From Glycocaulis profundi (GTDB taxonomy: Bacteria > Pseudomonadota > Alphaproteobacteria > Caulobacterales > Maricaulaceae): a stretch of DNA of 64,000 bases. A model generated the notes under the pieces. The model saw only the letters and a program-made list of their open reading frames with translations. It was not told the DNA's origin and did no database searches. The stretch is taken from assembly GCA_007050995.1 (NCBI GenBank), contig VJOU01000002.1, forward strand, positions 9,354-73,353. Direction: 5' to 3'. Both the position numbers and the translations under genes were made by a program. This document shows positions 1-64,000 of this stretch, one piece after another (within the stretch, counting starts at the first letter, position 1; each line of letters opens with the position of its first letter).

Positions 1-14
1 CCTGACATTTTGCG

Positions 15-28
15 AATGAACGTTCATT
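15..28. promoter_or_regulatory. Upstream TetR-type operator
   Basis: The 14-bp sequence AATGAACGTTCATT is a perfect inverted repeat, typical of operators bound by TetR-family dimers. A second copy of its core lies 54 bp downstream (centre to centre), before the TetR-type gene. Autoregulation is inferred from position and symmetry. Confidence 0.6.
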
Positions 29-68
29 TGCGCTTGACCCCGCCTCGATGTTAAGTTTTTATTAACGG

Positions 69-82
69 AATGAACGTTCACT
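69..82. promoter_or_regulatory. Downstream TetR-type operator
   Basis: The 10-bp palindrome TGAACGTTCA at 71-80 repeats the core of the upstream operator. It lies about 55 bp before the regulator start codon, after an AT-rich stretch (TTAAGTTTTTATTAACG) that could hold the promoter. Binding here would be expected to repress the regulator and probably the acyltransferase/transporter genes behind it. Confidence 0.6.
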
Positions 83-137
83 CACGTGACAGGCGCAGGC
101 AGCGCCGCCGCAGATGACGGAAGAACGGAGAGCCATC

Positions 138-773
138 ATGGACAATGCGGACGCATCGGACGGCATGACGGACGAGGCCGGGCGGGCGTTCGCCCGGCGC
201 GGGGTCACCGCCGTGGACGGCACCATGAAGGCGCGGATCGAACGCGCCGCGCTGGAGCTGTTCACCGCTCGCGGGGTGGACGGGGTCTCTATCAAGGAGC
301 TGGCCGCCGAGGCGGGCGTCTCCGTAGGGGCGCTCTACCGCCACTATGAGAGCAAGGAGGCGCTCGCCCTCGCCCTGTTCGACACCATCCATGGCCGCCT
401 GCATGACGAGGTGAAGGCTGCGCTCGAGGCCGGGGGCACGTTCGAGACCGTCGCCCGGCGGGTGGTGCGCGCCTACTGCGAGGCGGCGGACGCGGACCGC
501 TCCCTGTTCGCCTATCACCTCACCCACATGGTGCGCTTCACCAACGCCCCGTCGCCGCGCCCGGACCCGGTCGCGCTGATCGCGGCGCGGATCGAGGCGG
601 CGATGGACGCCCGCGACATCCCCCGCGGCGATCCCGAGATCAAGGCCGCCGCGGCGCTGGGCGTGGTGCTCCAGCCCGCCATCCACCGGCTGGCCGGGCG
701 CTTCGACGCGCCGCTGGCCGACCGGGCCGACGAGCTGGCCCGCGCCGCCCTGGCGGTGCTGCGCTCGCGCTGA
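138..773 (+). CDS. TetR/AcrR family transcriptional regulator
   Basis: A protein of 211 aa with a TetR-type N-terminal DNA-binding domain at about residues 30-80: the segments IERAALELFT, GVSIKELAAEAGVS and GALYRHYESKEAL follow the family helix-turn-helix pattern. The C-terminal half is the variable ligand-binding/dimerisation domain and does not reveal the ligand. The ATG at 138 is preferred over 114 because GGAG precedes it at proper spacing. Two matching palindromes lie upstream. The next genes encode a PlsC-like acyltransferase and an LplT-like transporter, so membrane lipid remodelling is a plausible regulon; that link is inference. Confidence 0.85.
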   Translation: MDNADASDGMTDEAGRAFARRGVTAVDGTMKARIERAALELFTARGVDGVSIKELAAEAGVSVGALYRHYESKEALALALFDTIHGRLHDEVKAALEAGGTFETVARRVVRAYCEAADADRSLFAYHLTHMVRFTNAPSPRPDPVALIAARIEAAMDARDIPRGDPEIKAAAALGVVLQPAIHRLAGRFDAPLADRADELARAALAVLRSR

Positions 774-809
774 CCTCCCCTTCCCTTTTTCAGATCATGG
801 AGCCGGGCC

Positions 810-1523
810 ATGCTGCGCTCGACCGCCTTTTTCCTCGCCTACTGGCTGATCACGCTGGGCTTCGGCCTGCTCTGCCTGCTGCTGGCCCTGCTGCCGGGAA
901 GCGGCCCGCTGGGCTGGGGCTTCTCCGCCTACAGCCGGGCCATGCTGTTCGCCATGCGCCATGTGGCGGGTATCGAGGTTGAGGTGCGCGGGCTCGCCCT
1001 GCTGCCGCCCGAGCAGGCCGTGATCGCGGCCAAGCACCAGTCCTGGGGCGACGGCTTCGCCATGCTCGCGAACGTCCGCCCGCTGGGCTTCGTGGCGGGC
1101 GACCATCTCGAGCGCTTCCCCTTTCTGGGCGCGCTTCTGAAGAAGGCCGGGGCCATCGTTCTGTCCAACAATGGCGGAGACGGCGCCCGCGCCCGGCTGG
1201 CCGAAGGCTGCGAGCGCCTGAAAGCGGAGAACCGCAGCGTGCTGATCTATCCCGAGGGCCATCTGAGCGCGCCGGGCGAGAGCGCGGGCTGGCGCAAGGG
1301 CGTCTGGCATCTGTATGACGCGCTCAAACGCCCCTGCGTGCCGGTCGCGACCAATCTGGGCCTGGCGTGGAACCAGCGCAGCTTCGTCAAGCGCGCGGGC
1401 CGGGCGGTGGTCGAATTCCTCGACCCCATCGAGCCGGGGCTGGACAAGGAGACGTTCATGGCGAGGCTGGTCGGGGCGGTGGAAGCCCGCACGAACCAGC
1501 TGGTCGCGGAGGGCCTGAAATGA
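810..1523 (+). CDS. plsC: 1-acyl-sn-glycerol-3-phosphate acyltransferase (PlsC family)
   Basis: A membrane acyltransferase of 237 aa. The N-terminus (residues 5-30) is a hydrophobic anchor. The catalytic HX4D motif is at His76-Asp81 (KHQSWGD) and the substrate-binding PEG motif is in LIYPEGHLS, both diagnostic of the glycerolipid acyltransferase family. It should transfer an acyl chain to lysophosphatidate or a related lysophospholipid at the inner membrane. GGAG seven bases upstream supports the start. The stop overlaps the start of the following transporter (ATGA), indicating translational coupling, and acyltransferase plus LplT-like flippase is a known pairing for lysophospholipid salvage. 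Several PlsC paralogues usually exist, so exact substrate is uncertain. Confidence 0.85.
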   Translation: MLRSTAFFLAYWLITLGFGLLCLLLALLPGSGPLGWGFSAYSRAMLFAMRHVAGIEVEVRGLALLPPEQAVIAAKHQSWGDGFAMLANVRPLGFVAGDHLERFPFLGALLKKAGAIVLSNNGGDGARARLAEGCERLKAENRSVLIYPEGHLSAPGESAGWRKGVWHLYDALKRPCVPVATNLGLAWNQRSFVKRAGRAVVEFLDPIEPGLDKETFMARLVGAVEARTNQLVAEGLK

Positions 1524-2827
1524 CCACGAACACCGCCATCGCCCTGCTGGGCCAGCGCCGCTTCTTCCCCCTGATGAGCGCTCAGGCCATGGGCGCGTTC
1601 AACGACAATCTGTACCGCTACGCGCTGGTCAATCTGGCCACCTTCCAGGGGCTGACCGTGTTCGACCTGCCGCGGGACGTCATGGTGCCCATCGCCGCAG
1701 GCGCGCTGACCCTGCCCATCTTCCTGTTCAGCGCGGTCGCGGGCCAGGCGGCCGACCGCTGGGACCGGGCGCTGATCATGCGAAAGGCCAAGCTGGCGGA
1801 GATATTCCTGATGCTGGCGGCCGCGGTGGGCTTCCTGCTGGGCGAAGCGCTGATCCTGATCGGCGTCCTGTTCTTCATGGGCATCCAGTCGGCCTTCTTC
1901 GGCCCTGCGCGCAACTCCGCCCTGCCGACCCTTCTGAAGGACCAGGAGCTGGTGACCGGCAACGCGCTGGTGCAGGGCTCTCTGAACGTGGCGATCCTGG
2001 CGGGCGCGGGGCTGGCCACCGTGCTGGTGATGGGCGGCGATCCGGGCGTGATGATCTCCGGCGCGCTGGTCTGCGTGGCGCTCGCGGGGTGGGGGGTGAT
2101 GCGGCTCAACGCCGACGCCCCGGCGGACAATCCGGACCTGAAGATCAACTGGAACATCTTCGCCGAGACCTGGCGCATGCTCGCCTTCGCCTTCCGCGAG
2201 CCCCGCGTCCTGCGGCCCATGCTGGGCGTGGCGTGGTTCTGGATGCTGGCCGCCGCGGTGATGACGGTCATGCCGCTGTTCGCCGCCTCGGTGCTGGGGG
2301 GCGACGAGTCGGTCAATTTCCTGATGCTGGTCCTGTTCACGCTGGGCGCGGCGCTGGGGGCCGTGCTGTGCGGCGTGCTCAGGCAGGGCGTGGACGCGCT
2401 GGGCCTGTCCATCGCGGGGGCCGCGGGGCTGACGGTCTTCCCCCTGTTCGTGGCGCTTTGGACGATGGGCTGGGACGGGGACGAGGAGAACCTGATCGGG
2501 GCGCTGGAGTTCGTGCAGGATCCCGCCCATCTGGCCGTTCTGGCCGCCCTCACCCTGGCCGCGATCTCGGCGGGCCTGTTCTTCGTGCCTCTGCAGGCCA
2601 TGGTCCAGCGCCGGGCCGATCCCAAGCTGCGCGGGCGCACGCTGGCGGCCAGCGGCATCCTGAACGCGGCCACCGCCACCGTCGGACAGTTCGCTCTGCT
2701 GGGGCTGGGGCTCATCGTCCTGCCGCTTCAGACCGCCTTCATCGCCATCGCGGCGGTGTCCGCTTTCGCGGCCGCCTACACGGTCTGGCGCTTGACCCGG
2801 CGCGGACACGGCGAGGGGGCGGCATAG
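1520..2827 (+). CDS. MFS transporter, LplT-like
   Basis: A 435-aa polytopic membrane protein of the major facilitator superfamily with about 12 hydrophobic segments. The N-terminal region (AQAMGAFNDNLYRYALVN, then GQAADRWDRA between helices 2 and 3) resembles the LplT lysophospholipid transporter group, often found fused to or next to acyltransferases. The ATG at 1520 overlaps the stop codon of plsC. A longer upstream reading frame exists but is antisense-like noise across plsC. Lysophospholipid import for re-acylation is inferred from family resemblance and from the coupled gene. Confidence 0.8.
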   Translation: MTTNTAIALLGQRRFFPLMSAQAMGAFNDNLYRYALVNLATFQGLTVFDLPRDVMVPIAAGALTLPIFLFSAVAGQAADRWDRALIMRKAKLAEIFLMLAAAVGFLLGEALILIGVLFFMGIQSAFFGPARNSALPTLLKDQELVTGNALVQGSLNVAILAGAGLATVLVMGGDPGVMISGALVCVALAGWGVMRLNADAPADNPDLKINWNIFAETWRMLAFAFREPRVLRPMLGVAWFWMLAAAVMTVMPLFAASVLGGDESVNFLMLVLFTLGAALGAVLCGVLRQGVDALGLSIAGAAGLTVFPLFVALWTMGWDGDEENLIGALEFVQDPAHLAVLAALTLAAISAGLFFVPLQAMVQRRADPKLRGRTLAASGILNAATATVGQFALLGLGLIVLPLQTAFIAIAAVSAFAAAYTVWRLTRRGHGEGAA

Positions 2828-2869
2828 CCCCCTCGCCAAAGCCTTCGCGCGGCGCTAAACGTGCCGTCC

Positions 2870-4024
2870 ATGCAACTGATCGACACAACCGAAAAACTCT
2901 CCGAAGCCTGCGAGGCGCTCCGCCAGCAGGACTTCGTCGCCATCGACACCGAGTTCATGCGCGAGACGACCTTCTGGCCCCAGCTGTGCCTGATCCAGGC
3001 GGCGGGCGGCGAGGTCGAGGCGCTGATCGACCCCATGGCCGAGGGGATCGATCTCGCTCCCTTCTGGGCGCTGCTGCGCGACGAGGCCGTGACCAAGGTC
3101 TTCCACGCCTGCCGTCAGGATCTGGAGATATTCTTCCATCAGGGCGGCGAGCTGATCCCCCGCCCGATCTTCGACAGCCAGATCGCGGCCATGGCCATCG
3201 GGCTGGGCGATTCCATCTCCTATGACAATCTGGTGCGCGAGACGCTGGGCCGTCAGGTGGACAAGGGCTCGCGCTTCACCGACTGGTCGCGCCGTCCGCT
3301 GACCGACAAGCAGGCCGCCTACGCGCTGGCCGACGTCACCCATCTGCGCGACCTCTACCCCATCCTGCGCGAGAAGCTCGCCGAGCTCGACCGCGAAAAA
3401 TGGGTCGCCGAGGAGATGAAGACCCTCACCGATCCCGACACCTACCGGATGGATCCCGAGCTGGCGTGGAAGCGCTTCAAGCCCCGCAAGCACTCGAAAA
3501 AATGGCTCGCCGCGCTGAAGATCGCCGCCCAGTGGCGCGAGACCGAGGCCCAGAGCCGCGACGTGCCGCGCTCGCGCGTGATGAAGGATGACGGCATCTA
3601 CGAACTGGCCCAGGCCGCCCCGACGACCCAGGAGCAGCTGGGCCAGCTCCGCGCCGTGCCCAAGGGCTTCGAGCGCTCCCAGCCCGCCGCGCGCCTTCTG
3701 GAGATGATGGCCGCGGCCATGGCCGAGCCCGAACGCCACGCGCCGAAAATGCCGCGTTCGGAACCGCCGCCCTCCAATCTCGGCCCCGTGGTGGAGATGC
3801 TCAAAGTCTTCCTGCGCGTGGTCGCCGAAGACAAGGACGTCGCCCCGCGCCTGATCGCCACCGTGCCCGATCTTGAAAAGATCGCCGCGGACGACGCCGC
3901 CGACGTGCCCGCCCTGAGCGGCTGGCGCCGCGCGGTGTTCGGCGAAGCCGCCCTCAAGCTGAAACGCGGCGAGCTGGCGCTGGTGCTCGAGAACGGGAAG
4001 GTCGAGGCGGTGGAGCTCGAATAG
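2870..4024 (+). CDS. rnd: Ribonuclease D
   Basis: A DEDD-family 3'-5' exoribonuclease of 384 aa, matching the usual size. The first exonuclease motif is FVAIDTEF (Asp26, Glu28), the second is in VFHACRQDLEIF, and the third is in AYALADVTHLRDLY. The C-terminal half contains the helical HRDC region. RNase D trims 3' ends of tRNA precursors and other structured RNAs in the cytoplasm. The ATG at 2870 was chosen; a GTG nine bases earlier is also possible. There is no obvious operon partner. Confidence 0.92.
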   Translation: MQLIDTTEKLSEACEALRQQDFVAIDTEFMRETTFWPQLCLIQAAGGEVEALIDPMAEGIDLAPFWALLRDEAVTKVFHACRQDLEIFFHQGGELIPRPIFDSQIAAMAIGLGDSISYDNLVRETLGRQVDKGSRFTDWSRRPLTDKQAAYALADVTHLRDLYPILREKLAELDREKWVAEEMKTLTDPDTYRMDPELAWKRFKPRKHSKKWLAALKIAAQWRETEAQSRDVPRSRVMKDDGIYELAQAAPTTQEQLGQLRAVPKGFERSQPAARLLEMMAAAMAEPERHAPKMPRSEPPPSNLGPVVEMLKVFLRVVAEDKDVAPRLIATVPDLEKIAADDAADVPALSGWRRAVFGEAALKLKRGELALVLENGKVEAVELE

Positions 4025-4106
4025 CGCCGCCATCCGGCCTCGCCCCCTTCCCTCGGACGCCCGCATCGCCCAAGCTCGCCGCTTGCCGGCCCGCAGCGAC
4101 CCGTTC

Positions 4107-5081
4107 ATGCCCCTGATGCCCCGTTCCAGCCTCCACCCGGAGATCGAACCGTTCGAAAGCGGGCGGCTGGCCGTGTCCGGCGGGCATGAGATCGCGTGGG
4201 AGCGGTCGGGCGCGCGCGACGGAGCGGCCTTTCTCTTCCTGCATGGCGGGCCGGGCTCGGGGATGACCCCGCGCCACCGGCGCTATGCCGACCCCGCCCG
4301 CTGGCAGACCGTCCAGTTCGACCAGCGCGGGGCGGGCGCCGCCACGCCCCATGGCGCGCTGGAGGCGAACACCACCCCCCATCTGATCGCCGACATCGAG
4401 GCGCTGCGGAGCCATCTCGGCGTCGAGCGCTGGGCCGTGGCGGGCAGCTCATGGGGCGCCACGCTCGCACTGGCCTATGGGCAGGCGCATCCGGGCCGGG
4501 TGGACCGTCTGATCGTGACCGGGGTGTTTCTCGGCTCGGCGCAGGAGCTGGACTGGATACACTCCCCCGTCGGCGCGGGCGCGGTCTTCCCCGACGCCTG
4601 GGACGATCTGATGGCGGGCGTGCCGCCCCGGATCGCGGCCGATCCGCCCGCCTTCCGCCGCTGGGCGCTGGACCGGATGACCCGGGAGGCGGCCTCGGGT
4701 GACATCCCCGAGGACGGCATGATCGTCCGCTGGTCGCTCTATGAAGAGCGCCTGTCGCATCTGGAGACCGGCGCGGCCGCCGCCGCCGAAGCCGTGCGCG
4801 CCAAGGGCCGCAACTGGCTGGTCTCCCACTCGCTGATCGAGGCGCACTATTTCGCCCATGGCTGCTTTCTGGGCGACAACCAGCTTCTACGCGACGCGCC
4901 TCTGCTGGACATGCCGGTCGACATCATCCAGAGCCGCTACGACATGGTCTGCCCGGTCCGCGCGGCCTGGCGGCTCGCCGCCGCCCTGCCCCACGCCCGC
5001 CTGCACATCGTCCCGCGTCACGGCCACGCCATGAGCGAGCCGGTCTTCCGCGTCCTGAGGAGCGTGCTCGACGCCCGCTAG
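4107..5081 (+). CDS. pip: Prolyl aminopeptidase-like alpha/beta hydrolase
   Basis: An alpha/beta-hydrolase of about 324 aa with the oxyanion-hole motif LHGGPGSG, the nucleophile elbow GSSWGATLA (catalytic Ser) and the C-terminal His in VPRHGHAM. This combination and the length match proline iminopeptidases (family S33), which remove N-terminal proline from peptides in the cytoplasm. The Asp of the triad is probably in QSRYDMVCPV. Starts at 4107 or 4116 are both plausible. Its stop codon overlaps head-on with that of the convergent DUF2793 gene. Confidence 0.85.
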   Translation: MPLMPRSSLHPEIEPFESGRLAVSGGHEIAWERSGARDGAAFLFLHGGPGSGMTPRHRRYADPARWQTVQFDQRGAGAATPHGALEANTTPHLIADIEALRSHLGVERWAVAGSSWGATLALAYGQAHPGRVDRLIVTGVFLGSAQELDWIHSPVGAGAVFPDAWDDLMAGVPPRIAADPPAFRRWALDRMTREAASGDIPEDGMIVRWSLYEERLSHLETGAAAAAEAVRAKGRNWLVSHSLIEAHYFAHGCFLGDNQLLRDAPLLDMPVDIIQSRYDMVCPVRAAWRLAAALPHARLHIVPRHGHAMSEPVFRVLRSVLDAR

Positions 5082-6136
5082 CGCCAGCGCCCCACCGCGA
5101 TGAAGTGCGCCTCGTAATTGGCCTGTGCGTTGGCGGTGGCCGCGAAGATGGTGAAATTGGTCCAGCGCGTCAGGGTCGGCGGAGAGTTGAACGACGCCCA
5201 GCCGTCCACCTGACCCGGATTGCGGAACACCTGCAGCCCGGCATAGTCCAGCCGCGTGAAGGGCGCTGGATAGTCGCCCGCGCCCTGCGAGGCGCTGCGG
5301 TGAAGCGCGCCGTGGGCCGTCTCGACCGGCCCCAGATCAGTCAGCGACGCGGTGCATATCTGAAGCCCGTCCGCGAAGCGCACATAGGCGCCGTCGGGGG
5401 TCTCCCCGCTTTCGATCACCGCGCCGGTCGGCGCGCCGTCCTCATGGGACACCGCGCCCACCATGTTGCCCCGATGGATCAGGCCCGCGCCCTGCGCGCT
5501 GACCGCCCCGGTCTGCCGGTCGATCCTAAGCGCCTCGGTCCAGTCCTGCCCGTCCGCGCTGACCTTGATGGAAAAATCATCCTCCCCCGCCAGCCCCATC
5601 TCCGCCCGGCCCTGCCAGCCCGACTGCAGGATCAGCGAGACCGTGTCCGCCGCGCCCTGCTTGTTCATCACGTATCGCAGATCGCCCGTCCCGCCCTCGC
5701 CGGTCTCCCGGGCGGTCCACAGGGCGGAATTGAGCTTCGCCGCGAACGGGTTGGCCTCATCCGCCCCCGTGCCGACGCCCAGCCGGTCGAGATCGTCGAG
5801 GCTCAGCGCATTGCGCCACCCCTCCCCGTCATGGACCAGCAGGCTCTGCTCGTCCTCGCACCAGGCCAGCCAGCCCGGCTTCGGCGCCAGCCGCGCCCAC
5901 GCCCCGTCCTGGAACGCGGCGATCTCGCCGGGCGCGAACCCGTCCCACGGATCGCCGGGCACGATCCACGCCTCGCCCTCGCCGGGCGAACCGGGCGGGT
6001 CCTCCGCCGTGCGGCTGCGCACGGAAATCTGCACCAGCGCGTCCAGCCGCCGGATCGCCTCGTTGACGGTCACGTGCTTCTGGGCCTGGGCGGGCATGAT
6101 GTAGGGCAGGTCTAGCCGGGGGCTGGTCTGGCTCAT
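5078..6136 (-). CDS. DUF2793 domain protein, phage/GTA tail-fibre-like
   Basis: A 352-aa protein whose N-terminal half fits DUF2793: LPYIMPAQAQKHVTVNEAIR, then ALVQ and the GEAWIVPGDPWDGFAPG region. Members are known from alphaproteobacterial phages and near gene transfer agent clusters, where they look like receptor-binding or tail-fibre components. The C-terminal part is rich in short beta-like segments, as expected for a fibre. The start at 6136 is the ATG in front of the conserved domain; the reading frame runs on upstream to 6913 but overlaps mutA. No other phage gene is nearby, so this is an orphan, possibly a GTA component encoded away from the main cluster. Confidence 0.8.
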   Translation of the reverse strand: MSQTSPRLDLPYIMPAQAQKHVTVNEAIRRLDALVQISVRSRTAEDPPGSPGEGEAWIVPGDPWDGFAPGEIAAFQDGAWARLAPKPGWLAWCEDEQSLLVHDGEGWRNALSLDDLDRLGVGTGADEANPFAAKLNSALWTARETGEGGTGDLRYVMNKQGAADTVSLILQSGWQGRAEMGLAGEDDFSIKVSADGQDWTEALRIDRQTGAVSAQGAGLIHRGNMVGAVSHEDGAPTGAVIESGETPDGAYVRFADGLQICTASLTDLGPVETAHGALHRSASQGAGDYPAPFTRLDYAGLQVFRNPGQVDGWASFNSPPTLTRWTNFTIFAATANAQANYEAHFIAVGRWR

Positions 6137-6265
6137 GGCGGCGTCCTCGCTGTCTCGATCAGCCCCCATGATGCGCCCGGCGGAGCGGGGTGCGGATTGG
6201 TCCGGACGAAATCCACGCCCCTCCAGCGGCTTGACTGGCCGCCCGCCGGGTGTAGTCACACTGGC

Positions 6266-8097
6266 ATGACCGACGCTGTCCGCCCCTTCGCGGGGGATTT
6301 CCCGCCCGCCGACCTCGCCGCCTGGACCGAGCTGGCCCGCGCCGCGCTGAACGGCACCGACCCCGCCCGCCTCGAGCGCGCCACGCTGGACCGGCTGAAG
6401 CGCGGCCCCCTGTTCACCGCCGCCGACCGGCCCGAGACCCTGTTCCGCCGGGCCGAGCCCCGCGACCCCTTCACCCCCTGGGCCATGCGCCAGCCGGTCG
6501 AGCTCGGTTCTGATCCGAAAGCGGCCAACAGCGCCATCCTCGCCGACCTCGCCGGGGGCGGATCCGAGGTCCGTCTGGACCTGAACCATGCCGACCATGT
6601 TGAAGGCCAGTCCCCGGAGGCCCTTTCCGCCCTTTTCGCGGCGATTCTGGACGGCGTGATGCTCGATCTCGCCCCGGTCCATCTCGCGCCATCGGACGCA
6701 GGGCTGGATATCGCGGCCGCCTTCCTCAACCATTTGAAAAACAACGGGTCTGACCTGTCTATACAGGCTGGCGGGCTGGGTCTGTCGCCCGTCTCCCGCG
6801 CCGCCCTGAACGGCACCGAGGCCGAGCTGGGCCGCGCCGCCGCGCTGGCCGCCACCGCCCTGCGCGCCGTCCCCCGCCTGACGGTCTTTGTCGCGGACGC
6901 CACTGTCCCCCACGAGGCGGGCGCGTCCGAGGCGCAGGAGATCGCCTTCGCCCTGGCCGAGGGCGCGGCCTATCTGCGCGCCCTGATCGACGCCGGGATC
7001 GCGCCGGACGCCGCCGCCCAGGCCATTGAATTTTCATTCGCCGTGGACGCCGACATCCATCTGAACATCGCCAAGCTGCGCGCCGCGCGCCGCTGCTGGG
7101 CGCGGGTGATCGAGGCCCACGGCGCCGACCCCGCCACGCCCATGGCGCTGCACGCTGTATCCTCGCTGCGAATGATGGGACGGCGCGACCCGTGGCCGAA
7201 CCTTGTCCGCGCCGCCTGCGCGGGTTTCGCCGCCGCCGCGGGGGGCGCCGACGCCCTCACCATCCGCCCCGCGACCGACGCCATCGGCGGCTCCACCCGC
7301 TTCTCGCGGCACATCGCGCGAAACGTCCACATCCTGCTGGCCGAGGAATCCCATGTGGGCCGCGCCGCCGACCCTGCCGGGGGCGCGTTCCTGCACGAAG
7401 CGCTGGGCGACAGCCTCGCCGCAAAAGCCTGGGATATCCTCCGCGAGGCCGAGACCGAGCGCGCCCGGCATCAGGGCGGCTTCTGTCCCCCTTTGTGGGA
7501 CTGGTGGGCCCGCCGGATAGAGACGGTCCGCGAGGCGCGCCTGTCCGCCCTGTCCACGGGCCGGACCTCGCTCATCGGCGTCTCCCAGTATGCCGACCCC
7601 GCCCCGCGCCCGCTGGACTCCGAGCCCCGCCGCGAAGCGCCCGCCCCCGCGGGCCTCGCCCCGCACCGTCTCGCCGAACCCTTCGAGGCCCTGTGGGCCG
7701 CCGCGGACGCCCATGCGGCGAAGACCGGCGCCCGCCCGGCCGCCTTCCTCGCCACGATCGGCCCGCTGGCCCGCTTCAACGCCAGATCCGGCTTCGCCGC
7801 CAACCGCCTCGCCATCGGCGGCGTCTCCGCCCCCGCCGCCCAGGCCCATGACAGCCTCGACGCCTGCGCCGACGCCTTCGCCGCCTCCGGCTCCCCCCTC
7901 GCGGTGATCTGCGGCGACGACGAGGCCTATGCAGAGCACGCCGCCGCACTGATCAAACTGCTGAAAGACAAGGGCGCTCAGGAAGTCTGGGTCGCGGGCC
8001 GCCCCGATCCCGCGCTCGACGCGGACCATTTCATCCACGCCCGCAGCGACGCCCTGGCCGACCTCGCCCGCGCCCATGAAGTCCTGGGGGTCAAATC

Positions 8098-8101
<4 letters not shown>
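6266..8101 (+). CDS. mutA: Methylmalonyl-CoA mutase, small (beta) subunit
   Basis: A 611-aa subunit of the heterodimeric adenosylcobalamin-dependent mutase. It has the TIM-barrel mutase fold (segments such as [19 protein letters not shown] and [13 protein letters not shown]) but its C-terminal domain lacks the cobalamin-binding DXHXXG motif, as expected for the non-catalytic subunit. With MutB it interconverts methylmalonyl-CoA and succinyl-CoA in propionyl-CoA catabolism. The ATG at 6266 follows a CACTGGC context; the upstream frame overlaps the leader of the DUF2793 gene. Its stop codon overlaps the mutB start (ATGA), so the subunits are translationally coupled. Confidence 0.93.
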
Positions 8102-10227
<2,126 letters not shown>

Positions 10228-10236
10228 GGCCGCGCC

Positions 10237-11340
10237 TCAGCCCCCCGGCGCCTCCAGCGCCTTTCCGGTGACCAGATAGGTGGCGAAACTCGCCAGCCAG
10301 TGGCTGCCCTCGTAATGCTCGGCCGACACCGCCGCGAGGCCTTCCTCGCGGTGTTCTGCGGCCGCGGCGCGCAGGGAGGGTATGCGCGCATCGTCTTCAG
10401 GCAGCGCCGCGGCGATGGCGTCGAGATTCCACGCTCGCGACAGGTTGAAGCCATCGAGATGGACCAGCTTGCCGTCGGTGGGGTCGAGCACGACGCCGGG
10501 CCGGATCCAGTCCGCCGAGCCGTCCTCGGGAATGTCGGGCATGAAGCCGCTCAGCCATCGGGGAAAGGCGTCCGGCGCGATCACCCGGCGCATCAGGTCC
10601 GCCTGCATCAGGCAAGGCGACAGGAAGTCCTCGCCCGAGGGCTCGTAGGCCAGCGGGCAGTTCACGTCGGCCTCGTGAAACTCGAGCGACTTGGACACCA
10701 GCATCGCCTCCAGCTCGCCATGGCCGGTCTGGCGCGCCCAGTCCAGCGCCAGCGCGAAGCCGAACGCGGTCTGGTTATGGGTGCCCGAGCGCACCGGATA
10801 GACCAGGTTGGGCAGCCATTCGAGATACCGCGCCACCGCCGCGTCCTCGAGCGGGGCCAGAACCTCCGCCCATTCGCTCCCGCGCGGATCGTCCCACGCC
10901 CTCAGCTCGGCGGTGAGCTGGAGCAGCCAGGCCAGCCCGTAGGGCCGCTCGAACGAGGCCCGCCCCTCGCCCAGCATGTAGGCCGCCTCGATCTCCGCGG
11001 CCTCGGCGGTGAAGCTGGCGGCCAGCTTCTCGCCCGCCTCATCCGCGAAAGACGCGTCCGGGTAGAGGCTGAGCAGCCGCACCAGCAGCCAGTGGCCGTG
11101 CACCGACGAATGCCAGTCGAAACAGCCGTAGAAGATCGGGGTCAGCTCGCGCGGCGGGGCCACGTCGGCGTCGGAGTTCAGCACGTGGGCGATCTTGTTC
11201 GGATACTCGCGATGCACGCAGTCCAGCGCCAGCCGGGCGAATCGCTCGACCTCCCCCGCCCCGAGCATCTCAGCGTCCTGCGCCTGCGACGGCGCGCCCA
11301 GCGCCAAAGCCGAAAGGCCCGCCGCGATCATCATCCGCAT
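10237..11340 (-). CDS. DUF2891 family protein, exported
   Basis: A 367-aa protein with an N-terminal signal peptide (hydrophobic residues 3-20, ending in APSQAQ). The mature part starts with the DUF2891 pattern: CVHREYPNK, then PIFYGCFDWHSSVHGHW, and later SGTHNQTAFGF and HYEGSHWLASFA. The repeated conserved His and Trp residues and helical layout look like an alpha/alpha barrel, so glycan processing is possible, but no activity is established for the family that I can state. It converges on mutB and is divergent from pckA. Confidence 0.75.
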   Translation of the reverse strand: MRMMIAAGLSALALGAPSQAQDAEMLGAGEVERFARLALDCVHREYPNKIAHVLNSDADVAPPRELTPIFYGCFDWHSSVHGHWLLVRLLSLYPDASFADEAGEKLAASFTAEAAEIEAAYMLGEGRASFERPYGLAWLLQLTAELRAWDDPRGSEWAEVLAPLEDAAVARYLEWLPNLVYPVRSGTHNQTAFGFALALDWARQTGHGELEAMLVSKSLEFHEADVNCPLAYEPSGEDFLSPCLMQADLMRRVIAPDAFPRWLSGFMPDIPEDGSADWIRPGVVLDPTDGKLVHLDGFNLSRAWNLDAIAAALPEDDARIPSLRAAAAEHREEGLAAVSAEHYEGSHWLASFATYLVTGKALEAPGG

Positions 11341-11522
11341 GTCGGCATCTCCCCTGTGTCATGGCCGACAGCGTGGCCGCGCGCCGCGGCGCTGGCAAGC
11401 GGTGAGCCGGTTCAGGCAAAAGGGGCGTGATCTTCCCCGCCCGGGGCGCTAATAAGTCCTTAATCACCGGCCGCAGAGCCGGGTCACAGAAACGATCATC
11501 ACCCTTCACAGGGGGGAGCCCG

Positions 11523-13139
11523 ATGCCTGACGGAATGATGCCGTCCCGCGATCTGACCGATCTCGGGATCGAAGACGCGTCCAATCTGAACATCAACTGG
11601 ACCGAGGAAGCGCTCTACGAAGCGGCCGTGCGCCGCGGCGAGGCGCAGGTCGCCAAGGGCGGCGCGCTCGTCGTCACCACCGGCCAGCACACCGGCCGCT
11701 CGGCCAAGGACAAGTTCACCGTCCGCGACGCCGAGACCGAGACCTCGATCTGGTGGGAGAACAACGCGGCCATGGAGCCCGCGCGCTTCGACGCCCTGTG
11801 GGCGGACATGCGCGCGCACATGAAGGACCGCGAGCTGTTCGTGCAGGACCTGCATGGCGGCGCGGACGCCAGCCACCGCCTGCCCGTGCGCGTGGTCACC
11901 GAGCTGGCCTGGCACGCCTTGTTCATCCGCCACCTGCTGCGCCGTCCCGCGCGCGAGGAGCTGGAGGGGTTCGCGCCTGAGTTCACCATCGTGAACCTGC
12001 CGGGCTTCAAGGCCGACCCCGAGCGTCATGGCTGCCGCTCCGAAACCGTGATCGCGATCAGCTTCACCGAGCGCCTGGTCCTGATCGGCGGCACCTCTTA
12101 TGCCGGCGAGACCAAGAAATCGGTCTTCACCATCCTCAACTACCTGCTGCCCAAGGCGGGCGTCATGCCCATGCACTGCTCGGTCAACGCCGGCGAGGCG
12201 GGCGACGCGGCGGTGTTCTTCGGCCTGTCGGGCACCGGCAAGACCACGCTGAGCGCCGACCCCCGCCGCAAGCTGATCGGCGATGACGAGCACGGCTGGT
12301 CGGAACGCGGCCTGTTCAATTTCGAGGGCGGCTGCTACGCGAAGATGATCCGGCTCTCCAGGGCCGCCGAGCCCGCCATCCACGCCACGACCACCATGTG
12401 GGGCACGGTGCTGGAGAACGTGGTGATGGACCCCGCCACCCGCGAGCTCGATCTGGACGACGCCTCGCTGGCGGAGAACTCCCGCGGCGCCTATCCGCTG
12501 CACTACATCCCCAACTCGTCCGAAGAAGGGATGTGCGGGCACCCCAAGACCCTGGTCATGCTGACCTGCGACGCTTTCGGCGTGATGCCCCCCATCGCGC
12601 GCCTGACGCCTGAACAGGCCATGTATCACTTCCTGTCGGGCTACACCGCGAAGGTGGCGGGCACCGAGAAGGGCGTCACCGAGCCCTCGGCCACCTTCTC
12701 CACCTGTTTCGGCGCGCCCTTCATGCCGCGTCACCCGGCCGAGTACGGCGACCTGCTCCGCCGTCTGATCGACGAACACGGGGCGCGCTGCTGGCTGGTC
12801 AACACCGGCTGGACGGGCGGGCCCTACGGCTTCGGCGAGCGGATGCCGATAAAAGCCACCCGCGCGCTGCTGAACGCCGCGCTCGACGGCTCGCTGAACG
12901 ACGCCCAGTTCCGCACCGATCCGGTGTTCGGCTTCGAAGTTCCCGTGGACGTGCCCGGCGTGGACGCGGCGATCCTGAACCCGCGCAACACCTGGGCCGA
13001 CCCGTCCGCCTACGACCAGCAGGCGGCGAAACTGGCCGCGATGTTCACCGAGAACTTCGCCCGCTTCGAGCGCCACGTGGACGAGGCGGTGCTGGACGCG
13101 GCTCCCGACGCCGAAGCCCTGCGCACCGCGGCGGAGTGA
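11523..13139 (+). CDS. pckA: Phosphoenolpyruvate carboxykinase (ATP)
   Basis: A 538-aa gluconeogenic enzyme that converts oxaloacetate and ATP to phosphoenolpyruvate. Visible hallmarks are the substrate loop [26 protein letters not shown], the P-loop [16 protein letters not shown], the metal-binding IGDDEHGW and FEGGCYAK. The ATG at 11523 has a strong GGGGGGAG ribosome site and begins where homologues begin. With mutAB just upstream, the region links propionate-derived succinyl-CoA to gluconeogenesis. The start of the acetyltransferase gene follows five bases after the stop. Confidence 0.97.
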
Positions 13140-13143
13140 TCCG

Positions 13144-13605
13144 GTGGCCGGGCCGCAGGACATCACCGTCCGGCGGCTCGGCCCCGCCGACGCGCCCGTC
13201 TTCGGCGACTGGCTCGCCATGTTCGGCGAAGCTTTCGATGAGCCGGAGACCTACACCGGCGCCCCGCCCGGCCCGGACTGGATCGCCGAACGCCTGAGCG
13301 CGCCCGATTTCATCGCCCTGGCCGCCTTCGACGGCGAAACGATGGTCGGCGGCATTGCGGCCTATGTCCTGAAGAAATTCGAGCGCGAGCGCTCGGAGGT
13401 CTACATCTACGACCTCGCCGTGGCCGAGACCCATCGCAGGCGCGGCGTCGCCACCGCCCTGATCGAGCTGACCCGGGCCGAGGCGCGCAAGGCGGGCGCT
13501 TGGGTGATCTACGTGCAGGCCGACCACGGCGACGACCCCGCGATCGCCCTCTACACCAAGGTGGGACGGCGCGAAGACGTGCTGCATTTCGACATCGACC
13601 CGTGA
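13144..13605 (+). CDS. AAC(3)-I-like GNAT acetyltransferase
   Basis: A 153-aa GNAT acetyltransferase that strongly resembles the aminoglycoside 3-N-acetyltransferase type I family: FIALAAFDGETMVGGIAAYV, the run RSEVYIYDLAV, the acetyl-CoA motif HRRRGVATALIEL, and AWVIYVQADHGDDPAIALYT followed by HFDIDP near the C-terminus all follow that family closely from memory. The predicted reaction is acetyl transfer from acetyl-CoA to an amino group, possibly of aminoglycosides. It starts with GTG four bases after pckA and is probably co-transcribed. No mobile element flanks it, so it looks like a resident gene; actual resistance is untested. Confidence 0.82.
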   Translation: MAGPQDITVRRLGPADAPVFGDWLAMFGEAFDEPETYTGAPPGPDWIAERLSAPDFIALAAFDGETMVGGIAAYVLKKFERERSEVYIYDLAVAETHRRRGVATALIELTRAEARKAGAWVIYVQADHGDDPAIALYTKVGRREDVLHFDIDP

Positions 13606-13677
13606 GGCCGCTTTCGGACAACCCCTGAGCGCGGGGCGCGTTACCCTTGGTGAGCCGCCTCGCCAAGGAGACTTTTG

Positions 13678-14616
13678 ATGACCGTCAATCACACCCGCCG
13701 CGGCGTTCTGTCCGCCGGCGCCGCTCTGGGCGCGGCCGGCGCCGCGCTGGGAACCGGCGCAGCCTCCGCCCGGCGGCAGACGGTCGAGCGGCCACTGGAA
13801 GGCCGTGTCGCCCTGATCACCGGGGCGGCGCGCGGTTTCGGGCGAGAGACGGCGGTCCAGATGGCTCGGCAGGGCGCCCGGCTGGCCCTTCTCGACATCG
13901 CCGACGCGGACGCCATGCGCGACGAGATCGGCTATCCGCTCGGCTCCCGGTCCGAACTGGACGAGACCGTGTCGCTGGTCGAGGCCGAAGGCGGCGAAGC
14001 GCTCGCCATCGTCGCCGACGTGCGGGACCGGGATGCCATGGCCGATGCCGTGACCCAGGCCACCGCCGCCTATGGCGGTGTGGACATCGTGGTCGCCAAC
14101 GCAGGCATCGTCGTGTCTCAGGACGGGTTGGGCGACTACACGCCCGAGCGCTGGCACACCCTGATGAGCGTGAACGTGTATGGCGTGATGAACACCGTTG
14201 AGGCGGCCCTGGAGCCCCTGCGCGCCTCCGATCACGCCCGCGTGGTCATATTGAGCTCCCGCGCGGGCCGGGCCGGAGCAGGCGTGGTCGGCTATGGCGT
14301 GTCCAAGTGGGCGGTCACGGGCCTGATGAAAAACCTCGCCCAACAACTCGGCGCCGACGGCATCCGCGTGAACGCCGTCGCGCCGGGCATGGCAGACACG
14401 CCCATGCCCTATTACATGCTCGGAAACGAGCCGGGCGAGCCCGCGCGCTCGCAGATGGACGAGGACCAGCGGGGACGCTCGGTCCTGCCCATGGGTCTTC
14501 TCGACCCCGCCGACGTGGCCCGCGTCATCGTCATGGCCGCCGGGCCCGCCACCGAAGCGGTCAGCGGCACCACCTTCGACGTGAACGCCGGGTCGAGCGC
14601 GAACAGTCTGGACTGA
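13678..14616 (+). CDS. SDR family oxidoreductase with Tat-like signal
   Basis: A 312-aa short-chain dehydrogenase/reductase. Residues 6-30 form a twin-arginine-like leader (TRRGVLSAG followed by a hydrophobic Ala/Gly stretch ending GAASA), unusual for cytoplasmic SDRs. The NAD(P)-binding motif is TGAARGFG, the structural NAG is in VVANAGIV, and the catalytic residues are Ser in ILSSRAGR and the Tyr-X3-Lys in YGVSK. Insertions (GYPLGSRSELDETV and the PMPYYM region) resemble the carveol-dehydrogenase/mycofactocin-coupled type of SDR. The ATG at 13678 is preceded by AAGGAG. A bidirectional terminator follows. Confidence 0.85.
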   Translation: MTVNHTRRGVLSAGAALGAAGAALGTGAASARRQTVERPLEGRVALITGAARGFGRETAVQMARQGARLALLDIADADAMRDEIGYPLGSRSELDETVSLVEAEGGEALAIVADVRDRDAMADAVTQATAAYGGVDIVVANAGIVVSQDGLGDYTPERWHTLMSVNVYGVMNTVEAALEPLRASDHARVVILSSRAGRAGAGVVGYGVSKWAVTGLMKNLAQQLGADGIRVNAVAPGMADTPMPYYMLGNEPGEPARSQMDEDQRGRSVLPMGLLDPADVARVIVMAAGPATEAVSGTTFDVNAGSSANSLD

Positions 14617-14620
14617 AAGA

Positions 14621-14651
14621 AAAACCCCGGCTCAGTGAGCCGGGGTTTTTT
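14621..14651. terminator. Bidirectional rho-independent terminator
   Basis: CCCCGGCTCA (14625-14634) pairs with TGAGCCGGGG (14636-14645), flanked by an A-run before and a T-run after. It can stop transcription from the plus-strand SDR gene and from the convergent minus-strand helicase gene. Confidence 0.85.
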
Positions 14652-14655
14652 GTCT

Positions 14656-15984
14656 CTAGGCCGCGCCGCGGGCCTGGCCCGCGCCTGACGGCTTGCGGCG
14701 GCGGTTCGGGCGGCGCTTGGCGCCCCCCTGCCCCTGCTGGCCCTGACCCTGCTGCCCCTGGGGCCGCTTTCCGCCCTGATGGCCCTGGGGACGTCCGCCC
14801 CCGCCGCCGCGATTGCGGTTGCGGGACTTGGCGGGCTTGCCTTCGCCGGGCTGGAGCGGCGGGGCGTCGTTGATGCCGGGAATCTGCCGGCCCATCATCT
14901 TTTCGATGTCAGACAGCAGCGAGCGCTCGTCAGGGGCGCAGAACGCCACCGCCTGGCCCGTCGCTCCGGCGCGCGCGGTGCGCCCGATCCGGTGGACGTA
15001 GGATTCGGGCACATTGGGCAGCTCGTAATTGATCACCAGCTCCACCCCGTCCACGTCGATGCCGCGCGCGGCGATGTCGGTGGCGACCAGAATCGGCGAC
15101 TTGCCGTCCTTGAAGGCGGCGAGCGCCCGCTCGCGCTGGGGCTGGCTCTTGTTGCCGTGGATGGCCGCCGCGCCGTGACCGTACTCGGCCAGCCGCTTGG
15201 CCACCTTGTCCGCGCCGCGCTTGGTGCGGGTGAACACGATGGTGCGCTTGCCCACATGCTTGGCCATCAGATCGACGAGCGCGCCGGGCTTGGCGCCGCC
15301 ATCGACGTAGAACACACCCTGCTCGATCCGGTCGACGGGCCGCGCCTGAGGCGTGACGGCCACGGTGACCGGGTTGTGCAGGAAGTCGTCGGCCAGCGCC
15401 CGGATGGGCGGGGGCATGGTGGCGGAGAACATCACCGTCTGGCGCGGCTTGCCCACGCCGGACAGGATGCGCCGGATCGCGGGCATGAAGCCCAGATCCA
15501 GCATCTGGTCGGCTTCGTCCAGAACCACGACCGAAGTCAGGTCCAGACGCGCCTTGCCCGCGGCCACATGGTCCAGCAGGCGCCCGGGCGTGGCCACGAG
15601 GATATCGAGGCCGCCCGCCAGCGCGCGGATCTGCGCGCCATGCTTCACGCCGCCGAAGATCACGGCATGGCTCAGCCCGGTGTTCTTGCCATAAACGGCG
15701 ATGGAATCGCCGATCTGGGAGGCCAGCTCGCGGGTGGGCGCCATGATGAGCGCGCGGAAGCTGCGGCCTGGCGCCTGCTTCTTCTCCGCCAGCAGGCGGG
15801 TCAGCAGGGGCAGGACGAAGCCGGCGGTCTTGCCGGTGCCGGTCTGGGCGATGCCCACCACGTCACGGCCCTTAAGGACCGACGGGATGGCCTGGGCCTG
15901 GATCGGGGTGGGGGTTTCATAGCCCTCGGCGCTCACGGCGCTGAGGACCGTCTCGGCGAGGCCGAGTTCGGAAAACTTGGTCAA
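14656..15984 (-). CDS. DEAD-box ATP-dependent RNA helicase
   Basis: A 442-aa helicase with the full motif set: Q motif (PTPIQAQAIP), motif I AQTGTGKT, Ia PTRELASQI, Ib TPGRLLDH, motif II DEAD (LDEADQMLDLGF), motif III SAT, then ATDIAARGID and HRIGRTARAG in domain 2. The C-terminal tail from about residue 370 is basic and Gly/Arg/Gln-rich (RhlE-type), likely for RNA contact. No ATG fits the conserved beginning; the best start is TTG at 15984 (MTKFSELGLAE) with AAAGG seven bases upstream. The frame continues open to 16179. It likely remodels ribosomal RNA or mRNA; the upstream leader is strongly structured. Confidence 0.9.
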   Translation of the reverse strand: MTKFSELGLAETVLSAVSAEGYETPTPIQAQAIPSVLKGRDVVGIAQTGTGKTAGFVLPLLTRLLAEKKQAPGRSFRALIMAPTRELASQIGDSIAVYGKNTGLSHAVIFGGVKHGAQIRALAGGLDILVATPGRLLDHVAAGKARLDLTSVVVLDEADQMLDLGFMPAIRRILSGVGKPRQTVMFSATMPPPIRALADDFLHNPVTVAVTPQARPVDRIEQGVFYVDGGAKPGALVDLMAKHVGKRTIVFTRTKRGADKVAKRLAEYGHGAAAIHGNKSQPQRERALAAFKDGKSPILVATDIAARGIDVDGVELVINYELPNVPESYVHRIGRTARAGATGQAVAFCAPDERSLLSDIEKMMGRQIPGINDAPPLQPGEGKPAKSRNRNRGGGGGRPQGHQGGKRPQGQQGQGQQGQGGAKRRPNRRRKPSGAGQARGAA

Positions 15985-16135
15985 TTCAATACCTTTCAAA
16001 GCAGGCCCGGCCGCGCGGAATCGCGCGCGGAGCCCGTGAATCATTCGTTGTCGGAAGACGTCTGCGCAGATCAGCCGCCGTCGGATGGGCTTTCGCCCAA
16101 CGCCCGGACTGGAACCAGGAGCTGATGCTCCGGCC
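15985..16135 (-). promoter_or_regulatory. Structured 5' leader of the DEAD-box helicase gene
   Basis: The leader contains three strong hairpins on the transcribed strand: a stem of 7 bp at 16011-16017/16024-16030, a GGGC-GAAA-GCCC stem-loop with a GNRA tetraloop at 16087-16098, and GGAGC-ATCA-GCTCC at 16118-16131. The first lies just before the ribosome site. Long structured leaders are known for cold-inducible DEAD-box helicase genes and for helicase autoregulation; here the role is inferred. Confidence 0.45.
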
Positions 16136-16244
16136 GATCCGATCGAGCCCCGCTGAGGGTGGTCTCCCACCGCCTCCACGCGCGCGGCTCATGCGCTCGG
16201 TGGCTCATATGGCTGTGTTTGAAGGCGAAAGCAAGGCCGCTGGC

Positions 16245-17198
16245 CTACTCGACACTGGCTGCACCCTCGTCGCGGGGGGAAAAGCAGTCCCGCTCCAGGT
16301 CGGCGGGTTTCGCGTCCAGTCGGGCCGGATGATCGTGGAACACGTCCGCGTCCAGCCGGTGAGACGGCGTGTAAACTTCCGCCAGCACGTTGAACAGCAT
16401 AGGATCGTAGTCGGCGAGCTGCTCGGGCGAAGCGACGAAAATCTCGTCGGTGATGTAAGCCGCGTTGGTCGTGAACCAGTACTGCGATCCTTCCGCCCAG
16501 TACTCGTCGATGTTGAGTGCTGCGTAATGGCCTCGCCAGAGGCCCTGCGTGGTGGCGTTGCGATAGGCGCGCTCGATGCGGTCTCGCAACGCCGGGTCCG
16601 CGCGCTGTATCGCCCACAGTATCGAATGGGCGAATTCATGGACCAGAATGCTGCGCCCGTAATAGCGCGTGTCCGGCGCGCCCAGCAGGTTTTCCGCCCC
16701 GACCGTGGCGTACAGGCCGCCCATGCCCCGCGCCCGCTCGTCCCAGTATTCGCGGTCAGTCATCGCTTCGATGCGCGCATAGTCTTCCCGGTCGCAATAA
16801 GACAGGCGCGGATCGTCATACGCCGGCCGCGTCCAGTGGCTCTGCTCCGGCAGGTCGGTGGTGGTCTCGCTCAGCGCCATGACCCCCACCCTGACGCCCA
16901 TCGCGACAAGCTCGTGGCGGATGTCCGGCCGTTCCGACAGCATGCCCAGAACGATGTCACGGGCGATCAGCACGGCTTCAGGCGCCACGCGAGAGGACGC
17001 CGTGACGGGAATGCCCCCCGCATCGACGTGCTGGGTATAGAACGGATCGAGCTGCAGGGCCTGGGGCGGCTCGGTCAGCATATGCTCGGCATAGCCGCGC
17101 ACGGCGGCCCGGGCCATCGGATCGTCCTCGGCCGCCGCGGGAGCGGCAGCAAGGCACAGCGCGGCCAGCCCCGCGTTCAGTGTCGGCGCGACCTTCAT
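16245..17198 (-). CDS. Secreted HEXXH metallopeptidase-like protein
   Basis: A 317-aa protein with a signal peptide (residues 1-24, cleavage after AAA) and a zinc-binding signature HEFAH at residues 187-191 preceded by SILV. A candidate third ligand is Glu236 in DEYWAEGSQYW, about 45 residues downstream, giving a gluzincin-like layout. It probably acts in the periplasm or outside the cell. Its start codon overlaps the stop of the upstream TonB-dependent receptor gene (ATGA), so the two are made together; the peptidase may release or process the ligand the receptor imports. No specific peptidase family was recognised. Confidence 0.7.
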   Translation of the reverse strand: MKVAPTLNAGLAALCLAAAPAAAEDDPMARAAVRGYAEHMLTEPPQALQLDPFYTQHVDAGGIPVTASSRVAPEAVLIARDIVLGMLSERPDIRHELVAMGVRVGVMALSETTTDLPEQSHWTRPAYDDPRLSYCDREDYARIEAMTDREYWDERARGMGGLYATVGAENLLGAPDTRYYGRSILVHEFAHSILWAIQRADPALRDRIERAYRNATTQGLWRGHYAALNIDEYWAEGSQYWFTTNAAYITDEIFVASPEQLADYDPMLFNVLAEVYTPSHRLDADVFHDHPARLDAKPADLERDCFSPRDEGAASVE

Positions 17199-20125
17199 CG
17201 GGTGTATCGCAGTCCGACGAAGAAGGTGCGGCCGATCACGTCATAGACCCCAGCCTGGTAGCCGAACTCGAAGTTCGCGCCACCCGATTCCGCGCCCGGC
17301 AGACGCGGAGGCGCCCTGTCGAACGCGTTGTTCAGCCCGCCATACACCGACACCGCGTCCGTCAGCCACCAGGAGGCATAGATGTCGTTATAGAAAACGT
17401 GGTCGGTGAAGGCCGGATCGTGGGTCTCACGGCTGACCGTGCTGTCAGGGCGCATGGGCGAGAAGTGGCGCATGGTCCAGTTCAGGCTGAGAGGGCCGTT
17501 GGCGTAGGTGGTCCTCACAGCGCCCTTCCAGCGCGGCGCGCCGAACACGCCCACGGTTTCGTCCACCTCATCGGGGAAGTCGGGATCGACGGTGAAGCTG
17601 CGCTCGAGAAGGCGCGTGTAGACCGCGTTGACCGTCAACCCGCCGGCATTGGAGGGCAGCCCCAGACTGGAGAGTTCGAACCCGTAGCTGGCTTCCATGT
17701 CCACGCCGCGCGTCCGGAAGTTGGACAGGTTCAGCCTCTGGGTCAGCACCGACACCAGATTGCTGCTGCCGTCACGCTCCACCAGCGGGCAGAACATGTT
17801 GTCCAGGCTGGGCGCGTCCACGCACTTGTCCAGAATGGTCTGCGCGTCGAACGTGCCGATCGCCCCGTCCAGATCGATGTCGAAATAATCGACCGTCAGG
17901 GTCAGTCCGGGCGTGATCCGGGGCCGGAACACCGCTCCGACCGTAAGGGTGTGAGCGGTCTCCACGTCGAGGTCGGTGTTGCCTTGGTTCACGATGTCGG
18001 TCCACAGCCAGTAAGTGTCCCGATCGCCAGGCGCGATCTGGGCGCAGTTGGCCGCAGTGTATTCGGTGTTCGTGACCCGGTACTGGACATTGTAGTCGTT
18101 GCACGGATCGGTCAGCCACGCCCCGCTGATCGAGCCGCTGGTGTAGAGCTCGGCGATGTTCGGCGCGCGCACGGCGCGGCCATAGGTGGTCCGCAGGCGC
18201 AGATCCGAGACCGGCGCCCATTCGACCCCCGCCGACCAGGCGGTGGTCTGGCCCGCGGTGTTGTATTCGGAGAAGCGCGCCGCACCTTCCACCGAGAGCT
18301 GCTCAATGAAGCGCTGGCCGGTGATGATCGGCACGCGAAGCTCACCGAACACTTCAGCGACGTCATACTCGCCCACGAGCGCGGTCTCCGTCCGACCCAG
18401 AAGCGGGTCGAAGGCGGGATCGGTCGGCTCATATTCGGCGATCACGCCGATGTCGTTGCGCTCTTTGCGATATTCCGCCCCGATCACGGCCTGGACCGCG
18501 CCGGCGGGCAGATTGAACAGGTCGCCGGTCAGATAGCCTGACGCGACATGCTGGCTCATCGTGGCTCTCGCCGAGCCCGTGTCGTGCTGCAGATACCCGA
18601 TCACGTCCGCGCCCGCTGGCAGGAAAGGATTGAGCGGCACGCAGCCATTGCCCGGATCGGTCAGCGTGCTTCTGCACACTGCCGCGCCCGAGGAGTCGGT
18701 GGTGGAATCGAGCGCGAGCGAGAAGCGCCCGTCCGCGGTGGCGTTGACGCGGCGGCGGTCCGCCTGGGTCTCGCCGTACGAGTAGTGCGCCGTCCAGGTC
18801 CAGTTGCCCGCCAGCAGATCGGGCAGTTCGCCTTCGAAACCGGTCAGGAACTGCGTCAGCTGACGCTCGATGCGGGTCTCGGGCCGGCCGAACTCGTCAT
18901 AGCGCCGCGTGAAAGGCAACGGCGCCGCCAGGCTTCCGGCCAGAGCGCGCATCTCGTCGGTGATGAACGGGCTATCGAGCGGAACCGTGTCCGCGCCATA
19001 GGACGACCGGGCCGCATACTTGCCCGTCGAGCGGTTCCTGGCGAAGTCGAGCTCGAGAAAATAGCTGAGGTTCGGGGTGAGCTCATAGGACAGGGACCCG
19101 TGCGCGGCGAAGCGCTCGGTGGGCACCTGCAGAAACCAGTCGTGATAGCGCCCGTCAAATTCGCCGCCATCCGTGCTCAGATTGCCGACATTGTTCGGAT
19201 CGTTCAGGTCGTAGCGGCCCGGATCGAGGATGCCGCTCGGGCCCAGGACGGGCGCCCGCACTGAGCCGTCGGGGGAGAAGGAATAAAGGTCGCCGCCCAG
19301 CAGCACCATCGCCTGGTTGCTGGCGTAGATTGAATAGACTCCGTCCCGGACGTTGAACACGTCCTGGCCTTCCGGCCGCGAGTACAGAGGATAACCCCGC
19401 GCGGTCCACGGCCGGTCCTGTCCGGCCACGCTGTCAGGGTAGTCGCCGTAAAATCCGAAGACCGTCACATTGCCGCGTCCGTCCGCGAAGTTCTGGCCCC
19501 ACAGCCCGCTCGCGCTGTAGTTCTGCATGTCGCCCCGGGTGGATGCGCCGTACTGGACATTCGCCGAGACGCCCTCATACCGCCGCTTGAGGATGAAGTT
19601 GGTCGCGCCGGCCACCGCGTCCGCTCCGTAGAGGGCGCTGGCGCCGCCTGTGACGACATGGACCTGCTCGACCAGGGCTGACGGAATGGCGCTGACATCG
19701 ACCGCCGAGTTGCCTGGCATGGCGGGCACGCGGCGGCGCCCGTTCACCAGAACCAGCGTGCGTTCGACGCCGAGTCCGCGCAGGTCCAGCGCGTTCAGAC
19801 CCGGATTGCTGCTCTGATTGCTCGTCTGGTTGGTCTGGCTGACGAACATGGACGGGATCTGATTGATGATGTCGGCGATCTCGGTGGCGCCGGTAGCCAT
19901 GATCAGATCGGAGTCGATGATCGTCGTGGGCGCCGGTGTGTCTGCGCCGGTCCGGCGCAGACGGCTGCCGGTGATCACGATGGTCTCCGTGGGCGCGGAC
20001 TGCGCCTCCTCGGCCACCGGCTCCGGCGTTCCCGCCTGCACGGCAATCGAAGTGCCCGACATTGTCGCCATCGCGACCCCGCCAAGCAGCGCCACGGCGA
20101 ATCCTGATCGTCTGATGTGCGTCAT
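17195..20125 (-). CDS. TonB-dependent outer-membrane receptor
   Basis: A 976-aa receptor: signal peptide (residues 1-35), TonB box-like ETIVITGSRL, plug domain (about 60-180, with IINQIPSMFVSQ, GLGVERTLVLVNGRRR and GGASALYGADAVAG), then a 22-strand type beta-barrel. The sequence style (NGRRRVP, LYGADAVAGATNFIL) is that of the large Caulobacterales/Sphingomonadales receptors that take up saccharides, peptides or other nutrients rather than siderophores. The ATG at 20125 follows GGGGAG; a GTG at 20140 is possible. A GTATAC dyad precedes the gene. It is translationally coupled to a secreted HEXXH protein. Confidence 0.93.
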   Translation of the reverse strand: MTHIRRSGFAVALLGGVAMATMSGTSIAVQAGTPEPVAEEAQSAPTETIVITGSRLRRTGADTPAPTTIIDSDLIMATGATEIADIINQIPSMFVSQTNQTSNQSSNPGLNALDLRGLGVERTLVLVNGRRRVPAMPGNSAVDVSAIPSALVEQVHVVTGGASALYGADAVAGATNFILKRRYEGVSANVQYGASTRGDMQNYSASGLWGQNFADGRGNVTVFGFYGDYPDSVAGQDRPWTARGYPLYSRPEGQDVFNVRDGVYSIYASNQAMVLLGGDLYSFSPDGSVRAPVLGPSGILDPGRYDLNDPNNVGNLSTDGGEFDGRYHDWFLQVPTERFAAHGSLSYELTPNLSYFLELDFARNRSTGKYAARSSYGADTVPLDSPFITDEMRALAGSLAAPLPFTRRYDEFGRPETRIERQLTQFLTGFEGELPDLLAGNWTWTAHYSYGETQADRRRVNATADGRFSLALDSTTDSSGAAVCRSTLTDPGNGCVPLNPFLPAGADVIGYLQHDTGSARATMSQHVASGYLTGDLFNLPAGAVQAVIGAEYRKERNDIGVIAEYEPTDPAFDPLLGRTETALVGEYDVAEVFGELRVPIITGQRFIEQLSVEGAARFSEYNTAGQTTAWSAGVEWAPVSDLRLRTTYGRAVRAPNIAELYTSGSISGAWLTDPCNDYNVQYRVTNTEYTAANCAQIAPGDRDTYWLWTDIVNQGNTDLDVETAHTLTVGAVFRPRITPGLTLTVDYFDIDLDGAIGTFDAQTILDKCVDAPSLDNMFCPLVERDGSSNLVSVLTQRLNLSNFRTRGVDMEASYGFELSSLGLPSNAGGLTVNAVYTRLLERSFTVDPDFPDEVDETVGVFGAPRWKGAVRTTYANGPLSLNWTMRHFSPMRPDSTVSRETHDPAFTDHVFYNDIYASWWLTDAVSVYGGLNNAFDRAPPRLPGAESGGANFEFGYQAGVYDVIGRTFFVGLRYTR

Positions 20126-20144
20126 GATCTCCCCCCCCACCTAA

Positions 20145-20160
20145 TCCGTATACGATATAA
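20145..20160. promoter_or_regulatory. GntR-like operator upstream of the TonB receptor gene
   Basis: CGTATACG (20147-20154) is a perfect 8-bp palindrome within ATCCGTATACGATATAA, overlapping an AT-rich promoter-like stretch. GTATAC-centred dyads are typical of FadR/UxuR-type GntR repressors, and such repressors often control nutrient receptors in this class. The regulator itself is not in the window. Confidence 0.4.
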
Positions 20161-20260
20161 TATTTAGATGCCGGGTCAACCGCCCGCCAGGAAGGCAGGA
20201 ACTTTCCGCGATCGCGCAGGTTCGAAAAATGACTGAAACGCCCTGTCAGGAGGCCCGCGC

Positions 20261-21112
20261 ATGACCGACCATCTCCAGCCGCCCCAGACCCAGGACCGCC
20301 AGCCCGGCCGCGAGAGCGAGATGGATCCGCGCCCTGACTTCATGCCCCGTTTCCCCGGCGCGGGCCGGCTGAAGAACAAGGTCGCCCTGATCTCGGGCGG
20401 GGACAGCGGCATCGGCCGCGCCGTGGCCGTGGCCATGGCCCGCGAGGGCGCGGACGTCGCCATCCTCTATCTCGACGAGCACGATGACGCTCAGAAAACC
20501 GTCAGCCTGATCGAGGACGAGGGCCATGCGGGGCTCGCGATTGCTGGCGACATTGGCGAGGAGGCCTTCTGCCGGGACGCGGTCGCGCAGGTCATGGAGC
20601 GCTTCGGCCATATCGACGTGCTGGTGAACAACGCCGCCGAACAGCATGAGGTGGACGGGCTGGAAGACCTCTCCGCCGGGCAGCTCGAGCGCACCTTCCG
20701 CACCAACGTGTTCGGGTATTTCTTCCTGACAAAAGCGGTACTGCCCCACCTGAAGCCGGGCGCGTCCATCGTCAACACCACCTCGGTGACCGCCTATAAC
20801 GGCCACGACACCCTGCTGGATTATTCGGCCACCCGCGGGGCGATCGTGGCGTTCACCCGGGCACTGTCCACACGCTATCTCAAGGAGGGGATCCGGGTGA
20901 ACGCCGTCGCGCCGGGACCGATCTGGACCCCGCTCATCCCCGCCTCCTTCGACGCCGAAGGCGTGGCCGAGCACGGCGCGAGCGCCCCCATGGAACGCGC
21001 GGGCCAGCCCAACGAGGTCGCGCCCGCCTACGTCTTCCTGGCCAGCGAGGACGCGTCCTACATGAGCGGACAGGTGCTCCACCCCAATGGCGGAAACATC
21101 GTCGGCTCGTGA
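20261..21112 (+). CDS. SDR family oxidoreductase (general stress protein 39-like)
   Basis: A 283-aa short-chain dehydrogenase with the long N-terminal extension (residues 1-40, QPPQTQDRQPG and MDPRPDF) typical of the YdaD/YhdG-like stress group. The cofactor loop is SGGDSGIGRAVA, the NNAAEQHE segment replaces the usual NNAG, and the catalytic Tyr-X3-Lys is represented by YSATRGA, in which the usual Lys is Arg. That Arg is visible in the sequence and may weaken or alter catalysis. NAD(P)-dependent activity on an alcohol or sugar is likely but the substrate is unknown. AGGAGG precedes the ATG. A strong terminator follows. Confidence 0.85.
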   Translation: MTDHLQPPQTQDRQPGRESEMDPRPDFMPRFPGAGRLKNKVALISGGDSGIGRAVAVAMAREGADVAILYLDEHDDAQKTVSLIEDEGHAGLAIAGDIGEEAFCRDAVAQVMERFGHIDVLVNNAAEQHEVDGLEDLSAGQLERTFRTNVFGYFFLTKAVLPHLKPGASIVNTTSVTAYNGHDTLLDYSATRGAIVAFTRALSTRYLKEGIRVNAVAPGPIWTPLIPASFDAEGVAEHGASAPMERAGQPNEVAPAYVFLASEDASYMSGQVLHPNGGNIVGS

Positions 21113-21134
21113 ACATGCTGGATCTGGAAAGGAA

Positions 21135-21162
21135 AAGGCCGCCCCGAGGGGCGGCCTTTTTT
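21135..21162 (+). terminator. Rho-independent terminator after the SDR gene
   Basis: GGCCGCCCC (21137-21145) and GGGGCGGCC (21148-21156) form a 9-bp stem with a short loop, flanked by an A-run and a T-run. It marks the last clear chromosomal feature before the prophage. Confidence 0.85.
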
Positions 21163-21218
21163 GGGTGCGGGGGCGCGCACCCTCCGCTTCATACTGCCGT
21201 TCGCGTGGTGTTCGCGGC

Positions 21219-21764
21219 CTAACCGTCTTGAAGGGGCAGATCAATTGTCAGAACACCAGCTTTCATTGCGATGATCGGAGCAGACCTGAACCCTTCGGCG
21301 AACCACAGCTTCCACTCCCTACAGATAAAGCGCTCGCCGTCAGGCAATTTGTCCGTGAATTTGAGTTCAGGCAGAGAGAAGTACCTGACATGTGCTGGAA
21401 CTGACCCTACTTGCTTTAGGCGCGTAACAAGAAACCACCCGGCGTTTGTGATGATCACCGCGCCGTGCGCATCCGTTCCATCCCATTCTCTCAATGAGCC
21501 ATGAAGGCGCCACTCCAGTTCGCCTAGGTTCAGTAGGGGCAGGTCCCAAGCCTCACTGTCCCGGACGAACCTCGGCTCGTCAGGATGAAGAACGGCTGTA
21601 CCGGACCCGAGATTCTCGCGGTCCACTGGCACGTTATCGACGCGCAACACTACGGTTGGAGAGCCGCCAAGATGAACCACACCTACCTCGCCAGCGCTCA
21701 TCTTAGTCGGAATAGAGGCTGTGGCGTCGTCCAGCCCGAGCCCGACATCATCAAACTTCCGCAT
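21219..21764 (-). CDS. Hypothetical protein, low-GC, prophage left end
   Basis: A 181-aa protein of no recognised family. The ATG at 21764 (MRKFDDVGLG) is chosen because AGGGGG precedes it; the frame runs open to 21812. The sequence mixes short beta-like segments (VGVVHLGGSPTVVLRVD, AVIITNAGWFLVTRL) with charged loops and has no signal or membrane segment. Base composition is clearly lower in GC than the neighbours, which points to recent acquisition. It is the outermost gene on the left of the prophage, a usual place for cargo. Confidence 0.6.
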   Translation of the reverse strand: MRKFDDVGLGLDDATASIPTKMSAGEVGVVHLGGSPTVVLRVDNVPVDRENLGSGTAVLHPDEPRFVRDSEAWDLPLLNLGELEWRLHGSLREWDGTDAHGAVIITNAGWFLVTRLKQVGSVPAHVRYFSLPELKFTDKLPDGERFICREWKLWFAEGFRSAPIIAMKAGVLTIDLPLQDG

Positions 21765-21823
21765 GGTATTCCCCCTAATGCTGAGAGCATAACCTTCACG
21801 GTTAGTCGCCACGACGGCAACCG

Positions 21824-22642
21824 TTAGTTATCTTGAATTATCAACTCCCCCGCCACCTGCCCGTTGTCCGGTCCGATCGAGTACGTCACGTCCACGCGCT
21901 CCATCTCGAAGCTGCCGAACAGGTCGCGGATCTCCGCCCGGTCGTTGATCGACAGGATGAAGCGGCCCTCGATCCCGGCGAGCTGTTCGGCCAGGCGCGC
22001 GAAGTCGGCGCGCTCGAACATCCCCTTTCCGTAATCGTTCTCGCCGCCCCAATAGGGCGGGTCGAGATAGAACAGGGTCTCGGGCGTGTCGTATCGCTCG
22101 ATGAACCGGTCGAACGGCAGGCGCTCGATCGTCACGCCGGCGAGCCGGGCGTGGACCGCCTCGAGCCGCGGCACGATGCTCAGCAGATTGAACGCCCCGC
22201 CCTGGTGCAGGTCCACGCCGAAGCTCCGGCCGGACACCTTCCCGCCGAAGGCGCAGGTCTGCAGGAACAAAAAGCGCGCGGCCCGCTCGAGATCGGTCAG
22301 CGTGTCCGGATCGGTCTTCGACAGGCGCTCGAAGTCCGCGCGCGTCGTGAGCTGCCAGCGCATCATCTCCACGAACGGCACGTAGTGGCGCTGCAGGATC
22401 CGGAAGAAGGTGGCCACGTCGGCCGACCAGTCATTGATGACCTCGACCTTCGCCCGGTAGCGGCGGCGCAGGAAGACACCGCCCATGCCCACGAAGGGCT
22501 CGGCGTAGCGGCGGGCCCGCGCGCTGTCGATGCGGCGCACGAGACGCTTGGCCAGGTTCTTCTTTCCGCCCAGCCAGGCCACCGCGGGATCCACCGGCGC
22601 GACGGGGATATCCCCGAACAAATCAGATACGGGATTCGACAT
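21824..22642 (-). CDS. D12-class DNA adenine methyltransferase
   Basis: A 272-aa N6-adenine methyltransferase of the Dam/D12 class. AdoMet-binding motif I is AWLGGKKNLAKRL with AEPFVGMGGVFL following, and the catalytic motif IV is YLDPPYWGGENDYG (DPPY). The order of motifs (I before IV) is the alpha arrangement. The ATG at 22642 (MSNPVSDLFG) is preferred. No restriction endonuclease lies beside it, so it is probably an orphan that protects or marks the phage DNA. The target sequence cannot be read from the protein. Confidence 0.9.
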   Translation of the reverse strand: MSNPVSDLFGDIPVAPVDPAVAWLGGKKNLAKRLVRRIDSARARRYAEPFVGMGGVFLRRRYRAKVEVINDWSADVATFFRILQRHYVPFVEMMRWQLTTRADFERLSKTDPDTLTDLERAARFLFLQTCAFGGKVSGRSFGVDLHQGGAFNLLSIVPRLEAVHARLAGVTIERLPFDRFIERYDTPETLFYLDPPYWGGENDYGKGMFERADFARLAEQLAGIEGRFILSINDRAEIRDLFGSFEMERVDVTYSIGPDNGQVAGELIIQDN

Positions 22643-22793
22643 GATAGGAATTCTGTCCTTAGATGCCCGCGCCGGTCCGGCCGGCGGCGGGATGAGGGGC
22701 GCGCCCGGGCGCGCCCGTCTGAGGGGGACAGTCCCTCGGTTCGGGGCGTTGCCGCGCCCCGGCCCCCGCCTTCGGATGAAGAGGGGGAAGACC

Positions 22794-23159
22794 ATGGCCC
22801 GCGATCCGCTCGACGAGCTGCGCACGGAGATCCGCAAGCTGCTGGAATGGACGGACGGCTCGCCGGTCCGGCTGTCGGCCGACGAGATACACCGCCGCGC
22901 GATCCGGCTCGACGAGCTGGCCGCCGAGATCGCGGGCGGCGAACGAACGGCGTTCGCCGGTTGGCGCATCGAATGCGAGAACGGATGCGGCAAGCCGCGG
23001 ATATGGAGCCGGCCGCCCACCGATGAGCATATCGAGAGCGTCGAGATCACGGCGAGCGGGAAGCGCTGCGGGCGGTGCCGGGAAAAGATGTCCGTCTCGC
23101 GGATCTACGCCGCGCCCCAGCGCTCCCTGCTGGACCGCCTGCTGGGCGGCCGGATCTGA
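22794..23159 (+). CDS. Small zinc-ribbon-like hypothetical protein
   Basis: A 121-aa plus-strand protein. The N-terminal half is helical and charged; the C-terminal half has CENGCG and CGRCREK, a CX3C...CX2C arrangement that probably binds zinc. The ATG at 22794 is preceded by GAGGGGGAAG. Divergent from the methyltransferase gene with about 150 bp between. One copy of the prophage-wide CGAACGGCGTTCG motif lies inside the gene. Function unknown. Confidence 0.6.
   Translation: MARDPLDELRTEIRKLLEWTDGSPVRLSADEIHRRAIRLDELAAEIAGGERTAFAGWRIECENGCGKPRIWSRPPTDEHIESVEITASGKRCGRCREKMSVSRIYAAPQRSLLDRLLGGRI
22944..22956 (+). repeat. Prophage motif CGAACGGCGTTCG, copy 1
   Basis: Near-palindrome with centre GGC, inside the zinc-ribbon gene. 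See the finding on the ten-copy motif. Confidence 0.8.
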
Positions 23160-23264
23160 CGTCACCGTGATCACAAATTGCCCGAAATGACTCCTTTAAG
23201 TTGACGCCGTTGAAATGACCCGCCACCGTGCGTGCGGGAGGGGCTCAACCCAAAGGGGAAGACG

Positions 23265-23513
23265 ATGAAGAAGATTCTCGGAACTCTCGCCCTCGGCGTG
23301 GCGGCCTTCGTCGGCACCACCGCATTCGATCAGGACGGCTTCATGTACCACCACGTCTGGTACACGGATGCGAGCTACACGGTCGTGCTGGGCGAGGTCT
23401 ACGACATCTGCGTGAACGACACTTACGTGCGCACACCGGACGCCGGCATCCCCTACAGCCCTTACTATCAAAAGTTTGCGTTCGGACGCTGCCCCGGCGG
23501 CGGCGCTTGGTGA
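23265..23513 (+). CDS. Small exported protein (DUF6289-like)
   Basis: An 82-aa protein beginning with a signal peptide (MKKILGTLALGVAAFVGTT). The mature part is aromatic-rich (YHHVWYTDASYTVV) with two Cys residues (DICVND and GRCPGG) that may form a disulfide. The layout recalls DUF6289-type small exported proteins, but that is a loose resemblance. The ATG at 23265 is preceded by AAGGGGAAG. Its leader shares CAACCCAAAGG with two other plus-strand prophage genes and GCCGTTGAAAT with one of them. Likely a lysogenic-conversion (moron) gene. Confidence 0.6.
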   Translation: MKKILGTLALGVAAFVGTTAFDQDGFMYHHVWYTDASYTVVLGEVYDICVNDTYVRTPDAGIPYSPYYQKFAFGRCPGGGAW

Positions 23514-23531
23514 TCTGAGCCGGCTATCCGT

Positions 23532-24170
23532 CTAAAGCGGATTGATCTGCCAGGCCCCGTCTTCCCGCTTCAGCGGGGCGACGGGGTCGATCCGCAGCTC
23601 GGCGCCCCACGGCTTCAGGATGGCCTCGGCCGCCTCCCCGCCTATCCACGCCTCCTGCGTCTCCTCGCTCAGGATCACCGGCATGCGGTCATGGATCGCG
23701 GCCATCTGGTCGTTCGCGGCGGTCGTGATGATCGTGAAGCTGATCAGGGGCTCCCCGTCCTTTTCGGCCCGGTCCCACAGCCCGGCGAAAACGAGCATGC
23801 GGTCGGGATCCGGATCGCGGATGAAGTGGGGCTGGCGCTCTCCCCTCTGCCCGGTCCACTCGTAAAAGCCCAGCGCGGGCACCAGCGCCCGGCGGCGCTC
23901 GACCAGCGGCGCGAACAGGCGGCTCTCCTGCAGACGGTCATCCCGGGCGTTGAAGGTCGAGAGCCGCTTGCCCTCCATCCAAGGCTTCCAGATGCCCCAG
24001 CGCGCCATGCTCAGCGAACGGCGTTCGCCGTCATAAAAGGCGACGGGCGCGGAGGCGGTGGGGGCGATGTTGAAGCGCGGCTCGAAATTGAGCGTCGGCT
24101 CCCCGATCAGGTTCAGCCGCTCTCGGTACTGGGTCCAGGAAAGGTTGCCGGTGGCGTAGCGTCCGCACAT
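23532..24170 (-). CDS. SOS response-associated peptidase (SRAP/YedK/HMCES)
   Basis: A 212-aa SRAP-domain protein. The catalytic Cys2 directly follows the start (MCGRYA), and the conserved NIAPT, STFNARDDRL, GFYEW (active-site Glu) and IHDRMPVIL (His) segments are all present. Family members form a covalent thiazolidine crosslink with abasic sites in single-stranded DNA and protect them. Full length. It lies in the cargo end of the prophage. Confidence 0.93.
   Translation of the reverse strand: MCGRYATGNLSWTQYRERLNLIGEPTLNFEPRFNIAPTASAPVAFYDGERRSLSMARWGIWKPWMEGKRLSTFNARDDRLQESRLFAPLVERRRALVPALGFYEWTGQRGERQPHFIRDPDPDRMLVFAGLWDRAEKDGEPLISFTIITTAANDQMAAIHDRMPVILSEETQEAWIGGEAAEAILKPWGAELRIDPVAPLKREDGAWQINPL
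24014..24028 (+). repeat. Prophage motif GCGAACGGCGTTCGC, copy 2
   Basis: 15-bp match with centre GGC, inside the SRAP gene. Confidence 0.85.
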
Positions 24171-24184
24171 TAATCTATTGGGGC

Positions 24185-24604
24185 TTAGTTCTTGTCTTCC
24201 CTTGGCTCAGCCACCTCGACCTTGATAGATCTTACCAGCGTGAACTCCTCCTCGCCTTCCTGCTTCATATATAAATTAAGCCGCCCCGGATCGGAGATAG
24301 ACATCCCGAACGGGGGCACCGGAATATAGCAAACATTCCCCGCTGTATAGTTATAATTAAATCTTGTAATAAAACTGGCGGGATCTTCGTCAACAGCCTC
24401 ACCCTCCCCGCAGTACTCAAACTTCAAATCTACAGACCCCGTGGCGGGCGGGTCATACTCAACCAACAGGCACGGCTGTAGCACTATATCTGCAGGGAAT
24501 TGGCTAATAGACATGGTGTGTTCATAGCACCCAATGAATATATGCTTCCCATTGTCCTCACGCCTAACACTGTCACAGACAACAGCATGGAGTAACCTAA
24601 ACAT
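24185..24604 (-). CDS. DUF6941-like protein
   Basis: A 139-aa protein whose start (LLHAVVCDSVRREDNGKHIFIGCY) matches the pattern of the DUF6941 family, small proteins of unknown function. The rest is beta-rich with no signal or membrane segment. The gene is low in GC and overlaps the end of the upstream HTH protein gene by 8 bp, so it is the third gene of a small operon. It may be an effector or accessory of the toxin-antitoxin-like pair; that is a guess. Confidence 0.6.
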   Translation of the reverse strand: MFRLLHAVVCDSVRREDNGKHIFIGCYEHTMSISQFPADIVLQPCLLVEYDPPATGSVDLKFEYCGEGEAVDEDPASFITRFNYNYTAGNVCYIPVPPFGMSISDPGRLNLYMKQEGEEEFTLVRSIKVEVAEPREDKN

Positions 24605-25073
24605 CTTCGCTGCCTACCTGTTGCCAGCCACTCTCAGACTTAGACACACCACCTAACCTTGAATTACCCGCAGCGAAAACCTGCCGAGGCTTGGCTTCGC
24701 GCTTTTCATAAACTTCAGGCAAATAGTTACGAGTAGTTTTCTGACTAAGATCGTTCGCAGTTAAAGTAATCGAGAAGCCTAAGGCTAACGCCACTTTAGC
24801 CAGAGTAGCCAATGTAACATTTTGTGGTCGGTTCAGCCAGCGAGACACCTGAGACTCCGGGACACCAAGACGGCTTGCAATAAGTCTTTTTGTGAATCCA
24901 CTCTCCCTTCTCTTTAAATAAGCAGTGTTGATTACATGATGCGCTGAATGAAAAATAGAGCTCTCGACAAACTCTTGATCATCTTTGGAGATCGCAAAAT
25001 CGGCATTGGACGCAAGGGACTCGGCGATAACGCTCTCCAGAGCGCCGCTCGATAGCTTCGGTGACGTAATCAT
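24597..25073 (-). CDS. XRE-type HTH protein, antitoxin-like
   Basis: A 158-aa protein with a Cro/CI-type helix-turn-helix at about residues 60-100 (FTKRLIASRLGVPESQVSRWLNRP, shown here as a description of positions: RLIASRLGV then SQVSRWLN). The C-terminal tail is charged and probably disordered. The ATG at 25073 is preceded by GGGAAG. The gene overlaps the preceding 195-aa gene by 95 bp, an unusually deep overlap. Order (possible toxin first, HTH protein second) resembles HigBA modules. Low GC. Confidence 0.65.
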   Translation of the reverse strand: MITSPKLSSGALESVIAESLASNADFAISKDDQEFVESSIFHSAHHVINTAYLKRRESGFTKRLIASRLGVPESQVSRWLNRPQNVTLATLAKVALALGFSITLTANDLSQKTTRNYLPEVYEKREAKPRQVFAAGNSRLGGVSKSESGWQQVGSEDV

Positions 25074-25566
25074 GGACATTCTTCCCGACGAACCAAAGAT
25101 GATCTTCGAAGCAATGCCGCCACTCACGCTCGACAGCACCCATGGCAGCCAACCAACGTGGTATTGAAGCCTTTCGCTCCCCCAACACACCCCGGGGATA
25201 TAAAGCCAATCCAACGAAAGTGTCTGGCCGTGCGAAGCGCCCCAGCAGACGGGCGCGAGGCGAAACTTCCTGTAAGCGCAGTTCCCACACCTCCCACGGG
25301 CACGGATTACGGCAGGGATCGTTCAGCCGCTTGAGAGCGCCAACCTTCTCTCTGACGTAGCCCCCACTGACCCAGTGAGAAAGCTGGGCTCGAAACTGAG
25401 CCCTCGCCGTAGGATCCTTCTCCCATGCTGAAGCCTTCAGCTTGGCCAGCACTTTCGGGGTGAGCAGCAACTCACGTTCAAATTCATCATGCGGCCCTCT
25501 CCTTTCCGGCCACGCTACAACCCGTTCCTCACTGAGCGCCTTACGTATTACAGCAGAACTTAACAT
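24979..25566 (-). CDS. Hypothetical protein, possible toxin of a TA-like pair
   Basis: A 195-aa protein with no confident family. A central stretch (WELRLQ, ARLLGRFARPDTFVGLALYPR) faintly recalls RelE/HigB-type beta sheets, but the diagnostic C-terminal KKT-type motif is missing. A CVQC motif lies at the extreme C-terminus, within the part that overlaps the next gene. The protein is longer than normal HigB toxins (about 90-120 aa). Assignment as toxin rests mainly on the partner gene and operon shape. Low GC compared with the phage body. Confidence 0.5.
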   Translation of the reverse strand: MLSSAVIRKALSEERVVAWPERRGPHDEFERELLLTPKVLAKLKASAWEKDPTARAQFRAQLSHWVSGGYVREKVGALKRLNDPCRNPCPWEVWELRLQEVSPRARLLGRFARPDTFVGLALYPRGVLGERKASIPRWLAAMGAVEREWRHCFEDHLWFVGKNVHDYVTEAIERRSGERYRRVPCVQCRFCDLQR

Positions 25567-25705
25567 ACAAGTTACACTCTGAAAATTTTTTGCTAAGCAG
25601 CGTGCTCTTCGCGACGGGCCAGCGACCTAAAGCTGAGCCCGCACCATTCATCGAGTCCGATGAGCAAAGCAATTTAATCGCTTAGTTTGGAGGGCGCGCA
25701 CCCCC

Positions 25706-25993
25706 TCACCCGCACCCCGCCATAACCCCCTCCAAGCGCGCGATATGCTCATCCCGCTGCAGCCGCCCCGAATAGAGCAGGACGCTCAGGTCGACCGGGT
25801 CCACGGCGCGGATCGCCTCGGCACTGTCGATGAAGTCCGGCCGCCCCGGCGGGCCGCCCTCCGGGCAGGGCACGGTGACGGGGATCTCCACCTCGGTGTA
25901 GATCCGCACCGGCTCCGGCGCGGGGCGCGGCGCGCCCGCGCAGCCGGCCAGGATGATCACGCAGGCGGTGACGGCGATGGCGGCGGCTCTCAT
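25706..25993 (-). CDS. Rz1-like outer-membrane spanin lipoprotein
   Basis: A 95-aa protein with a lipoprotein signal (residues 2-18, lipobox LAGC) and a Pro-rich mature start, as in outer-membrane spanins. Its start overlaps the stop of the Rz-like gene, the standard arrangement. With the inner-membrane partner it would fuse the membranes in the last step of lysis. It is the last gene of the lysis cassette. Confidence 0.75.
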   Translation of the reverse strand: MRAAAIAVTACVIILAGCAGAPRPAPEPVRIYTEVEIPVTVPCPEGGPPGRPDFIDSAEAIRAVDPVDLSVLLYSGRLQRDEHIARLEGVMAGCG

Positions 25994-26433
25994 TGCAGGT
26001 CCTCCAGGATCCACGCGCGGCCCTCGAGCACGCGCTCGTAAGGATCGGTGGCGGCATGCTCGCGGGACATCAGCGCGCTGACCCGGCGCTTGAGGTCCTC
26101 GGCCCGCCGAGCGGAATCCGCCTCCGCCCGCTCAGCCGCGGCGAGCCGGGCGTCGCTCTGCAGCCGCAGGGCGACGATGGCCGCGGTCTGGGTGGCCAGC
26201 GTCCGGTCCTGCCGGACGGTGTTGTCCCGGCATGTGGCGAGGTCTGACGCGACGGCCGCGGAGTCCGCCTCCGCCGCCCGCAGCCTGGCGGCCGCCCCGC
26301 CCTCGAACCCGATCCGCCAGCCCGTGACCGGCACGGACACGCCGAACGCCGGCGCGTGCCACGCCGCCAGACCGCCCATGCCCGCGACCAGCAGGGACAG
26401 CACGGCGGCGAGGACGATGGCGAGCCGGGTCAC
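25990..26433 (-). CDS. Rz-like inner-membrane spanin
   Basis: A 147-aa protein starting at GTG 26433, which overlaps the endolysin stop. Residues 3-25 form a single N-terminal membrane segment (LAIVLAAVLSLLVAG), followed by a long Ala/Glu/Arg-rich coiled coil (about 55-125), the expected layout of an i-spanin. A longer frame to 26808 overlaps the endolysin gene and is not used. Confidence 0.72.
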   Translation of the reverse strand: MTRLAIVLAAVLSLLVAGMGGLAAWHAPAFGVSVPVTGWRIGFEGGAAARLRAAEADSAAVASDLATCRDNTVRQDRTLATQTAAIVALRLQSDARLAAAERAEADSARRAEDLKRRVSALMSREHAATDPYERVLEGRAWILEDLQ

Positions 26434-27080
26434 CGCGCCGCCTCCCCCGCCTCGATCGCCTCCAGGAACTCCGCCCACAGACCGGCGATCAGCTGCGCGC
26501 GGTCGGTGCCGTTCACGATCCGGCGGGCGTTCACCGGGTCGGCATAGAGGTCGGTGAAGTACCGGCCCAGCGTCTGGCCGCGGGCGAACAGGCCCTCGAC
26601 CATGCCGGTCACGAGGATCCGCGCGGAGATGCGCGGCTCCATCGCCAGCGACGGATCGCCGAGCAGGTCCACGCCCAGCCGCTCGCCCATGCGGGCGTAG
26701 TTCTCCCGCCATGTCAGCTGGACATAGCCGCGCCCGAACCACGCCTTGCCGTCCGCGTCGGGCCGCCAGTAGGTCGTGCTCACCTGCCCCAGACGACCGG
26801 CCTGCCACGCCCGCTCCAGCGCATCGATGGCCGCCTGGTCGGTGGCCGCGAACGCCTCGCGCACCGGCTCCATCCGTCCGCCCGTCTCATGCCATGCGGT
26901 GGCCAGCACATAGGCGGCAGGCTCGGGCTTCAGGCCCGCCACCGCGATGGCGCCCAGCACCACCTTGAACCCCGCCACCTGCGCGGCCGTCAGGCGGCGG
27001 GCGGGCGGGATCATGCGGGCGCGGTCGAAGAAGGCCCGCTCGAAGCGCTGCTGCGCGTCGTGTTCAGCTTTTGTCGGCAT
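26430..27080 (-). CDS. GH19-like endolysin
   Basis: A 216-aa lysozyme/chitinase-class hydrolase. The catalytic Glu is probably Glu65 in TAWHETGG, and FGRGYVQLTW with the following NYARMGERLG is characteristic of the GH19 fold. It should cut the peptidoglycan glycan backbone. No signal peptide, so release depends on the holin encoded immediately upstream (17-bp overlap). Spanins follow. Confidence 0.88.
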   Translation of the reverse strand: MPTKAEHDAQQRFERAFFDRARMIPPARRLTAAQVAGFKVVLGAIAVAGLKPEPAAYVLATAWHETGGRMEPVREAFAATDQAAIDALERAWQAGRLGQVSTTYWRPDADGKAWFGRGYVQLTWRENYARMGERLGVDLLGDPSLAMEPRISARILVTGMVEGLFARGQTLGRYFTDLYADPVNARRIVNGTDRAQLIAGLWAEFLEAIEAGEAAR

Positions 27081-27528
27081 CCCGGCCTCCTCTCCACTCC
27101 TTCGGCAGCCGCCGCCAGAGCCAGCCCAGCACCGCCTGCGGGTCCTCCTCGACCTGCTTGGTGCCCGCGCGCAGCACGGCCACCAGCGGGAAGACGGTGA
27201 GCATGCAGAGGAAGCCGATGGCGAACGCCACGCTCGGCGGCAGGAAGGGCCAGAAATGCCGGGCCAGATCGCTCGCGGGCCAGACGAAGGGCAAAGCGGC
27301 GAAGAAGCTGGCGATGGCGTAGAAGGCCCGGCTGCGCATGGGCAGCTTGCGGCGGATGTAGAACAGGCACCCGGCCCCGCAGAGCATCCCGCCGAGCGGC
27401 AGGAGGATGCCGTGGGCCTCGACGATCACCACCGTCACGGACGCGGCGGCGGCGAGGATGGCGGGCAGGTAACCGCCCAGCAGGGCGAAGAACGCCCAGA
27501 CGGGCTCAAGTCGGTACGGCATGGCCAT
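27064..27528 (-). CDS. Holin-like membrane protein
   Basis: A 154-aa protein with four hydrophobic segments at roughly residues 10-30, 33-55, 67-85 and 92-118 and a charged C-terminal tail (LRRLPKEWRGG-like). The ATG at 27528 follows AGGGGGACC. Small polytopic protein directly before an endolysin gene: the position and topology argue for a holin, though the sequence family was not recognised. The frame runs open to 28119 through the intergenic region; that extension is not credible. Confidence 0.65.
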   Translation of the reverse strand: MAMPYRLEPVWAFFALLGGYLPAILAAAASVTVVIVEAHGILLPLGGMLCGAGCLFYIRRKLPMRSRAFYAIASFFAALPFVWPASDLARHFWPFLPPSVAFAIGFLCMLTVFPLVAVLRAGTKQVEEDPQAVLGWLWRRLPKEWRGGRDADKS

Positions 27529-27549
27529 GGGTCCCCCTGGCGGCTGGCA

Positions 27550-27578
27550 TGAAAAAACCCCGCGCGAGGGCGGGGCGA
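27550..27578 (-). terminator. Minus-strand terminator between tail and lysis modules
   Basis: On the minus strand CCCCGC-CCTCGC-GCGGGG is followed by six T's. It would end transcripts coming from the tail genes before the holin gene. Confidence 0.75.
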
Positions 27579-27645
27579 GGACGGTTCGGGCTGGAACGGC
27601 TCCGCGACTGGTGCCGTTGAAATATCGGCAACCCAGAGGACACCG

Positions 27646-27879
27646 ATGAGTGATGAAATTCGACGGTCTGGAGGAGCGGACGGGCGTTACACGGCGCTGG
27701 CGCTGATATGCGTCGCCCTCATCGCCAGCCTGCCCCAAGAACGCGCGCAGCGCTTCCGGCGGATCCTCGATCTCATCCGGAGCCGGACCCCCGAAAAGAA
27801 TGAGCCTTTCGTGGACGTCATTCTGAGGGTGGCGGATGCCGCCAACGAGACCCCTGAGGGCGCCCGGCCGGAATTCTGA
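27646..27879 (+). CDS. Small hypothetical protein, duplicated unit copy 1
   Basis: A 77-aa plus-strand protein with a hydrophobic stretch (YTALALICVALIASL) and a conserved C-terminal block (ERAQRFRRIL ... PFVDVILRVA ... TPEGARPEF). The ATG follows AGAGGACACCG. The C-terminal block occurs again 640 bp downstream with about 60% identity, in a copy lacking this N-terminus. The leader contains GCCGTTGAAAT and CAACCCAGAGGA, shared with other plus-strand prophage genes. Function unknown; a lysogenically expressed gene is likely. Confidence 0.55.
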   Translation: MSDEIRRSGGADGRYTALALICVALIASLPQERAQRFRRILDLIRSRTPEKNEPFVDVILRVADAANETPEGARPEF

Positions 27880-28373
27880 AAACCCCAAGGGAACATTTCC
27901 CGCCCCCGCTGATTGGAACGCCGTCCAGCCTCGCCTTTCTGGACACGCACTCCCGCCCCGCCGACGTCGCCTCGCATCGCGTCGGCGGGGCGCTTTGGTC
28001 CGCGGATCGCAGGAAACGTGCGGCTGCGATCCCGGTCGAGGGGGAGCGGGACATCGCAGGTCCGCGCCCGCTCCCCTTCGCCACATATCCCGAAAAGCGA
28101 GACTGCGGCTTGACGGCAACCTCCGGGCGCTTCACCCTGTCCATGTGGAACGAAGGTTCCACATCCCCGAACGCCTCGCCCCACCCGCCCCTCCCTCAGG
28201 GCGAGGCTATGAAACCGGCTCTCGCCCGAGGGCCGGTTTCTTCGTTTGCTCAACCTGCAGAATCGTCTCGAAGATGTGCACGCGCGGCGCCCCTTCCCAA
28301 GCCACCGCGCTCGGCGGGAGCACGCAGACCCCCAGTCACGCGCTCCCGCCGACCCCCGGATTTCCGTCGCCCG
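27880..28373. other. Hairpin-rich non-coding stretch
   Basis: No convincing gene. Three perfect hairpins: a 12-bp stem at 27955-27966/27980-27991, a 10-bp stem at 28041-28050/28067-28076, and a 9-bp stem with a GAAG loop at 28143-28164. A terminator-like hairpin follows at 28209-28239. Long reading frames on both strands lack ribosome sites and protein-like composition. Confidence 0.5.
28209..28246 (+). terminator. Plus-strand terminator-like hairpin, copy 1
   Basis: GAAACCGGC and GCCGGTTTC form a 9-bp stem, followed by a T-rich run (TTCGTTTG). Near-identical to a hairpin at 28612-28650; each lies downstream of one copy of the duplicated small gene. Confidence 0.6.
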
Positions 28374-28523
28374 GCGCCGGAGGACCGTGCGCAGCGCTTC
28401 CGCCGCATCCTGAATGAACGTCGTGGCCACGCGCCCGAGGATGAGCAGCCTTTCGTGGACGTGGTTCTGAAGGTTGCCGAAAGCGCGGATCACACCCCAG
28501 AGGGCGCACGCCCGGATAGTTGA
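28374..28523 (+). pseudogene. Truncated second copy of the 77-aa gene
   Basis: The translation (DRAQRFRRIL ... PFVDVVLKVA ... TPEGARPDS) matches the last 45 residues of the protein encoded at 27646-27879. No ATG lies close by in frame, and the upstream part of the frame (to a TTG at 28110) has no similarity to the first copy and overlaps hairpins. Substitutions are conservative (D/E, I/V, R/K), suggesting it was under protein selection before or after truncation, so an unrecognised start cannot be excluded. Confidence 0.45.
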
Positions 28524-28611
28524 CGGCTAGCGGTGGTCACAGCATGGTGCTGCCCGCGGACGAAACCTCCGCGCATCAACGCCCTGCCCCGTGCCCCGGT
28601 GGCAGGCCACT

Positions 28612-28650
28612 GAAACCGGCTCTCACCCCCGAGCGCCGGTTTCTTTTTTG
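28612..28650 (+). terminator. Plus-strand rho-independent terminator, copy 2
   Basis: GAAACCGGC / GCCGGTTTC stem followed by six or more T's. Shares the GAAACCGGCTCTC start with the hairpin at 28209. Confidence 0.7.
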
Positions 28651-28786
28651 CCCGGCTCCGGGAATCGGAAAAAACAATCGGCACGCGCGGCTGTCCGATC
28701 CCCATGCAGAGCCGCGCGAGGCGGGGGCGGACGTCACTCCAGCTCCGCTCCCGCCGCTGCACCGCGTCTCGGCGAACCCGGTTCGC

Positions 28787-29080
28787 TCAGTCCTCGCCCT
28801 CGCCCTCGCTGTCGGCCTGCGCCTGGGCGACGGCGATCTGGGCGTCCAGCGCGTCGATGCGCCGGGTCAGGTGACGCTCGGCGCTGTTGTCCGCCATGTT
28901 CGCGGCCGCGCGCAGCAGGGTGGCCAGCGCCCGGTCATCAGGGTTTTCGTCGCTCTCGGTCACGCTGAGGCTGTCGCGGGCCGTGGCGACCTTCGTGCCG
29001 AAGCTGCGGGCCGCCGCGCGCAGGGTGGTGAGGCAGTCGCGCGTGGCCTGCAGCGCGGGGATGTCGGGGGTGTCGGTCAT
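28787..29080 (-). CDS. Small hypothetical phage protein
   Basis: A 97-aa acidic, fully helical-looking protein (ALQATRDCLTTLRAAARSFG ... RRIDALDAQIAVAQAQ) ending in an acidic tail. It is the last gene of the tail transcript, nine bases after the distal fibre gene. Coiled-coil character suggests a fibre chaperone or trimerisation aid, but this is only a guess. Confidence 0.6.
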   Translation of the reverse strand: MTDTPDIPALQATRDCLTTLRAAARSFGTKVATARDSLSVTESDENPDDRALATLLRAAANMADNSAERHLTRRIDALDAQIAVAQAQADSEGEGED

Positions 29081-29089
29081 GGGGGCTCC

Positions 29090-29785
29090 TTACAGATGGG
29101 TGACGTCGGCGATGACGTATTGCGGCGTCTGGGGCGTGAAGCCCGGCAGCGGGCTGGCCGTGGACCGGGTGAAGTCCTCGAAGGGGAAGAAGCCGTCCGC
29201 CACGATCTCGCCCCCGACCACGTTCACGCCCCGAACACGCGAGAAATACCGGTGGGTGTCCGGCCCGGGCGGCACCAGCACGTCGGTGTAGAAGAACCCG
29301 CTCGTGGTCTGCAGGGCGGCGTAGACCCGGCCCGATGGGATGGGCACCGCCGGTGCGCCTGCGGCCTGCACGCTGACGATCTTGAGCGGCGGTTGGCGGC
29401 TGTCGAACGCCACCCCGCCGCCCAGCGCAGCCGGTCTCCAGACGCGCATGCCCATGCCCGGCGGCAGGCCCGTGCTCTGCGGGACGTCGAACACGAACCA
29501 GTTGAAGGCCGCGCCATTGACATTGGACAGCAGCTCGAACGTCCAGGTCGAGCCGCTGACACTCGCGCCCCACTGGGCGATCATGTTCTGGCTGGTCGGC
29601 ACAACGAAGCACAGCGGCGCGATCCCGCCCGGGAAGCTCACCCCCGTCCGGTATTTCGTGACGCCGCCCGAGCTCCAGGCCGTGCTGCAGGTCGCCGAGC
29701 CCTTGGCCCGGAACGCGAAATTGCGATAGCGCTCATCGATCTGCAGGGCCTTGTCCGAGTTGCGGATGCGAGCGCCGACCGCCAT
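29090..29785 (-). CDS. Tail fibre-like protein
   Basis: A 231-aa protein placed right after the central tail-fibre (J) gene region. It starts MAVGARIRNSDKALQIDERY and is otherwise beta-rich, fitting a fibre or host-recognition module. The first residues MAVGAR are shared with the preceding 93-aa protein, so both may dock to the same tail component. The stop of the preceding gene overlaps its start. Confidence 0.6.
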   Translation of the reverse strand: MAVGARIRNSDKALQIDERYRNFAFRAKGSATCSTAWSSGGVTKYRTGVSFPGGIAPLCFVVPTSQNMIAQWGASVSGSTWTFELLSNVNGAAFNWFVFDVPQSTGLPPGMGMRVWRPAALGGGVAFDSRQPPLKIVSVQAAGAPAVPIPSGRVYAALQTTSGFFYTDVLVPPGPDTHRYFSRVRGVNVVGGEIVADGFFPFEDFTRSTASPLPGFTPQTPQYVIADVTHL

Positions 29786-30066
29786 CAGAACACCCAGTAT
29801 CTCAGGAGGCAGTCATAGGCGGGCTGGCCGGACTGGAAGGCCCAGCTCAGCGTCGTGCCGCTGACCGTCACGGTCGGCACCTCGACCGGGAAGTTCTGCA
29901 GCGCGTGCAGCTGCCAGCCCGGCACGCCCAGCGCCAGACCCGCGTCGGTGACGCTGCCGTTCACACCCGCCGTGATGTCCACCACGCCCAGCACCCGGCC
30001 GAAATAGTCGGTCAGGTCCCCGACGACCTCGCCCGCGGGGTTGTAGAAGCGCGCCCCGACCGCCAT
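29785..30066 (-). CDS. Small tail-tip/fibre protein
   Basis: A 93-aa beta-rich protein starting MAVGARFYNPAGEVVGDLTDYFGRV (quoted in part: MAVGARFYNPAGEVVGD). Located between the J gene and another MAVGAR protein, with overlapping start/stop codons on both sides. Probably part of the tail tip. Family not recognised. Confidence 0.6.
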   Translation of the reverse strand: MAVGARFYNPAGEVVGDLTDYFGRVLGVVDITAGVNGSVTDAGLALGVPGWQLHALQNFPVEVPTVTVSGTTLSWAFQSGQPAYDCLLRYWVF

Positions 30067-33000
30067 CAGTCCAGCCAGCCCAGCTCGATGGAGGGCGTCT
30101 CGTCACCATAGAAGATGGTGATGAGCGGCTGATCATCGCCCGGGTCCAGCTTGATCTGGCGGTTGGCGCCCAGATACAGGATGTTGGAGATGTGCACGTT
30201 GCCCGCGATCAGGCGCATCGCCTCGACCGGATCGCCGCCGACCAGGCTGATAAACCGAAGCACGGTCGCGGCCTGCTCCATCACCGACCCGCCAGGCCCG
30301 GCGAACAGCCGGATCAGGGCGGGGTCGTCCCCCGCCGCCGCGAGGATCTCATACAGCGCGGTCTGTGCGGTCAGAGTTTCCAGCACCTGCGTGCGGGATT
30401 TGATCTCTTCGGTTTCTTCGGCGTCCTCGCCGCCCAGCTCGAACACCCGCAGCAGGCCATTGCCGCCGCCCTCGTTCAGCCGCAGCTCGGGCGCGCCCCA
30501 CGCGTCACCGGCGACGGCGGTGTAATAGCCCTCCGCCTCGATGGCGCCGACGGGCGCGAGCGCGATGCCTGAATCCACCGCCACCAGCGTGTTGGACGAC
30601 TGGTTGGCGCCGGTCGCGTCCAGCCGCCGCATGACCAGCCGCCAGTCCGCGGTCCCGCCATTGTTCGGATTGCTCGACCGCTGCATCAGGGCGTGCAGCC
30701 GGTATCGGCGGCCCGGCACAAGCCGCAGCAGACCCGCGGTGCGCATGCGGTGCATGCCCGCCCCGACCGTGTCCAGCCGCGCGCCGAACGTGCCGGTGGA
30801 CGCCCAGACGAACTGGCTGGTCGCGAGATCGGTCACCGACCCGGGCAGGCCCGAGGTCGAGGACGTGAACGGCCCCGCCCCCGCGGCGGTGTCCCCGCCG
30901 ACCCGCTGACTCCGGCTCTGGATCGTCAGCTGGGTCAGGCGCGTGGCCTGTTCGCCCGTCAGGTTCACGAGGCTGGCATAGTCCGCCTCCAGCCCGTCCG
31001 CCCGGAAGCTGAGGGAATCGAGCTGGGCGGTGTGGTCGGCGGTCAGGGTCTGCAGGCTGGTGATGGCGCCCTGCGCGGTCCCGAAGTCGGCCGTCAGGCT
31101 GGACAGCTGGGTGGCCTGGCTGTTCGTGATCGAGATCAGGTCGGCCGCCTGCGCCTCGACGTCCGCGGTCCTGAACTCCACGCTGTCCAGCCGGGTCACG
31201 TTGTCCGCGCTGACGATCTGCAGGGCGCTGATCGACACCTCGGCGGTGTCCGTGCGGACGCCCAGCTGATCGACGCTGGACTTGATCGGTCCGGCCGGGC
31301 TGGCGGTCATGCGCAGCGAGGCGATGCCGCCCGCGGCCAGCTTCACCCCCACCGCGATCACCGTGGAGTGCATGCCGAAATTGGCCGGATACAGCACGCC
31401 CGCGGCGTCGCGCGCGAACCACTGGCCCGCCTGCGCGTAGATGTAGGTCCCGAACCGGCCGCCCGCGCCGGTCCAGCCCGCATAGCGGGTGGCCATCGCG
31501 TTATTGTGCCAGACGATGAAGAAGCGCCCGCCCGGCGGCACGTAGCTCCCACCCATGTTCGCCTCGATCACCGTGGCGGTGTTCGTCCAGCGGTCCAGCG
31601 TGGGCGGGTCCAGGAACTCGCCCTGCACCCGGATCGAGCCGGGCACGGACGTCCCCGCCCCGTCCTGATTGGCGGTCAGCAGGATGTCGGTCGCCGCCCC
31701 CACGCGCGGGCCGGGCGGTATCGCGGTCAGGGCCAGCCGGTTGACGTCGTCGCGCAGCAGGGCCTGCAGCGCCTCGACTTCGCCCTGGGCGGTCTCCAGA
31801 TCGTCCTGACGCGCCTCCAGCGCCTCGGTCGCCGCGGCGTTGCCCGCTATCGAGGCCTCCACCGATTCCCGGGTCAGGCCGTCGAGCGCGAGGGAGTCGG
31901 ACGCCACCAGCTCGGCAGGGATGGGGACCGGGTCCGGCCAGACCGCCCATTGGCTGAACCCGCCACGGCGCGAGCGGAAGCGCGCGCCGACCTCGACCGT
32001 CCGTCCGCGCGGCACGTCGCGCGTGGTCTTCTCGCCCGCGTCGGGATCGGCCGTGGCCACCTCCTCGAAGTCATCCACCCCCTGCCCCGGATTGCGGATG
32101 GCGATGCGCAGATTGGCGATCTCGGGATTGGTGTAGGGGTCCCAGCGCACGGTCAGCGCGGGGAGCTTCGCGCCCTCGGTTTCGTCATGCCCGCCTTGCG
32201 CGTCCAGCAGGTCCGGGGTGGGCACGTACTCGGACGCCACCAGCGCGCGCAGCTCGAGGGGCTCGCTGCGGCGGCCGTCATAATCCTCCGACCACAGATC
32301 CAGATCATAAGGCTGGGCCGGATCGCCGGCCGGCAGGATCACGCGCCGCTCGTCGGAGGCCAGGTTCGGCAGGGCGTCGAAACCGCCATCGGTCTCCGAT
32401 CCGTCCGGCGTGCGCCGCCAGCGGGCGATGAAGCGCGCCACGGGCACGGTCGCGCCCGTCTCGATGGTGAAGGGCACGGCGATGCCGTCATCGCTGGCGT
32501 AAGGCGCGCCTGCGGGCCGGGGGCGCGGCGGGCGGGCCTTGAACGGGTTCTGCACGCTGGTCGCGAATTCGGGGATGACGATGTCGCCGCTGAAGCGCGT
32601 CTCGCCGTAGGGCACCGCCAGCAGCGTGCTGGCCCGGTCATCGCCGCGCAGCACGCCCAGCACGACCACGTCCTCGGCCTCGGCGAAGCGCTCGCCCACC
32701 ACGACCTCGTCGCCCTCGAACGGCGCATCCTGCGGCGGACGCGGAGAGACTAACACCATCCGCGCCGTGCGGCCGGCGGCGGCGGTGACCGGCGCGGTGT
32801 CGCGGATCGACCAGACCATCTGGCCGGGTTCGGCGGATTCCGGATCCGGCACAGGCTCGCGCCAGCGCATGCCGTAATCGGTGTCGGCGAGGATATCGAT
32901 CTCCTCATCGAGCAGGACGGCGGTCACGTCGCCGGCGCTGTCCGTCTCGACGTCGATCACCCGCGCCCCGGTCCCGGCCCGCACCACGTCATGGCTGACC

Positions 33001-35111
33001 AGCTGGCGTTCGCCGCGCTGCACGGCGAAGGCGGGCAAGTCAGTCTCGATCTCGTACCGCTCGCGCGACTGCAGCAGCATGCTCGCCAGATGGAAGGCCA
33101 GCCATTCCTGGACTTCCTCCGGCCGGGTCTTCCCCGGCGAGGGCATCCGCTCGATCCGGGTGGCGTTTTCCGGCCCGCGGCCGGGCACATAGACCGTGGC
33201 CTCGTCGAGCTGCCAGCCCTGCTCCTCGTTCAGGAACTCCGTGCTCAGCCCGTGGATCTCGCCGGGAAACGTCACGGTCGCGCTGAACCGGCGCATGGAC
33301 CGGGCCGTCAGCATCCGCCGCACGGGCCGCGGGGCGTCAATCACCCCGCTCAGCTGCGCGCCCCGCCAGAGCGGCCCCGCCTGCCCGGCGGCCATGGCGG
33401 TGCGGATGAAGCGCGAGGCCGTCGTCTCGTAATCCACCACGTGGTCGAAGAAGCGGTCATTGTCCGCGCACCACTGACGCCAGCCGTCGAAGAAGACGAA
33501 GTCCATCTGGTCGGGCCCGAAGGGCCGCTGGCGCCCCTTGCCCGTCATGGCGTCCACCACGGCGTGGGCGGGCAGGCGCGATTTGACCCAGTCGCCGACC
33601 AGGCCGCCATTCTCGCCGTAGGAGCCTTTCAGGCCGTCGGCGTCGAAATCGGGATAGAGCCGCTCCACCACCGCGTTGAGCTCGTCGACCACGGAATTGA
33701 GCTGGTCGGAAGCGCGGATTTCGAACGCGCTGTAGGCGATCCACGGATCGCGCACCGGCGCACGCATGAAGACCGAGCGCAGGATCGACCACACGCAGGT
33801 GTCCACGATCTCCAGATCGTTGTCCGGCGTGTCGGGCGTCACGCGGCGCACCTCGACCACATAGCCGTGGGGCTGGCGTGCCACGGCCCAGCGGCGAGAG
33901 CGCCGGAAAGGCTTGCGCTCGGACCGGGTGTGAATCCACTGCGTGGGGGTCGCGGTGAGCGCGAGCTGCCATTCGTTGTAGTCGAAGTTGAACAGGCCCG
34001 ACCCGACACGCACACCGCCCTGGCTCGCGGCTGCGGCATCCGCCTGGCCCGGCGTCGGGGCGGAATACTGCCACGCCGCGGCAGGCTCGCCCGAGGCGTC
34101 AGCGGGCGCCCAGCGGACTTCCAGCTGGACGCTGCGCGCCTCGAGCCGCCCGTTCTTCGGGTTCACCCGAGCGAGCCCCTGCGGGAAATCCACGTCTACG
34201 CTGATCTCTTCAGCGTTCGCGTTCGTGGTGCGCCGGATCCAGCCCGCCGCATTGCTCAGGGTCGCGCCCACGTCCAGCTCGGTCGGCGCGTTCGGATACA
34301 GGCTCAGCGGCGTGGCCGTGCCGTCGCCGGGATAATGCTGGATCGTCGTGCCGGCGAACTGATCGAAGGGCGTGTCGCCGATGCGCACGTCGGAGATCTC
34401 GACCGGGCCGATGCCCCAGACCACGATGCCGCGCAGCCACAGATCATCGCCGCGAACTTCCCGCACATAGGACCCGCCCAGCGGCGGCACCATGCGGTGG
34501 CGGCCATGGATGGCCGGGACCGGCGCGCCCAGCCGGAGCTGGTTGCGCGCGGCGTTGATGAAGTATGTCGGCGACACCTCGCCGCCGGCGCGGTTCAGGC
34601 CCAGATCGGGCGGCGGGGCGATGGCGTTGATGAGATAGGAGCCCGCGACCGTGAAGGCCGCGGCCGCGAGCCCGGCCGAGATGGAGCCGGCGGCGAACAG
34701 ACTGGTTGTCCCCAGCAGCCCGGCGAGCCCGCCGCCGGAGATCCACAGCGCCCCGGCCAGCAGCGCGATCTGCAGGATGGTCGCCAGAGGGTTCTTGCCC
34801 CGCTGCCCGGGACGGACCGCCAGCTCGACGAGGCTTCCGGCCAGAGGCGTGACGCGATCCCACGCCCAGGCCGGAATCTCCCGGCCGTCCACGCGGGCGA
34901 CGGCATGGGCGCGCAGGACCGGGTCGGGCAGCCAGCGCTCGGCGAGCTGGGCCAGCGTCTCCCCGCGGGCGGGCGTGGCGATATGACGGGGGTCGGCGAA
35001 CGGCGTTCGCGACACAGACGCGCACAGATAGTCCGGCCCCAGCGCGAAGGCGGGACGCGGGGGGAGCGCCGCCGGGAGCGGCGTAGCCGGAGAGCCGTCA
35101 AGCGGGGACAT
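30066..35111 (-). CDS. Tail tip / host-specificity protein (gpJ-like)
   Basis: A 1681-aa central tail fibre protein. The N-terminal about 170 residues contain hydrophobic segments (ATILQIALLAGALWISGG, GSYLINAIAPPP), typical of gpJ-like proteins, then the segment QLRLGAPVPAIHGRHRMVPP marks the conserved phage tail-tip domain; the middle has fibronectin-like and baseplate-hub features; the last 500 residues carry heptad-like repeats (TADFGTAQGAITSLQTL) of a trimeric coiled coil. It determines receptor recognition. The ATG at 35111 overlaps the end of the gpK-like gene by 14 bp. The frame continues to 35459 but that extension overlaps another gene. Confidence 0.88.
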   Translation of the reverse strand: MSPLDGSPATPLPAALPPRPAFALGPDYLCASVSRTPFADPRHIATPARGETLAQLAERWLPDPVLRAHAVARVDGREIPAWAWDRVTPLAGSLVELAVRPGQRGKNPLATILQIALLAGALWISGGGLAGLLGTTSLFAAGSISAGLAAAAFTVAGSYLINAIAPPPDLGLNRAGGEVSPTYFINAARNQLRLGAPVPAIHGRHRMVPPLGGSYVREVRGDDLWLRGIVVWGIGPVEISDVRIGDTPFDQFAGTTIQHYPGDGTATPLSLYPNAPTELDVGATLSNAAGWIRRTTNANAEEISVDVDFPQGLARVNPKNGRLEARSVQLEVRWAPADASGEPAAAWQYSAPTPGQADAAAASQGGVRVGSGLFNFDYNEWQLALTATPTQWIHTRSERKPFRRSRRWAVARQPHGYVVEVRRVTPDTPDNDLEIVDTCVWSILRSVFMRAPVRDPWIAYSAFEIRASDQLNSVVDELNAVVERLYPDFDADGLKGSYGENGGLVGDWVKSRLPAHAVVDAMTGKGRQRPFGPDQMDFVFFDGWRQWCADNDRFFDHVVDYETTASRFIRTAMAAGQAGPLWRGAQLSGVIDAPRPVRRMLTARSMRRFSATVTFPGEIHGLSTEFLNEEQGWQLDEATVYVPGRGPENATRIERMPSPGKTRPEEVQEWLAFHLASMLLQSRERYEIETDLPAFAVQRGERQLVSHDVVRAGTGARVIDVETDSAGDVTAVLLDEEIDILADTDYGMRWREPVPDPESAEPGQMVWSIRDTAPVTAAAGRTARMVLVSPRPPQDAPFEGDEVVVGERFAEAEDVVVLGVLRGDDRASTLLAVPYGETRFSGDIVIPEFATSVQNPFKARPPRPRPAGAPYASDDGIAVPFTIETGATVPVARFIARWRRTPDGSETDGGFDALPNLASDERRVILPAGDPAQPYDLDLWSEDYDGRRSEPLELRALVASEYVPTPDLLDAQGGHDETEGAKLPALTVRWDPYTNPEIANLRIAIRNPGQGVDDFEEVATADPDAGEKTTRDVPRGRTVEVGARFRSRRGGFSQWAVWPDPVPIPAELVASDSLALDGLTRESVEASIAGNAAATEALEARQDDLETAQGEVEALQALLRDDVNRLALTAIPPGPRVGAATDILLTANQDGAGTSVPGSIRVQGEFLDPPTLDRWTNTATVIEANMGGSYVPPGGRFFIVWHNNAMATRYAGWTGAGGRFGTYIYAQAGQWFARDAAGVLYPANFGMHSTVIAVGVKLAAGGIASLRMTASPAGPIKSSVDQLGVRTDTAEVSISALQIVSADNVTRLDSVEFRTADVEAQAADLISITNSQATQLSSLTADFGTAQGAITSLQTLTADHTAQLDSLSFRADGLEADYASLVNLTGEQATRLTQLTIQSRSQRVGGDTAAGAGPFTSSTSGLPGSVTDLATSQFVWASTGTFGARLDTVGAGMHRMRTAGLLRLVPGRRYRLHALMQRSSNPNNGGTADWRLVMRRLDATGANQSSNTLVAVDSGIALAPVGAIEAEGYYTAVAGDAWGAPELRLNEGGGNGLLRVFELGGEDAEETEEIKSRTQVLETLTAQTALYEILAAAGDDPALIRLFAGPGGSVMEQAATVLRFISLVGGDPVEAMRLIAGNVHISNILYLGANRQIKLDPGDDQPLITIFYGDETPSIELGWLD
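34996..35010 (+). repeat. Prophage motif GCGAACGGCGTTCGC, copy 3
   Basis: Centre GGC on the plus strand, inside the start of the gpJ-like gene. Confidence 0.85.
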
Positions 35112-35505
35112 AGAGGCCCTCCAGCCGGTCGCGCCAGCGCGGATCATCGAAGCGGGCGAGCACGACGCCCCCCTCTTCATGCGCGGCATGCAGGAAATGC
35201 TCGGCGTCCACGACCAGGCCGACATGGACCGGCTGGCGCAGGACGATGAAATTGGCGATGGCGAACGGCGTTCGCCGGTCGATGCGGCGGAAGTGCGCCC
35301 GGGCCACCGCCGCGGCGCTGGCCATCTGGGCGGCGCGGGCCGCTTCGGTGTCGCTGTAGTCGCCCGGCTCCGGCAGGACGACCCCACGCTCTTCGCGCCA
35401 GACCAGCGCGGCAAGCCCCCAGCAGTCCACGCCCCGCCAGTCCCGGCCCCGCGCCACATAGGCCAGAGGCATGTAGCGCAGGGTCCAGGAAAAGGGATCC
35501 ATCAC
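35098..35505 (-). CDS. NlpC/P60 family tail assembly protein (gpK-like)
   Basis: A 135-aa cysteine peptidase-like protein of the NlpC/P60 superfamily: catalytic Cys in VDCWGLAALV, His in PVHVGLVVD and a polar residue in FLHAAHEEG. In lambda-type phages it sits between L and J and takes part in tail tip assembly or local cell-wall digestion. Starts with GTG 35505 or the adjacent ATG 35502, overlapping the stop of the preceding gene. Confidence 0.82.
   Translation of the reverse strand: MMDPFSWTLRYMPLAYVARGRDWRGVDCWGLAALVWREERGVVLPEPGDYSDTEAARAAQMASAAAVARAHFRRIDRRTPFAIANFIVLRQPVHVGLVVDAEHFLHAAHEEGGVVLARFDDPRWRDRLEGLYVPA
35261..35275 (+). repeat. Prophage motif GCGAACGGCGTTCGC, copy 4
   Basis: Centre GGC, inside the gpK-like gene, 265 bp from copy 3. 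Confidence 0.85.
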
Positions 35506-36008
35506 AGCAGCCCGCTGAAGTTGGCGGGCGTGAAGCGCTGATGGGGATAGGACTCCTGGCTGAGATCGGGGACCGTCAGTTCCGCGCTGATGGTCAGCGT
35601 GTCGATCTGCGCCATGGACAGACGCCAGCCCGGCCAGCTCTCCTCGATGAAATCGGGCGACGCGCGCAGCACGGTCTCGATCGTCACGGTCGCGGCGTCC
35701 GGCAGCGCGCGCAGGGTGTCCGCGATGCGCCGGTCCACATTGCCGATGATCAGCCGCGCCTGATGCCGGTCATCGTCCTCTTCCTCGCTGGGCAGCTGGA
35801 CGCCGACCGGGAAGGTGTAGAAGCCGCGATCCTGGCTGATGACGGCCGGGCGCGGATCGTCCGGATCATGGAGCGGCAGCTCCCCGTCCTCGTCGAACAC
35901 CACACGGATCGGATCGTCGAGATTGGCGTGGTCGATGGTGATCAGATACAGAAAGACCGCGCCGCTTTCCGCGCGCGCGGTTTCCTGCAGGGCAGTGATG
36001 GACGGCAT
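35502..36008 (-). CDS. DUF1833 tail protein (gpL position)
   Basis: A 168-aa protein fitting DUF1833: the start ARAESGAVFLYLITIDH, then RVVFDEDGE and the C-terminal QESYPHQRFTPANFSGLL block. Members are minor tail proteins at the position of lambda gpL, between gpM-like and NlpC/P60 proteins, as here. Stop codon of the upstream gene directly abuts. Confidence 0.8.
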   Translation of the reverse strand: MPSITALQETARAESGAVFLYLITIDHANLDDPIRVVFDEDGELPLHDPDDPRPAVISQDRGFYTFPVGVQLPSEEEDDDRHQARLIIGNVDRRIADTLRALPDAATVTIETVLRASPDFIEESWPGWRLSMAQIDTLTISAELTVPDLSQESYPHQRFTPANFSGLL

Positions 36009-36386
36009 CTAGCTCCCTCTCGGCACGGGCCAGAACTCGATCTCTTCCATCGCGAGGCGGTAATTGCCGCCGCCGGTCCGTTCCGCCGTCCAGACCTCCT
36101 CGGCGTTGAAGCGGGCGCGGCCCGCCCGGCCGTTATGGGGCATGGGCCAGCCGGTGAAGGCGCGAACGCCGTGGAGCAGGTCCTGCTCCCAGAAGATCTC
36201 GAACGCCTCGAGCTGGGGCGGGGTGAAGTAGAAGATGCCGGAGATCAGCCACGCCCCGCTCGTGAAACGCCGCCGCTGGAAGGCCGGACCGCGCTCCCGG
36301 TCATCCCGCTCCCCCAGCCGGGGCGGCGTGATGACATAGCCCTCGCGCAGCATGTGCGGGGGAACGGCCGAAGGCCAGGTCGCCAT
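36009..36386 (-). CDS. Minor tail protein (gpM position)
   Basis: A 125-aa protein with a conserved-looking aromatic core (SGIFYFTPPQLEAFEIFWEQ) found in tail proteins that follow the tape measure. Position between tape measure and DUF1833 equals lambda gpM. It ends exactly before the next gene. Structural role inferred from synteny. Confidence 0.7.
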   Translation of the reverse strand: MATWPSAVPPHMLREGYVITPPRLGERDDRERGPAFQRRRFTSGAWLISGIFYFTPPQLEAFEIFWEQDLLHGVRAFTGWPMPHNGRAGRARFNAEEVWTAERTGGGNYRLAMEEIEFWPVPRGS

Positions 36387-36395
36387 GATCGCCCC

Positions 36396-38945
36396 CTATG
36401 TCCGCGCCGAGGGCCGCAGCCCGAAGCGCTTGCTCATGGCACCGTCCATGGCGCCGCCCTCGATCAGGCCCGCCACCGCGCCCTTGAGCTGGACGTCCAG
36501 CCGGACTCCGCCGCCCGGCGTCCGGCGCGCGCGGACATTGCCGCTCTGCTTCTCGCCATTGATGTGCAGCTCGACGGCGATGGCCTGCCCCTGCCCGGTC
36601 GCGGCAGCCGCCGCGGCGGTCCGGCTCATCCGGGTCGCGTAGTTGATGCTCTCGATCAGGGCGCGGTTGTCGCTGGCGCTGAAGATCCGCTCCTCGCGCT
36701 CGATGATCGCCCCCATCTCTCCCGACCCCAGCGGCGGGCGGCCGGAGTGGAAGCGGGGCAGGGGGTCGAGCCCGGTCATGGGGCGGACGGGACCGAAGCC
36801 GTGACCGGCCTGGGCCGTGCCGCTGTGGTAAACCGAACCCGCTCCGCCCGGCAGGCTCCAGCCGAGATTCATGCCACCCGCGGACGCTCCTGACGTGCTC
36901 CCCCCGAAACGCGAGAACAGGCCTCCCGCGATCGGGCCGATGATGGCCTGCTGAAGCGCGATCCGCGCCAGCGAGGAAATGATGATGCCGGTCGTGTTCT
37001 GGACCGCGTCTCCCACGGACCGCCACTGCATGACGATGTCCTCGAGCCCGCGCTCCACCGCGCCGAGGCCGCCCAGCGCCACGCCCTCCAGCTGACGGTC
37101 CCAGTCGCGGGACTCCGCCGCCAGCCGGGCCAGCCCCGTGAACCGCGACGTCCGGCCCTCGAATTCGTCGATCTCCGTCTGGACCCGGCGCAGCTCCATC
37201 ACGACGAGATCGGCGTGCTCGGGGTACTGGGCCATGACGGCCTGAAGGTCCGCCTTGCGTTCGCGCAGGCGGTCCAGCGGCTCGATCAGACTTTCCATCA
37301 GATCCTTCTGCCGCTCGAGCGGGGTCAGGAGCCGTTCGGCCGCCGGGATCATGCGCTCGACGGCGGCGGCGATCTGCTTGTCCGTGATATCGATCCCGCG
37401 ACGCTGCGCCTCTTCCAACTCTCGCCGAAGCTCCTCGGCCTGCTGGGCGTGTGACATGAGGCCGCGCAGCTGGGTTTCCACGAGTCGCTCATATCGCCGC
37501 TGTTCGGCTTCAGCGGATGCATCCGCCGCGTCCGCCGCGAACAGCCGCGCCCGGGCATTCTCCAGAATGCGCTCGCCCTGCTCGCGGCTGAGGCCCAGCT
37601 CGTGCTCGATCGCCGTGTTTATGTCCCTCTGCAACTGCTCATAGCGCTCCATGGGCGTCAGCAGCGAGTTCAGTTCACGCGCGATCAGACCGTCGAGACG
37701 GCGGCGCTGATCGAGGGGAAGGACACCGGCGTCCGGATCGCGGCGGGCCGCCGCCTCCGGATCCGCCCACGGTCCCCGCAACATGCCAGGATCGGCGAAC
37801 TGCGGCACGCTGGCGGACACGCGCGCCTCGAGAGCACGTTCGCGCTCTGCGGCGCGGACCGCCTCGATGGCCTCAAGGATCGCCTCATACTGACGCTGCG
37901 CCTCTGCCAGTTCAGCTGACCCAGCGACGACGATGTCCCTTGCCCAGCTTGGCACCCGCTGCAATTCGGCGATACGCTCCGCCGTGCGCTCCAGGCGCTC
38001 TTCCAAACCTTCCAGACTAAGGTCTTCAAGCGACGAGAACATGAGGCCGCGCTCTTCTGCCACGCGGGCGCGGAACTCCAGCCAGGCCAGTTCGATCTGT
38101 CCCAGCCAGTCCGGCGCTATCTGACCCATGCGCTCAATGTGGGTTTCCAGCCTCTCCGCCTCATCTGCCATAGACGCCATGCGCTGAATGGCGGAATCGT
38201 TGAAGAAGCGGTTGATGCTCTCCGCGTCCTCCCGGATCGTCCGGGCGTCATCGGCGCCCTGCTGAAGAAGCCGGTTGATGCCAGACAGACCGAGCCTGTC
38301 GGCGAGCGCGATCCGGCTTGAGATATCATCGATCTCGAGAAGTCGATTGATCACCCGGTCCAGCGCCTGCTCAGCGCTCATGCCGCGGAAGTCATCCGGG
38401 CCAAGGCCGAGCACCTTGAGGGCGTCAAACGTCTCGCCCTGCCCCAATGATCGCACCCGACCCAGCCGCTTGGTCCACTCCTCCACCGCGCGGGCGCCCG
38501 TCATGAAATCGCCACCCGCGAGCCGGACAGCAGTCCCGAGATTGAGCACCTCTCGCGCGGACATGTCAGCCGTCTGACCGATGTCCCGGACGACCGCCAT
38601 GAATTGATTGGCCTCTCGCGCCTGAGCCATTTCCGATCTGAGGAGCGCGAACGCTCCCACCGCGACGCCCAACCCCGCAGCCGCCGCGATGCCCCACGGA
38701 CCGATGGACTGCAGAAAACGGCCCAGCGGGCCGGAGCGACGGACCAGATCGTCCACCCCGTCCTGAAACTCCTTGCGCGCGCCGTCCATCGCTTTGAACT
38801 CACGGCTGACCGGCTTGGCCTCATCGATCATCTTCCGGAAAGCTTTCCGGGAGGCAGGCGGCAGGCTCTCGAGTTCCCGTTTGAGGTTCTCCTGCTGGCG
38901 CAGGGACAGGCGGATGACGACCGCGCCGGCGTCTTTATTGGCCAT
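36396..38945 (-). CDS. Tail tape measure protein
   Basis: An 849-aa protein, mostly helical, with a membrane-like segment at about residues 85-105 (IAAAAGLGVAVGAFALL), a conserved region AGGDFMTGARAVEEWTKRLG and long coiled-coil stretches (residues 430-650). The C-terminus ends GRRPPLGSGEMG and MSKRFGLRPSA blocks seen in tape measure tails. By the usual rule of about 0.15 nm per residue the tail would be near 125 nm. It determines tail length and helps DNA entry. Confidence 0.85.
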   Translation of the reverse strand: MANKDAGAVVIRLSLRQQENLKRELESLPPASRKAFRKMIDEAKPVSREFKAMDGARKEFQDGVDDLVRRSGPLGRFLQSIGPWGIAAAAGLGVAVGAFALLRSEMAQAREANQFMAVVRDIGQTADMSAREVLNLGTAVRLAGGDFMTGARAVEEWTKRLGRVRSLGQGETFDALKVLGLGPDDFRGMSAEQALDRVINRLLEIDDISSRIALADRLGLSGINRLLQQGADDARTIREDAESINRFFNDSAIQRMASMADEAERLETHIERMGQIAPDWLGQIELAWLEFRARVAEERGLMFSSLEDLSLEGLEERLERTAERIAELQRVPSWARDIVVAGSAELAEAQRQYEAILEAIEAVRAAERERALEARVSASVPQFADPGMLRGPWADPEAAARRDPDAGVLPLDQRRRLDGLIARELNSLLTPMERYEQLQRDINTAIEHELGLSREQGERILENARARLFAADAADASAEAEQRRYERLVETQLRGLMSHAQQAEELRRELEEAQRRGIDITDKQIAAAVERMIPAAERLLTPLERQKDLMESLIEPLDRLRERKADLQAVMAQYPEHADLVVMELRRVQTEIDEFEGRTSRFTGLARLAAESRDWDRQLEGVALGGLGAVERGLEDIVMQWRSVGDAVQNTTGIIISSLARIALQQAIIGPIAGGLFSRFGGSTSGASAGGMNLGWSLPGGAGSVYHSGTAQAGHGFGPVRPMTGLDPLPRFHSGRPPLGSGEMGAIIEREERIFSASDNRALIESINYATRMSRTAAAAAATGQGQAIAVELHINGEKQSGNVRARRTPGGGVRLDVQLKGAVAGLIEGGAMDGAMSKRFGLRPSART

Positions 38946-38991
38946 CGTGGACTCCTTTGCGCGACTTGTCGGAATCGAGGGAAGTTGCCCT

Positions 38992-39002
38992 CAACCCAGA
39001 GG
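38992..39002 (+). promoter_or_regulatory. Shared leader of plus-strand small genes
   Basis: CAACCCAGAGG before the 109-aa gene. The same sequence, one base changed or identical, precedes the plus-strand genes at 27646 (27629-27639) and 23265 (23246-23256). It includes the ribosome site (AGAGGAG) but conservation extends further upstream. Confidence 0.5.
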
Positions 39003-39010
39003 AGGCGACC

Positions 39011-39340
39011 ATGATCGATTTCAAGGACCGGGCGATCCACACCGTCAATGTCAGCCAGGTTCAGTGGCTGCAGGACGAACAGGGGGAATATGTCAGCGCG
39101 ATTGTCGACTTCTCGCTGGCTGATGAAGCCGGAGAGGAGAGCGGTGCGGAGATCAACGTATCCGCGACTGTGGACCGCGCTGACGCGCCGACGCTCGACG
39201 CAGCGCGCACAGCTCTCGTTCAACAAGCTCTAGCCGTTGTTCAAAGGATAGCCTCTTTGACCGAGGCGGAGATTCAGACTGGCCTGCGCCAGTATGATGA
39301 GAGCTTCGCTGCGAAGTTTTCTCTTTCGAAGCGGTCATGA
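39011..39340 (+). CDS. Plus-strand small protein inside the tail operon
   Basis: A 109-aa acidic protein (FKDRAIHTVNVSQVQW ... ATVDRADAPTLDAARTALVQ) with an excellent ribosome site (AGAGGAGG) before ATG 39011. It is transcribed against the tail genes, between the chaperone pair and the tape measure gene, so it is an inserted, separately expressed gene. No family recognised. Its leader matches two other plus-strand genes of the prophage, suggesting common control in the lysogen. Confidence 0.65.
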   Translation: MIDFKDRAIHTVNVSQVQWLQDEQGEYVSAIVDFSLADEAGEESGAEINVSATVDRADAPTLDAARTALVQQALAVVQRIASLTEAEIQTGLRQYDESFAAKFSLSKRS

Positions 39341-39550
39341 CGCTTCTCCTTCCTCTTCCCGCGCCTCGGCGAAGCCGTCGCGGTACCCGGCCTCGATGTC
39401 GGGCAGCAGCGTCTTGACCGCCTCGTGGCTCACGCGGGGCGGCAGTCGGTCCAGCACGGCGGGATAGTCCAGGCCGAGGAACCCGCCCGGGCCGAGCCGC
39501 CATGCGCCCGCATTGCTCGCCTTGAACGCCGCCTGCCCCTCGAAGGTCAA
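39335..39550 (-). CDS. DUF1799-like tail assembly chaperone (T part)
   Basis: A 71-aa protein downstream of the gpG-like gene and before the tape measure gene. The core (GPGGFLGLDYPAVLDRLP) fits DUF1799-type proteins. Position and size match the T part of lambda gpG/gpGT tail chaperones. Its start overlaps the previous stop (ATGA), so expression is by re-initiation rather than the lambda frameshift. Confidence 0.7.
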   Translation of the reverse strand: MTFEGQAAFKASNAGAWRLGPGGFLGLDYPAVLDRLPPRVSHEAVKTLLPDIEAGYRDGFAEAREEEGEAS

Positions 39551-40173
39551 GGGTTCGTTTTCGACCTGCGGGCAGAGCGCCGCGGGGTCTTCGGGCTTGA
39601 GGGGGTTTTTGACCCGGCCGCCTTGCGCGCAGCCGAAGCCTTGCCGCGCGCAGTCCCGGCAGATTTCCGCGCCCCCGCTGGCGATCCATTTCGCGAGGGC
39701 GCGGAGCCGTTTCCCTCTTCACGCACCATCTTCAGCGGACGGGTGATCCGCGTGTCGAACTGGTCGATGAAGTCGGGGTACTGCAGGAAGAGCGCGTCCA
39801 TCGCCTCCGCGCTGAAGTCGAGCGGCGCGCCGTCCACGTCTCCGACCCCTTTCCAGTCTTCGACCAGAGACCGGCTGAGGGACTGGACATAGAGCACCTG
39901 CATGGCGCCGGAGAGCGCCGCGTCCAGATCCTCCATGCGCGACAGCCGCTCGAACCCCAGCGACAGAAGCCTGGCCCGGGCGCGCACGATCCAGCTCTCG
40001 AGGTCCTCGCCCTCATCCTTGATCGGCAGCGCCCGGCGGGCGGCCGTTCGGGCCGCGGCTTCGGTGGAGGCGTCCGCATAGTGGGCGAGCAGGGAGAGCC
40101 CCCCCATGCGCGGAAACTCCATCCAGACCGGACCGCTTCCGGCGGCGGCGACATCGAGCCTGATCATGCTCAC
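39547..40173 (-). CDS. Tail assembly chaperone (gpG-like)
   Basis: A 208-aa protein located between the tail tube gene and the T-like gene. Residues 1-145 form a folded part (FPRMGGLSLLAHYADASTEA, RLSRMEDLDAALSG); the last 60 are a basic Ser/Ala/Lys/Arg tail. Such tails could contact acidic tail proteins. Function by synteny. Confidence 0.65.
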   Translation of the reverse strand: MSMIRLDVAAAGSGPVWMEFPRMGGLSLLAHYADASTEAAARTAARRALPIKDEGEDLESWIVRARARLLSLGFERLSRMEDLDAALSGAMQVLYVQSLSRSLVEDWKGVGDVDGAPLDFSAEAMDALFLQYPDFIDQFDTRITRPLKMVREEGNGSAPSRNGSPAGARKSAGTARGKASAARKAAGSKTPSSPKTPRRSARRSKTNP

Positions 40174-41156
40174 GCCTCCGTCGCGTCGTCGAAGTTCTCG
40201 ACACTGTTGGTCAGCATCAGACGCGCCATGGCCGCGCTGGCGGTCTGCTCGCCATGCAGGGTGTAGGTCTCCTGTCGGCCGAACCGGGTATCGATGCCGC
40301 GCCCGGTCAGCTCGAAGCGGACGGCGGCGGCCTCCAGTTCCATCTTCGCGCCCCCGGCGCAGGGCCAGACGAAGCGCCAGTCATCGACTCCGGCCGGGCT
40401 GAACCCGGCGCGGGCGTATTCATAGAACACGCTGTCCAGCACACGCAGGGTCAGCGTGCCGCCCAGCCGGGTCTCTTCCGGGCTGAAGCCGCTGGGCCGG
40501 TCCGTGTCCTCACGGGCATAGGTCAGCGGCGTCAGGTCTCGCTCGATGGAGACCGACCCGGACATGATGCGCGCGACTTCCTGCCCGCCCTTGTAGATGC
40601 CGCAGAACGCGGCCACGGATCGGGCGTGCGGGCGAGGCGCGGGCGGATCGCCGAGGGCGGCCTCCGCGACATCGTGCTCCGTCCGCACGGCCATGCCGCC
40701 GAGACGCACCCGCCGATACCCGGACTCCCGCCCCACATTGATCTCGAAGCGGTTGCCCACCCAGCCCACCAGGCGCTTGATCTTGTCCGCGTCCTGCCAG
40801 GCGATGCTCGCGCCGCTGTGCTGGCCCGCGCCAGTCTCGAAGGTGTGCAGATACGCGCCCGGATCCCCGGCGCTCGAGACATGCCGGAAGAGATGGGGCA
40901 GCCAGTAGCCCAGATGGACCGCGCAGAGGGGCACTTCCAGATCCGCGCCGTCCTCGGGCAGGCCCGGGGCCGGAGCCTGGGCGTCCCGGCTGTTGTGGTA
41001 TTGCGCGCCGACCAGGCTGTCGTTCTCGAACGGGCGCGACTCCCGCGGCGAGAGAGTGTGGTAGGCGCTTCGCAGGTAATCGCCGTCAGCGGCCACGTCC
41101 GGAGCAGACTGCCCCAGGATGTGCATGATGGCGTCCTGCCCCATGGGATGAGGCAT
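40170..41156 (-). CDS. Major tail tube protein
   Basis: A 328-aa protein with a strong ribosome site (AAAAAGGAG) before ATG 41156, as expected for a highly made structural protein. The sequence is beta-rich (EVPLCAVHLGYWLPHLFRH, YLHTFETGAGQHSGAS, MSGSVSIERDLTPLTYARED) and has the features of phage tail tube proteins that follow the gpU-like gene. The stop overlaps the gpG-like start. Confidence 0.78.
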   Translation of the reverse strand: MPHPMGQDAIMHILGQSAPDVAADGDYLRSAYHTLSPRESRPFENDSLVGAQYHNSRDAQAPAPGLPEDGADLEVPLCAVHLGYWLPHLFRHVSSAGDPGAYLHTFETGAGQHSGASIAWQDADKIKRLVGWVGNRFEINVGRESGYRRVRLGGMAVRTEHDVAEAALGDPPAPRPHARSVAAFCGIYKGGQEVARIMSGSVSIERDLTPLTYAREDTDRPSGFSPEETRLGGTLTLRVLDSVFYEYARAGFSPAGVDDWRFVWPCAGGAKMELEAAAVRFELTGRGIDTRFGRQETYTLHGEQTASAAMARLMLTNSVENFDDATEA

Positions 41157-41164
41157 GGCTGGCT

Positions 41165-41368
41165 CCTTTTTCAGCTTGCGCAGCGCTCCGCGCTGCGATG
41201 TTCCGCGCACGGGCGCGGGCGGCCGGTCGGCCTTGCGGGCGCCTCGCGCCCGTCACCCACGGGCTCCCGGCCCCGATCAGGGGCCGCAAGCGCGACCGCG
41301 CGTCCGGCCCGAGAGCTTTGGGGTTCTGGGCCGGAACCGACGCGACGGAGTTGCGGAGGACGGGGAGA
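41165..41368. repeat. Palindromic element P1
   Basis: Intergenic, full-length divergent copy. Contains GGCCG/CGGCC (41221-41232), the stem CGGGCGC-CTC-GCGCCCG (41236-41252), stem B GGCCCC/GGGGCC (41269-41285), linker GCAAGCGCGACCGCGCG (41286-41302) and stem C CCGGCCC/GGGCCGG (41304-41334). See the finding on the family. Confidence 0.65.
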
Positions 41369-41371
41369 AAA

Positions 41372-41392
41372 CCAGCGAACGGCGTTCGCTGG
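41372..41392 (+). repeat. Prophage motif, extended copy 5
   Basis: GCGAACGGCGTTCGC at 41375-41389 with arms lengthened by CCA/TGG on either side, so 9-bp arms around GGC. A partial direct repeat (CCGTTCGCTGGG) follows. Intergenic, just before the tail tube leader. Confidence 0.85.
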
Positions 41393-41406
41393 CCGTTCGC
41401 TGGGCA

Positions 41407-41955
41407 TCAGACGCGGCCGAGCGCGGCCTCGGCGGGCGTGGCGGCCCGGTGATCCGTCCCGGCCGTCAGGCCGAGGGTCTTGATCTTGGCATGGGACAGC
41501 ACCCGCACCCGACCAGCCTTGCCGAGACGTTCGTGGTCCTTGAGCAGGATGATCGCCGTAACGCCGCGGGCGGCAGGCGCGGCGGGCGCAGCATCGCCCT
41601 CGGCCTCCGAGGACTCGCTCTTGTCGGCGGCGGCCTCGGGACCCAGCGGCCACTCCGGCTCCGCATCCGCCGAGAACAGGTCGTCGCCGGCGTCCGGCTT
41701 GATCGCCTTGATCGCATCCTTGCGGGCGGTCGACAGGCGTCCGGAAATGTCCTCATCGCTGCGCGCGTTCCACGCCTTGACCGTGGTGTCACCGGACTGG
41801 GCGTAGGCGATGGCGAGGATGTTGGCCACCGTGGTGGCGGTGTCTTCATCCAGCGCGATGATCACCCCGCGGCCCCGGGACGGCTTCAGCGTGGCGGGGA
41901 GCTTGAGGTCTTCGACGCCCGTGTTGAGCAGGGCGGTGATGTCGTCGGTCTTCAT
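41407..41955 (-). CDS. Hypothetical tail-region protein
   Basis: A 182-aa protein between the tail terminator and tail tube genes. The first 100 residues look folded (GRGVIIALDEDTATTVANIL), followed by an acidic, Ala/Pro-rich linker and a C-terminal ARGVTAIILLKDHERLGKAG segment. No family recognised. Ribosome site AAAAGGAG precedes ATG. Confidence 0.6.
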   Translation of the reverse strand: MKTDDITALLNTGVEDLKLPATLKPSRGRGVIIALDEDTATTVANILAIAYAQSGDTTVKAWNARSDEDISGRLSTARKDAIKAIKPDAGDDLFSADAEPEWPLGPEAAADKSESSEAEGDAAPAAPAARGVTAIILLKDHERLGKAGRVRVLSHAKIKTLGLTAGTDHRAATPAEAALGRV

Positions 41956-41968
41956 GATTGGCTCCTTT

Positions 41969-42433
41969 TCAGCCGGTGGGTCTCAGACTCGAATAGAGGA
42001 CGGAGATCGCGCAGGCCGCGATCATCTCGGGCAACTGGCCTTCGGGCTTGTCGGTCTCGGGATTGGTGTCGGTGATGCGCGCATGGGCGGCGATGCCGCC
42101 CAGCGTCCAGTCCGCCTCGAGCACCGTCTGGGCGGTCTCGATCACGGCCTCGACAGCCTCATACCGGGCGGCGTCCTCGTAACCGACGGCATCGACCACC
42201 AGCACGAACTGGTGATCGCAGTCGTAAATCGTCTGGACGCCGCCAAGGAGGGCCTGCCCTTCAGGCCTGCGCCCGGTGATCAGCGCCACCTTGCGGCGGA
42301 TGCCCGCCTCCTCGTCGACATCGATCAGCCTCGGATCATCGACCACGAACTCCATGGATCCGGGCAGCGCCCCTATCGGGCCCTGCAGGGCGGCGATCAG
42401 CGCGGCGCGCACCGCCTTGTGCGTGGTGGTCAT
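41969..42433 (-). CDS. Tail terminator-like protein (gpU position)
   Basis: A 154-aa protein with the pattern of gpU/tail terminator proteins: helical start (TTHKAVRAALIAALQG), beta core (YDCDHQFVLVVDAVG), then a helix (RYEAVEAVIETAQTVLEADW) and final strands. It would cap the tail tube and join it to the head. Overlaps the previous gene by 4 bp. Confidence 0.65.
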   Translation of the reverse strand: MTTTHKAVRAALIAALQGPIGALPGSMEFVVDDPRLIDVDEEAGIRRKVALITGRRPEGQALLGGVQTIYDCDHQFVLVVDAVGYEDAARYEAVEAVIETAQTVLEADWTLGGIAAHARITDTNPETDKPEGQLPEMIAACAISVLYSSLRPTG

Positions 42434-43155
42434 GGCGCGCCCTCCGGACCGAAATTGCGTTCGATGACGTCCGCCAGGGCGCGCGCGAAACGCTCCAGAC
42501 CCTCCGCGCCGATGGCCCGCTCGATCTCGTCGCGGTCCAGCCTGCGCGGCATCTTCACGGCGGGCACGAGCACGAACAGCACCACGCTGTCCTCATAGTC
42601 CCGCCGCTTCAGCGCCGAAGCGCTCGCGGGCGCATAGCCGCCCCGCTTGCCGCGCCGGCGGCGCAGGCGGCGCGCCGTCAGCAGGGCCATGTTCTTGCCG
42701 GGCACCTTGATCAGGTTCAGCCGCCCGAACTGGCGCTCGGCCTGGACGATCAGATAGTTGCGGCCGCGGCGGATGCGCCCGTCGATCCCCACGACGCGCG
42801 CCCGCTTGGGCGCGTTCTCGGTCGGGATCACGAGCCACTTCGTGTCGCCGGCCCGGATGGTCAGCCCCTCCTCGAACGCCCGCACGATGTGCGGAGCCTT
42901 CGAAGACCAGCTGATGGTCGGCGAGACGGACGCAGCCGAGCCCCGGTCTGGGAAAATGCGCTCCCGGATCGTGTTGGCGACGCGATCCCCGAGACCCGCA
43001 TCGCGGACCTCGTTGCGCCACCGCTGCTTGCCCCAGTCCGCGACCGCATCCGCCGCCGCCATGGCGGCCTGTTCCAACTCGTCATAGGCGAGGCGGAAAT
43101 CCTCGCTGAGGGTTTCGGTGGCGCTGAAGTCCAGCCCGAACCCGTCCCCGCTCAT
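42430..43155 (-). CDS. DUF6441-like minor tail protein (gpZ position)
   Basis: A 241-aa protein resembling DUF6441/phage minor tail proteins: an N-terminal helical region (QAAMAAADAVADWGKQRWRNEV), SSKAPHIVRAFEEGLTIRAG, a very basic RRLRRRRGKRGG stretch, and FVLVPAVKMPRRLD. It occupies the lambda gpZ position and probably takes part in tail completion. Confidence 0.68.
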   Translation of the reverse strand: MSGDGFGLDFSATETLSEDFRLAYDELEQAAMAAADAVADWGKQRWRNEVRDAGLGDRVANTIRERIFPDRGSAASVSPTISWSSKAPHIVRAFEEGLTIRAGDTKWLVIPTENAPKRARVVGIDGRIRRGRNYLIVQAERQFGRLNLIKVPGKNMALLTARRLRRRRGKRGGYAPASASALKRRDYEDSVVLFVLVPAVKMPRRLDRDEIERAIGAEGLERFARALADVIERNFGPEGAP

Positions 43156-43505
43156 GCCGGAGTCAGCTCCAGGCCCCACTCCCCCGAATTGAGCGAGGCC
43201 GGAGCCTGCATGATCTTCAGGCGCGCGCCGGACGCCCGGTGAAACACCCCGCCCCTGACGGGCGGGACCGGCATCTCGATCTTCCAGACCGTCGCCATGA
43301 TGGATCCGGTCCGCGTCCGCCCCGCGCCGGGGATGCCGGTGTCCACCGATCCGTCGGCCTCGTCGACGATCACGGCGACCGGATCGGCCTCCGGGTCGAA
43401 CACTCCGCCGGGCGGAACATACCGCATGGGCTCCGCGAAGCCGGCGAGCCGGTCTGCGGCCCGCGCGGTGTCATCGAACAGCGCATCGAAGGATGATTTG
43501 TCCAT
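43152..43505 (-). CDS. Head-tail joining protein
   Basis: A 117-aa protein following the capsid gene, beginning MDKSSFDALFDDTARAAD and containing VIVDEADGSVD and MATVWKIEMP segments. Position and size fit head completion proteins of the lambda FII/GpZ neighbourhood (ATP-binding sugar transporter-like fold group). Overlaps the next gene. Confidence 0.62.
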   Translation of the reverse strand: MDKSSFDALFDDTARAADRLAGFAEPMRYVPPGGVFDPEADPVAVIVDEADGSVDTGIPGAGRTRTGSIMATVWKIEMPVPPVRGGVFHRASGARLKIMQAPASLNSGEWGLELTPA

Positions 43506-43593
43506 GCGACCCTCCCGGCTCTCGGAGCGGCCCCGCGCGCGAGGCGGCTGCGAAAACCGGCCCCGGCGCGTGGCCGGGACCGGGTTCGTGTCG

Positions 43594-43608
43594 GCGAACG
43601 GCGTTCGC
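43594..43608 (+). repeat. Prophage motif GCGAACGGCGTTCGC, copy 6
   Basis: Centre GGC, intergenic, directly adjoining the stop codon of the capsid gene (43609-43611). Confidence 0.85.
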
Positions 43609-44715
43609 CTACGGGTTCGGGTTCGCGCCCATGTCGCTTTCCACCAGCAGCTCAGGCCGCTTGCAGATGGCGATGTTGTTGCTCTCCGACCAGAGATCGA
43701 GACCCTTGTTGTGGTCGCGGATCTTGGCGCTCGCATACATGGCGAGAATACCCGCCGCCAGGGGCGAGCCCTCGGGCAGACTCGCGGCGGCGTCCAGCAG
43801 GGCGGGCGGGATGTTGACCTGCTCGAGCACGTCCGCGGGCGCGTGGCTGCACTCGAAGATCGGCTCGCTGACGCCGGTGGGGAGGGCGTGCCCCTTTCCC
43901 AGCTCCACGAAGGGCACGACGCCCGCACCCTTCAGCTTCACCTTGCCCTTGTATTCGATCAGGCGCAGCTGACCGATCGGGATGATGCGACCCCAGTTCC
44001 CGCCGCGCGTCTCCCGTTCCATCTCGCGGGCAAGGCCGACGCCCGACGAATAGTTGAGATACCACTGCTCGAACTTGGGATGCTTGATGAGCTTCTGCAC
44101 GAAGGCGGGCGAGGCGATCTGATCCACCCCCATGAAGCTGATGCCGTTCTTTTCGTCGCCGACGGCGTCGTAGACCTCTTCCGCCTTCTCCCAGGGATCC
44201 GTGTCGGGATTGTCGAGGTCCCAGTAGATCGTCCGCTGGGGCCGGTCGAAGTACTGATGCAGGTCGAGCAGGAGACGGCCCTTGCCGTCATAGATGCGCC
44301 CCTTGATCGCGCCCGTCAGGGTGTATTCCTGCGTCAGGTAGTGCGCACTGGCGAGGCGCAGCAGCTTCTTGGCGACAGCGCCATCCACGGATTCCGCGAC
44401 GCGTTCGCGGCCGAGAACCGCGAGGCGGTCCTGCACGTCGCGCGGCGTGACCGCATCCTCGACCGGGAAGTGGGGGACTTTGACGAAGCGGGTCGCGCCT
44501 TCCTCGCCGTCCATCTGCTGGGCGGGGCCGCCCCGCTCTTCAGCGGCCAGCACGGCGATGCCATCGGATTCCTCCCGGATCTCGACGACGGTGGAGCCGA
44601 TGCTTTCGTGGGTGAAATAGCCCAGCGCGTTGATCAGGCCGAACGTGTTCGGCACGCGGTTGACCTGCGTGGTCAGGGCCGTGGAGTTGTAAAGATTCCA
44701 GTCAATGCCTTCCAT
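43609..44715 (-). CDS. Major capsid protein (lambda E family)
   Basis: A 368-aa protein of the gpE family: WNLYNSTALTTQVNRVPN at the start, THESIGSTVVEIREE, the ITGAIKGRIYDGKG-type E-loop region (LTGAIKGRIYDGKGRLL) and EQWYLNYSSGVG are all family landmarks. It forms the icosahedral shell together with the decoration protein encoded just upstream. AAAGGA-type ribosome site before the ATG. Confidence 0.93.
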   Translation of the reverse strand: MEGIDWNLYNSTALTTQVNRVPNTFGLINALGYFTHESIGSTVVEIREESDGIAVLAAEERGGPAQQMDGEEGATRFVKVPHFPVEDAVTPRDVQDRLAVLGRERVAESVDGAVAKKLLRLASAHYLTQEYTLTGAIKGRIYDGKGRLLLDLHQYFDRPQRTIYWDLDNPDTDPWEKAEEVYDAVGDEKNGISFMGVDQIASPAFVQKLIKHPKFEQWYLNYSSGVGLAREMERETRGGNWGRIIPIGQLRLIEYKGKVKLKGAGVVPFVELGKGHALPTGVSEPIFECSHAPADVLEQVNIPPALLDAAASLPEGSPLAAGILAMYASAKIRDHNKGLDLWSESNNIAICKRPELLVESDMGANPNP

Positions 44716-44799
44716 GGCGACGGGTCCTTTCAGGTGGGCGGCCCCTCCGGCCGCGTGATGGGGATGGGAGGCGCCGCCGCGGGGGCGGAGGTCCCGGCC

Positions 44800-45465
44800 T
44801 TACGAGTTGGCGGAATCCAGCACGAGGATGCCGCGCGCCATCAGCTCGGCGTCGATGGCCGCGATCTGCGCGGGGCTCGCGTTTTCGGGGTAGGTCATCT
44901 TCGTCCGGACCAGCTTGGACGGTCCGCGGACATGGACGAGCACGCGCCCGTCGCTCGCTTCGCCCGCCTCGGCCTCGGCATAGGAGACGCCTGCGGGCCG
45001 CCCCCCCAGAGACAGGGGGATGAAGCGGGCGTTCTCGCGGTCCTCGGCCGCGGCGATGACGAAGCCGTCGCCGGCCTCGAACGCCGCCCCCGAGGCCGTG
45101 ATCGTGAACGCGATCTGGGCGGTGTCGTACGGCTCGCCCACGGTCGCGTCGGCGAGGCGGACGCCGCCCGGCGCGAAGACGGCGAAGACGTCCTCGTCGA
45201 TGCACTCGAGGGTGTATTCGCCGGAGACGGTCGCTGCGCGGGCCTCGATGTCCTCGATCGAGCCCCCGCCCGTGTTGCCGGCATTGGCGTCCGCCGCCAG
45301 CACGAAGAGCCCCGCCAGGGCCATCACGGTGCCGAGCGCGACCCGTCCGGAGCCCATCGCCAGGCGGCCGGACACGTTGCAGTAGGTGGGATCATACACG
45401 TGCTTGAACACGTCGGTTTCACGCATGGGGGCACGCACGATACCCCCGGCCTGAGAGCCATACAT
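44800..45465 (-). CDS. Head decoration protein (gpD-like)
   Basis: A 221-aa head decoration protein: N-terminal MYGSQAGGIVRAPMRETDVF, then GSGRVALGTVMALAG and GAAFEAGDGFVIAA, matching the decoration family that stabilises capsids next to gpE. Longer than lambda gpD (about 110 aa), mainly due to an extra C-terminal region ending LVRTKMTYPENASPAQIAAI. AAAAGGAG before the ATG. Confidence 0.82.
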   Translation of the reverse strand: MYGSQAGGIVRAPMRETDVFKHVYDPTYCNVSGRLAMGSGRVALGTVMALAGLFVLAADANAGNTGGGSIEDIEARAATVSGEYTLECIDEDVFAVFAPGGVRLADATVGEPYDTAQIAFTITASGAAFEAGDGFVIAAAEDRENARFIPLSLGGRPAGVSYAEAEAGEASDGRVLVHVRGPSKLVRTKMTYPENASPAQIAAIDAELMARGILVLDSANS

Positions 45466-45484
45466 GGCAGTCTCCTTTTAAGTC

Positions 45485-45575
45485 ATGCGCCCGCAGGCGC
45501 TATGGTCCGCGCGCGGGGCGCGGGCGGCCGGACGGCCTTGCGGACGCTGACGCGTCCAGGATGGGCGGCTGCGAA
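45485..45575. repeat. Palindromic element P2
   Basis: Short intergenic copy between protease and decoration genes. It has GGCCG-GA-CGGCC (45526-45537) and GGACGC-TGAC-GCGTCC (45542-45557). Compared with P1 the stem has G-to-A on one arm and C-to-T on the other, so pairing is kept. Confidence 0.65.
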
Positions 45576-45582
45576 CGGGGCC

Positions 45583-46182
45583 TCAGAAGCCGGGCTTGCG
45601 GGCGGTCCGGGCGATCTCGCGATCGACGGCCCCGCTCAGCCCCTTCATGCGATCCGCCTGGGGATCGTCCGACCGGGGCTTGCGGGCGCTGAGCCCCTTG
45701 CGGCCTTTGGCCATCGCAGCCTCGAGCGGAGAGCCCTCGCGGCCGGCGGCGCGCAGGGTGCGCATCGCGGACCGGTAGCTGGTCTCGCCCGCGGCCACGT
45801 CGGCGGCGAGCTGGCCGCCCAGCTTGGGCTTGCCCTGGTCGGCGGCGATGCGGGCGATCTTGCGGCCCGCGGCGGCCTTGGACTTCGGCTCGTCGTCCTC
45901 TTCCGCCTCATCATCATCGTCGTCTTCGGACGCGGTCTCGTCGTCCTCATCCGCCGCAGAGTTCTCGTCGTCTTCCTCGGCTTCAGGCTCGTCGTCCTCT
46001 TCTTCCGCCTCTTCCTCTTCGTCGTCTTCGGAGGCGGTGTCCTCTTCCTCACGCTCGGCGCGGGCACGGCCCTTCTTCGGCATCGCGACGGGGATGCCCA
46101 TCGACGCCAGACGCTTGGCGGCCTTCTTGTCGCCGCGCGAGGCTTTCGCCCGCAGGGCCGCGATTTCGGCTTCTGCGCTCAT
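45583..46182 (-). CDS. Nested scaffold protein (Nu3-like)
   Basis: In-frame internal start at ATG 46182 (MSAEAEIAALRAKASRG), preceded on the minus strand by AAAAAAGGAGACTGAC, a stronger ribosome site than most starts here. The product would be 199 aa: helix, acidic run, basic C-terminus. Lambda Nu3 is expressed the same way inside gene C. Expression is inferred from the ribosome site. Confidence 0.7.
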   Translation of the reverse strand: MSAEAEIAALRAKASRGDKKAAKRLASMGIPVAMPKKGRARAEREEEDTASEDDEEEEAEEEDDEPEAEEDDENSAADEDDETASEDDDDDEAEEDDEPKSKAAAGRKIARIAADQGKPKLGGQLAADVAAGETSYRSAMRTLRAAGREGSPLEAAMAKGRKGLSARKPRSDDPQADRMKGLSGAVDREIARTARKPGF

Positions 46183-47223
46183 GTCAGTCTCCTTTTTTCC
46201 GGCCGCGGGTTCATCGCCGGAAGCGGGGCGGCCGGTCGGGCCTCCGGCGGACATGGCGGCCAGCGCGCGTGCGGCCTCCAGAGCTTCGGATTCAGTGAGG
46301 ACCCCGTCGATCAGGCCCGCGGCCTCGGGGTCGAGATCGCCCGTCGCGCCCGCCACGAAGCAGCGCGCCTCCCACGACCTGACAGCGTCGGCGGAAAGAC
46401 CCCGTCCGGCGGCCACCCCGTCGAAGAAGAACTCCGCGTGCGCGTCGATCTCGGACTGGAAGAGCGCCCGCTCCTCGTCGGTCACGGGCCGGTATCCGGA
46501 CCCCGCGTCCTTCAGGCGGCCGCTGACGAACTCCTCGCGCTTCACGCCGTCCTGCTCGAGCATCGCGGACAGTTCGAAAAAGCCCATGCGCACGCCGATG
46601 GAGCCCATGCCGGCGCCGCGCTGCGCGTAGGAGGCGTCGCAGGACGCGGCGATCCACTGGGCCGCGCTGTAGGCCATCTCGCAGAAGGCGACGATGGGCT
46701 TGCCGCCCTCCCGCGCCGACAGGGCGCGGATCTCCGCGCAGAGCTGGTCGCAGCCCGAGACGAGACCTCCGGGGCTGTCGATGATGAGGACGGTGGCGTC
46801 GACGCGATCATCATGTCGCGCGGCGGCCAGGGCCGCGGCGATGTCGGCATAGCCTGGCACCCAGCGCTCATCCCACCAGTCGTAGTAACCCTTCGGCGCG
46901 AGGGCGCCGTCGACCACGACGATGGCGATGTCATCGACGATCCAGTACCCGCCGCTCCCGGCCTGGACCCAGTTGGATCCCGCGGCGGCCGAGGCCTCCG
47001 GCGCGTCGGGACGGCCCGCCGCAACCCGGGCGGCGACGCCCCGCACCCGGTCGATCAGGCCCGGCGTGGTCTCGGCGTCGAGACGCCATGCGGGCAGGTC
47101 GGAGAAGCGCTGCAGGGCCGAGGCCTCATGGGAGGCGTGGATGGCCAGCAGGACGGCGCCCGCCGTGGCCATGAGCGTGGAGCGGGCGTGCGGAGACGCC
47201 CCGCGGAAGCGAGGTCGGGACAT
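45583..47223 (-). CDS. S49 capsid protease with C-terminal scaffold
   Basis: A 546-aa fusion as in lambda gpC/Nu3. Residues 1-330 are an S49 (SppA-type) peptidase: LIIDSPGG, the nucleophile Ser in EMAYSAAQW, and GMGSIGVRMG. Residues about 347-546 form an acidic scaffold with a long Glu/Asp run (residues 385-450) and a basic C-terminus. An internal in-frame start with its own ribosome site produces the scaffold alone (see next entry). It should assemble and then process the procapsid. Confidence 0.88.
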   Translation of the reverse strand: MSRPRFRGASPHARSTLMATAGAVLLAIHASHEASALQRFSDLPAWRLDAETTPGLIDRVRGVAARVAAGRPDAPEASAAAGSNWVQAGSGGYWIVDDIAIVVVDGALAPKGYYDWWDERWVPGYADIAAALAAARHDDRVDATVLIIDSPGGLVSGCDQLCAEIRALSAREGGKPIVAFCEMAYSAAQWIAASCDASYAQRGAGMGSIGVRMGFFELSAMLEQDGVKREEFVSGRLKDAGSGYRPVTDEERALFQSEIDAHAEFFFDGVAAGRGLSADAVRSWEARCFVAGATGDLDPEAAGLIDGVLTESEALEAARALAAMSAGGPTGRPASGDEPAAGKKETDMSAEAEIAALRAKASRGDKKAAKRLASMGIPVAMPKKGRARAEREEEDTASEDDEEEEAEEEDDEPEAEEDDENSAADEDDETASEDDDDDEAEEDDEPKSKAAAGRKIARIAADQGKPKLGGQLAADVAAGETSYRSAMRTLRAAGREGSPLEAAMAKGRKGLSARKPRSDDPQADRMKGLSGAVDREIARTARKPGF

Positions 47224-47238
47224 GCGGGGACTCCGGGT

Positions 47239-48891
47239 CTAGCGGTTGCGGGGCTCGGGCTGGGGGTCGGCCTCGGGCGCGTCGGTCGGACCGCGGACGC
47301 CCAGGATGGTGGCCAGATCAGCCGGCACGAGATTGTGCCGCTGCAGGCGGCGCTTGGCGTGCATCACCTCGTCGATGACCTCGTCGAGGTCGCGGCCCTC
47401 TTCGGCGGCGATCTGCTGCGGGCTGGCGCTGTAATTCGCCATGCGCAGCGCACGGCCCTGCGGCTCCTTGACCGGATCGATGTCGCCGGGCGGCGGGCCG
47501 ATCCACTCGCCGCGGACATAGGCCCCGACCTCATCCCAGAAATCCGGCGCGTTCGGCGGCAGGGCGAGGCGGCCCGCGTACCAGGCCTCCTCCATCACAC
47601 ACAGGCGGATCGGCGTGGCGAACTGCTTGGCGATCATGGCCCGCTCGACCTCGATCTCCCGCCACGCCTCGCCCTTGGACATGCGGCCCGAGGAGTAGTT
47701 GTGCCGGGTGAAATCGCCCGTGATCATCTCATAGGTCGAGCCCGCCGGACCGGCGCACTGACTGGCGATCGCATGGGCGAAGTCCGCATAGTCGTCGGTC
47801 TCGCGGCTTTCGGTGTTCCACTTCAGCTCGTCGCCGGGGAATGTGTTGATCACCTTCGACCCGGCCACCGACACGTCGCTGTCGGTGTAGAACTTCTCCC
47901 GCAGCGCCATGAGGTCCTTGGCCTCGGACTGGCCGAAGATCTCCGCCAGCATCTCCCCGCCCATGTTCGAGGTGTACTGAGCCACCACCAGCGCGTTGAT
48001 GACCTTCGAGCGCAGCTCGGCGTCGGTGTAGGCCTCGAGCGTGCGGAAGCGGCGCAGGGAGCTGACCAGATCGCCGATGCCGCGATGCTGGCCGGCGCGC
48101 TTCTTCTCGTACAGATGCACGACCCGGGGGCGGCCCCAGTCCTCGCGGGCGGGGATCGCGTCCCACGTCATCGCGCCCATGCCGATGCCCACGTCCGCCG
48201 GGTGCTGACGCCGGAAGTGATAGGTGCCGGGACGCCCGTCCTCGTCGAGTTCGATCCCTGCCCGCAGGGTGTCGCTGTCGGGGCGTCCCATCGGATTCTC
48301 GAGCAGGTCGGGATCCACCAGATGCAGGGCCGTGGAATATCGGAAGGCGTCCTCCCGCTCCCGCCAGCACAGGATGCCCACGGCTTCACCGTCGATGATC
48401 TTGTGGGTCACGGCGAGCATCAGCATCAGGTCGAAGTCGAGCTGCTCTTCCCAGTCGCAGCGGAAGACGGGGTCTTCGGCCCAGTACCGCCACTCGCGTT
48501 TCATGGAGGCGACCAGCGCGTCGTACTGGTCCCAGCCTTCCTCGGTCCGGGTGTCGATGCCCAGCGCCTCCGCGTCGGGCTGCGGCGTGAAGATCCAGCC
48601 CCAGCCCACCACCATGGCCCGCTTGCGCCGGACCACGCCGCCCGCCAGCGGATCGTTGCGGGCCGCGTCGCGGCTGCGGGCGATCGCCGTCATGCGGCCC
48701 ATCAGCCAGTCGCGGTCCGCCGAGCCCCGGGAGCCGTGCCAGCCGCCCAGCACCTGGTCGGTCAGGTCGGCGGCGCGGAAGGGCGCGCGGGCCGGGCCGT
48801 CCGCCGCCATCAGCCCCGGCGCGCCGGCGGACACGCGGCGGCTCGCGGCGGGCACCCGGTAGCGGGGTTTCGGTTCGGACGCGGTCAGCAT
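47239..48891 (-). CDS. Portal protein (lambda gpB family)
   Basis: A 550-aa portal of the lambda family: DWLMGRMTAIARSRDAARND, GGVVRRKRAMVVG, then FDLMLMLAVTHKIIDGEAVG and the long central region (FPGDELKWNTESRETDDY). It forms the dodecameric ring through which DNA is packaged. Its ATG overlaps the gpW-like stop (TGATG). Confidence 0.94.
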   Translation of the reverse strand: MLTASEPKPRYRVPAASRRVSAGAPGLMAADGPARAPFRAADLTDQVLGGWHGSRGSADRDWLMGRMTAIARSRDAARNDPLAGGVVRRKRAMVVGWGWIFTPQPDAEALGIDTRTEEGWDQYDALVASMKREWRYWAEDPVFRCDWEEQLDFDLMLMLAVTHKIIDGEAVGILCWREREDAFRYSTALHLVDPDLLENPMGRPDSDTLRAGIELDEDGRPGTYHFRRQHPADVGIGMGAMTWDAIPAREDWGRPRVVHLYEKKRAGQHRGIGDLVSSLRRFRTLEAYTDAELRSKVINALVVAQYTSNMGGEMLAEIFGQSEAKDLMALREKFYTDSDVSVAGSKVINTFPGDELKWNTESRETDDYADFAHAIASQCAGPAGSTYEMITGDFTRHNYSSGRMSKGEAWREIEVERAMIAKQFATPIRLCVMEEAWYAGRLALPPNAPDFWDEVGAYVRGEWIGPPPGDIDPVKEPQGRALRMANYSASPQQIAAEEGRDLDEVIDEVMHAKRRLQRHNLVPADLATILGVRGPTDAPEADPQPEPRNR

Positions 48892-49142
48892 CAGCTTCTC
48901 CCCAGACCGGAGGGCGTGAACGGCGCGAGCGGGCTTCGGTCGCCGGTCACCCGGGACCGCTCGACGCGCAGCCGCAGCAGCTCGCGGTCCAGCTCGGACG
49001 CCGCCCCGCGGAAATCAGACCCGAAGGACACTTCCCGGTCGCCGCGCTTGATGCTCTGCGGACGGCGGCCGAGCAGGAGGTCCTGCTTGGCCTTGCGGAC
49101 CGCGGCGATGTCCGCGTCGATGTCTTCGAGCGTGCGGCGCAT
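48891..49142 (-). CDS. gpW-like head-tail connector
   Basis: An 83-aa protein: helical N-terminus (MRRTLEDIDADIAAVRKAKQ), LLLGRRPQSIKRGDREVSF and a C-terminal helix, matching lambda gpW in size and in its place between terminase and portal. It completes the head before tail joining. The upstream extension of the frame lacks a ribosome site. Confidence 0.8.
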   Translation of the reverse strand: MRRTLEDIDADIAAVRKAKQDLLLGRRPQSIKRGDREVSFGSDFRGAASELDRELLRLRVERSRVTGDRSPLAPFTPSGLGRS

Positions 49143-49161
49143 GGCGGCCCTCCGTGGTCGA

Positions 49162-49174
49162 CGAACGGCGTTCG
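49162..49174 (+). repeat. Prophage motif CGAACGGCGTTCG, copy 7
   Basis: Centre GGC, intergenic, about 20 bp upstream of the gpW-like start codon (minus strand). Last copy with the GGC centre; those further right read GCC. Confidence 0.85.
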
Positions 49175-49335
49175 CCGGTGAATGCGTGCCGGGCTTCCCG
49201 CCATTCACGGCTTGCTCGCGCCCCGGAGAGCGACGGCCGGGGCCGTGTTGACCTTGCGGCATGGCGGGCGTGATAGCGTTTAGGGGAGCGCAGCCTGCCT
49301 GCCCGGCATGGGCCCAGGCCAGATCTCCCGGCCGT

Positions 49336-49494
49336 TCAGGCGGGGACGGGACGTCCCTTGCGCTCGTGCCGCGCGAGAGCCGCAGCGGCCCTGCGCTGAT
49401 GGCGGTTGCCGCGAGCCTCGCGCGGAGCGAGCCCGAGGCGCGGCGGGGCCTTGAGATCGGAAACCATCAGGGCCGGGGGTCGGAGCATGTCCAT
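49336..49494 (-). CDS. Small basic protein between terminase and gpW
   Basis: A 52-aa protein (MDMLRPPALMVSDLK ... NRHQRRAAAALARHERK). The basic RHQRRAA motif is familiar from short phage proteins encoded in head modules. GTGAGGA lies before the ATG at 49494, just after the terminase stop. Small size keeps confidence moderate. Confidence 0.5.
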   Translation of the reverse strand: MDMLRPPALMVSDLKAPPRLGLAPREARGNRHQRRAAAALARHERKGRPVPA

Positions 49495-49504
49495 GGTCGT
49501 GTCC

Positions 49505-51628
49505 TCACTCTTTGTTGCGGCGCGCCATGCGCGCCAGGACGTCCGCGGCGGAGGCCGCGGGATCGCGGGAGGGTGGCGGGGTGGCCGGGCGATCCGGGCG
49601 CGCGCCGCCATCGAAAAGATCGTCCTGGGCGGGGCCGGACCCGGCGAGCAGGACGGCGAGCTCGCGGGCGCGCTCCGTCCATTGCTCCTCGGTCCATGTC
49701 CCGTACCGTCCGCGGCGCGCGCCCAGGAATGCGATGCCGGCGAGCGAATAGACGTCGCAGTCAAACCAGTGGTTCGCGCCCACGGCCTTCCAGGACTGCT
49801 GCAGCACGCCTGTCTTCTTGTTGATCTCCTCGTGGAGATGCTCGGCGGTGAGCTGCTGGAAGAGGGCCTCGTCGGCCTCCGCCGGGAAGAAGCAGAAGCC
49901 CGGCGGCGGGCCGCTCTCCCCCACCTTCTCCAGCGTCCGCGCGTAGCGCCCGATCACGATGCTCTTCGCCGTCCACGTGCCGACATGCCATGTCTTCACG
50001 CCGAACCTGCGCTTGCGGCCCGTGCGGCTGACCTCCGCCTGATGGGCGCGGTCGATGATGTTCTTCTTCCAGCCCGGGTCGCCCACGAGGACCTTGGCGA
50101 CGGGATTGCGCCGGACCCACTGATGCACGGCGTCGGTGTTGTACCGGCCATCCACGCCGATGAAGTCGAAGGGCACGCAGACCCCGTTCGGCATCGGCGC
50201 GCCGCGCTCGGCGATGGCGGACAGCTTCGGCCATGCGCCCCGGCCCCCGTCGGCGGTCTCGCCCGCGGCGAACCCCCAGTCGAGATACCAGCCGCGTTCT
50301 TCCTCGTCATAGCCCTTGATGAGCCAGTACAGGCCGTCCCGCTGGACATCGACCGACAGCGTGAAGACCAGCGGGCCATGCGCGCCGTCGCCCTTGTGGA
50401 AGTCCGGCTGGCGACGGGCGGCGAGGGCTTCCCAGTCCGGCGTCTCCGTCTTGAGGTCGAAGGCCCGGCCGAGCTTGGTGTTCAGAAAGGTCTTCTCGCG
50501 CTCGGGATCGCCCCCGATCTCGGCCTCCTCCTCGGCCAGGACGTTCCAGTTCGCGTACCGGTTCATGAAGCCGGTGATGTCGAAGCCGGGCCTGTGCGCC
50601 CACGCCCCCATTTCGCGGTCTTTCCACTCGCGGGCCTCGGCGTCCGTCCTGATCGTCTTCGGCGGCTTCACGCCGTCGATGGGCCGCGTCGGGATCCACA
50701 TGCCCCGCGCGAGCATGTCGCGCTTGTCGCTGGGCTCGTGGATCGTTCCGCACTCGCTGCAGACCACGTGCGCGTTGAACGGGGCCTCGGCGGCCTTCCT
50801 GACGTCCTCCCAGTCCCAGTCATGCCGGGCTTCGCAGCCGATGCATCCGCTGTACCAGCGCCGCCTGTCGCTCGCCTGGTAGCGCCGCGTGATCTCGCAG
50901 GTCCGCAGGATCAGCGGCGTGGACACGTCGAACAGCTTCGCGATGCCGAGATCCATGCAGATCGCGATGCGGTTGTCTGACAGCTTGATCGGGTGGCCCT
51001 CGCCGCCCGCGTTGTCGGTCCAGCCGGAGATGTCGTCTCGGACCATGATCTGGATCGTGTGCTGGCGCAGCGTGTTCGGGCTCTCCGCCCCGGCCAGCAT
51101 GATGAAGGACCCGTTGCGGAACTTGATGTCCTGAGACGTCGAGCCGCCCGTCGACCGGTCGCGCCGGGGCACGACGGAGCCGCCCTGATCCGGGCTGAGG
51201 GCTGGGCTGGCGTCGACCAGCGGCCAGAACTTCTTTTCCGCCCAGCGCTTGGACTGGTCGATCGTCGGCTGGATCATCATCGCCGGGGCGGTCTGATTGG
51301 TCAGGATCGCGGCCAGCATGATGTCGGCGACCACCGTGCCGCCGCTCTGGGCGCACTTCTTCACGACCACGTGCTGGGCCGGGTAGTCGGGGCTGAGGGT
51401 GAAGAGGATCTCGCGCAGATAGGGCGAGGTGGAGTGGCGGAACGGCCCCGGGGCGGGCGTGCCCTCGGCAAACTTGATGTTGTTGTCCTGCTCGGGCCAG
51501 AGCGAACAGTCCAGCGGCGGCGGTATGTCCAGCGCGTCGAGCGCCGCATCCTCGACCTGCCGGACCGCTTCCTCGAGCCGGGCGACGGCATCGGGTTCCC
51601 ACTCGCGCCAGAGGCATCCGTCAGGCAT
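49505..51628 (-). CDS. Terminase large subunit (GpA family)
   Basis: A 707-aa packaging motor of the lambda gpA family. The Walker A-like region is KKCAQSGGTVVADIM, the motif CIGCEARHDW...CSECG is a zinc ribbon, and the nuclease half includes LSVDVQRDGLYWL, DFIGVDGRYNTDAV and VKTWHVGTW. It cuts concatemers, presumably at a cos site near the small-subunit gene, and pumps DNA into the procapsid. Confidence 0.95.
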   Translation of the reverse strand: MPDGCLWREWEPDAVARLEEAVRQVEDAALDALDIPPPLDCSLWPEQDNNIKFAEGTPAPGPFRHSTSPYLREILFTLSPDYPAQHVVVKKCAQSGGTVVADIMLAAILTNQTAPAMMIQPTIDQSKRWAEKKFWPLVDASPALSPDQGGSVVPRRDRSTGGSTSQDIKFRNGSFIMLAGAESPNTLRQHTIQIMVRDDISGWTDNAGGEGHPIKLSDNRIAICMDLGIAKLFDVSTPLILRTCEITRRYQASDRRRWYSGCIGCEARHDWDWEDVRKAAEAPFNAHVVCSECGTIHEPSDKRDMLARGMWIPTRPIDGVKPPKTIRTDAEAREWKDREMGAWAHRPGFDITGFMNRYANWNVLAEEEAEIGGDPEREKTFLNTKLGRAFDLKTETPDWEALAARRQPDFHKGDGAHGPLVFTLSVDVQRDGLYWLIKGYDEEERGWYLDWGFAAGETADGGRGAWPKLSAIAERGAPMPNGVCVPFDFIGVDGRYNTDAVHQWVRRNPVAKVLVGDPGWKKNIIDRAHQAEVSRTGRKRRFGVKTWHVGTWTAKSIVIGRYARTLEKVGESGPPPGFCFFPAEADEALFQQLTAEHLHEEINKKTGVLQQSWKAVGANHWFDCDVYSLAGIAFLGARRGRYGTWTEEQWTERARELAVLLAGSGPAQDDLFDGGARPDRPATPPPSRDPAASAADVLARMARRNKE

Positions 51629-52367
51629 GGGCGGGCTTCTGGACCTGCGCGCGCTCCTCCTTCAGCGCCGCCCGGCCTTCCGCGATGAACTCGGCGAGGA
51701 TCTCCCGGAGGGCGGCCTCGATCGCGCTGCGGGCGCGGGCGGGGTCTTCAGGGTTCGCCTTGTCGGCCGCCGCGCGGGGGATGCGCATGATCGCCTTGCG
51801 CAGCTCGGCCATCCGGGCGGCCTCGCGCTGCCTCGCGAGGTCGGCGGGCACGAGCATGCCGATCTGCTCCTGCCACTCCCGCTCCTCCTGGAAGCGCTTG
51901 AGCCTCTGGATGCGCGCCTTGTCCTCGGCCACCGACACCTGCAGCGGGTCGCGCGGATCCAAGGCGGGCTCGTCGGCGGAGTCATCCTCGTTGGGTGCGA
52001 CTGCAGGCGCGGCGGGCCGGGGCGCGGCGGTTGGGCTGTCGCGCCCCTCCTGGGCGGGGAACAGGTCCGCCGCGACGCCGCCGGACTTTCCAACGGCAAG
52101 CGGCGCGGCGGGGGCCGCGAGCGCGGGCGTGTCGCGCTTCAGCGGGTTCTGGTGGTCATGGCGGGCGCGGTCGCTGGCGGCCACGTCCACGAGCTTCGTG
52201 CCGGTGGCCGGGCACCGCACCCAGACGATCAGCCCGGCGTCGTTCCAGTTCTTCGCCGTCTGGCGGCTCTTGCCCAGGGCGGTGGCGTACTGGCCTGCGA
52301 ACTTCACGTAGGCGGCGCGGCCGTCGGAGAGCGCGGGGGCGTCGAGCAGCGGGAACGCATCGGTCAT
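51621..52367 (-). CDS. Terminase small subunit
   Basis: A 248-aa protein that overlaps the large-subunit start by 8 bp. Residues 15-60 form a winged-helix-like DNA-binding domain (YVKFAGQYATALGKSRQTAKNW, described by VKFAGQ and GKSRQTAKNWNDAGL), resembling Nu1-type small subunits; a linker is followed by a helical C-terminus (EEREWQEQIGMLVPADLAR) that would contact the large subunit. Position makes the assignment firm. Confidence 0.8.
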   Translation of the reverse strand: MTDAFPLLDAPALSDGRAAYVKFAGQYATALGKSRQTAKNWNDAGLIVWVRCPATGTKLVDVAASDRARHDHQNPLKRDTPALAAPAAPLAVGKSGGVAADLFPAQEGRDSPTAAPRPAAPAVAPNEDDSADEPALDPRDPLQVSVAEDKARIQRLKRFQEEREWQEQIGMLVPADLARQREAARMAELRKAIMRIPRAAADKANPEDPARARSAIEAALREILAEFIAEGRAALKEERAQVQKPAHA

Positions 52368-52670
52368 GTCGGCCGCCCTCCTCGCTGAAGGGCAGACGGG
52401 GAGCGTGGGCGTCAAGCCCGAGGCGTCAACCCGTCAACCATCTGAAAAACCTGTGTGTCTGGCGAACTATCGCGCTCAGCCGCCCCGTTTACGCTTTTGG
52501 GCCAGGGAGGACCCGCTCGCGAGCGGTCGCCCGGCCTCGCGGCGGCGGCGCAAGTGACTGATTTTGCTGAGATTTCGGCAACGAAAAGCCCGGCGCGTTT
52601 CCGGGCCGGGCTTCGCGAGGCGCACCATCGCCTCATGACGAAAAGGGGTACGCGCAAATGGGTATTTGCG
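52368..52670. other. Intergenic region upstream of terminase; candidate cos/late promoter
   Basis: 303 bp without a gene. On the minus strand TTGACG occurs three times within 28 bp (52410-52415, 52424-52429 and 52432-52437 on the plus strand as CGTCAA). A perfect 14-bp palindrome CCGCTCGCGAGCGG lies at 52513-52526, and a terminator at 52581-52613. In lambda the cos site adjoins the small-subunit gene, so terminase binding repeats and a nicking dyad are plausible here. Alternatively TTGACG copies are -35 boxes of the late promoter. Confidence 0.4.
52578..52613 (-). terminator. Terminator of the early/replication operon
   Basis: AAGCCCGGC (52586-52594) pairs with GCCGGGCTT (52605-52613); on the minus strand the stem is followed by TTTTCGTT. 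It separates the early operon from the terminase genes. Confidence 0.75.
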
Positions 52671-53321
52671 TCAATAGGCGAGTTGACGGCGAAGCCCCCG
52701 AGCGGCCCCGAGAAAGAGCTGATAGCGCGCTCCGATCACGTATTCCTTGTGAGAAATCGGGCAGATAGCCTTCATGCAGAAATTCTCCAGCGGCTGGTCG
52801 AGGATCACCACCCAGTCCAGCACGGACGCCTGGTCGGGATCGTTCAGCCCCGCCCGCAGCCTTTTCCGCTCCCGCTCCGATTCGGCCGCCCGGCCATAGC
52901 GCCAGCCGATGTCCCCGCCGCCGCCGCCGTCCACGCGGATGCGCTCGGGGTCCACGGCGGCCAGGCCGACGCGGGTTTCCATCCACAGGCCGTGATAGTG
53001 GGCCAGCGCCGCCAGCTCGCCACGTTCGAGGATGGCGGCCCGGCGGCGGCTGGGCACGGCCATGTCCCCGATCTGCCGGGTGGGGGCCAGCGCCCGCAGG
53101 TGCTTGCCATCCCGGATCAGGCCGCGGGCCAGCGCCTGCCACGGGTCCATGTCCGCGGTGTCCGGCCTGCGGGCCAGATCCTTGCGCACCACCTTGAGCG
53201 CGTCCCGCCGCGCCCGCGCCGCCTCGGCCTCGGTCGCGTCGGCGGGCCGGGCCTTCTCCGCCCGCTGGGCCTGCGCCGCCTCCCGGCTCGCCTGCCGCCT
53301 GTCCTCGCTCCACGCCGTCAT
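52671..53321 (-). CDS. Hypothetical protein, end of early operon
   Basis: A 216-aa protein. The first 60 residues are a charged helix rich in Ala/Arg/Glu; the centre has WQALARGLIRDGKHLRAL and GELAALAHYHGLWMETRVG. The C-terminal third (DQASVLDWVVILDQPLENFC ... IGARYQLFLGAARGL) resembles the late-gene activator-like tail proteins seen before terminases, but I cannot name a family. Start overlaps the stop of the initiator-like gene (ATGA). Confidence 0.6.
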   Translation of the reverse strand: MTAWSEDRRQASREAAQAQRAEKARPADATEAEAARARRDALKVVRKDLARRPDTADMDPWQALARGLIRDGKHLRALAPTRQIGDMAVPSRRRAAILERGELAALAHYHGLWMETRVGLAAVDPERIRVDGGGGGDIGWRYGRAAESERERKRLRAGLNDPDQASVLDWVVILDQPLENFCMKAICPISHKEYVIGARYQLFLGAARGLRRQLAY

Positions 53322-54310
53322 CGCCGCACCTCGCATTGCTCGTGTTCGGCGCGGATCGTCTCCACGCCCAGTTCCGTCAGCAGCCCGCCGAACCGCTCCC
53401 ACAGGCCCCAGGCCGTGGACCGCGTCGGCGCGATCAGCCGCCCGTCCGCCACCCGGCAGCGGACGAAGTGATCCCGCCACGCGTCCGGTCCGGCCCGCGC
53501 CTTGATGAAATCCCGGAACCGCTCCGGGGTCAGGGACGGCTCAGGCGCGCCATCGCCTGCGCCCCCGTCCGCCCTCGCCGAGCCCTCGCGGACGTCGCCG
53601 CCGCCATCGGCCTCTGCGCTCTGGCGAACGCCGTTCGCGCCATCGCCATGCCCCTCGCCCCCGTCCTCGCCGGAACGGCCAGGGCCGGACGCGCAGCGCC
53701 CGTCAGGGTCTGCGCAGGCCGGACGGCCGGGCTCGCCGCCGGATAAGGGGGAAGGGGGTTTATCGTTAGAATCAGTCGTTACTGCTGTCGCCGCAGCGCG
53801 GACACCCGGTGTCCGCGAGCTGGCGGACTCCCCGGTGTCCGCGTTTGAAGACACCATGGTGTCCGCGTTCGCGGACTCCCCCGGTGTCCGCGTTTGCGGA
53901 CACCCCTCCCCATCCGGAAGGTGCGCGGTGGAGCCCCAGGACCGCTTCTTAAGCGTCTGTCGCTGCGCCCGGAATTCGCTCAGCGTGATGGCGGGCGGCG
54001 TCCCCGGCTCGCGTTCGCCCTGATAGTCGGTCAGCACCTTGTAGCGGCATGGCTTGTCATCGCCCGCCTCACGGTCGACCAGCACCCAGCCGAGCCATTC
54101 CAGCACCGCCACGGCGTCATTCACCCGCTGCCTGCGGAAGCCGCAGCGCTTGGCCAGCACCTCCTGCTTGGTCCCTCTGGGCGTCCAGCCGCGCTTGTCC
54201 GTGAACGAGCCGATGGCGTTCAGGATGCGCAGGTCTGAATCCTTCATCAGCCCGGCGATCACGTCCTCGATCGCGCCGGCGGGGATGATGGAATAGCGCG
54301 GACCGCTCAT
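53318..54310 (-). CDS. Replication initiator-like winged-helix protein
   Basis: A 330-aa protein. The N-terminal about 95 residues form a winged helix (LMKDSDLRILNAIGSF, TKQEVLAKRCGFRRQRVNDAV, LEWLGWVLVDREA), as in phage replication proteins. A low-complexity linker (residues 130-255) is encoded by the iteron DNA, and the C-terminal domain (ERFRDFIKARAGPDAWRDHF) is short and folded. Organisation resembles lambda gpO: DNA-binding N-terminus, iterons inside the gene, C-terminus for helicase recruitment. Confidence 0.7.
   Translation of the reverse strand: MSGPRYSIIPAGAIEDVIAGLMKDSDLRILNAIGSFTDKRGWTPRGTKQEVLAKRCGFRRQRVNDAVAVLEWLGWVLVDREAGDDKPCRYKVLTDYQGEREPGTPPAITLSEFRAQRQTLKKRSWGSTAHLPDGEGCPQTRTPGESANADTMVSSNADTGESASSRTPGVRAAATAVTTDSNDKPPSPLSGGEPGRPACADPDGRCASGPGRSGEDGGEGHGDGANGVRQSAEADGGGDVREGSARADGGAGDGAPEPSLTPERFRDFIKARAGPDAWRDHFVRCRVADGRLIAPTRSTAWGLWERFGGLLTELGVETIRAEHEQCEVRR
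53624..53638 (-). repeat. Prophage motif, copy 8 (reversed)
   Basis: GCGAACGCCGTTCGC on the plus strand, that is the same motif read on the minus strand. Inside the initiator-like gene, about 170 bp from the iterons; first copy with reversed polarity. Confidence 0.85.
53797..53904. repeat. Iteron array, candidate replication origin
   Basis: GGTGTCCGCG occurs at 53808, 53834, 53858 and 53883 (spacing 26, 24, 25 bp). Most copies are the right half of a dyad: 10-bp arms around one base at 53797-53817, GACACCATGGTGTC at 53850-53863, and 9-bp arms with a GTTT loop at 53883-53904. An AT-richer stretch (53758-53790) adjoins. Such an array in an initiator gene is the lambda origin layout. Confidence 0.7.
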
Positions 54311-54398
54311 GGGGCCTCCGTTGGGTCGGGGGTGGTCTTTTCAGGCGAAATAAGCGCCCGCAGGGCGCACGTATTGGCTTGCGCCGCCGGGCCCGGCT

Positions 54399-54413
54399 CG
54401 CTAGGGGCTAGCG
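54399..54413. promoter_or_regulatory. Inverted repeat before the 95-aa plus-strand gene
   Basis: CGCTAG-GGG-CTAGCG, a perfect 6-bp inverted repeat a few bases before the ribosome site; either an operator or a leader hairpin. Confidence 0.4.
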
Positions 54414-54429
54414 CACAGGAGAAAGCGCG

Positions 54430-54717
54430 ATGGACGACACGCCCGGCGAAGCCGTTGAAGAATGCCGCAGGGCCCTCGAAACCCTGCTGTTCCACGGGGC
54501 CGACATCGCCCAGACCGTCCTCGGCCGGGGCGGTCGTCCCGGCACGATCGTCCTCGCGCTTCACGACGCGGACGATGCCCTCCTCGAGGCCCTCGACGAG
54601 GCCACCAGGAGCGCATGGCGCGACGCCCTCGAAGAGGCGTTGAGCCGCCTTTCCCCGTCGGATCGGAAGATCGCGGAGGCCGATCTGGCGGCGCGGAAGG
54701 CCGAGGGAAACGACTGA
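54430..54717 (+). CDS. Plus-strand small hypothetical protein
   Basis: A 95-aa acidic helical protein (AVEECRRALETLLFHGADIA ... TRSAWRDALEEALSRLSPSD). CAGGAGAAAG precedes the ATG. It runs against the early operon, between two minus-strand genes with no overlap, so it occupies its own transcription unit. It does not carry the CAACCCAGAGG leader of the other plus-strand genes. No family recognised. Confidence 0.6.
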   Translation: MDDTPGEAVEECRRALETLLFHGADIAQTVLGRGGRPGTIVLALHDADDALLEALDEATRSAWRDALEEALSRLSPSDRKIAEADLAARKAEGND

Positions 54718-54722
54718 CGCCA

Positions 54723-55067
54723 TCACCCCCTCCCCGCCAGCTCGGCCCGCCAGCGCGCGAACTCGCGCACGCCGTCCCAGGCCTTCACCTGCCGCTCATA
54801 GACGGGCATCAGGTCGGGGACCGGCCTGCCCTCGGCATCGAGCACGGGCCGCCCGTCCGCGGTCCTCAGGGGCCGTCGCTGGGGCTCGCCGATGAACGTC
54901 ACGCAGCCATAAGGATTGATGCCACGCCGGATCAGGGCGGCGTCCGTCTCCAGCACGGCGGCGTCCACGGCCTGCAGCCAGCTTTCGCCCAGGCTGTTGC
55001 GGGTCACCGTGAAGGTCCGCACGGCGGCGGGGATGTCGGGAGCCGGAGCCCAGTCAGGGGCCTTCAT
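54723..55067 (-). CDS. Hypothetical early protein
   Basis: A 114-aa protein (VRTFTVTRNSLGESWLQAVD ... INPYGCVTFIGEPQRRPL). Start overlaps the helicase stop by 4 bp. The GCVTFIGEP segment is compatible with a small single-strand binding or regulatory protein, but no family is recognised. Confidence 0.55.
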   Translation of the reverse strand: MKAPDWAPAPDIPAAVRTFTVTRNSLGESWLQAVDAAVLETDAALIRRGINPYGCVTFIGEPQRRPLRTADGRPVLDAEGRPVPDLMPVYERQVKAWDGVREFARWRAELAGRG

Positions 55068-56857
55068 GACACCCCTCCCGGCCCCTCGGGCCGCGTCATC
55101 GCGATCACGTTGGAGGGCCGGTTCAGATAGCTGTCCACCAGCGCCTGGACGCGGCTGCCGTCATCGACCGCCACCGCGTGCGCGCCCAGCCCGGGATCGA
55201 GGATCGCGCTCTGCTCGGCCGATTTCAGGCCGTTGACCTCCATCATGGGCGGGTCGGAGCCGTCCGTGGCGACGGGGAAGAAGGCGGCCACGTGGTCGGC
55301 GATCTGGCCTTCCCGGCCCAGCCGCCCGATGAACTGCTTGTGGGTGGCGGGGCTCCAGTCCAGCTCGCCGATGACGGCGGTGTTGGACGCCGCCTGCAGG
55401 CCGTCCAGCCCCTTGCCGGACCGCAGGCTCATGAACATCGCGTCCACCTCGCCCGCGATGAACGCGGCGGCGGCCTCCGCCTTCCGTTTCGGCGTCTCGG
55501 TCCCGGTGTAGAGGCGGCAGCGGCGGTGGCTCAGATGCGCGCGCCAGATGTCATAGACATCCCGGTGCCAGCCCGCGACCAGCACCGGCCCGCGCGTCTC
55601 GATCAGCATGTCGATGAACCGCGCCACGAAGGGGGCCTTGGCCACGCCGGTCGCGTGCCGCACCCGCAGGTCCAGCTCCCGCACCGCCTGCCCGCGCTCG
55701 TGGAAGGCGCCGCTGCGCGCGGTCTCGGCCAGCGCGACGGCGACGTCCGCGATGGAGTCCAGCGCCTCCATGTCGTGATCCACATGGACCACGCTGACAT
55801 CGATCCGCACGTCCTCGCCCGAGCGGCGGACCAGCGCGAAGCGGTCGGCGAGGAAGTCGCCCAGAGCCCGCGGATCGTCCACATGCCCGTCCGGCGCCCA
55901 TTCGCGCAGGAAGTCCTCACGCCCGCCCAGCACCTCGGGGCGGAGATAGGACATGATCGTCCACATCTCGACGCCCCAGTTGTACATCGGCGTGGCGTCC
56001 AGCCCTATCTTGCGGCGCGCCCGCTCGGCCAGCTCCCAGCAGGCCCGGCCCTTCACCGTGCTCCGCCCGTGCCGCAGCTCGCTGACCTCGTCGAAGCAGA
56101 CCAGCCCGACATCCATCTCGGTCAGGACGTCGACCCACCCCGCCACGTTCGAGTAGCGGAAGACGTAGACATCCGCCTCAGGCAGGTCGTAGGGCGTCGT
56201 CACGCCGATCTCGTGGGCCCGCAACGTGGTGAAACGCTCCGTGACGGTCACCCACTGCCCCGACAGGTGGGGCGGCGCGACCACGATCAGGGGCAGATTG
56301 CCCTCGGTCAGGGCCGCGGCCAGCGTGGTGTAGGTCTTCCCCGCGCCGACCTTGTCCGCGATCAGCAGGCCGTCGAACCGGTTCAGAATCTCGACCGCCT
56401 GCGCCTGGAAGGGGCGCACGGCCTGCCCCGGCTGCAGCCCGGCGAAGTCCGGCGGCGTCCAGTCCGGCGCGAACACCCGGCCCAGCTCCGCCCGCACCCG
56501 CGCTACGCTGTCCCGGCCCGCGATCAGCTCGCTCTCGACGCTCAGCGAGCAGTCGAACGGATAGCGCTGGCGGAACCACAGCAGGTCCGCGCAGATCTCG
56601 GGCCCGGCGTCGAACCGGAACGGGCCGGTCGAAGCCTTGTCGATATGGGGGAAGATCGCCTTCAGCTTGATCTTCACATGCGCCGGCGCGCCGTCCAGCA
56701 CGAACCCGCCCTCGACCCGCTCCAGCCGCCCATAGCAGACCCGCCGCGCGCCAGCAGTATCGGGATCGGACCCGTCCGGGTCCGCAAGCGCGACCGCGCG
56801 CCCGGCCTCGTGGCCGGAACCGCAGGCCGGAGGCCGAGGACCAGAAGACTCCGTCAC
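55064..56857 (-). CDS. SNF2-type DEAD/DEAH helicase
   Basis: A 597-aa superfamily 2 ATPase. Motif I is IADKVGAGKTYT (Lys174), motif II CFDEVSEL, motif III LDATPMYN, and motif VI FIGRLGREGQ; the order and spacing fit SNF2/RapA-like phage helicases. It starts with GTG 56857, overlapping the nuclease stop. Residues about 5-34 are encoded by a palindromic element, so the native start of the ancestral protein was probably near residue 38. Likely works in phage replication or recombination with the neighbouring nuclease. Confidence 0.85.
   Translation of the reverse strand: MTESSGPRPPACGSGHEAGRAVALADPDGSDPDTAGARRVCYGRLERVEGGFVLDGAPAHVKIKLKAIFPHIDKASTGPFRFDAGPEICADLLWFRQRYPFDCSLSVESELIAGRDSVARVRAELGRVFAPDWTPPDFAGLQPGQAVRPFQAQAVEILNRFDGLLIADKVGAGKTYTTLAAALTEGNLPLIVVAPPHLSGQWVTVTERFTTLRAHEIGVTTPYDLPEADVYVFRYSNVAGWVDVLTEMDVGLVCFDEVSELRHGRSTVKGRACWELAERARRKIGLDATPMYNWGVEMWTIMSYLRPEVLGGREDFLREWAPDGHVDDPRALGDFLADRFALVRRSGEDVRIDVSVVHVDHDMEALDSIADVAVALAETARSGAFHERGQAVRELDLRVRHATGVAKAPFVARFIDMLIETRGPVLVAGWHRDVYDIWRAHLSHRRCRLYTGTETPKRKAEAAAAFIAGEVDAMFMSLRSGKGLDGLQAASNTAVIGELDWSPATHKQFIGRLGREGQIADHVAAFFPVATDGSDPPMMEVNGLKSAEQSAILDPGLGAHAVAVDDGSRVQALVDSYLNRPSNVIAMTRPEGPGGVS
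56755..56850. repeat. Palindromic element P3 (in coding sequence)
   Basis: Stem B GGACCC/GGGTCC (56768-56783), linker GCAAGCGCGACCGCGCG (56784-56800) and stem C CCGGCC-TCGT-GGCCGG (56802-56817). It encodes an extra N-terminal segment of the SNF2 helicase that includes GRAVALADPD. Confidence 0.65.
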
Positions 56858-57240
56858 ACCCACGCCTCCCCGAGGCTGAATGTCCGCACCGGGCGGCCGT
56901 CGATGTCGGGCGGCATGGCGATGGCCGTGGCGCTGACCAGCAGCAGCCCGTCCAGTCTCCCGCTGGCCAGATAGCGGATGCACTGGCGGCGCACGGCCAT
57001 CTTCGCGCGGGTCCGCGCCTTGACCTCGATGCCGATTTCGACCCCGCCGCGACAGACCGTCAGATCGATCAGCCCCGACGTGCCGAGCCGGACCTCGCGC
57101 GCGACCGCCAGCTGGGCCGCCGCCAGCACGCCGAACATCTCCGCCTGCAGGCGCTTCTCATCGCTCAGGTCGAACCGCCAGCCGCGCAGGGCCGCCGTCA
57201 CGGCGTTCATCGTCATGATCGCACCCGCCGCCCGGCTCAT
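56854..57240 (-). CDS. PD-(D/E)XK nuclease-like protein
   Basis: A 128-aa protein with a compact restriction-endonuclease-like core: a helix with Glu (DEKRLQAEMFGVL), Asp in TSGLIDLTV and the IEVKA motif (Glu-X-Lys), then helices. VRR-NUC/RecB-type single-domain nucleases look like this. The gene directly precedes the SNF2 helicase with overlap, a pairing known from phages as a helicase-nuclease couple. Confidence 0.75.
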   Translation of the reverse strand: MSRAAGAIMTMNAVTAALRGWRFDLSDEKRLQAEMFGVLAAAQLAVAREVRLGTSGLIDLTVCRGGVEIGIEVKARTRAKMAVRRQCIRYLASGRLDGLLLVSATAIAMPPDIDGRPVRTFSLGEAWV

Positions 57241-57533
57241 GACGCCGCTCCCGCCGCGCGCTCCGCGGCCTCGAGCCGGGCCTGCATGGCGAAGGCGCGC
57301 CAGCCGGTCCAGCCCGTGCGCGCGGCCATCGCGTCCGCGTCGAACGGCCCCTCGACCAGCGACAGCGGATCCTCGCCGCGCGCCCCCAGCCTGACGGTCC
57401 AGAACGCGCCGCACGGCGTCATCAGCGCCAGCGGCCCGCCCTGCATTCCGATCAGGCGGCGGGCGAAGGCGGGCCAGGCCGCGTTCGCCGCCTCCCAGGC
57501 CAGCGTCTCGGCAGGGGTCAGAGGCCTCAGCAC
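57237..57533 (-). CDS. Hypothetical early protein
   Basis: A 98-aa protein (LTPAETLAWEAANAAWPAFA ... LGARGEDPLSLVEGPFDADA) with no recognised family. Overlaps both neighbours by a few bases, so it is firmly part of the operon. Confidence 0.55.
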   Translation of the reverse strand: MLRPLTPAETLAWEAANAAWPAFARRLIGMQGGPLALMTPCGAFWTVRLGARGEDPLSLVEGPFDADAMAARTGWTGWRAFAMQARLEAAERAAGAAS

Positions 57534-57988
57534 GACACCCGGCCCCTCAGCCGCGCGTCCGGCATCTCCCGCTCGATCATGGCCAGCGCCGCCGTCCGGG
57601 CCATGCCCGCGGCGGTCAGGCGGTCGAGCCGTTCGAGGGCGCGCTCCAGCGCGGGGCTGCCCTCAGGCGCGGGCGGATCAGCCTCCCGTGACCGGATGAA
57701 GCGATTGCCCGCCATCGAGCGGCAGCTCTCGGAGGTCCGGCCGAGAATGTCCCCTATGTCCGCATAGGTGAGGCCCTCGGCGCGCAGCGCCTCCAGACGG
57801 GCGATCTCATCATCCGTCCATGTGCTGCGCGGCTCCTGGGTGGTCAGCCCCAGCTTGCTCAGCTTCGCGCTGACCGCGCCTTTGGGGCGGTCCAGCTCCC
57901 TCGCGCAGGCGCTCACGCTCAGACCCTGCGCGACCCGCAGCCGCCGCAGGCGGTCCTCTTCGGCTTTCGACCAGCGTCCCGCCTTCAT
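57527..57988 (-). CDS. Tandem helix-turn-helix (Myb/GcrA-like) protein
   Basis: A 153-aa protein with two similar DNA-binding repeats: residues 5-50 (WSKAEEDRLRRLR ... ACARELDRPKGAVSAKLSKL) and 58-100 (WTDDEIARLEALRAEG ... DIGDILGRTSESCRS). Both have the spaced Trp/acidic start and helix-turn-helix of SANT/GcrA-type domains. It likely regulates phage genes or resembles host GcrA, a cell-cycle regulator in this class. The C-terminal 50 residues are helical. Confidence 0.68.
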   Translation of the reverse strand: MKAGRWSKAEEDRLRRLRVAQGLSVSACARELDRPKGAVSAKLSKLGLTTQEPRSTWTDDEIARLEALRAEGLTYADIGDILGRTSESCRSMAGNRFIRSREADPPAPEGSPALERALERLDRLTAAGMARTAALAMIEREMPDARLRGRVSC

Positions 57989-58830
57989 GCCGCGCGCTCC
58001 GCGGGGCAGCGGCGCAGCAGGTCCTCGAGCAGAATCGCCGAGGCAGGCCGGTTCTGAAACCGGGCCATCGACCGCGCGGCATCCGACAGCCCCTCCAGAT
58101 CGCAGTCCTGCAGCACGCCCGCGAGGGCCTCGCTCTCCATGTCAGGACGGGCGAGGCCGAGCGCCAGCACGGTGCTGATCTGACGGCCCGCGAGGGCCTG
58201 GGGCCATTCAGGATAGGCCGCCCTGAGCGCCTCCAGCGTCCGGCGCACCGGGCGTTCGCCGTGCTGCTTGAGGGCGTCCCGGATCGTCTTGACCGCCATG
58301 GTCTCGTCGGGGCGTATGCGCTTCTGGGATTTGGGGTAGCGCGGCAGCATCACTCCCGCTGCTTCACACACGCGGGCGGTGAAAAGCGCGTCCGGATCCT
58401 CCGCCGCCACTCCGGCGTGATGCAGCTGCAGCGGAGTGACCTGCGTGACATCGGCATTGATCGCCATGAAGGCGCGGGCCTGCCCCTTCAGATCCAGCCG
58501 GTGGAGATAGGCGGGCACCGCTTCCACGCGGGGATGGAGGGTCGCAGCCATCGCCCTGTGCTGACCGTCCAGGATCGCGAACCTATCCTTCAGGCCGTCA
58601 GCGGGCGCGATCATGAGCGGATCGAACCGCGCCCACGAGAAATGCTCGGTGATGGTGCGGACGTTCTTCCTGCCCGACGCGTTCACCAGCCGCTGATAGC
58701 GCGTATCCACGACCAGCCGTTCCAGAGGGACCCAGACCAGCTCGCCCCGGTCGCCGGCGTCATCGCTCGGATCGATCGGCGTCTTGAACTCAGGCGGCGC
58801 AAGCGGCCGGAACACTTCGCCCGGCATCAC
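57985..58830 (-). CDS. ParB-like nuclease-domain protein
   Basis: A 281-aa protein with a ParB/sulfiredoxin-like N-terminal domain: VPLERLVVDTRYQRL, FDPLMIAPADGLKDRFAILD and DGQHRAMAA (the ParB GERR-like box replaced by GQHR). Phage homologues of this sort are annotated as DUF6551/ParB-like. It might bind or regulate DNA, and is a candidate reader of the prophage-wide palindrome. Start GTG 58830 or ATG 58827 overlaps the previous stop. Confidence 0.75.
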   Translation of the reverse strand: MMPGEVFRPLAPPEFKTPIDPSDDAGDRGELVWVPLERLVVDTRYQRLVNASGRKNVRTITEHFSWARFDPLMIAPADGLKDRFAILDGQHRAMAATLHPRVEAVPAYLHRLDLKGQARAFMAINADVTQVTPLQLHHAGVAAEDPDALFTARVCEAAGVMLPRYPKSQKRIRPDETMAVKTIRDALKQHGERPVRRTLEALRAAYPEWPQALAGRQISTVLALGLARPDMESEALAGVLQDCDLEGLSDAARSMARFQNRPASAILLEDLLRRCPAERAA

Positions 58831-59354
58831 GCACCCCCTTCCGCGGAGAGGCGGGCTGCGGCGTCCATCTCGAAGGCGGCGAGATCGTCACCGCTCCACG
58901 GCCCGTTCGGGATGCAGAAATGGGTGACGTCGTGTTCAGCCAGGACGCGGCGGTGGAACGTGTCGTGGCACATGCACCAGTCGGCGACGACCCAGCCCTC
59001 GTCGTCCTGCCAGAACCCGTCGGCGATGCCGAGCGGGTTCTTGTCTCCGTCGATCAGAACGGGAGACGCCAGCAGGAGCGGCTGATGGTATCTGTCCGCC
59101 AGCTCCGAAATCGGCCGCCACCGCATCGGCGCGGATTCTGCTTTGCGCAGCGCGGCATGACCCTGATCGGAGATGGCTTTGAGGCCCTGCCAGTATTCGT
59201 CGAGTCCGCTGGTCTGACGCTGCTCGATTTCCTGATCAATCTCGGCGAGGGCTGCACGCGCGAAAGTCAGCAGAACTGGGTCAGATTCGAGAGCGTCCAG
59301 CTGCTCGCCCATGCTCGGACCGCTCGGGACGCAGATGTCATGCTCAGCCATCAC
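58827..59354 (-). CDS. Hypothetical early protein
   Basis: A 175-aa protein with an acidic N-terminal helix region and a C-terminal domain rich in Trp, His and Cys (FWQDDEGWVVADWCMCHDTFH). The pattern MRWRPISELADRY with PLLLASPVLIDGDK resembles small phage proteins of unknown role often called DUF551-like. Start ATG 59351 or GTG 59354. Confidence 0.58.
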   Translation of the reverse strand: MMAEHDICVPSGPSMGEQLDALESDPVLLTFARAALAEIDQEIEQRQTSGLDEYWQGLKAISDQGHAALRKAESAPMRWRPISELADRYHQPLLLASPVLIDGDKNPLGIADGFWQDDEGWVVADWCMCHDTFHRRVLAEHDVTHFCIPNGPWSGDDLAAFEMDAAARLSAEGGA

Positions 59355-59725
59355 GCGCCCCCGAACAGATCGTGGGTGGCGGTGTCGCGCGGGGTCGCGG
59401 CCCGGCGCTCGATCTCATCGCAGGCCGCGGAAAATCCCGTCCCCTGCGCCTGCCGGACATAGGCGATCACGTCGCCCGCCGCGCCGCAGGACCGGCACAG
59501 ATAATGGCTCAGATCGAGGCTCACCCGCGCCTTGGCCGCGCAGCCCGAGGCCGGGCAGGCGATATGCCCGCCCTCCCCCGCGCCCTTCGGGGACCGCACG
59601 AACGCCGCGCCCAGCCACCCGGCGACACGGGCGAGATCGGTCCGCTCCTTGATCGCCGCGGCCCGCGAACGCCGTTCGCCGGACATGCGTGCGGCTTCGT
59701 CTTCAAACAGGGTGTCACGACGCAT
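59351..59725 (-). CDS. CHC2 zinc-finger protein (primase-like)
   Basis: A 124-aa protein containing a CHC2-type zinc finger (CPASGC ... YLCRSCGAAGDVIAYV), the DNA-binding module at the front of DnaG-like primases. The polymerase (TOPRIM) part is missing, so the gene makes only the template-recognition module; a separate catalytic subunit is not seen. AGAGGAG precedes the ATG. Confidence 0.78.
   Translation of the reverse strand: MRRDTLFEDEAARMSGERRSRAAAIKERTDLARVAGWLGAAFVRSPKGAGEGGHIACPASGCAAKARVSLDLSHYLCRSCGAAGDVIAYVRQAQGTGFSAACDEIERRAATPRDTATHDLFGGA
59665..59679 (-). repeat. Prophage motif, copy 9 (reversed)
   Basis: GCGAACGCCGTTCGC on the plus strand, inside the CHC2 gene. Confidence 0.85.
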
Positions 59726-59814
59726 CGGCGAAGCTCCTCTAAAGGCAGATCAGAAGGACGAGCGCACAGACCCAGACCGGCCCGGCGTGAGCGATGGTGG
59801 GATGAAGATCACGC

Positions 59815-59906
59815 CCCCGGCCCGCCGCCCGGACGCGCAGCGTCACCAGCGCGAACGCGCGCCCGCAGCGAAGCGAGGAACCGACCGAGCGGATGCGAGG
59901 GAGGAC
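59815..59906. repeat. Palindromic element P4 (right half)
   Basis: Intergenic partial copy: stem B GACGC-GCA-GCGTC (59832-59844), linker ACCAGCGCGAACGCGCGCCC from 59845, and the right terminal repeat at 59880-59906. The left half is missing. The 186-bp gap around it (59726-59911) holds no convincing gene. Confidence 0.6.
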
Positions 59907-59911
59907 AAGCA

Positions 59912-60298
59912 CTACCGATCCCCCGGCGGGAGGCCCGCCTGCGCCGCGAACAGGTCCGCCTGCCGAGCCAGGCGCTGACGCTTGGCCTCGCTGGCGATCT
60001 GGCGGACGGCGGTGATCAGGCTGCTCAGCGGCCCTTCCAGCCGGGCGCGCTCCTCGGGTTCGTTGCGGGCGGCCCACGCCTCGGCCAGCGTGGTCAGCGT
60101 CCGCCACAGCAGCGGATCGGGGCAGTCCGCCCCCTGCGTGTCGGGCTTGAGCGCCGCCGCCATGTGTCGGCGGGCGAGCACCGCGCCGCGGCCGTCATCG
60201 GACCGCAGAGCGCGCTCCATCTCGATCACGCCCAGCATCCAGGGCGGGAAGGGTCCGGTGACGGGCGGAGCGTCGGCGAGAGCGGGCATGGTTGTCAC
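59912..60298 (-). CDS. Hypothetical early protein
   Basis: A 128-aa mostly helical protein (PPWMLGVIEMERALRSDDGR ... SSLITAVRQIASEAKRQRLA). Its start overlaps the stop of the CII-like gene (ATGA). No family recognised; conserved position in the early operon suggests regulation or replication. Confidence 0.55.
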   Translation of the reverse strand: MTTMPALADAPPVTGPFPPWMLGVIEMERALRSDDGRGAVLARRHMAAALKPDTQGADCPDPLLWRTLTTLAEAWAARNEPEERARLEGPLSSLITAVRQIASEAKRQRLARQADLFAAQAGLPPGDR

Positions 60299-60963
60299 CG
60301 TCCTCCCTCGCTCCGCTCGGTCGGTTCCGCGCCACGAGGCGCGACGGCCGGTCGGCCTTGCGGGCGCTCCGCGCCCGATACCCCTGCCCCCTCGTCCGCG
60401 TCAGCGGACACCAGCGCGACGGCGCGCCCGCAGCGAAGCGAGGACCGACCGAGCGGAGGCGAGGGAGGACAGGGAGAAGAAACCGCGGGCCCATGCTCGG
60501 GGAAAGCCCGCACCAGCGCGGCCTCTTCCGCGGCAAGCGCGGCGATGGCCTCGCGGATCTCCTTGAGGACGCCCGGCGCTTCGGCCCGGTCGATGCGGCC
60601 GCCATGAGACAGGGCCTCGGCGATGGCCGCGACGGCCTCGCCCGCCTCCTTCATGGCGGCGTAATCCGCGCCGCTCGCGTCCACGACCTCCGGTCCGGGC
60701 ACGAGGATCCAGCCCTGCATGCGCGCGAGGACCTCGGTGATGTAGGGCCGCTCGGCGCCGCTCTCGGCGTCCGCGATCACGTCGGCCGGAATGAAGCTCT
60801 CATGGCTGTGCCGCTGCCAGTTGCGCAGCGACTCCCCCACCCCGCGCGTCTCCCGCGCGAAGGCCTCGGCGGAGCCGTTGTCCCGGATCGCGCGGGCGGT
60901 CGCGGCCTTGAGCGCGCGATAGTCCGCGTCCGACCGGATGCGGCTGGCGGGGGTCCGGCTCAT
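60295..60963 (-). CDS. CII (CP76)-like phage regulatory protein
   Basis: A 222-aa protein. The N-terminal half (YRALKAATARAIRDNGSAEA, GVGESLRNWQRHSHESFIPA, DVIADAESGAERPYITEVLA) resembles CP76-type CII regulators. The C-terminal part from about residue 165 is the translation of palindromic element P5 (GRAVALVSAD ... ERPQGRPAV ... TERSEGGR) and is probably disordered. It starts right after the preceding gene with a TGATG overlap. Confidence 0.62.
   Translation of the reverse strand: MSRTPASRIRSDADYRALKAATARAIRDNGSAEAFARETRGVGESLRNWQRHSHESFIPADVIADAESGAERPYITEVLARMQGWILVPGPEVVDASGADYAAMKEAGEAVAAIAEALSHGGRIDRAEAPGVLKEIREAIAALAAEEAALVRAFPEHGPAVSSPCPPSPPLGRSSLRCGRAVALVSADADEGAGVSGAERPQGRPAVAPRGAEPTERSEGGR
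60299..60470. repeat. Palindromic element P5 (most complete copy)
   Basis: About 172 bp with imperfect terminal inverted repeats of about 27 bp (60299-60326 and 60443-60470). Inside: GGCCG/CGGCC (60346-60357), CGGGCGC-TCC-GCGCCCG (60361-60377), stem B GTCCGC-GTCA-GCGGAC (60394-60409) and linker ACCAGCGCGACGGCGCGCCC (60410-60429). It forms the C-terminal coding part of the CII-like gene. Confidence 0.7.
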
Positions 60964-61394
60964 CAGGCCACCTCCCCGCTCAGCAGGCAGGCCCGCTCGG
61001 CGGCGGTGACCGGCTCCGGGCCGTGATCGGGCGCGGCGAAGAAAACGAACACGTCCGCGCGCTGCGCGCCGTCGACCATGGCCAGGCGGCGCAGCCACTG
61101 ATCGCCATCAGACGAGACCGACAGGTCCCAGGTCTGGCGCAGCCGGTTCCAGCGGACGGTTTGGACGTGGCCCGGCTTTTCCAACTGACGAACGCCGTTC
61201 GCCGGGCCAGAGTGGGCGCCATGACACAGGCAGGCCTTCGCATCCGCCCGCGCCAGACGGCGCTGCTCCGCCTGCGCCGCCTGCGCGGCGCGGCCCTTGC
61301 GGGCGCTCAGGCCGTGGGGGCGTCGCGCGACCCGCGCCGGGCCTGGGCGCTCGCGGCGCGCATCGCGGAGGATCTGGAGCGGTGACCGGCTCAT
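60963..61394 (-). CDS. Hypothetical protein with repeated N-terminus
   Basis: A 143-aa protein. The first 35 residues (PLQILRDARRERPGPARVAR then RPHGLSARKGR) are nearly identical to those of the 60-aa protein at 61668-61850. The C-terminal part (VQTVRWNRLRQTWDLSVSSD ... VFVFFAAPDHGPEPV) looks folded. Start overlaps the previous stop (ATGA). Confidence 0.6.
   Translation of the reverse strand: MSRSPLQILRDARRERPGPARVARRPHGLSARKGRAAQAAQAEQRRLARADAKACLCHGAHSGPANGVRQLEKPGHVQTVRWNRLRQTWDLSVSSDGDQWLRRLAMVDGAQRADVFVFFAAPDHGPEPVTAAERACLLSGEVA
61189..61201 (-). repeat. Prophage motif, copy 10 (reversed)
   Basis: CGAACGCCGTTCG on the plus strand, inside the 143-aa gene. Rightmost copy seen. Confidence 0.8.
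61290..61385. repeat. Direct repeat, copy A
   Basis: About 95 bp nearly identical (about three mismatches) to 61752-61844, covering the starts of two genes. Confidence 0.8.
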
Positions 61395-61675
61395 CCGGAG
61401 GCCCCCTCATCGGGTTCCGCCGACCGCGCCCCTTCCATCGGCGCCCCCGCGATCTCCGTCACGCAACGGTCCGCGGCGGCGACGAGCTCACGCGCGATCA
61501 GCCGCGCGTCGGCGGGAGTGAGGTGAAGGATCCGGCGGTCCTCATTGCGGCGGACGGTCAGCCGGACATTGAAACCCGGACTCTCGACCTCGACCCGGAT
61601 TTCTTCCACATTGCGCGGATACCGGACCCACCCCCCGCCGCAGGGACGAAGTGTCATGCTGTCGGTGTCAGACAT
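61391..61675 (-). CDS. Small hypothetical early protein
   Basis: A 94-aa protein with a beta-rich centre (NVEEIRVEVESPGFNVRLTV) and a helical C-terminal part. ATG 61675 lies within the end of the preceding gene (8-bp overlap). No family recognised. Confidence 0.55.
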   Translation of the reverse strand: MSDTDSMTLRPCGGGWVRYPRNVEEIRVEVESPGFNVRLTVRRNEDRRILHLTPADARLIARELVAAADRCVTEIAGAPMEGARSAEPDEGASG

Positions 61676-61850
61676 ACTCGGCCTCCTCGACCGCTGGGAG
61701 CCATGGAAACGGATCACCCGCGCGCCCCAGCGCCTCGACGCTTTGGAAGCGGCCCTTGCGGGCGCTCAGGCCGTGGGGGCGGCGCGCGACCCGCGCCGGG
61801 CCTGGGCGCTCGCAGCGCGCATCGCGGAGGCTCTGGAGCGGTGACGTCAT
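61668..61850 (-). CDS. Small protein with repeated N-terminus
   Basis: A 60-aa protein; its start overlaps the Cro-like stop (ATGA). The first 34 residues repeat those of the 143-aa protein downstream; the rest differs. A plus-strand frame at 61656-61844 also looks protein-like, but operon overlaps favour the minus strand. Confidence 0.45.
   Translation of the reverse strand: MTSPLQSLRDARCERPGPARVARRPHGLSARKGRFQSVEALGRAGDPFPWLPAVEEAEYV
61752..61844. repeat. Direct repeat, copy B
   Basis: Second copy of the 61290-61385 repeat. Confidence 0.8.
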
Positions 61851-62053
61851 GGCCGCGCCTCCGGCTGAGGCGCGAGAAAATCGTTGGCCGTGACGGCCCC
61901 GCCAGTCGCTTCATTGATCTTTGTGAGTACCTCGCGGCGCGGAATGCGATCGCCTTCCACGTATCGGTGGACGGCCTGGCGGCTCACGCCGATCCGGTCA
62001 GCGAAAGCCGACGGGGTCACGTTCGAAGTCTTCAGCCAATCGGATAGGGTCAT
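61847..62053 (-). CDS. Cro-like repressor
   Basis: A 68-aa XRE-family protein: helix-turn-helix at about residues 12-35 (SAFADRIGVSRQAVHRYVEG), no oligomerisation or protease domain. It is divergent from the CI-like gene with three operators between, exactly the Cro position, and heads the early operon. Confidence 0.82.
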   Translation of the reverse strand: MTLSDWLKTSNVTPSAFADRIGVSRQAVHRYVEGDRIPRREVLTKINEATGGAVTANDFLAPQPEARP

Positions 62054-62064
62054 GGCCGGACTAT

Positions 62065-62081
62065 GTCACCAATTTGGTGAC
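62065..62081. promoter_or_regulatory. Operator O1 of the CI/Cro switch
   Basis: GTCACCAA-T-TTGGTGAC, a perfect 8-bp inverted repeat around one base, 12 bp from the cro start. Confidence 0.8.
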
Positions 62082-62096
62082 CTCGCAATATGCCCC

Positions 62097-62113
62097 GTCA
62101 CCAAATTGGAGCC
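62097..62113. promoter_or_regulatory. Operator O2 of the CI/Cro switch
   Basis: GTCACCAAATTGGAGCC: left half as in O1, right half degenerate, so probably a weaker site. Centre lies 32 bp from O1. Confidence 0.7.
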
Positions 62114-62120
62114 TCGCGCG

Positions 62121-62137
62121 GCCACCAATATGGTGAC
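62121..62137. promoter_or_regulatory. Operator O3 of the CI/Cro switch
   Basis: GCCACCAATATGGTGAC, one mismatch in the left arm. Centre 24 bp from O2; it lies 14 bp before the CI start codon. Confidence 0.75.
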
Positions 62138-62150
62138 ACCTTCCAACCCT

Positions 62151-62759
62151 ATGAGCGACAAGGGAAAATGGCCGAACGGCCTCGCGGCGCTTATGAACGC
62201 TCGCGGTGACGGGCCGACGGCGCTCGCGCGTGCGCTCTCAACACACAAGCAAAACGTGGATCGCTGGCGGAACGCAGAGCGGAAAATTCCGCTCGAGTAC
62301 GCTGAAAAGATCGCCGCCCACTACGATGTCCCGGTCACCGAGGTGTTGTTCCTTCACGGTGGCGGAAACACCTCAGCCCCCCTGATCAGCTGGATCAGCG
62401 CAGGCCGGCTGGCCCAGGTCGACCATGTCGAGGACATGGACACCGCCCGCCGGGTCCAGGCCGCCGACCTCGATCCCGGCGGCGACTGGATCGCGCTGCG
62501 GGTCGAAGGCGACTCCATGGACCGCATCAGCCCGCCCGACAGCATCATCTTCGTGAACCGCAGCGACCGCACCCTGGTGCCCAACGCCTGCTATGTGATC
62601 GCCGACGAGAGCGGCGGGGCCTCCTACAAGCGCTTCCGCCCCAACCCGGACCGGTGGGAGCCCGTCTCGGTCAACCCAGACCACGAGCCCTTCTTCATCC
62701 AGCCCGGCGCCGGTCCGCGCATCATCGGCCGCGTCCGCAAAACCGTGCTGGATCTGTGA
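62151..62759 (+). CDS. CI-like repressor with S24 peptidase domain
   Basis: A 202-aa repressor. Residues 10-60 hold the helix-turn-helix (ALARALSTHKQNVDRWRN); residues 85-195 form the LexA-like S24 domain with catalytic Ser122 (EGDSMD) and Lys160 (GASYKRF). The autocleavage bond is probably Ala84-Gly85 (ISAGRLAQ). DNA damage would trigger RecA-stimulated self-cleavage and induction. No ribosome site precedes ATG 62151, and operator O3 ends 13 bp upstream, so the transcript may be leaderless like lambda cI. Confidence 0.9.
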   Translation: MSDKGKWPNGLAALMNARGDGPTALARALSTHKQNVDRWRNAERKIPLEYAEKIAAHYDVPVTEVLFLHGGGNTSAPLISWISAGRLAQVDHVEDMDTARRVQAADLDPGGDWIALRVEGDSMDRISPPDSIIFVNRSDRTLVPNACYVIADESGGASYKRFRPNPDRWEPVSVNPDHEPFFIQPGAGPRIIGRVRKTVLDL

Positions 62760-62799
62760 CGACACATGCAGCTCCGCGGCGGCTTATGAGGTCAAGACG

Positions 62800-63405
62800 A
62801 TGGGTGATGCCCGGAACAGAAAACTCATGCGACAGGCCGAAGAGCATGAAGCCCTTCTCATCGAACGGATAAATATCCTTGATTCCTGGTCGAAGTTTGA
62901 AGATGCCCTGGCCACTTTGTTTGGCTCCGCCTCCCGAAATCCCGATCCGCTCATCACATCAACAATATTCTTCTGCATTCATTCTTTTCGCGCTCGGCAA
63001 GATATGATTGAAAAACTACTTAACTTGATGATTGAGATGGGAACTGCCGATGAATGTGTTTATTATTTCTGGAGACTGACAATGAAGAACGTCAGTCGAC
63101 AAAAGTCGGTCAGGGATTTAGCAGCTCACGGATACTTAGTAACGTCATCGCAAAATGGGAATAACCATCTAACCCTTTCCATACAAATGGGAAGGATAGC
63201 CGATATGCATAATCAATATAAAAAAGGCCATATCGGGGGATTGCGATCAACCGATATTGCCGCAGCCACCACTCGCGTTAAGGATAGAACGCAGAACATT
63301 TACCGTCTCGACCAGCTGGTAAACGCCTACACACAAAACGACCTAGAACGCATTAAACGACATGCAGAAGCTCTCACACAATCTCTGCCCCATAAGGGTT
63401 CCTGA
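62800..63405 (+). CDS. Low-GC hypothetical protein beside CI
   Basis: A 201-aa helical protein (RQAEEHEALLIERINILDSW, TIFFCIHSFRARQDMIEKL, YYFWRLTMKNVSRQKSV). Clearly lower in GC than the phage. Same strand as cI and 40 bp behind it, so probably expressed in the lysogen. Genes in this place often give superinfection exclusion or abort other phages; nothing in the sequence proves that. Confidence 0.6.
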   Translation: MGDARNRKLMRQAEEHEALLIERINILDSWSKFEDALATLFGSASRNPDPLITSTIFFCIHSFRARQDMIEKLLNLMIEMGTADECVYYFWRLTMKNVSRQKSVRDLAAHGYLVTSSQNGNNHLTLSIQMGRIADMHNQYKKGHIGGLRSTDIAAATTRVKDRTQNIYRLDQLVNAYTQNDLERIKRHAEALTQSLPHKGS

Positions 63406-63428
63406 TAGGCCGTCGTCCGCAGGCGCAC

Positions 63429-64000
63429 ATGAAGTATGAAAAATCTCAAGCCGAACTCGAACTAGAGCTCCGAGAGCAGATCGCGGCTCTCCGCGCTTCC
63501 TGCCTCTCCTATGACCAAGGGAATGAATGGGAGGCCAAGCGCCTGGCCACCGTCATCTCTACACTGCTGCATGACAGCGGAAGAGGCCAGTCGCGATCGC
63601 TGCTTGGCCAGACTGGCCGCAAGGACGGCATTGAGCTGTCTTCCAGCATTACTCGGGAAGGCATGCCAGCCCGGAAAAGAGGCTGGGACAGCCGCTGTGG
63701 GCTTGTCGTGCTGACAATCGAATCCGGTCAACCCGCTTTCAGACCCAAACTTCACGGGGAGCAATGGCCGCAGGAGCTCCCCTTGCCCGTGCTCAACTTC
63801 GCTCGGTGGAACAGTGAAGAGATATTCAGGGGAGTATATGAGAGGCCTGTGACCCGGCCATCACTCGTATACGCACTTCGCAATCAAGACGGGGGCGCTC
63901 ACGTGGATCGCCATTTGCGGGATGAAGGATACACGTTCTGGAAAAAGCATGGTGATGCCGGGATCAGGTTTTCTGACGATGACGGCGTTACCGCCCTTTG
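63429..64000 (+). CDS. Hypothetical protein, cut by window end
   Basis: Frame open from ATG 63429 to the window edge (190 codons, no stop). It begins MKYEKSQAELELELREQIAA, has a central WNSEEIFRGVYERPVTRPSL region and reads YALRNQDGGAHVDRHLRDEG near the end. The GGAHVD block suggests a conserved but unnamed family. Base use is intermediate. It lies past the repressor, towards where an integrase would be expected. Confidence 0.6.
   Translation, partial: MKYEKSQAELELELREQIAALRASCLSYDQGNEWEAKRLATVISTLLHDSGRGQSRSLLGQTGRKDGIELSSSITREGMPARKRGWDSRCGLVVLTIESGQPAFRPKLHGEQWPQELPLPVLNFARWNSEEIFRGVYERPVTRPSLVYALRNQDGGAHVDRHLRDEGYTFWKKHGDAGIRFSDDDGVTAL

Follow-up and report, generated by a model that had tools for sequence, protein, structure and literature searches.

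Five palindromic places lie within a 64,000-nucleotide stretch of the Glycocaulis profundi genome (C2:9354-73353; hereafter the window, in a genome that we call the home genome), and they raise the question of whether they are copies of a single element and, if so, what keeps their variable stems paired. Using a covariance model of 38 positions that comprises the core and stem III, we recovered all five places and resolved them into seven units of one short dispersed repeat (E-values of 6e-15 to 6.5e-6; scores of 53 to 24.7 bits). The next match below these units, at 52161 (24.4 bits), has no recognizable layout and was taken as noise. The linker pattern CAAGCGCGACCGCGCGYCCGG matches four times in the window against 0.09 matches expected. 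In P1 and in P5, two inverted units face each other tail to tail, and P2, P3, and P4 are single units. The model-matched spans are 41215-41252 (plus) and 41268-41307 (minus) in P1, 45520-45558 (plus) in P2, 56767-56805 (minus) in P3, 59832-59866 (minus) in P4, and 60341-60377 (plus) and 60393-60431 (minus) in P5. The full units and their parts are as follows.

41179-41252, plus strand: P1 forward unit, with stem I CGCAGCGC/GCGCTGCG at 41179-41197
41203-41218, plus strand: stem II of the P1 forward unit, CCGCGC/GCGCGG
41221-41232, plus strand: core of the P1 forward unit, GGCC-GGTC-GGCC
41236-41252, plus strand: stem III of the P1 forward unit, CGGGCGC/GCGCCCG
41268-41372, minus strand: P1 reverse unit, core GCGC-GGTC-GCGC, stem III GGCCCC/GGGGCC
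45481-45558, plus strand: P2 unit, core GGCC-GGAC-GGCC, stem III GGACGC/GCGTCC
56767-56853, minus strand: P3 unit, core GCGC-GGTC-GCGC, stem III CGGACCC/GGGTCCG
59832-59911, minus strand: P4 unit, core GCGC-GTTC-GCGC, stem III GACGC/GCGTC
60299-60377, plus strand: P5 forward unit
60393-60479, minus strand: P5 reverse unit, stem III GTCCGC/GCGGAC

Read with the core forward, the 5' half of a unit consists of a T-rich start, stem I, TCCTC, stem II, and GCGGGC, and the 3' half of the core stem, TTG, and stem III, with the outer CGG/CCG pairs invariant. The arms of the core stem are GGCC, GGGC, GCGC, or GCCC and enclose a GGTC loop or a close variant of it. TCCTC precedes the first stem in the home genus, Glycocaulis, while the stem I loop of Sphingomonadales copies is NTCC. 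Linkers and loops are constant, and the stems vary in sequence and still pair. What had been described separately as a stem B and a GGGCGC stem correspond to stem III of the reverse and of the forward units, respectively.

Within the window, the T-rich 5' end of the P1 forward unit, read on the opposite strand, forms the ribosome-binding site of the tail-tube gene. The 5' end of the P1 reverse unit is preceded by a terminator-like hairpin with a T tract, located downstream of the stop (41407) of the upstream minus-strand gene. P2 sits between the stop of an S49 protease gene and the ribosome-binding site of a decoration-protein gene. Both P3 and P4 are located immediately 3' of an upstream minus-strand ORF and in the same sense (TGA at 56854-56856 and TAG at 59912-59914, respectively), P3 lying upstream of the conserved helicase start. 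On the minus strand, the 5' end of the P5 forward unit reads GGAGGA, a possible Shine-Dalgarno candidate upstream of the next ATG, and the P5 reverse unit has the sense of a CII-like gene whose frame enters it without a stop codon.

The covariance-model search that the original prediction had proposed as a check found many further copies, and its claim of compensatory stems was borne out by paired changes well above chance in three kinds of comparison. Stems I and III lay outside the search pattern with which these copies were collected, which used the core alone. A perfect stem III of at least 4 bp was present in 54% of 151 copies, compared with 4% after shuffling and 6% after arms were swapped between copies, and occurred as 28 arm types; across all copies, such a stem was directly followed by CCG in 131 of 139 cases. 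Stem I was perfect over at least 6 bp in 68% of 132 copies, as opposed to 4% of shuffled ones, with 67 different arms. A single orthologous site provided the third comparison, in which a unit lies directly 3' of the stop codon of ctrA, identified from its C-terminal sequence. Among the seven Erythrobacter-type species with an aligned unit there, 15 of 32 pairs had changed on both sides, a number reached by none of 500 shuffles, and 23 double-changed cells stood against one one-sided cell (some unpaired cells are alignment gaps). The 100% pairing in alignment A1 is illustrative only and is not independent evidence, because A1 was picked for perfect stems. Finally, L093 and L125, two loci whose flanks are 86-91% identical, lie upstream of one gene (probably nadC) and have stems I and III in common, yet their stem II is of different types, which points to the exchange of whole stems between copies.

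Compensatory stem change is usually regarded as proving a functional RNA, and the units might be structured 3' UTR signals, acting in mRNA stability, in ribosome release, or as small RNAs, and selected for RNA pairing. Pairing at the RNA level would predict frequent G-U and rare A-C pairs. Among about 2,838 stem pairs, we counted 10 G-T and 19 A-C pairs, with A-T making up about 10%; because the stem search penalizes every mismatch, the absolute G-T share is lowered, and only the ratio of G-T to A-C is unbiased. Unlike the stems, 17 tRNAs from the same loci had G-T at 19 of 354 pairs (the tRNA finder draws no A-C pairs). A strand bias in stem I (A-C above G-T) that appeared in a loose count was not significant under a stricter one. 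Because G-U is nearly absent and no commoner than A-C, we read the pairing as one that seems to be kept at the DNA level, the two arms of a stem changing jointly. Palindrome-perfecting template switching, which we infer from the absent intermediates, and module exchange probably maintain it. That template switching creates and maintains hairpins has been proposed (PMC8794818).

The position of the units relative to genes, counted with a simple gene finder over the fetched loci only, bears on both interpretations. In 88 of 126 Sphingomonadales cases (p 1e-5) and in 22 of 27 in the home genome (p 0.0015), the gene 5' of the unit is oriented toward it, while viral contigs display no such bias (15 vs 16). 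From stop codon to core, the median distance in Sphingomonadales is 74 nt, about the length of the unit's 5' half, and the 5' end of the unit often adjoins the stop codon of a gene in the same sense, or the T tract of its terminator. This frequent sense placement right after a stop codon favors an RNA signal, as does a separate terminator-like hairpin downstream of the ctrA unit in several species, so that the unit there would be in the mRNA. Most copies are intergenic, and they are often paired tail to tail. Their occurrence in both orientations, including upstream of start codons, speaks against an RNA signal in 3' UTRs. At three loci (L013, L015, and L026) the minus strand gives GGAGGA or a similar motif shortly before a start codon. 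The last of these, just beyond the window (C2:78427-78724 of the home genome), holds two units immediately upstream of a gene that, judged from its N-terminal sequence, probably encodes a serine recombinase.

Comparison of orthologous sites provides a second view of the same question, since a single site, for instance the 3' end of ctrA, can reveal whether units are present, decayed, or replaced. Four unit sites of the home genome (between rsmD and mutL, a second intergenic site, behind thiG, and behind sdhB; gene names are from sequence and not database-tested) hold no unit in any congener in which the site was read. Several congeners among G001-G005 (L275-L292) have, at intergenic positions that this element occupies in the home genome, CGTC-type REP pairs or CCTCGTCCTTCGAGACGCT-type repeats instead, as though different families of repeats were competing for one location. 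At a tRNA-Ala site in Erythrobacter-type genomes, we found five full units, one short unit, and six empty sites, the empty ones having a run of at least three T right after or overlapping the stop codon. Two genomes with near-identical upstream flanks at this site (L329 and L333) carry units of different type, and therefore units have been replaced in place. At the ctrA site, two species have no unit, another has a half-deleted one, and in one copy (L367) the core loop holds a nested insertion with its own hairpin. Filled, empty, decayed, and replaced states all occur among three Erythrobacter sites. No target-site duplication could be read cleanly at empty sites, where the flanks are too diverged. 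Linkers are conserved at orthologous copies while flanks diverge; conservation this strong could indicate a host function, and it counts in favor of selected RNA signals. The absence of the unit from many orthologous sites argues in the opposite direction, and the units have no match in Rfam at either gathering or E-value thresholds. Weighing this together with the scarcity of G-U, we consider selection for RNA pairing an unlikely account of the units.

We favor instead, with rather more confidence than doubt, the view that the units represent a multi-hairpin DNA repeat of the REP/BIME/MITE type, dispersed and non-autonomous, whose stems are re-made as palindromes. In the mechanism that we envisage, a trans-acting factor would recognize the linkers and loops, probably in single-stranded DNA or in extruded hairpins, and would direct units to gene 3' ends, which tolerate them. 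The stems, being free in sequence, would be restored to exact palindromes when replication switches template within a hairpin, and whole stem modules would be swapped between copies; as a consequence of both processes, the two arms of a stem would change together. With strong two-sided changes at orthologous sites that come almost without G-U intermediates, the family offers a natural test case for distinguishing RNA selection from DNA template switching.

The family extends well beyond the window. The home genome contains 75 model hits at E <=0.01, 69 BLAST matches to P1, and 35 matches to the 18-nt core with at most two mismatches, as compared with 4 for a reversed control. Each of the five further home-genus genomes searched contains the core; it is absent from all 19 genomes of other genera in the home family, and elsewhere in the home order it has two stray matches with one mismatch each. 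The exact 22-mer core occurs in at least 111 stretches of other genomes; among the matches listed, the named genomes belong nearly all to Erythrobacteraceae/Sphingomonadales, plus Microvirga. A class-wide model search of 385 genomes gave hits at E <1e-8 not only in the home genome but also in representatives of several other families. Weak hits around E 1e-4 mostly resemble coding sequence and are probably due to chance. Exceptions are diverged but clearly related units with identical linkers in other alphaproteobacterial families (L222, L225, and L237), where stem III is longer, up to about 16 bp. In Croceibacterium xixiisoli (L083, L159, and L177), units form clusters of up to eight in about 2.3 kb. 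A plasmid collection searched with an Erythrobacter-type unit gave no match.

Phages also carry the family, as 32 viral stretches matched a 20-mer, the home prophage among them. This prophage, which corresponds to a viral-contig record, maps from about 23.3 kb in the window to past the window's end, and its 45.6 kb hold 8 of the 75 genome hits where 0.94 would be expected (p 7e-6, slightly inflated by dimers); units are enriched in it. Two other palindromes were observed in this region. One, GCGAACGGCGTTCGC, recurs at prophage gene junctions (41372-41403, 43596-43612, 49160-49180, 59664-59676, and 61184-61210) and in one place forms a terminator-like hairpin with a T tract; the other, GGTGTCCGCGTTTGCGGACACC, is present as three tandem palindromic copies of 24-25 bp at 53830-53904. 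A wider reading of the distribution is that the units belong to a broad undescribed superfamily in several alphaproteobacterial orders and their phages, recognized by structure and constant loops alone, put right behind stop codons by an enzyme, and with stems renewed as perfect DNA palindromes through template switching. We advance this only tentatively.

We found no mobilizing protein accompanying the units. Long insertions at two sites (L347-L350 and L352) were considered as autonomous copies and rejected, since they hold ordinary genes with no flanking unit in the parts read. Mobilization of the units as REPs or BIMEs by a RAYT (Y1, HUH) transposase would be consistent with palindromes arranged in inverted dimers and with their high copy number and extragenic, mosaic character. 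Yet no Y1/RAYT transposase accompanies the units: Y1_Tnp occurs in none of six home-genus members and in three of 30 named element-bearing genomes. Moreover, GTAG REPs are marked by a hairpin whose foot bears the tetranucleotide GTAG (Di Nocera 2013, PMC3733652), and this foot is absent from the linker consensus of the units. A RAYT origin is accordingly improbable. The family also offers a search target for a new mobilizing enzyme.

Two further interpretations fare worse. Strong hairpins and a 3' position would suit intrinsic terminators of the ordinary kind or GC-rich palindromes that arose by chance, but the T tract is on the wrong side of the hairpins, constant linkers are common to several orders, and the linker, core, and stem III counts given above exclude chance; we consider this pair of explanations very improbable. 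Least credible of all is that the units are protein-coding palindromes resembling Rickettsia palindromic elements, given that most copies are intergenic, variable stem lengths shift the frame, and frames are open by composition. The original prediction of copies open in one reading frame was accurate but trivial, because shuffled copies, at a GC content of 74%, likewise have about 70-85% of their frames open; the majority of window copies are open in at least four. Its GRAVAL peptide is what one frame of the constant core GGGCGCGCGGTCGCGCTTG spells. The proposed N-terminal extension of an SNF2 helicase by P3 reflects an over-long ORF: P3 is not part of the helicase, since the beginning of the closest phage homologue coincides with the end of P3, although Arthrobacter phage matches begin earlier, at residue 36. 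P5 alone fits the coding view, as an apparent C-terminal extension. It probably adds about 57 residues to the CII-like protein, because a 37%-identical homologue ends where P5 begins; against phages the CII-like protein had no match. The inverted ends that gave P5 its likeness to a MITE are explained by its two opposed units.

In the literature that we searched, which included few subscription papers and no bioRxiv preprints, no description of this repeat was found, and the family appears to be undescribed. Closest in habit are the GTAG and CGTC REPs, which like the units are short extragenic palindromes present in high copy and in dimers (PMC3733652). These have one hairpin with a GTAG or CGTC tag and a CCA tail, whereas the units have three to four hairpins and the linkers TCCTC, GCGGGC, and TTGCGG. 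CGTC REPs, common in Alphaproteobacteria, apparently without a dedicated transposase and with heterogeneous stems, are described as having a CGTC tag, a single 8-9 bp stem, and a CCA tail (PMC3733652), and this published description sets the units apart from them. The CIRs of Caulobacter and Brucella are also intergenic alphaproteobacterial repeats, of about 110 bp with two arms and a linker, but carry GANTC (PMC2229807), which is absent from P1, P2, P4, and P5 and occurs once in P3, outside the core. Rickettsia palindromic elements share with the units a palindromic structure, an alphaproteobacterial host, a length of about 100-150 bp, and occasional gene read-through (PMC2229807); the units differ in sequence and layout and do not lie inside conserved ORFs. 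The MRSC-65-2 motif, a proposed selfish element, is likewise multi-copy and covarying, but it forms a single long stem with UYCCGG (PMC11109978) in place of several short stems with other constant motifs. Template-switch hairpins (PMC8794818) represent a process that can change both arms together rather than an element family, and this process may act on the units. With BIMEs, finally, the units share a mosaic character, being dispersed composites of short palindromes in alternating orientation.

Follow-up and report, generated by a model that had tools for sequence, protein, structure and literature searches.

The window analysed here, 64,000 nucleotides of the Glycocaulis profundi genome (contig VJOU01000002.1, positions 9,354 to 73,353), carries, in a predicted prophage, a gene whose product weakly matches a family of phage replication initiators (Table 1). 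An identical locus is present in a prophage of 45,580 bp predicted in IMG/VR. Upstream of the initiator gene and on the same strand lie genes for an SNF2-type helicase, a ParB-like protein, a small DnaG-type zinc-ribbon protein and a CII-like activator. The CI-like and CII-like genes sit on the same side of the initiator gene and the terminase genes are located downstream of it, an order that is lambda-like. An open reading frame for 95 aa with a plausible ribosome site (AGGAG) runs divergently on the plus strand (54430-54717), about 120 bp from the initiator gene and within the minus-strand early region. For the gene directly downstream we also considered the frame 52633-53313, which we discarded since the frame listed in Table 1 is the one conserved in two relatives (L022 and L024). 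The product of this downstream gene has no PHROG match.

Table 1. Features of the initiator locus and its surroundings (positions within the window)
Feature	Position	Strand	Remarks
Initiator gene, 330 aa	53318..54310	-	PHROG phrog_270 'replication initiation protein', E = 0.0044
Winged-helix domain, residues 6-101	54008..54295	-	AlphaFold2, pLDDT mostly >88; confident in the model over residues ~11-126
Disordered linker, residues 129-254	53549..53926	-	pLDDT mostly <50; holds array and AT tract
Iteron dyad 1 (GTGTCCGC / GCGGACAC)	53884..53903	-	
Iteron dyad 2	53859..53878	-	
Iteron dyad 3	53835..53854	-	
Iteron dyad 4	53809..53830	-	
Iteron dyad 5, degenerate	53787..53805	-	
AT-rich stretch, candidate unwinding element	53752..53781	-	30 bp after array
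TAACGA box 1, second element	53776..53781	-	
TAACGA box 2, second element	53763..53768	-	13 bp from box 1
C-terminal domain, residues 262-330, homologue of DnaA domain I	53321..53527	-	
Gene directly downstream of initiator	52671-53315	-	Frame conserved in L022 and L024; motifs LRALAPT, GGG.GD
SNF2-type helicase	55064-56983	-	phrog_62, Pfam SNF2-rel_dom; <1 kb upstream of initiator gene
ParB-like gene	57985-58830	-	phrog_1033; 4 kb from array
Zinc-ribbon protein, 124 aa	59351-59725	-	Match limited to zinc-ribbon part of DnaG-type primases
CI-like repressor	61884-62759		Divergent from minus-strand early genes

The part of the gene that codes for approximately residues 136-177 contains a regular array of repeats. 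The 10-mer GGTGTCCGCG occurs exactly on the plus strand at 53808, 53834, 53858 and 53883 (spacing 26, 24 and 25) and exactly once on the minus strand (53797-53806), and the reverse arms at 53870 and 53895 carry one mismatch each. Read along the gene, these copies form five dyads of the half-site GTGTCCGC between 53787 and 53903, with arms of 8 bp around 3-6 bp and left arms spaced by 25, 24, 24 and 25 bp. The fifth dyad is degenerate; it is overlapped by CTGTCGCC on the plus strand (53785-53792), which is the half-site of two relatives (L011 and L020). A preliminary description of this DNA had counted four repeats spaced 24-26 bp, most of them forming dyads, in the linker-coding part of the gene. 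The four copies, the dyads and the position in the linker are borne out, but the array consists of five dyads rather than of four single repeats. On its own the 10-mer is common enough, with 71 exact matches across the 3.63-Mb genome versus 14 for the reversed pattern; the unusual feature is the clustering. The genomic sites other than the array are scattered.

To score such arrays, we chained dyads made of two 8-bp arms with a gap of 1-10, allowing a spacing of 19-27 between dyads, and compared the chains with shuffles that preserve the protein and its codon usage; a first score that counted dyads was dropped because its null was too permissive, with the value for L024 reached by 10 of 100 shuffles. 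The array scores 24, compared with a mean of 10.7 and a maximum of 18 in 1000 synonymous-codon shuffles, and among 127 one-kb tiles of the window both tiles that hold it score 24, the next best reaching 13. As a positive control, the scanner recovers exactly the four annotated iterons of lambda O, in start position as well as in spacing (20, 24 and 23 bp), with none of 500 shuffles scoring as high. These results bear on the idea that the repeats have no function and arise as a by-product, either of peptide repetition or of GC-rich sequence of low complexity. The encoded linker is disordered and of biased composition, as such a by-product would have it, but the repeat copies occupy all three codon phases, so the array is not a peptide repeat, and the synonymous shuffles fall short of its score. 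We regard a by-product as hardly credible, and the earlier claim that the array does not arise from a protein repeat stands on both counts.

The AlphaFold2 model and its fold matches agree with the winged-helix assignment of the preliminary description, and the recognition helix corresponds to the model helix at residues 60-73. Among the joint best PDB matches of this domain are the N-terminal domains of plasmid initiators (4pql and 4pt7, Z 8.0), tied with unrelated winged-helix proteins; we take both structures to be RepA_N proteins. At the sequence level, neither Pfam nor NCBIfam holds a family above cut-off for the window protein, its best Pfam matches up to E = 1 being MarR_2 and HTH_36, both below cut-off, and a direct search of the phage collection with the window protein gave no match. 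The relatives that carry an array (see below) are more readily classified. Of 42 such proteins, 41 match phrog_270, 'replication initiation protein', at 0.001, the one miss being the window's shortened version, and 40 match phrog_391, 'replication initiation O-like'. In Pfam, HTH_36 is found in 40 of the 42, DnaD_N in 8 and RP-C in 4. The N-terminus of lambda O is a winged-helix domain too, and the profile of the winged-helix domain matches lambda O itself weakly (8.9% probability, E 0.0037).

The C-terminal domain is of a different kind. Modelled alone (pLDDT 89), it shows the element order H-H-E-E-H-E, and its best solved folds are DnaA domain I (2wp0, Z 7.3, rmsd 1.8 over 63; 4tps, Z 7.1), with the helicase loader DciA next at Z 4.2; by Foldseek E-value the same model has no significant match (DnaA domain I, 2.6). 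In BFVD all matches lie at E 0.6 or above; the top hit is a putative replicon initiation protein, and a protein with a DnaA N-terminal domain comes fourth. A profile of four C-termini matches the N-terminus of the host DnaA at 92.7% (E = 4e-7), with a score of 41.3 versus a maximum of 19.2 in 100 shuffles. Pfam DnaA_N does not match the window's C-terminal domain; it is found in one relative (L095, 2.5e-5) and in two further homologues, L085 (5.9e-5) and L102 (4.4e-7), both of which are without a significant array. By sequence profile and by fold, we class the C-terminal domain as homologous to DnaA domain I. C-termini differ between relatives, so that the protein is modular. In the same genus, another helix-turn-helix protein with a DnaA-domain-I-like C-terminus (L015 in genome G010, gene 964-1764) has no dyad array evident by eye in its linker.

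DnaA domain I binds the replicative helicase DnaB. The gene downstream of the initiator, compared together with its two relatives at the sequence level, matches neither lambda P (0.4%) nor a solved loader or structure. Given a C-terminus homologous to DnaA domain I and a downstream gene that is not lambda-P-like, we infer that the C-terminus itself recruits DnaB. No phage helicase loader was recognised, and the loading step is for this reason put forward conditionally. Alternatively, the origin could lie here as proposed while the C-terminal domain binds another host factor or serves dimerisation. Such a division of roles is possible, if on balance doubtful: DnaA domain I also interacts with other proteins, among them SirA and HobA in the structures matched here, and the C-termini vary widely between relatives, whereas the absence of a lambda-P-like gene fits DnaB loading best.

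We searched for homologues at increasing taxonomic distance and found them in 5 of 137 genomes within the family (a count that includes the genome of the window, and loci from Oceanicaulis and Maricaulis records), in 16 of 398 within the order, in 87 of 385 within the class, many being other winged-helix proteins, and in 92 of 398 within the phylum; nine viral contigs carry homologues as well. From the class and phylum searches, loci were taken in at up to 30 each, plus 40 regions, among more matches. Before the scan, 29 loci were dropped (duplicates, pattern-only loci and the C-terminal-only paralogue L015), and of 122 loci with a profile hit, 14 with less than 360 nt from hit start to end were left out, leaving 108. 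A gene passed if none of 60 shuffles scored as high, at least three dyads were present and z exceeded 3.

By this test, 47 of the 108 homologous genes, near-identical ones included, carry an array, mostly each with its own repeat sequence. Broken down by profile score, genes with an array make up 14 of 19 above 90 bits, 2 of 6 at 60-90, 10 of 20 at 45-60, 16 of 34 at 35-45 and 5 of 29 at lower scores, this last group containing, by eye, unrelated regulators. Several of the 61 genes that fail are other regulators by sequence, and three clear homologues (L033, L034 and L074) pass weakly. With two doubtful genes omitted, 40 array genes remain at less than 90% winged-helix identity. The analysis of recognition helix and half-site leaves out L051 and L134, whose arrays lie outside the usual place, and five near-identical genes; the set of 42 array-bearing genes leaves out L051, L134, L022, L100 and L150, and the count of [G/T]AAC boxes additionally L113 and L148. 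Among close relatives, the half-site reads TGTCGCC (L011, L022 and L020), TATCGAC (L012) or TGTGAYC (L014, L025, L024, L031 and L032) in an unchanged layout. The preliminary description would have been refuted by a lack of conservation in relatives that keep the gene; the comparison does not refute it, as the layout is kept although the letters change. A separate case is the minus-strand winged-helix gene L053, in which eight dyads spaced alternately by 22 and 23 bp code for a 15-residue peptide repeat.

Next to the array, on its low-coordinate side, the DNA is 60% AT, compared with 29% for the whole gene, and the AT-richer stretch noted earlier is thereby placed. In the lambda control, the 30 bp after the iterons, on the same side, are 77% AT versus 52% for the O gene. 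The family shows the same asymmetry. In 46 of 47 genes with an array, the 30 bp that follow it exceed the gene in AT content (median 0.60 vs 0.41, Wilcoxon p = 3e-9); for the DNA before the array this holds in 28 of 47, which is not significant. The family order of winged helix, iterons and AT tract is the lambda order.

The fixed side of the AT tract helps in judging whether the array is instead an operator, at which a regulator binds within its own gene and limits its transcription with no role in an origin. Winged-helix proteins are mostly regulators, and the sub-threshold Pfam matches of the window protein point the same way. An operator 400-525 bp inside a gene, however, needs no AT tract fixed on one side, and the DnaA domain I homologue and the PHROG initiator families fit replication better. 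We consider a pure operator unlikely, bearing in mind that binding could serve both functions.

A second element follows the array and is represented in the window by the two TAACGA boxes. In the relatives, [G/T]AAC boxes occur on the coding strand within 70 bp downstream of the array, often one per 12-13 bp. Pairs of such boxes 11-15 bp apart occur in 23 of 40 genes, compared with a mean of 5.8 and a maximum of 13 in 500 synonymous shuffles, and other 70-bp windows of the same 40 genes yield a pair in 0 or 1 gene. The spacing is not a multiple of three in 18 of 33 pairs. We did not use the raw number of GAAC motifs after the array (38 of 47 genes vs 30 expected), since it is partly explained by the encoded peptide, and relied on the spaced pairs alone. 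The AT tract of lambda has no [G/T]AAC element by eye. The boxes may form part of an unwinding element.

We compared synonymous changes in the array with those in the rest of the gene for seven related pairs. Array sites change less in five of them, four with p <0.05: 0 of 30 vs 52 of 314 (pair 1, p 0.013), 0 of 26 vs 114 of 232 (pair 2, p 1.7e-7), 1 of 8 vs 74 of 180 (pair 3, p 0.15), 0 of 19 vs 58 of 203 (pair 4, p 0.0045) and 1 of 17 vs 62 of 191 (pair 5, p 0.025). This constraint is a further argument against a functionless by-product. In the two exceptions the array is not more conserved; in pair 6, 5 of 32 array sites changed vs 24 of 222 in the rest (p 0.38), and in the pair L094/L113 the pattern is reversed, with 4 of 4 vs 19 of 148.

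The reversed pair is instructive. L094 and L113 are two copies of the initiator gene in one genome (G1014). Their sequences are near-identical at both ends, on the 5' side from the common start until shortly ahead of the recognition helix and on the 3' side between the AT tract and the stop. The difference lies mainly in the segment in between, which comprises the recognition helix and everything up to the last dyad, the half-sites being AGATAGCA vs TAGTGAAT. A specificity cassette seems to have moved as a unit, which is what binding of the array by the winged helix predicts. The same observation argues against a partition or incompatibility site (parS or inc-like) with the origin elsewhere. 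A ParB-like gene does lie nearby, 4 kb away, but tens of homologues keep the layout at the same place in the initiator gene, and in L094/L113 the repeat letters change along with the recognition helix; we deem such a site very unlikely.

Across the family, recognition is harder to read. The residue after the arginine in the recognition helix can be paired with the half-site (Q with TGTC, E with TGTG, A or S with TGCC) in most alphaproteobacterial members, but this code fails for L084 and L096, and we do not claim it. In partial Mantel tests over 40 genes, half-site differences follow the recognition helix (r = 0.22, 0 of 5000 permutations as high) to nearly the same degree as the rest of the domain (r = 0.21, 0 of 5000), and recognition can thus not be told apart from shared ancestry.

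Our computations establish the array and its excess over the shuffled sequences, a layout that relatives conserve, constraint on synonymous sites and the C-terminal homology to DnaA domain I. The segment is most probably a theta-type origin of a temperate phage placed inside the coding sequence of its own initiator. In this mechanism, the N-terminal winged-helix domain would bind the five dyads to build a nucleoprotein complex, DNA opening would take place in the AT-rich stretch that holds the TAACGA boxes, and the C-terminal module would recruit the host's DnaB helicase to the exposed strand, a task that lambda divides between the C-terminus of O and P. This prophage of a marine bacterium appears to start its copying from repeats inside its own initiator gene, as lambda does, with repeats of unrelated sequence. 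Strand skew, suggested earlier as a check, is in weak agreement: across the predicted prophage, detrended GC skew has its maximum at 52,805, which is some 1 kb away from the array, but gene direction also alters the skew.

We also offer a broader model, plausible but tentative. Phages and prophages of Pseudomonadota may share a two-part origin. One part would be a specificity cassette, made of the recognition half of the winged helix and the dyad array, that is exchanged or drifts as a unit and lets co-resident prophages escape each other; the other would be a slowly changing melting element shared among them, in which [G/T]AAC boxes recur about every 13 bp along the coding strand and are read in single-stranded form by a common host or phage factor. 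The version in the window would have taken up DnaA domain I and would load DnaB without a loader gene of its own.

For the prophage, these results provide a testable candidate origin. Genes often annotated merely as helix-turn-helix proteins turn into numerous predicted origins, each paired with its initiator. Such pairs of recognition helix and array may serve to work out a DNA-recognition code and to explain the compatibility of prophages in one cell. The results also raise the question of the fewest parts with which a replicative helicase can be loaded, here DnaA domain I on a phage DNA-binding domain. In the open-licence literature, which does not extend to Weigel and Seitz 2006, we found no earlier description of the array, the family-wide pattern or the [G/T]AAC element.

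The closest known arrangement is that of lambda, to which the preliminary description had likened the segment with unrelated sequence. The likeness is upheld in the order of winged helix, array, AT tract and C-terminal domain; the five dyads, the DnaA domain I homologue, the lack of a P-type neighbour and the second element with its 13-bp spacing are additions to that description. As described in PMC7466680 and recovered by the scanner, lambda O also has dyad iterons 20-24 bp apart in mid-gene and an AT-rich tract on the C-terminal side, and by analogy the segment may function like the lambda origin. It differs in having five dyads of unrelated sequence, a protein whose sequence link to O is weak, a C-terminus homologous to DnaA domain I and no P-like gene adjoining. 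Because a P-type neighbour was sought and not found, and because the C-terminus is of another kind, we do not file the locus as a lambda O/P system. DnaA itself shares domain I, which in the window protein sits at the C-terminus; no other DnaA domain is matched in Pfam, and the DNA-binding part is a winged helix.

Plasmid initiators offer further parallels. For the RepA_N type, 4pql and 4pt7 are among the joint best fold matches of the winged-helix domain, level with unrelated winged-helix proteins. PMC5703833 describes a pSK41 rep gene with four Rep boxes at its centre, an origin that encodes the linker, a winged-helix N-terminal domain and a DnaD-like C-terminus that binds DnaG. The window protein resembles pSK41 Rep, so described, in its in-gene repeats and winged-helix N-terminal domain, and differs in lacking a RepA_N match in Pfam and in a C-terminus that is not DnaD-like. 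RepC of the repABC plasmids, according to PMC3155836, is an alphaproteobacterial initiator whose gene contains the origin, located in an AT-rich region, and repC of p42d is without iterons. An origin in the initiator gene, as proposed for the window, is common to both, and 4 of 42 relatives match the RP-C N-terminal domain, which the window protein itself does not.

Among phages, gp26 of Sinorhizobium phage phi2LM21 is described in PMC5537653, the main text of which does not use the word 'iteron', as a replication initiation protein predicted from its helix-turn-helix. It is a homologue of the window protein (L075) with a four-dyad array, another repeat and another C-terminus. For Francisella phage KIRK, a lambda-like origin within a phage gene has been proposed (PMC7924643). 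Compared with the lambda, pSK41 and iteron-free repC examples as these sources present them, the window array would represent an in-gene iteron origin of a different make.
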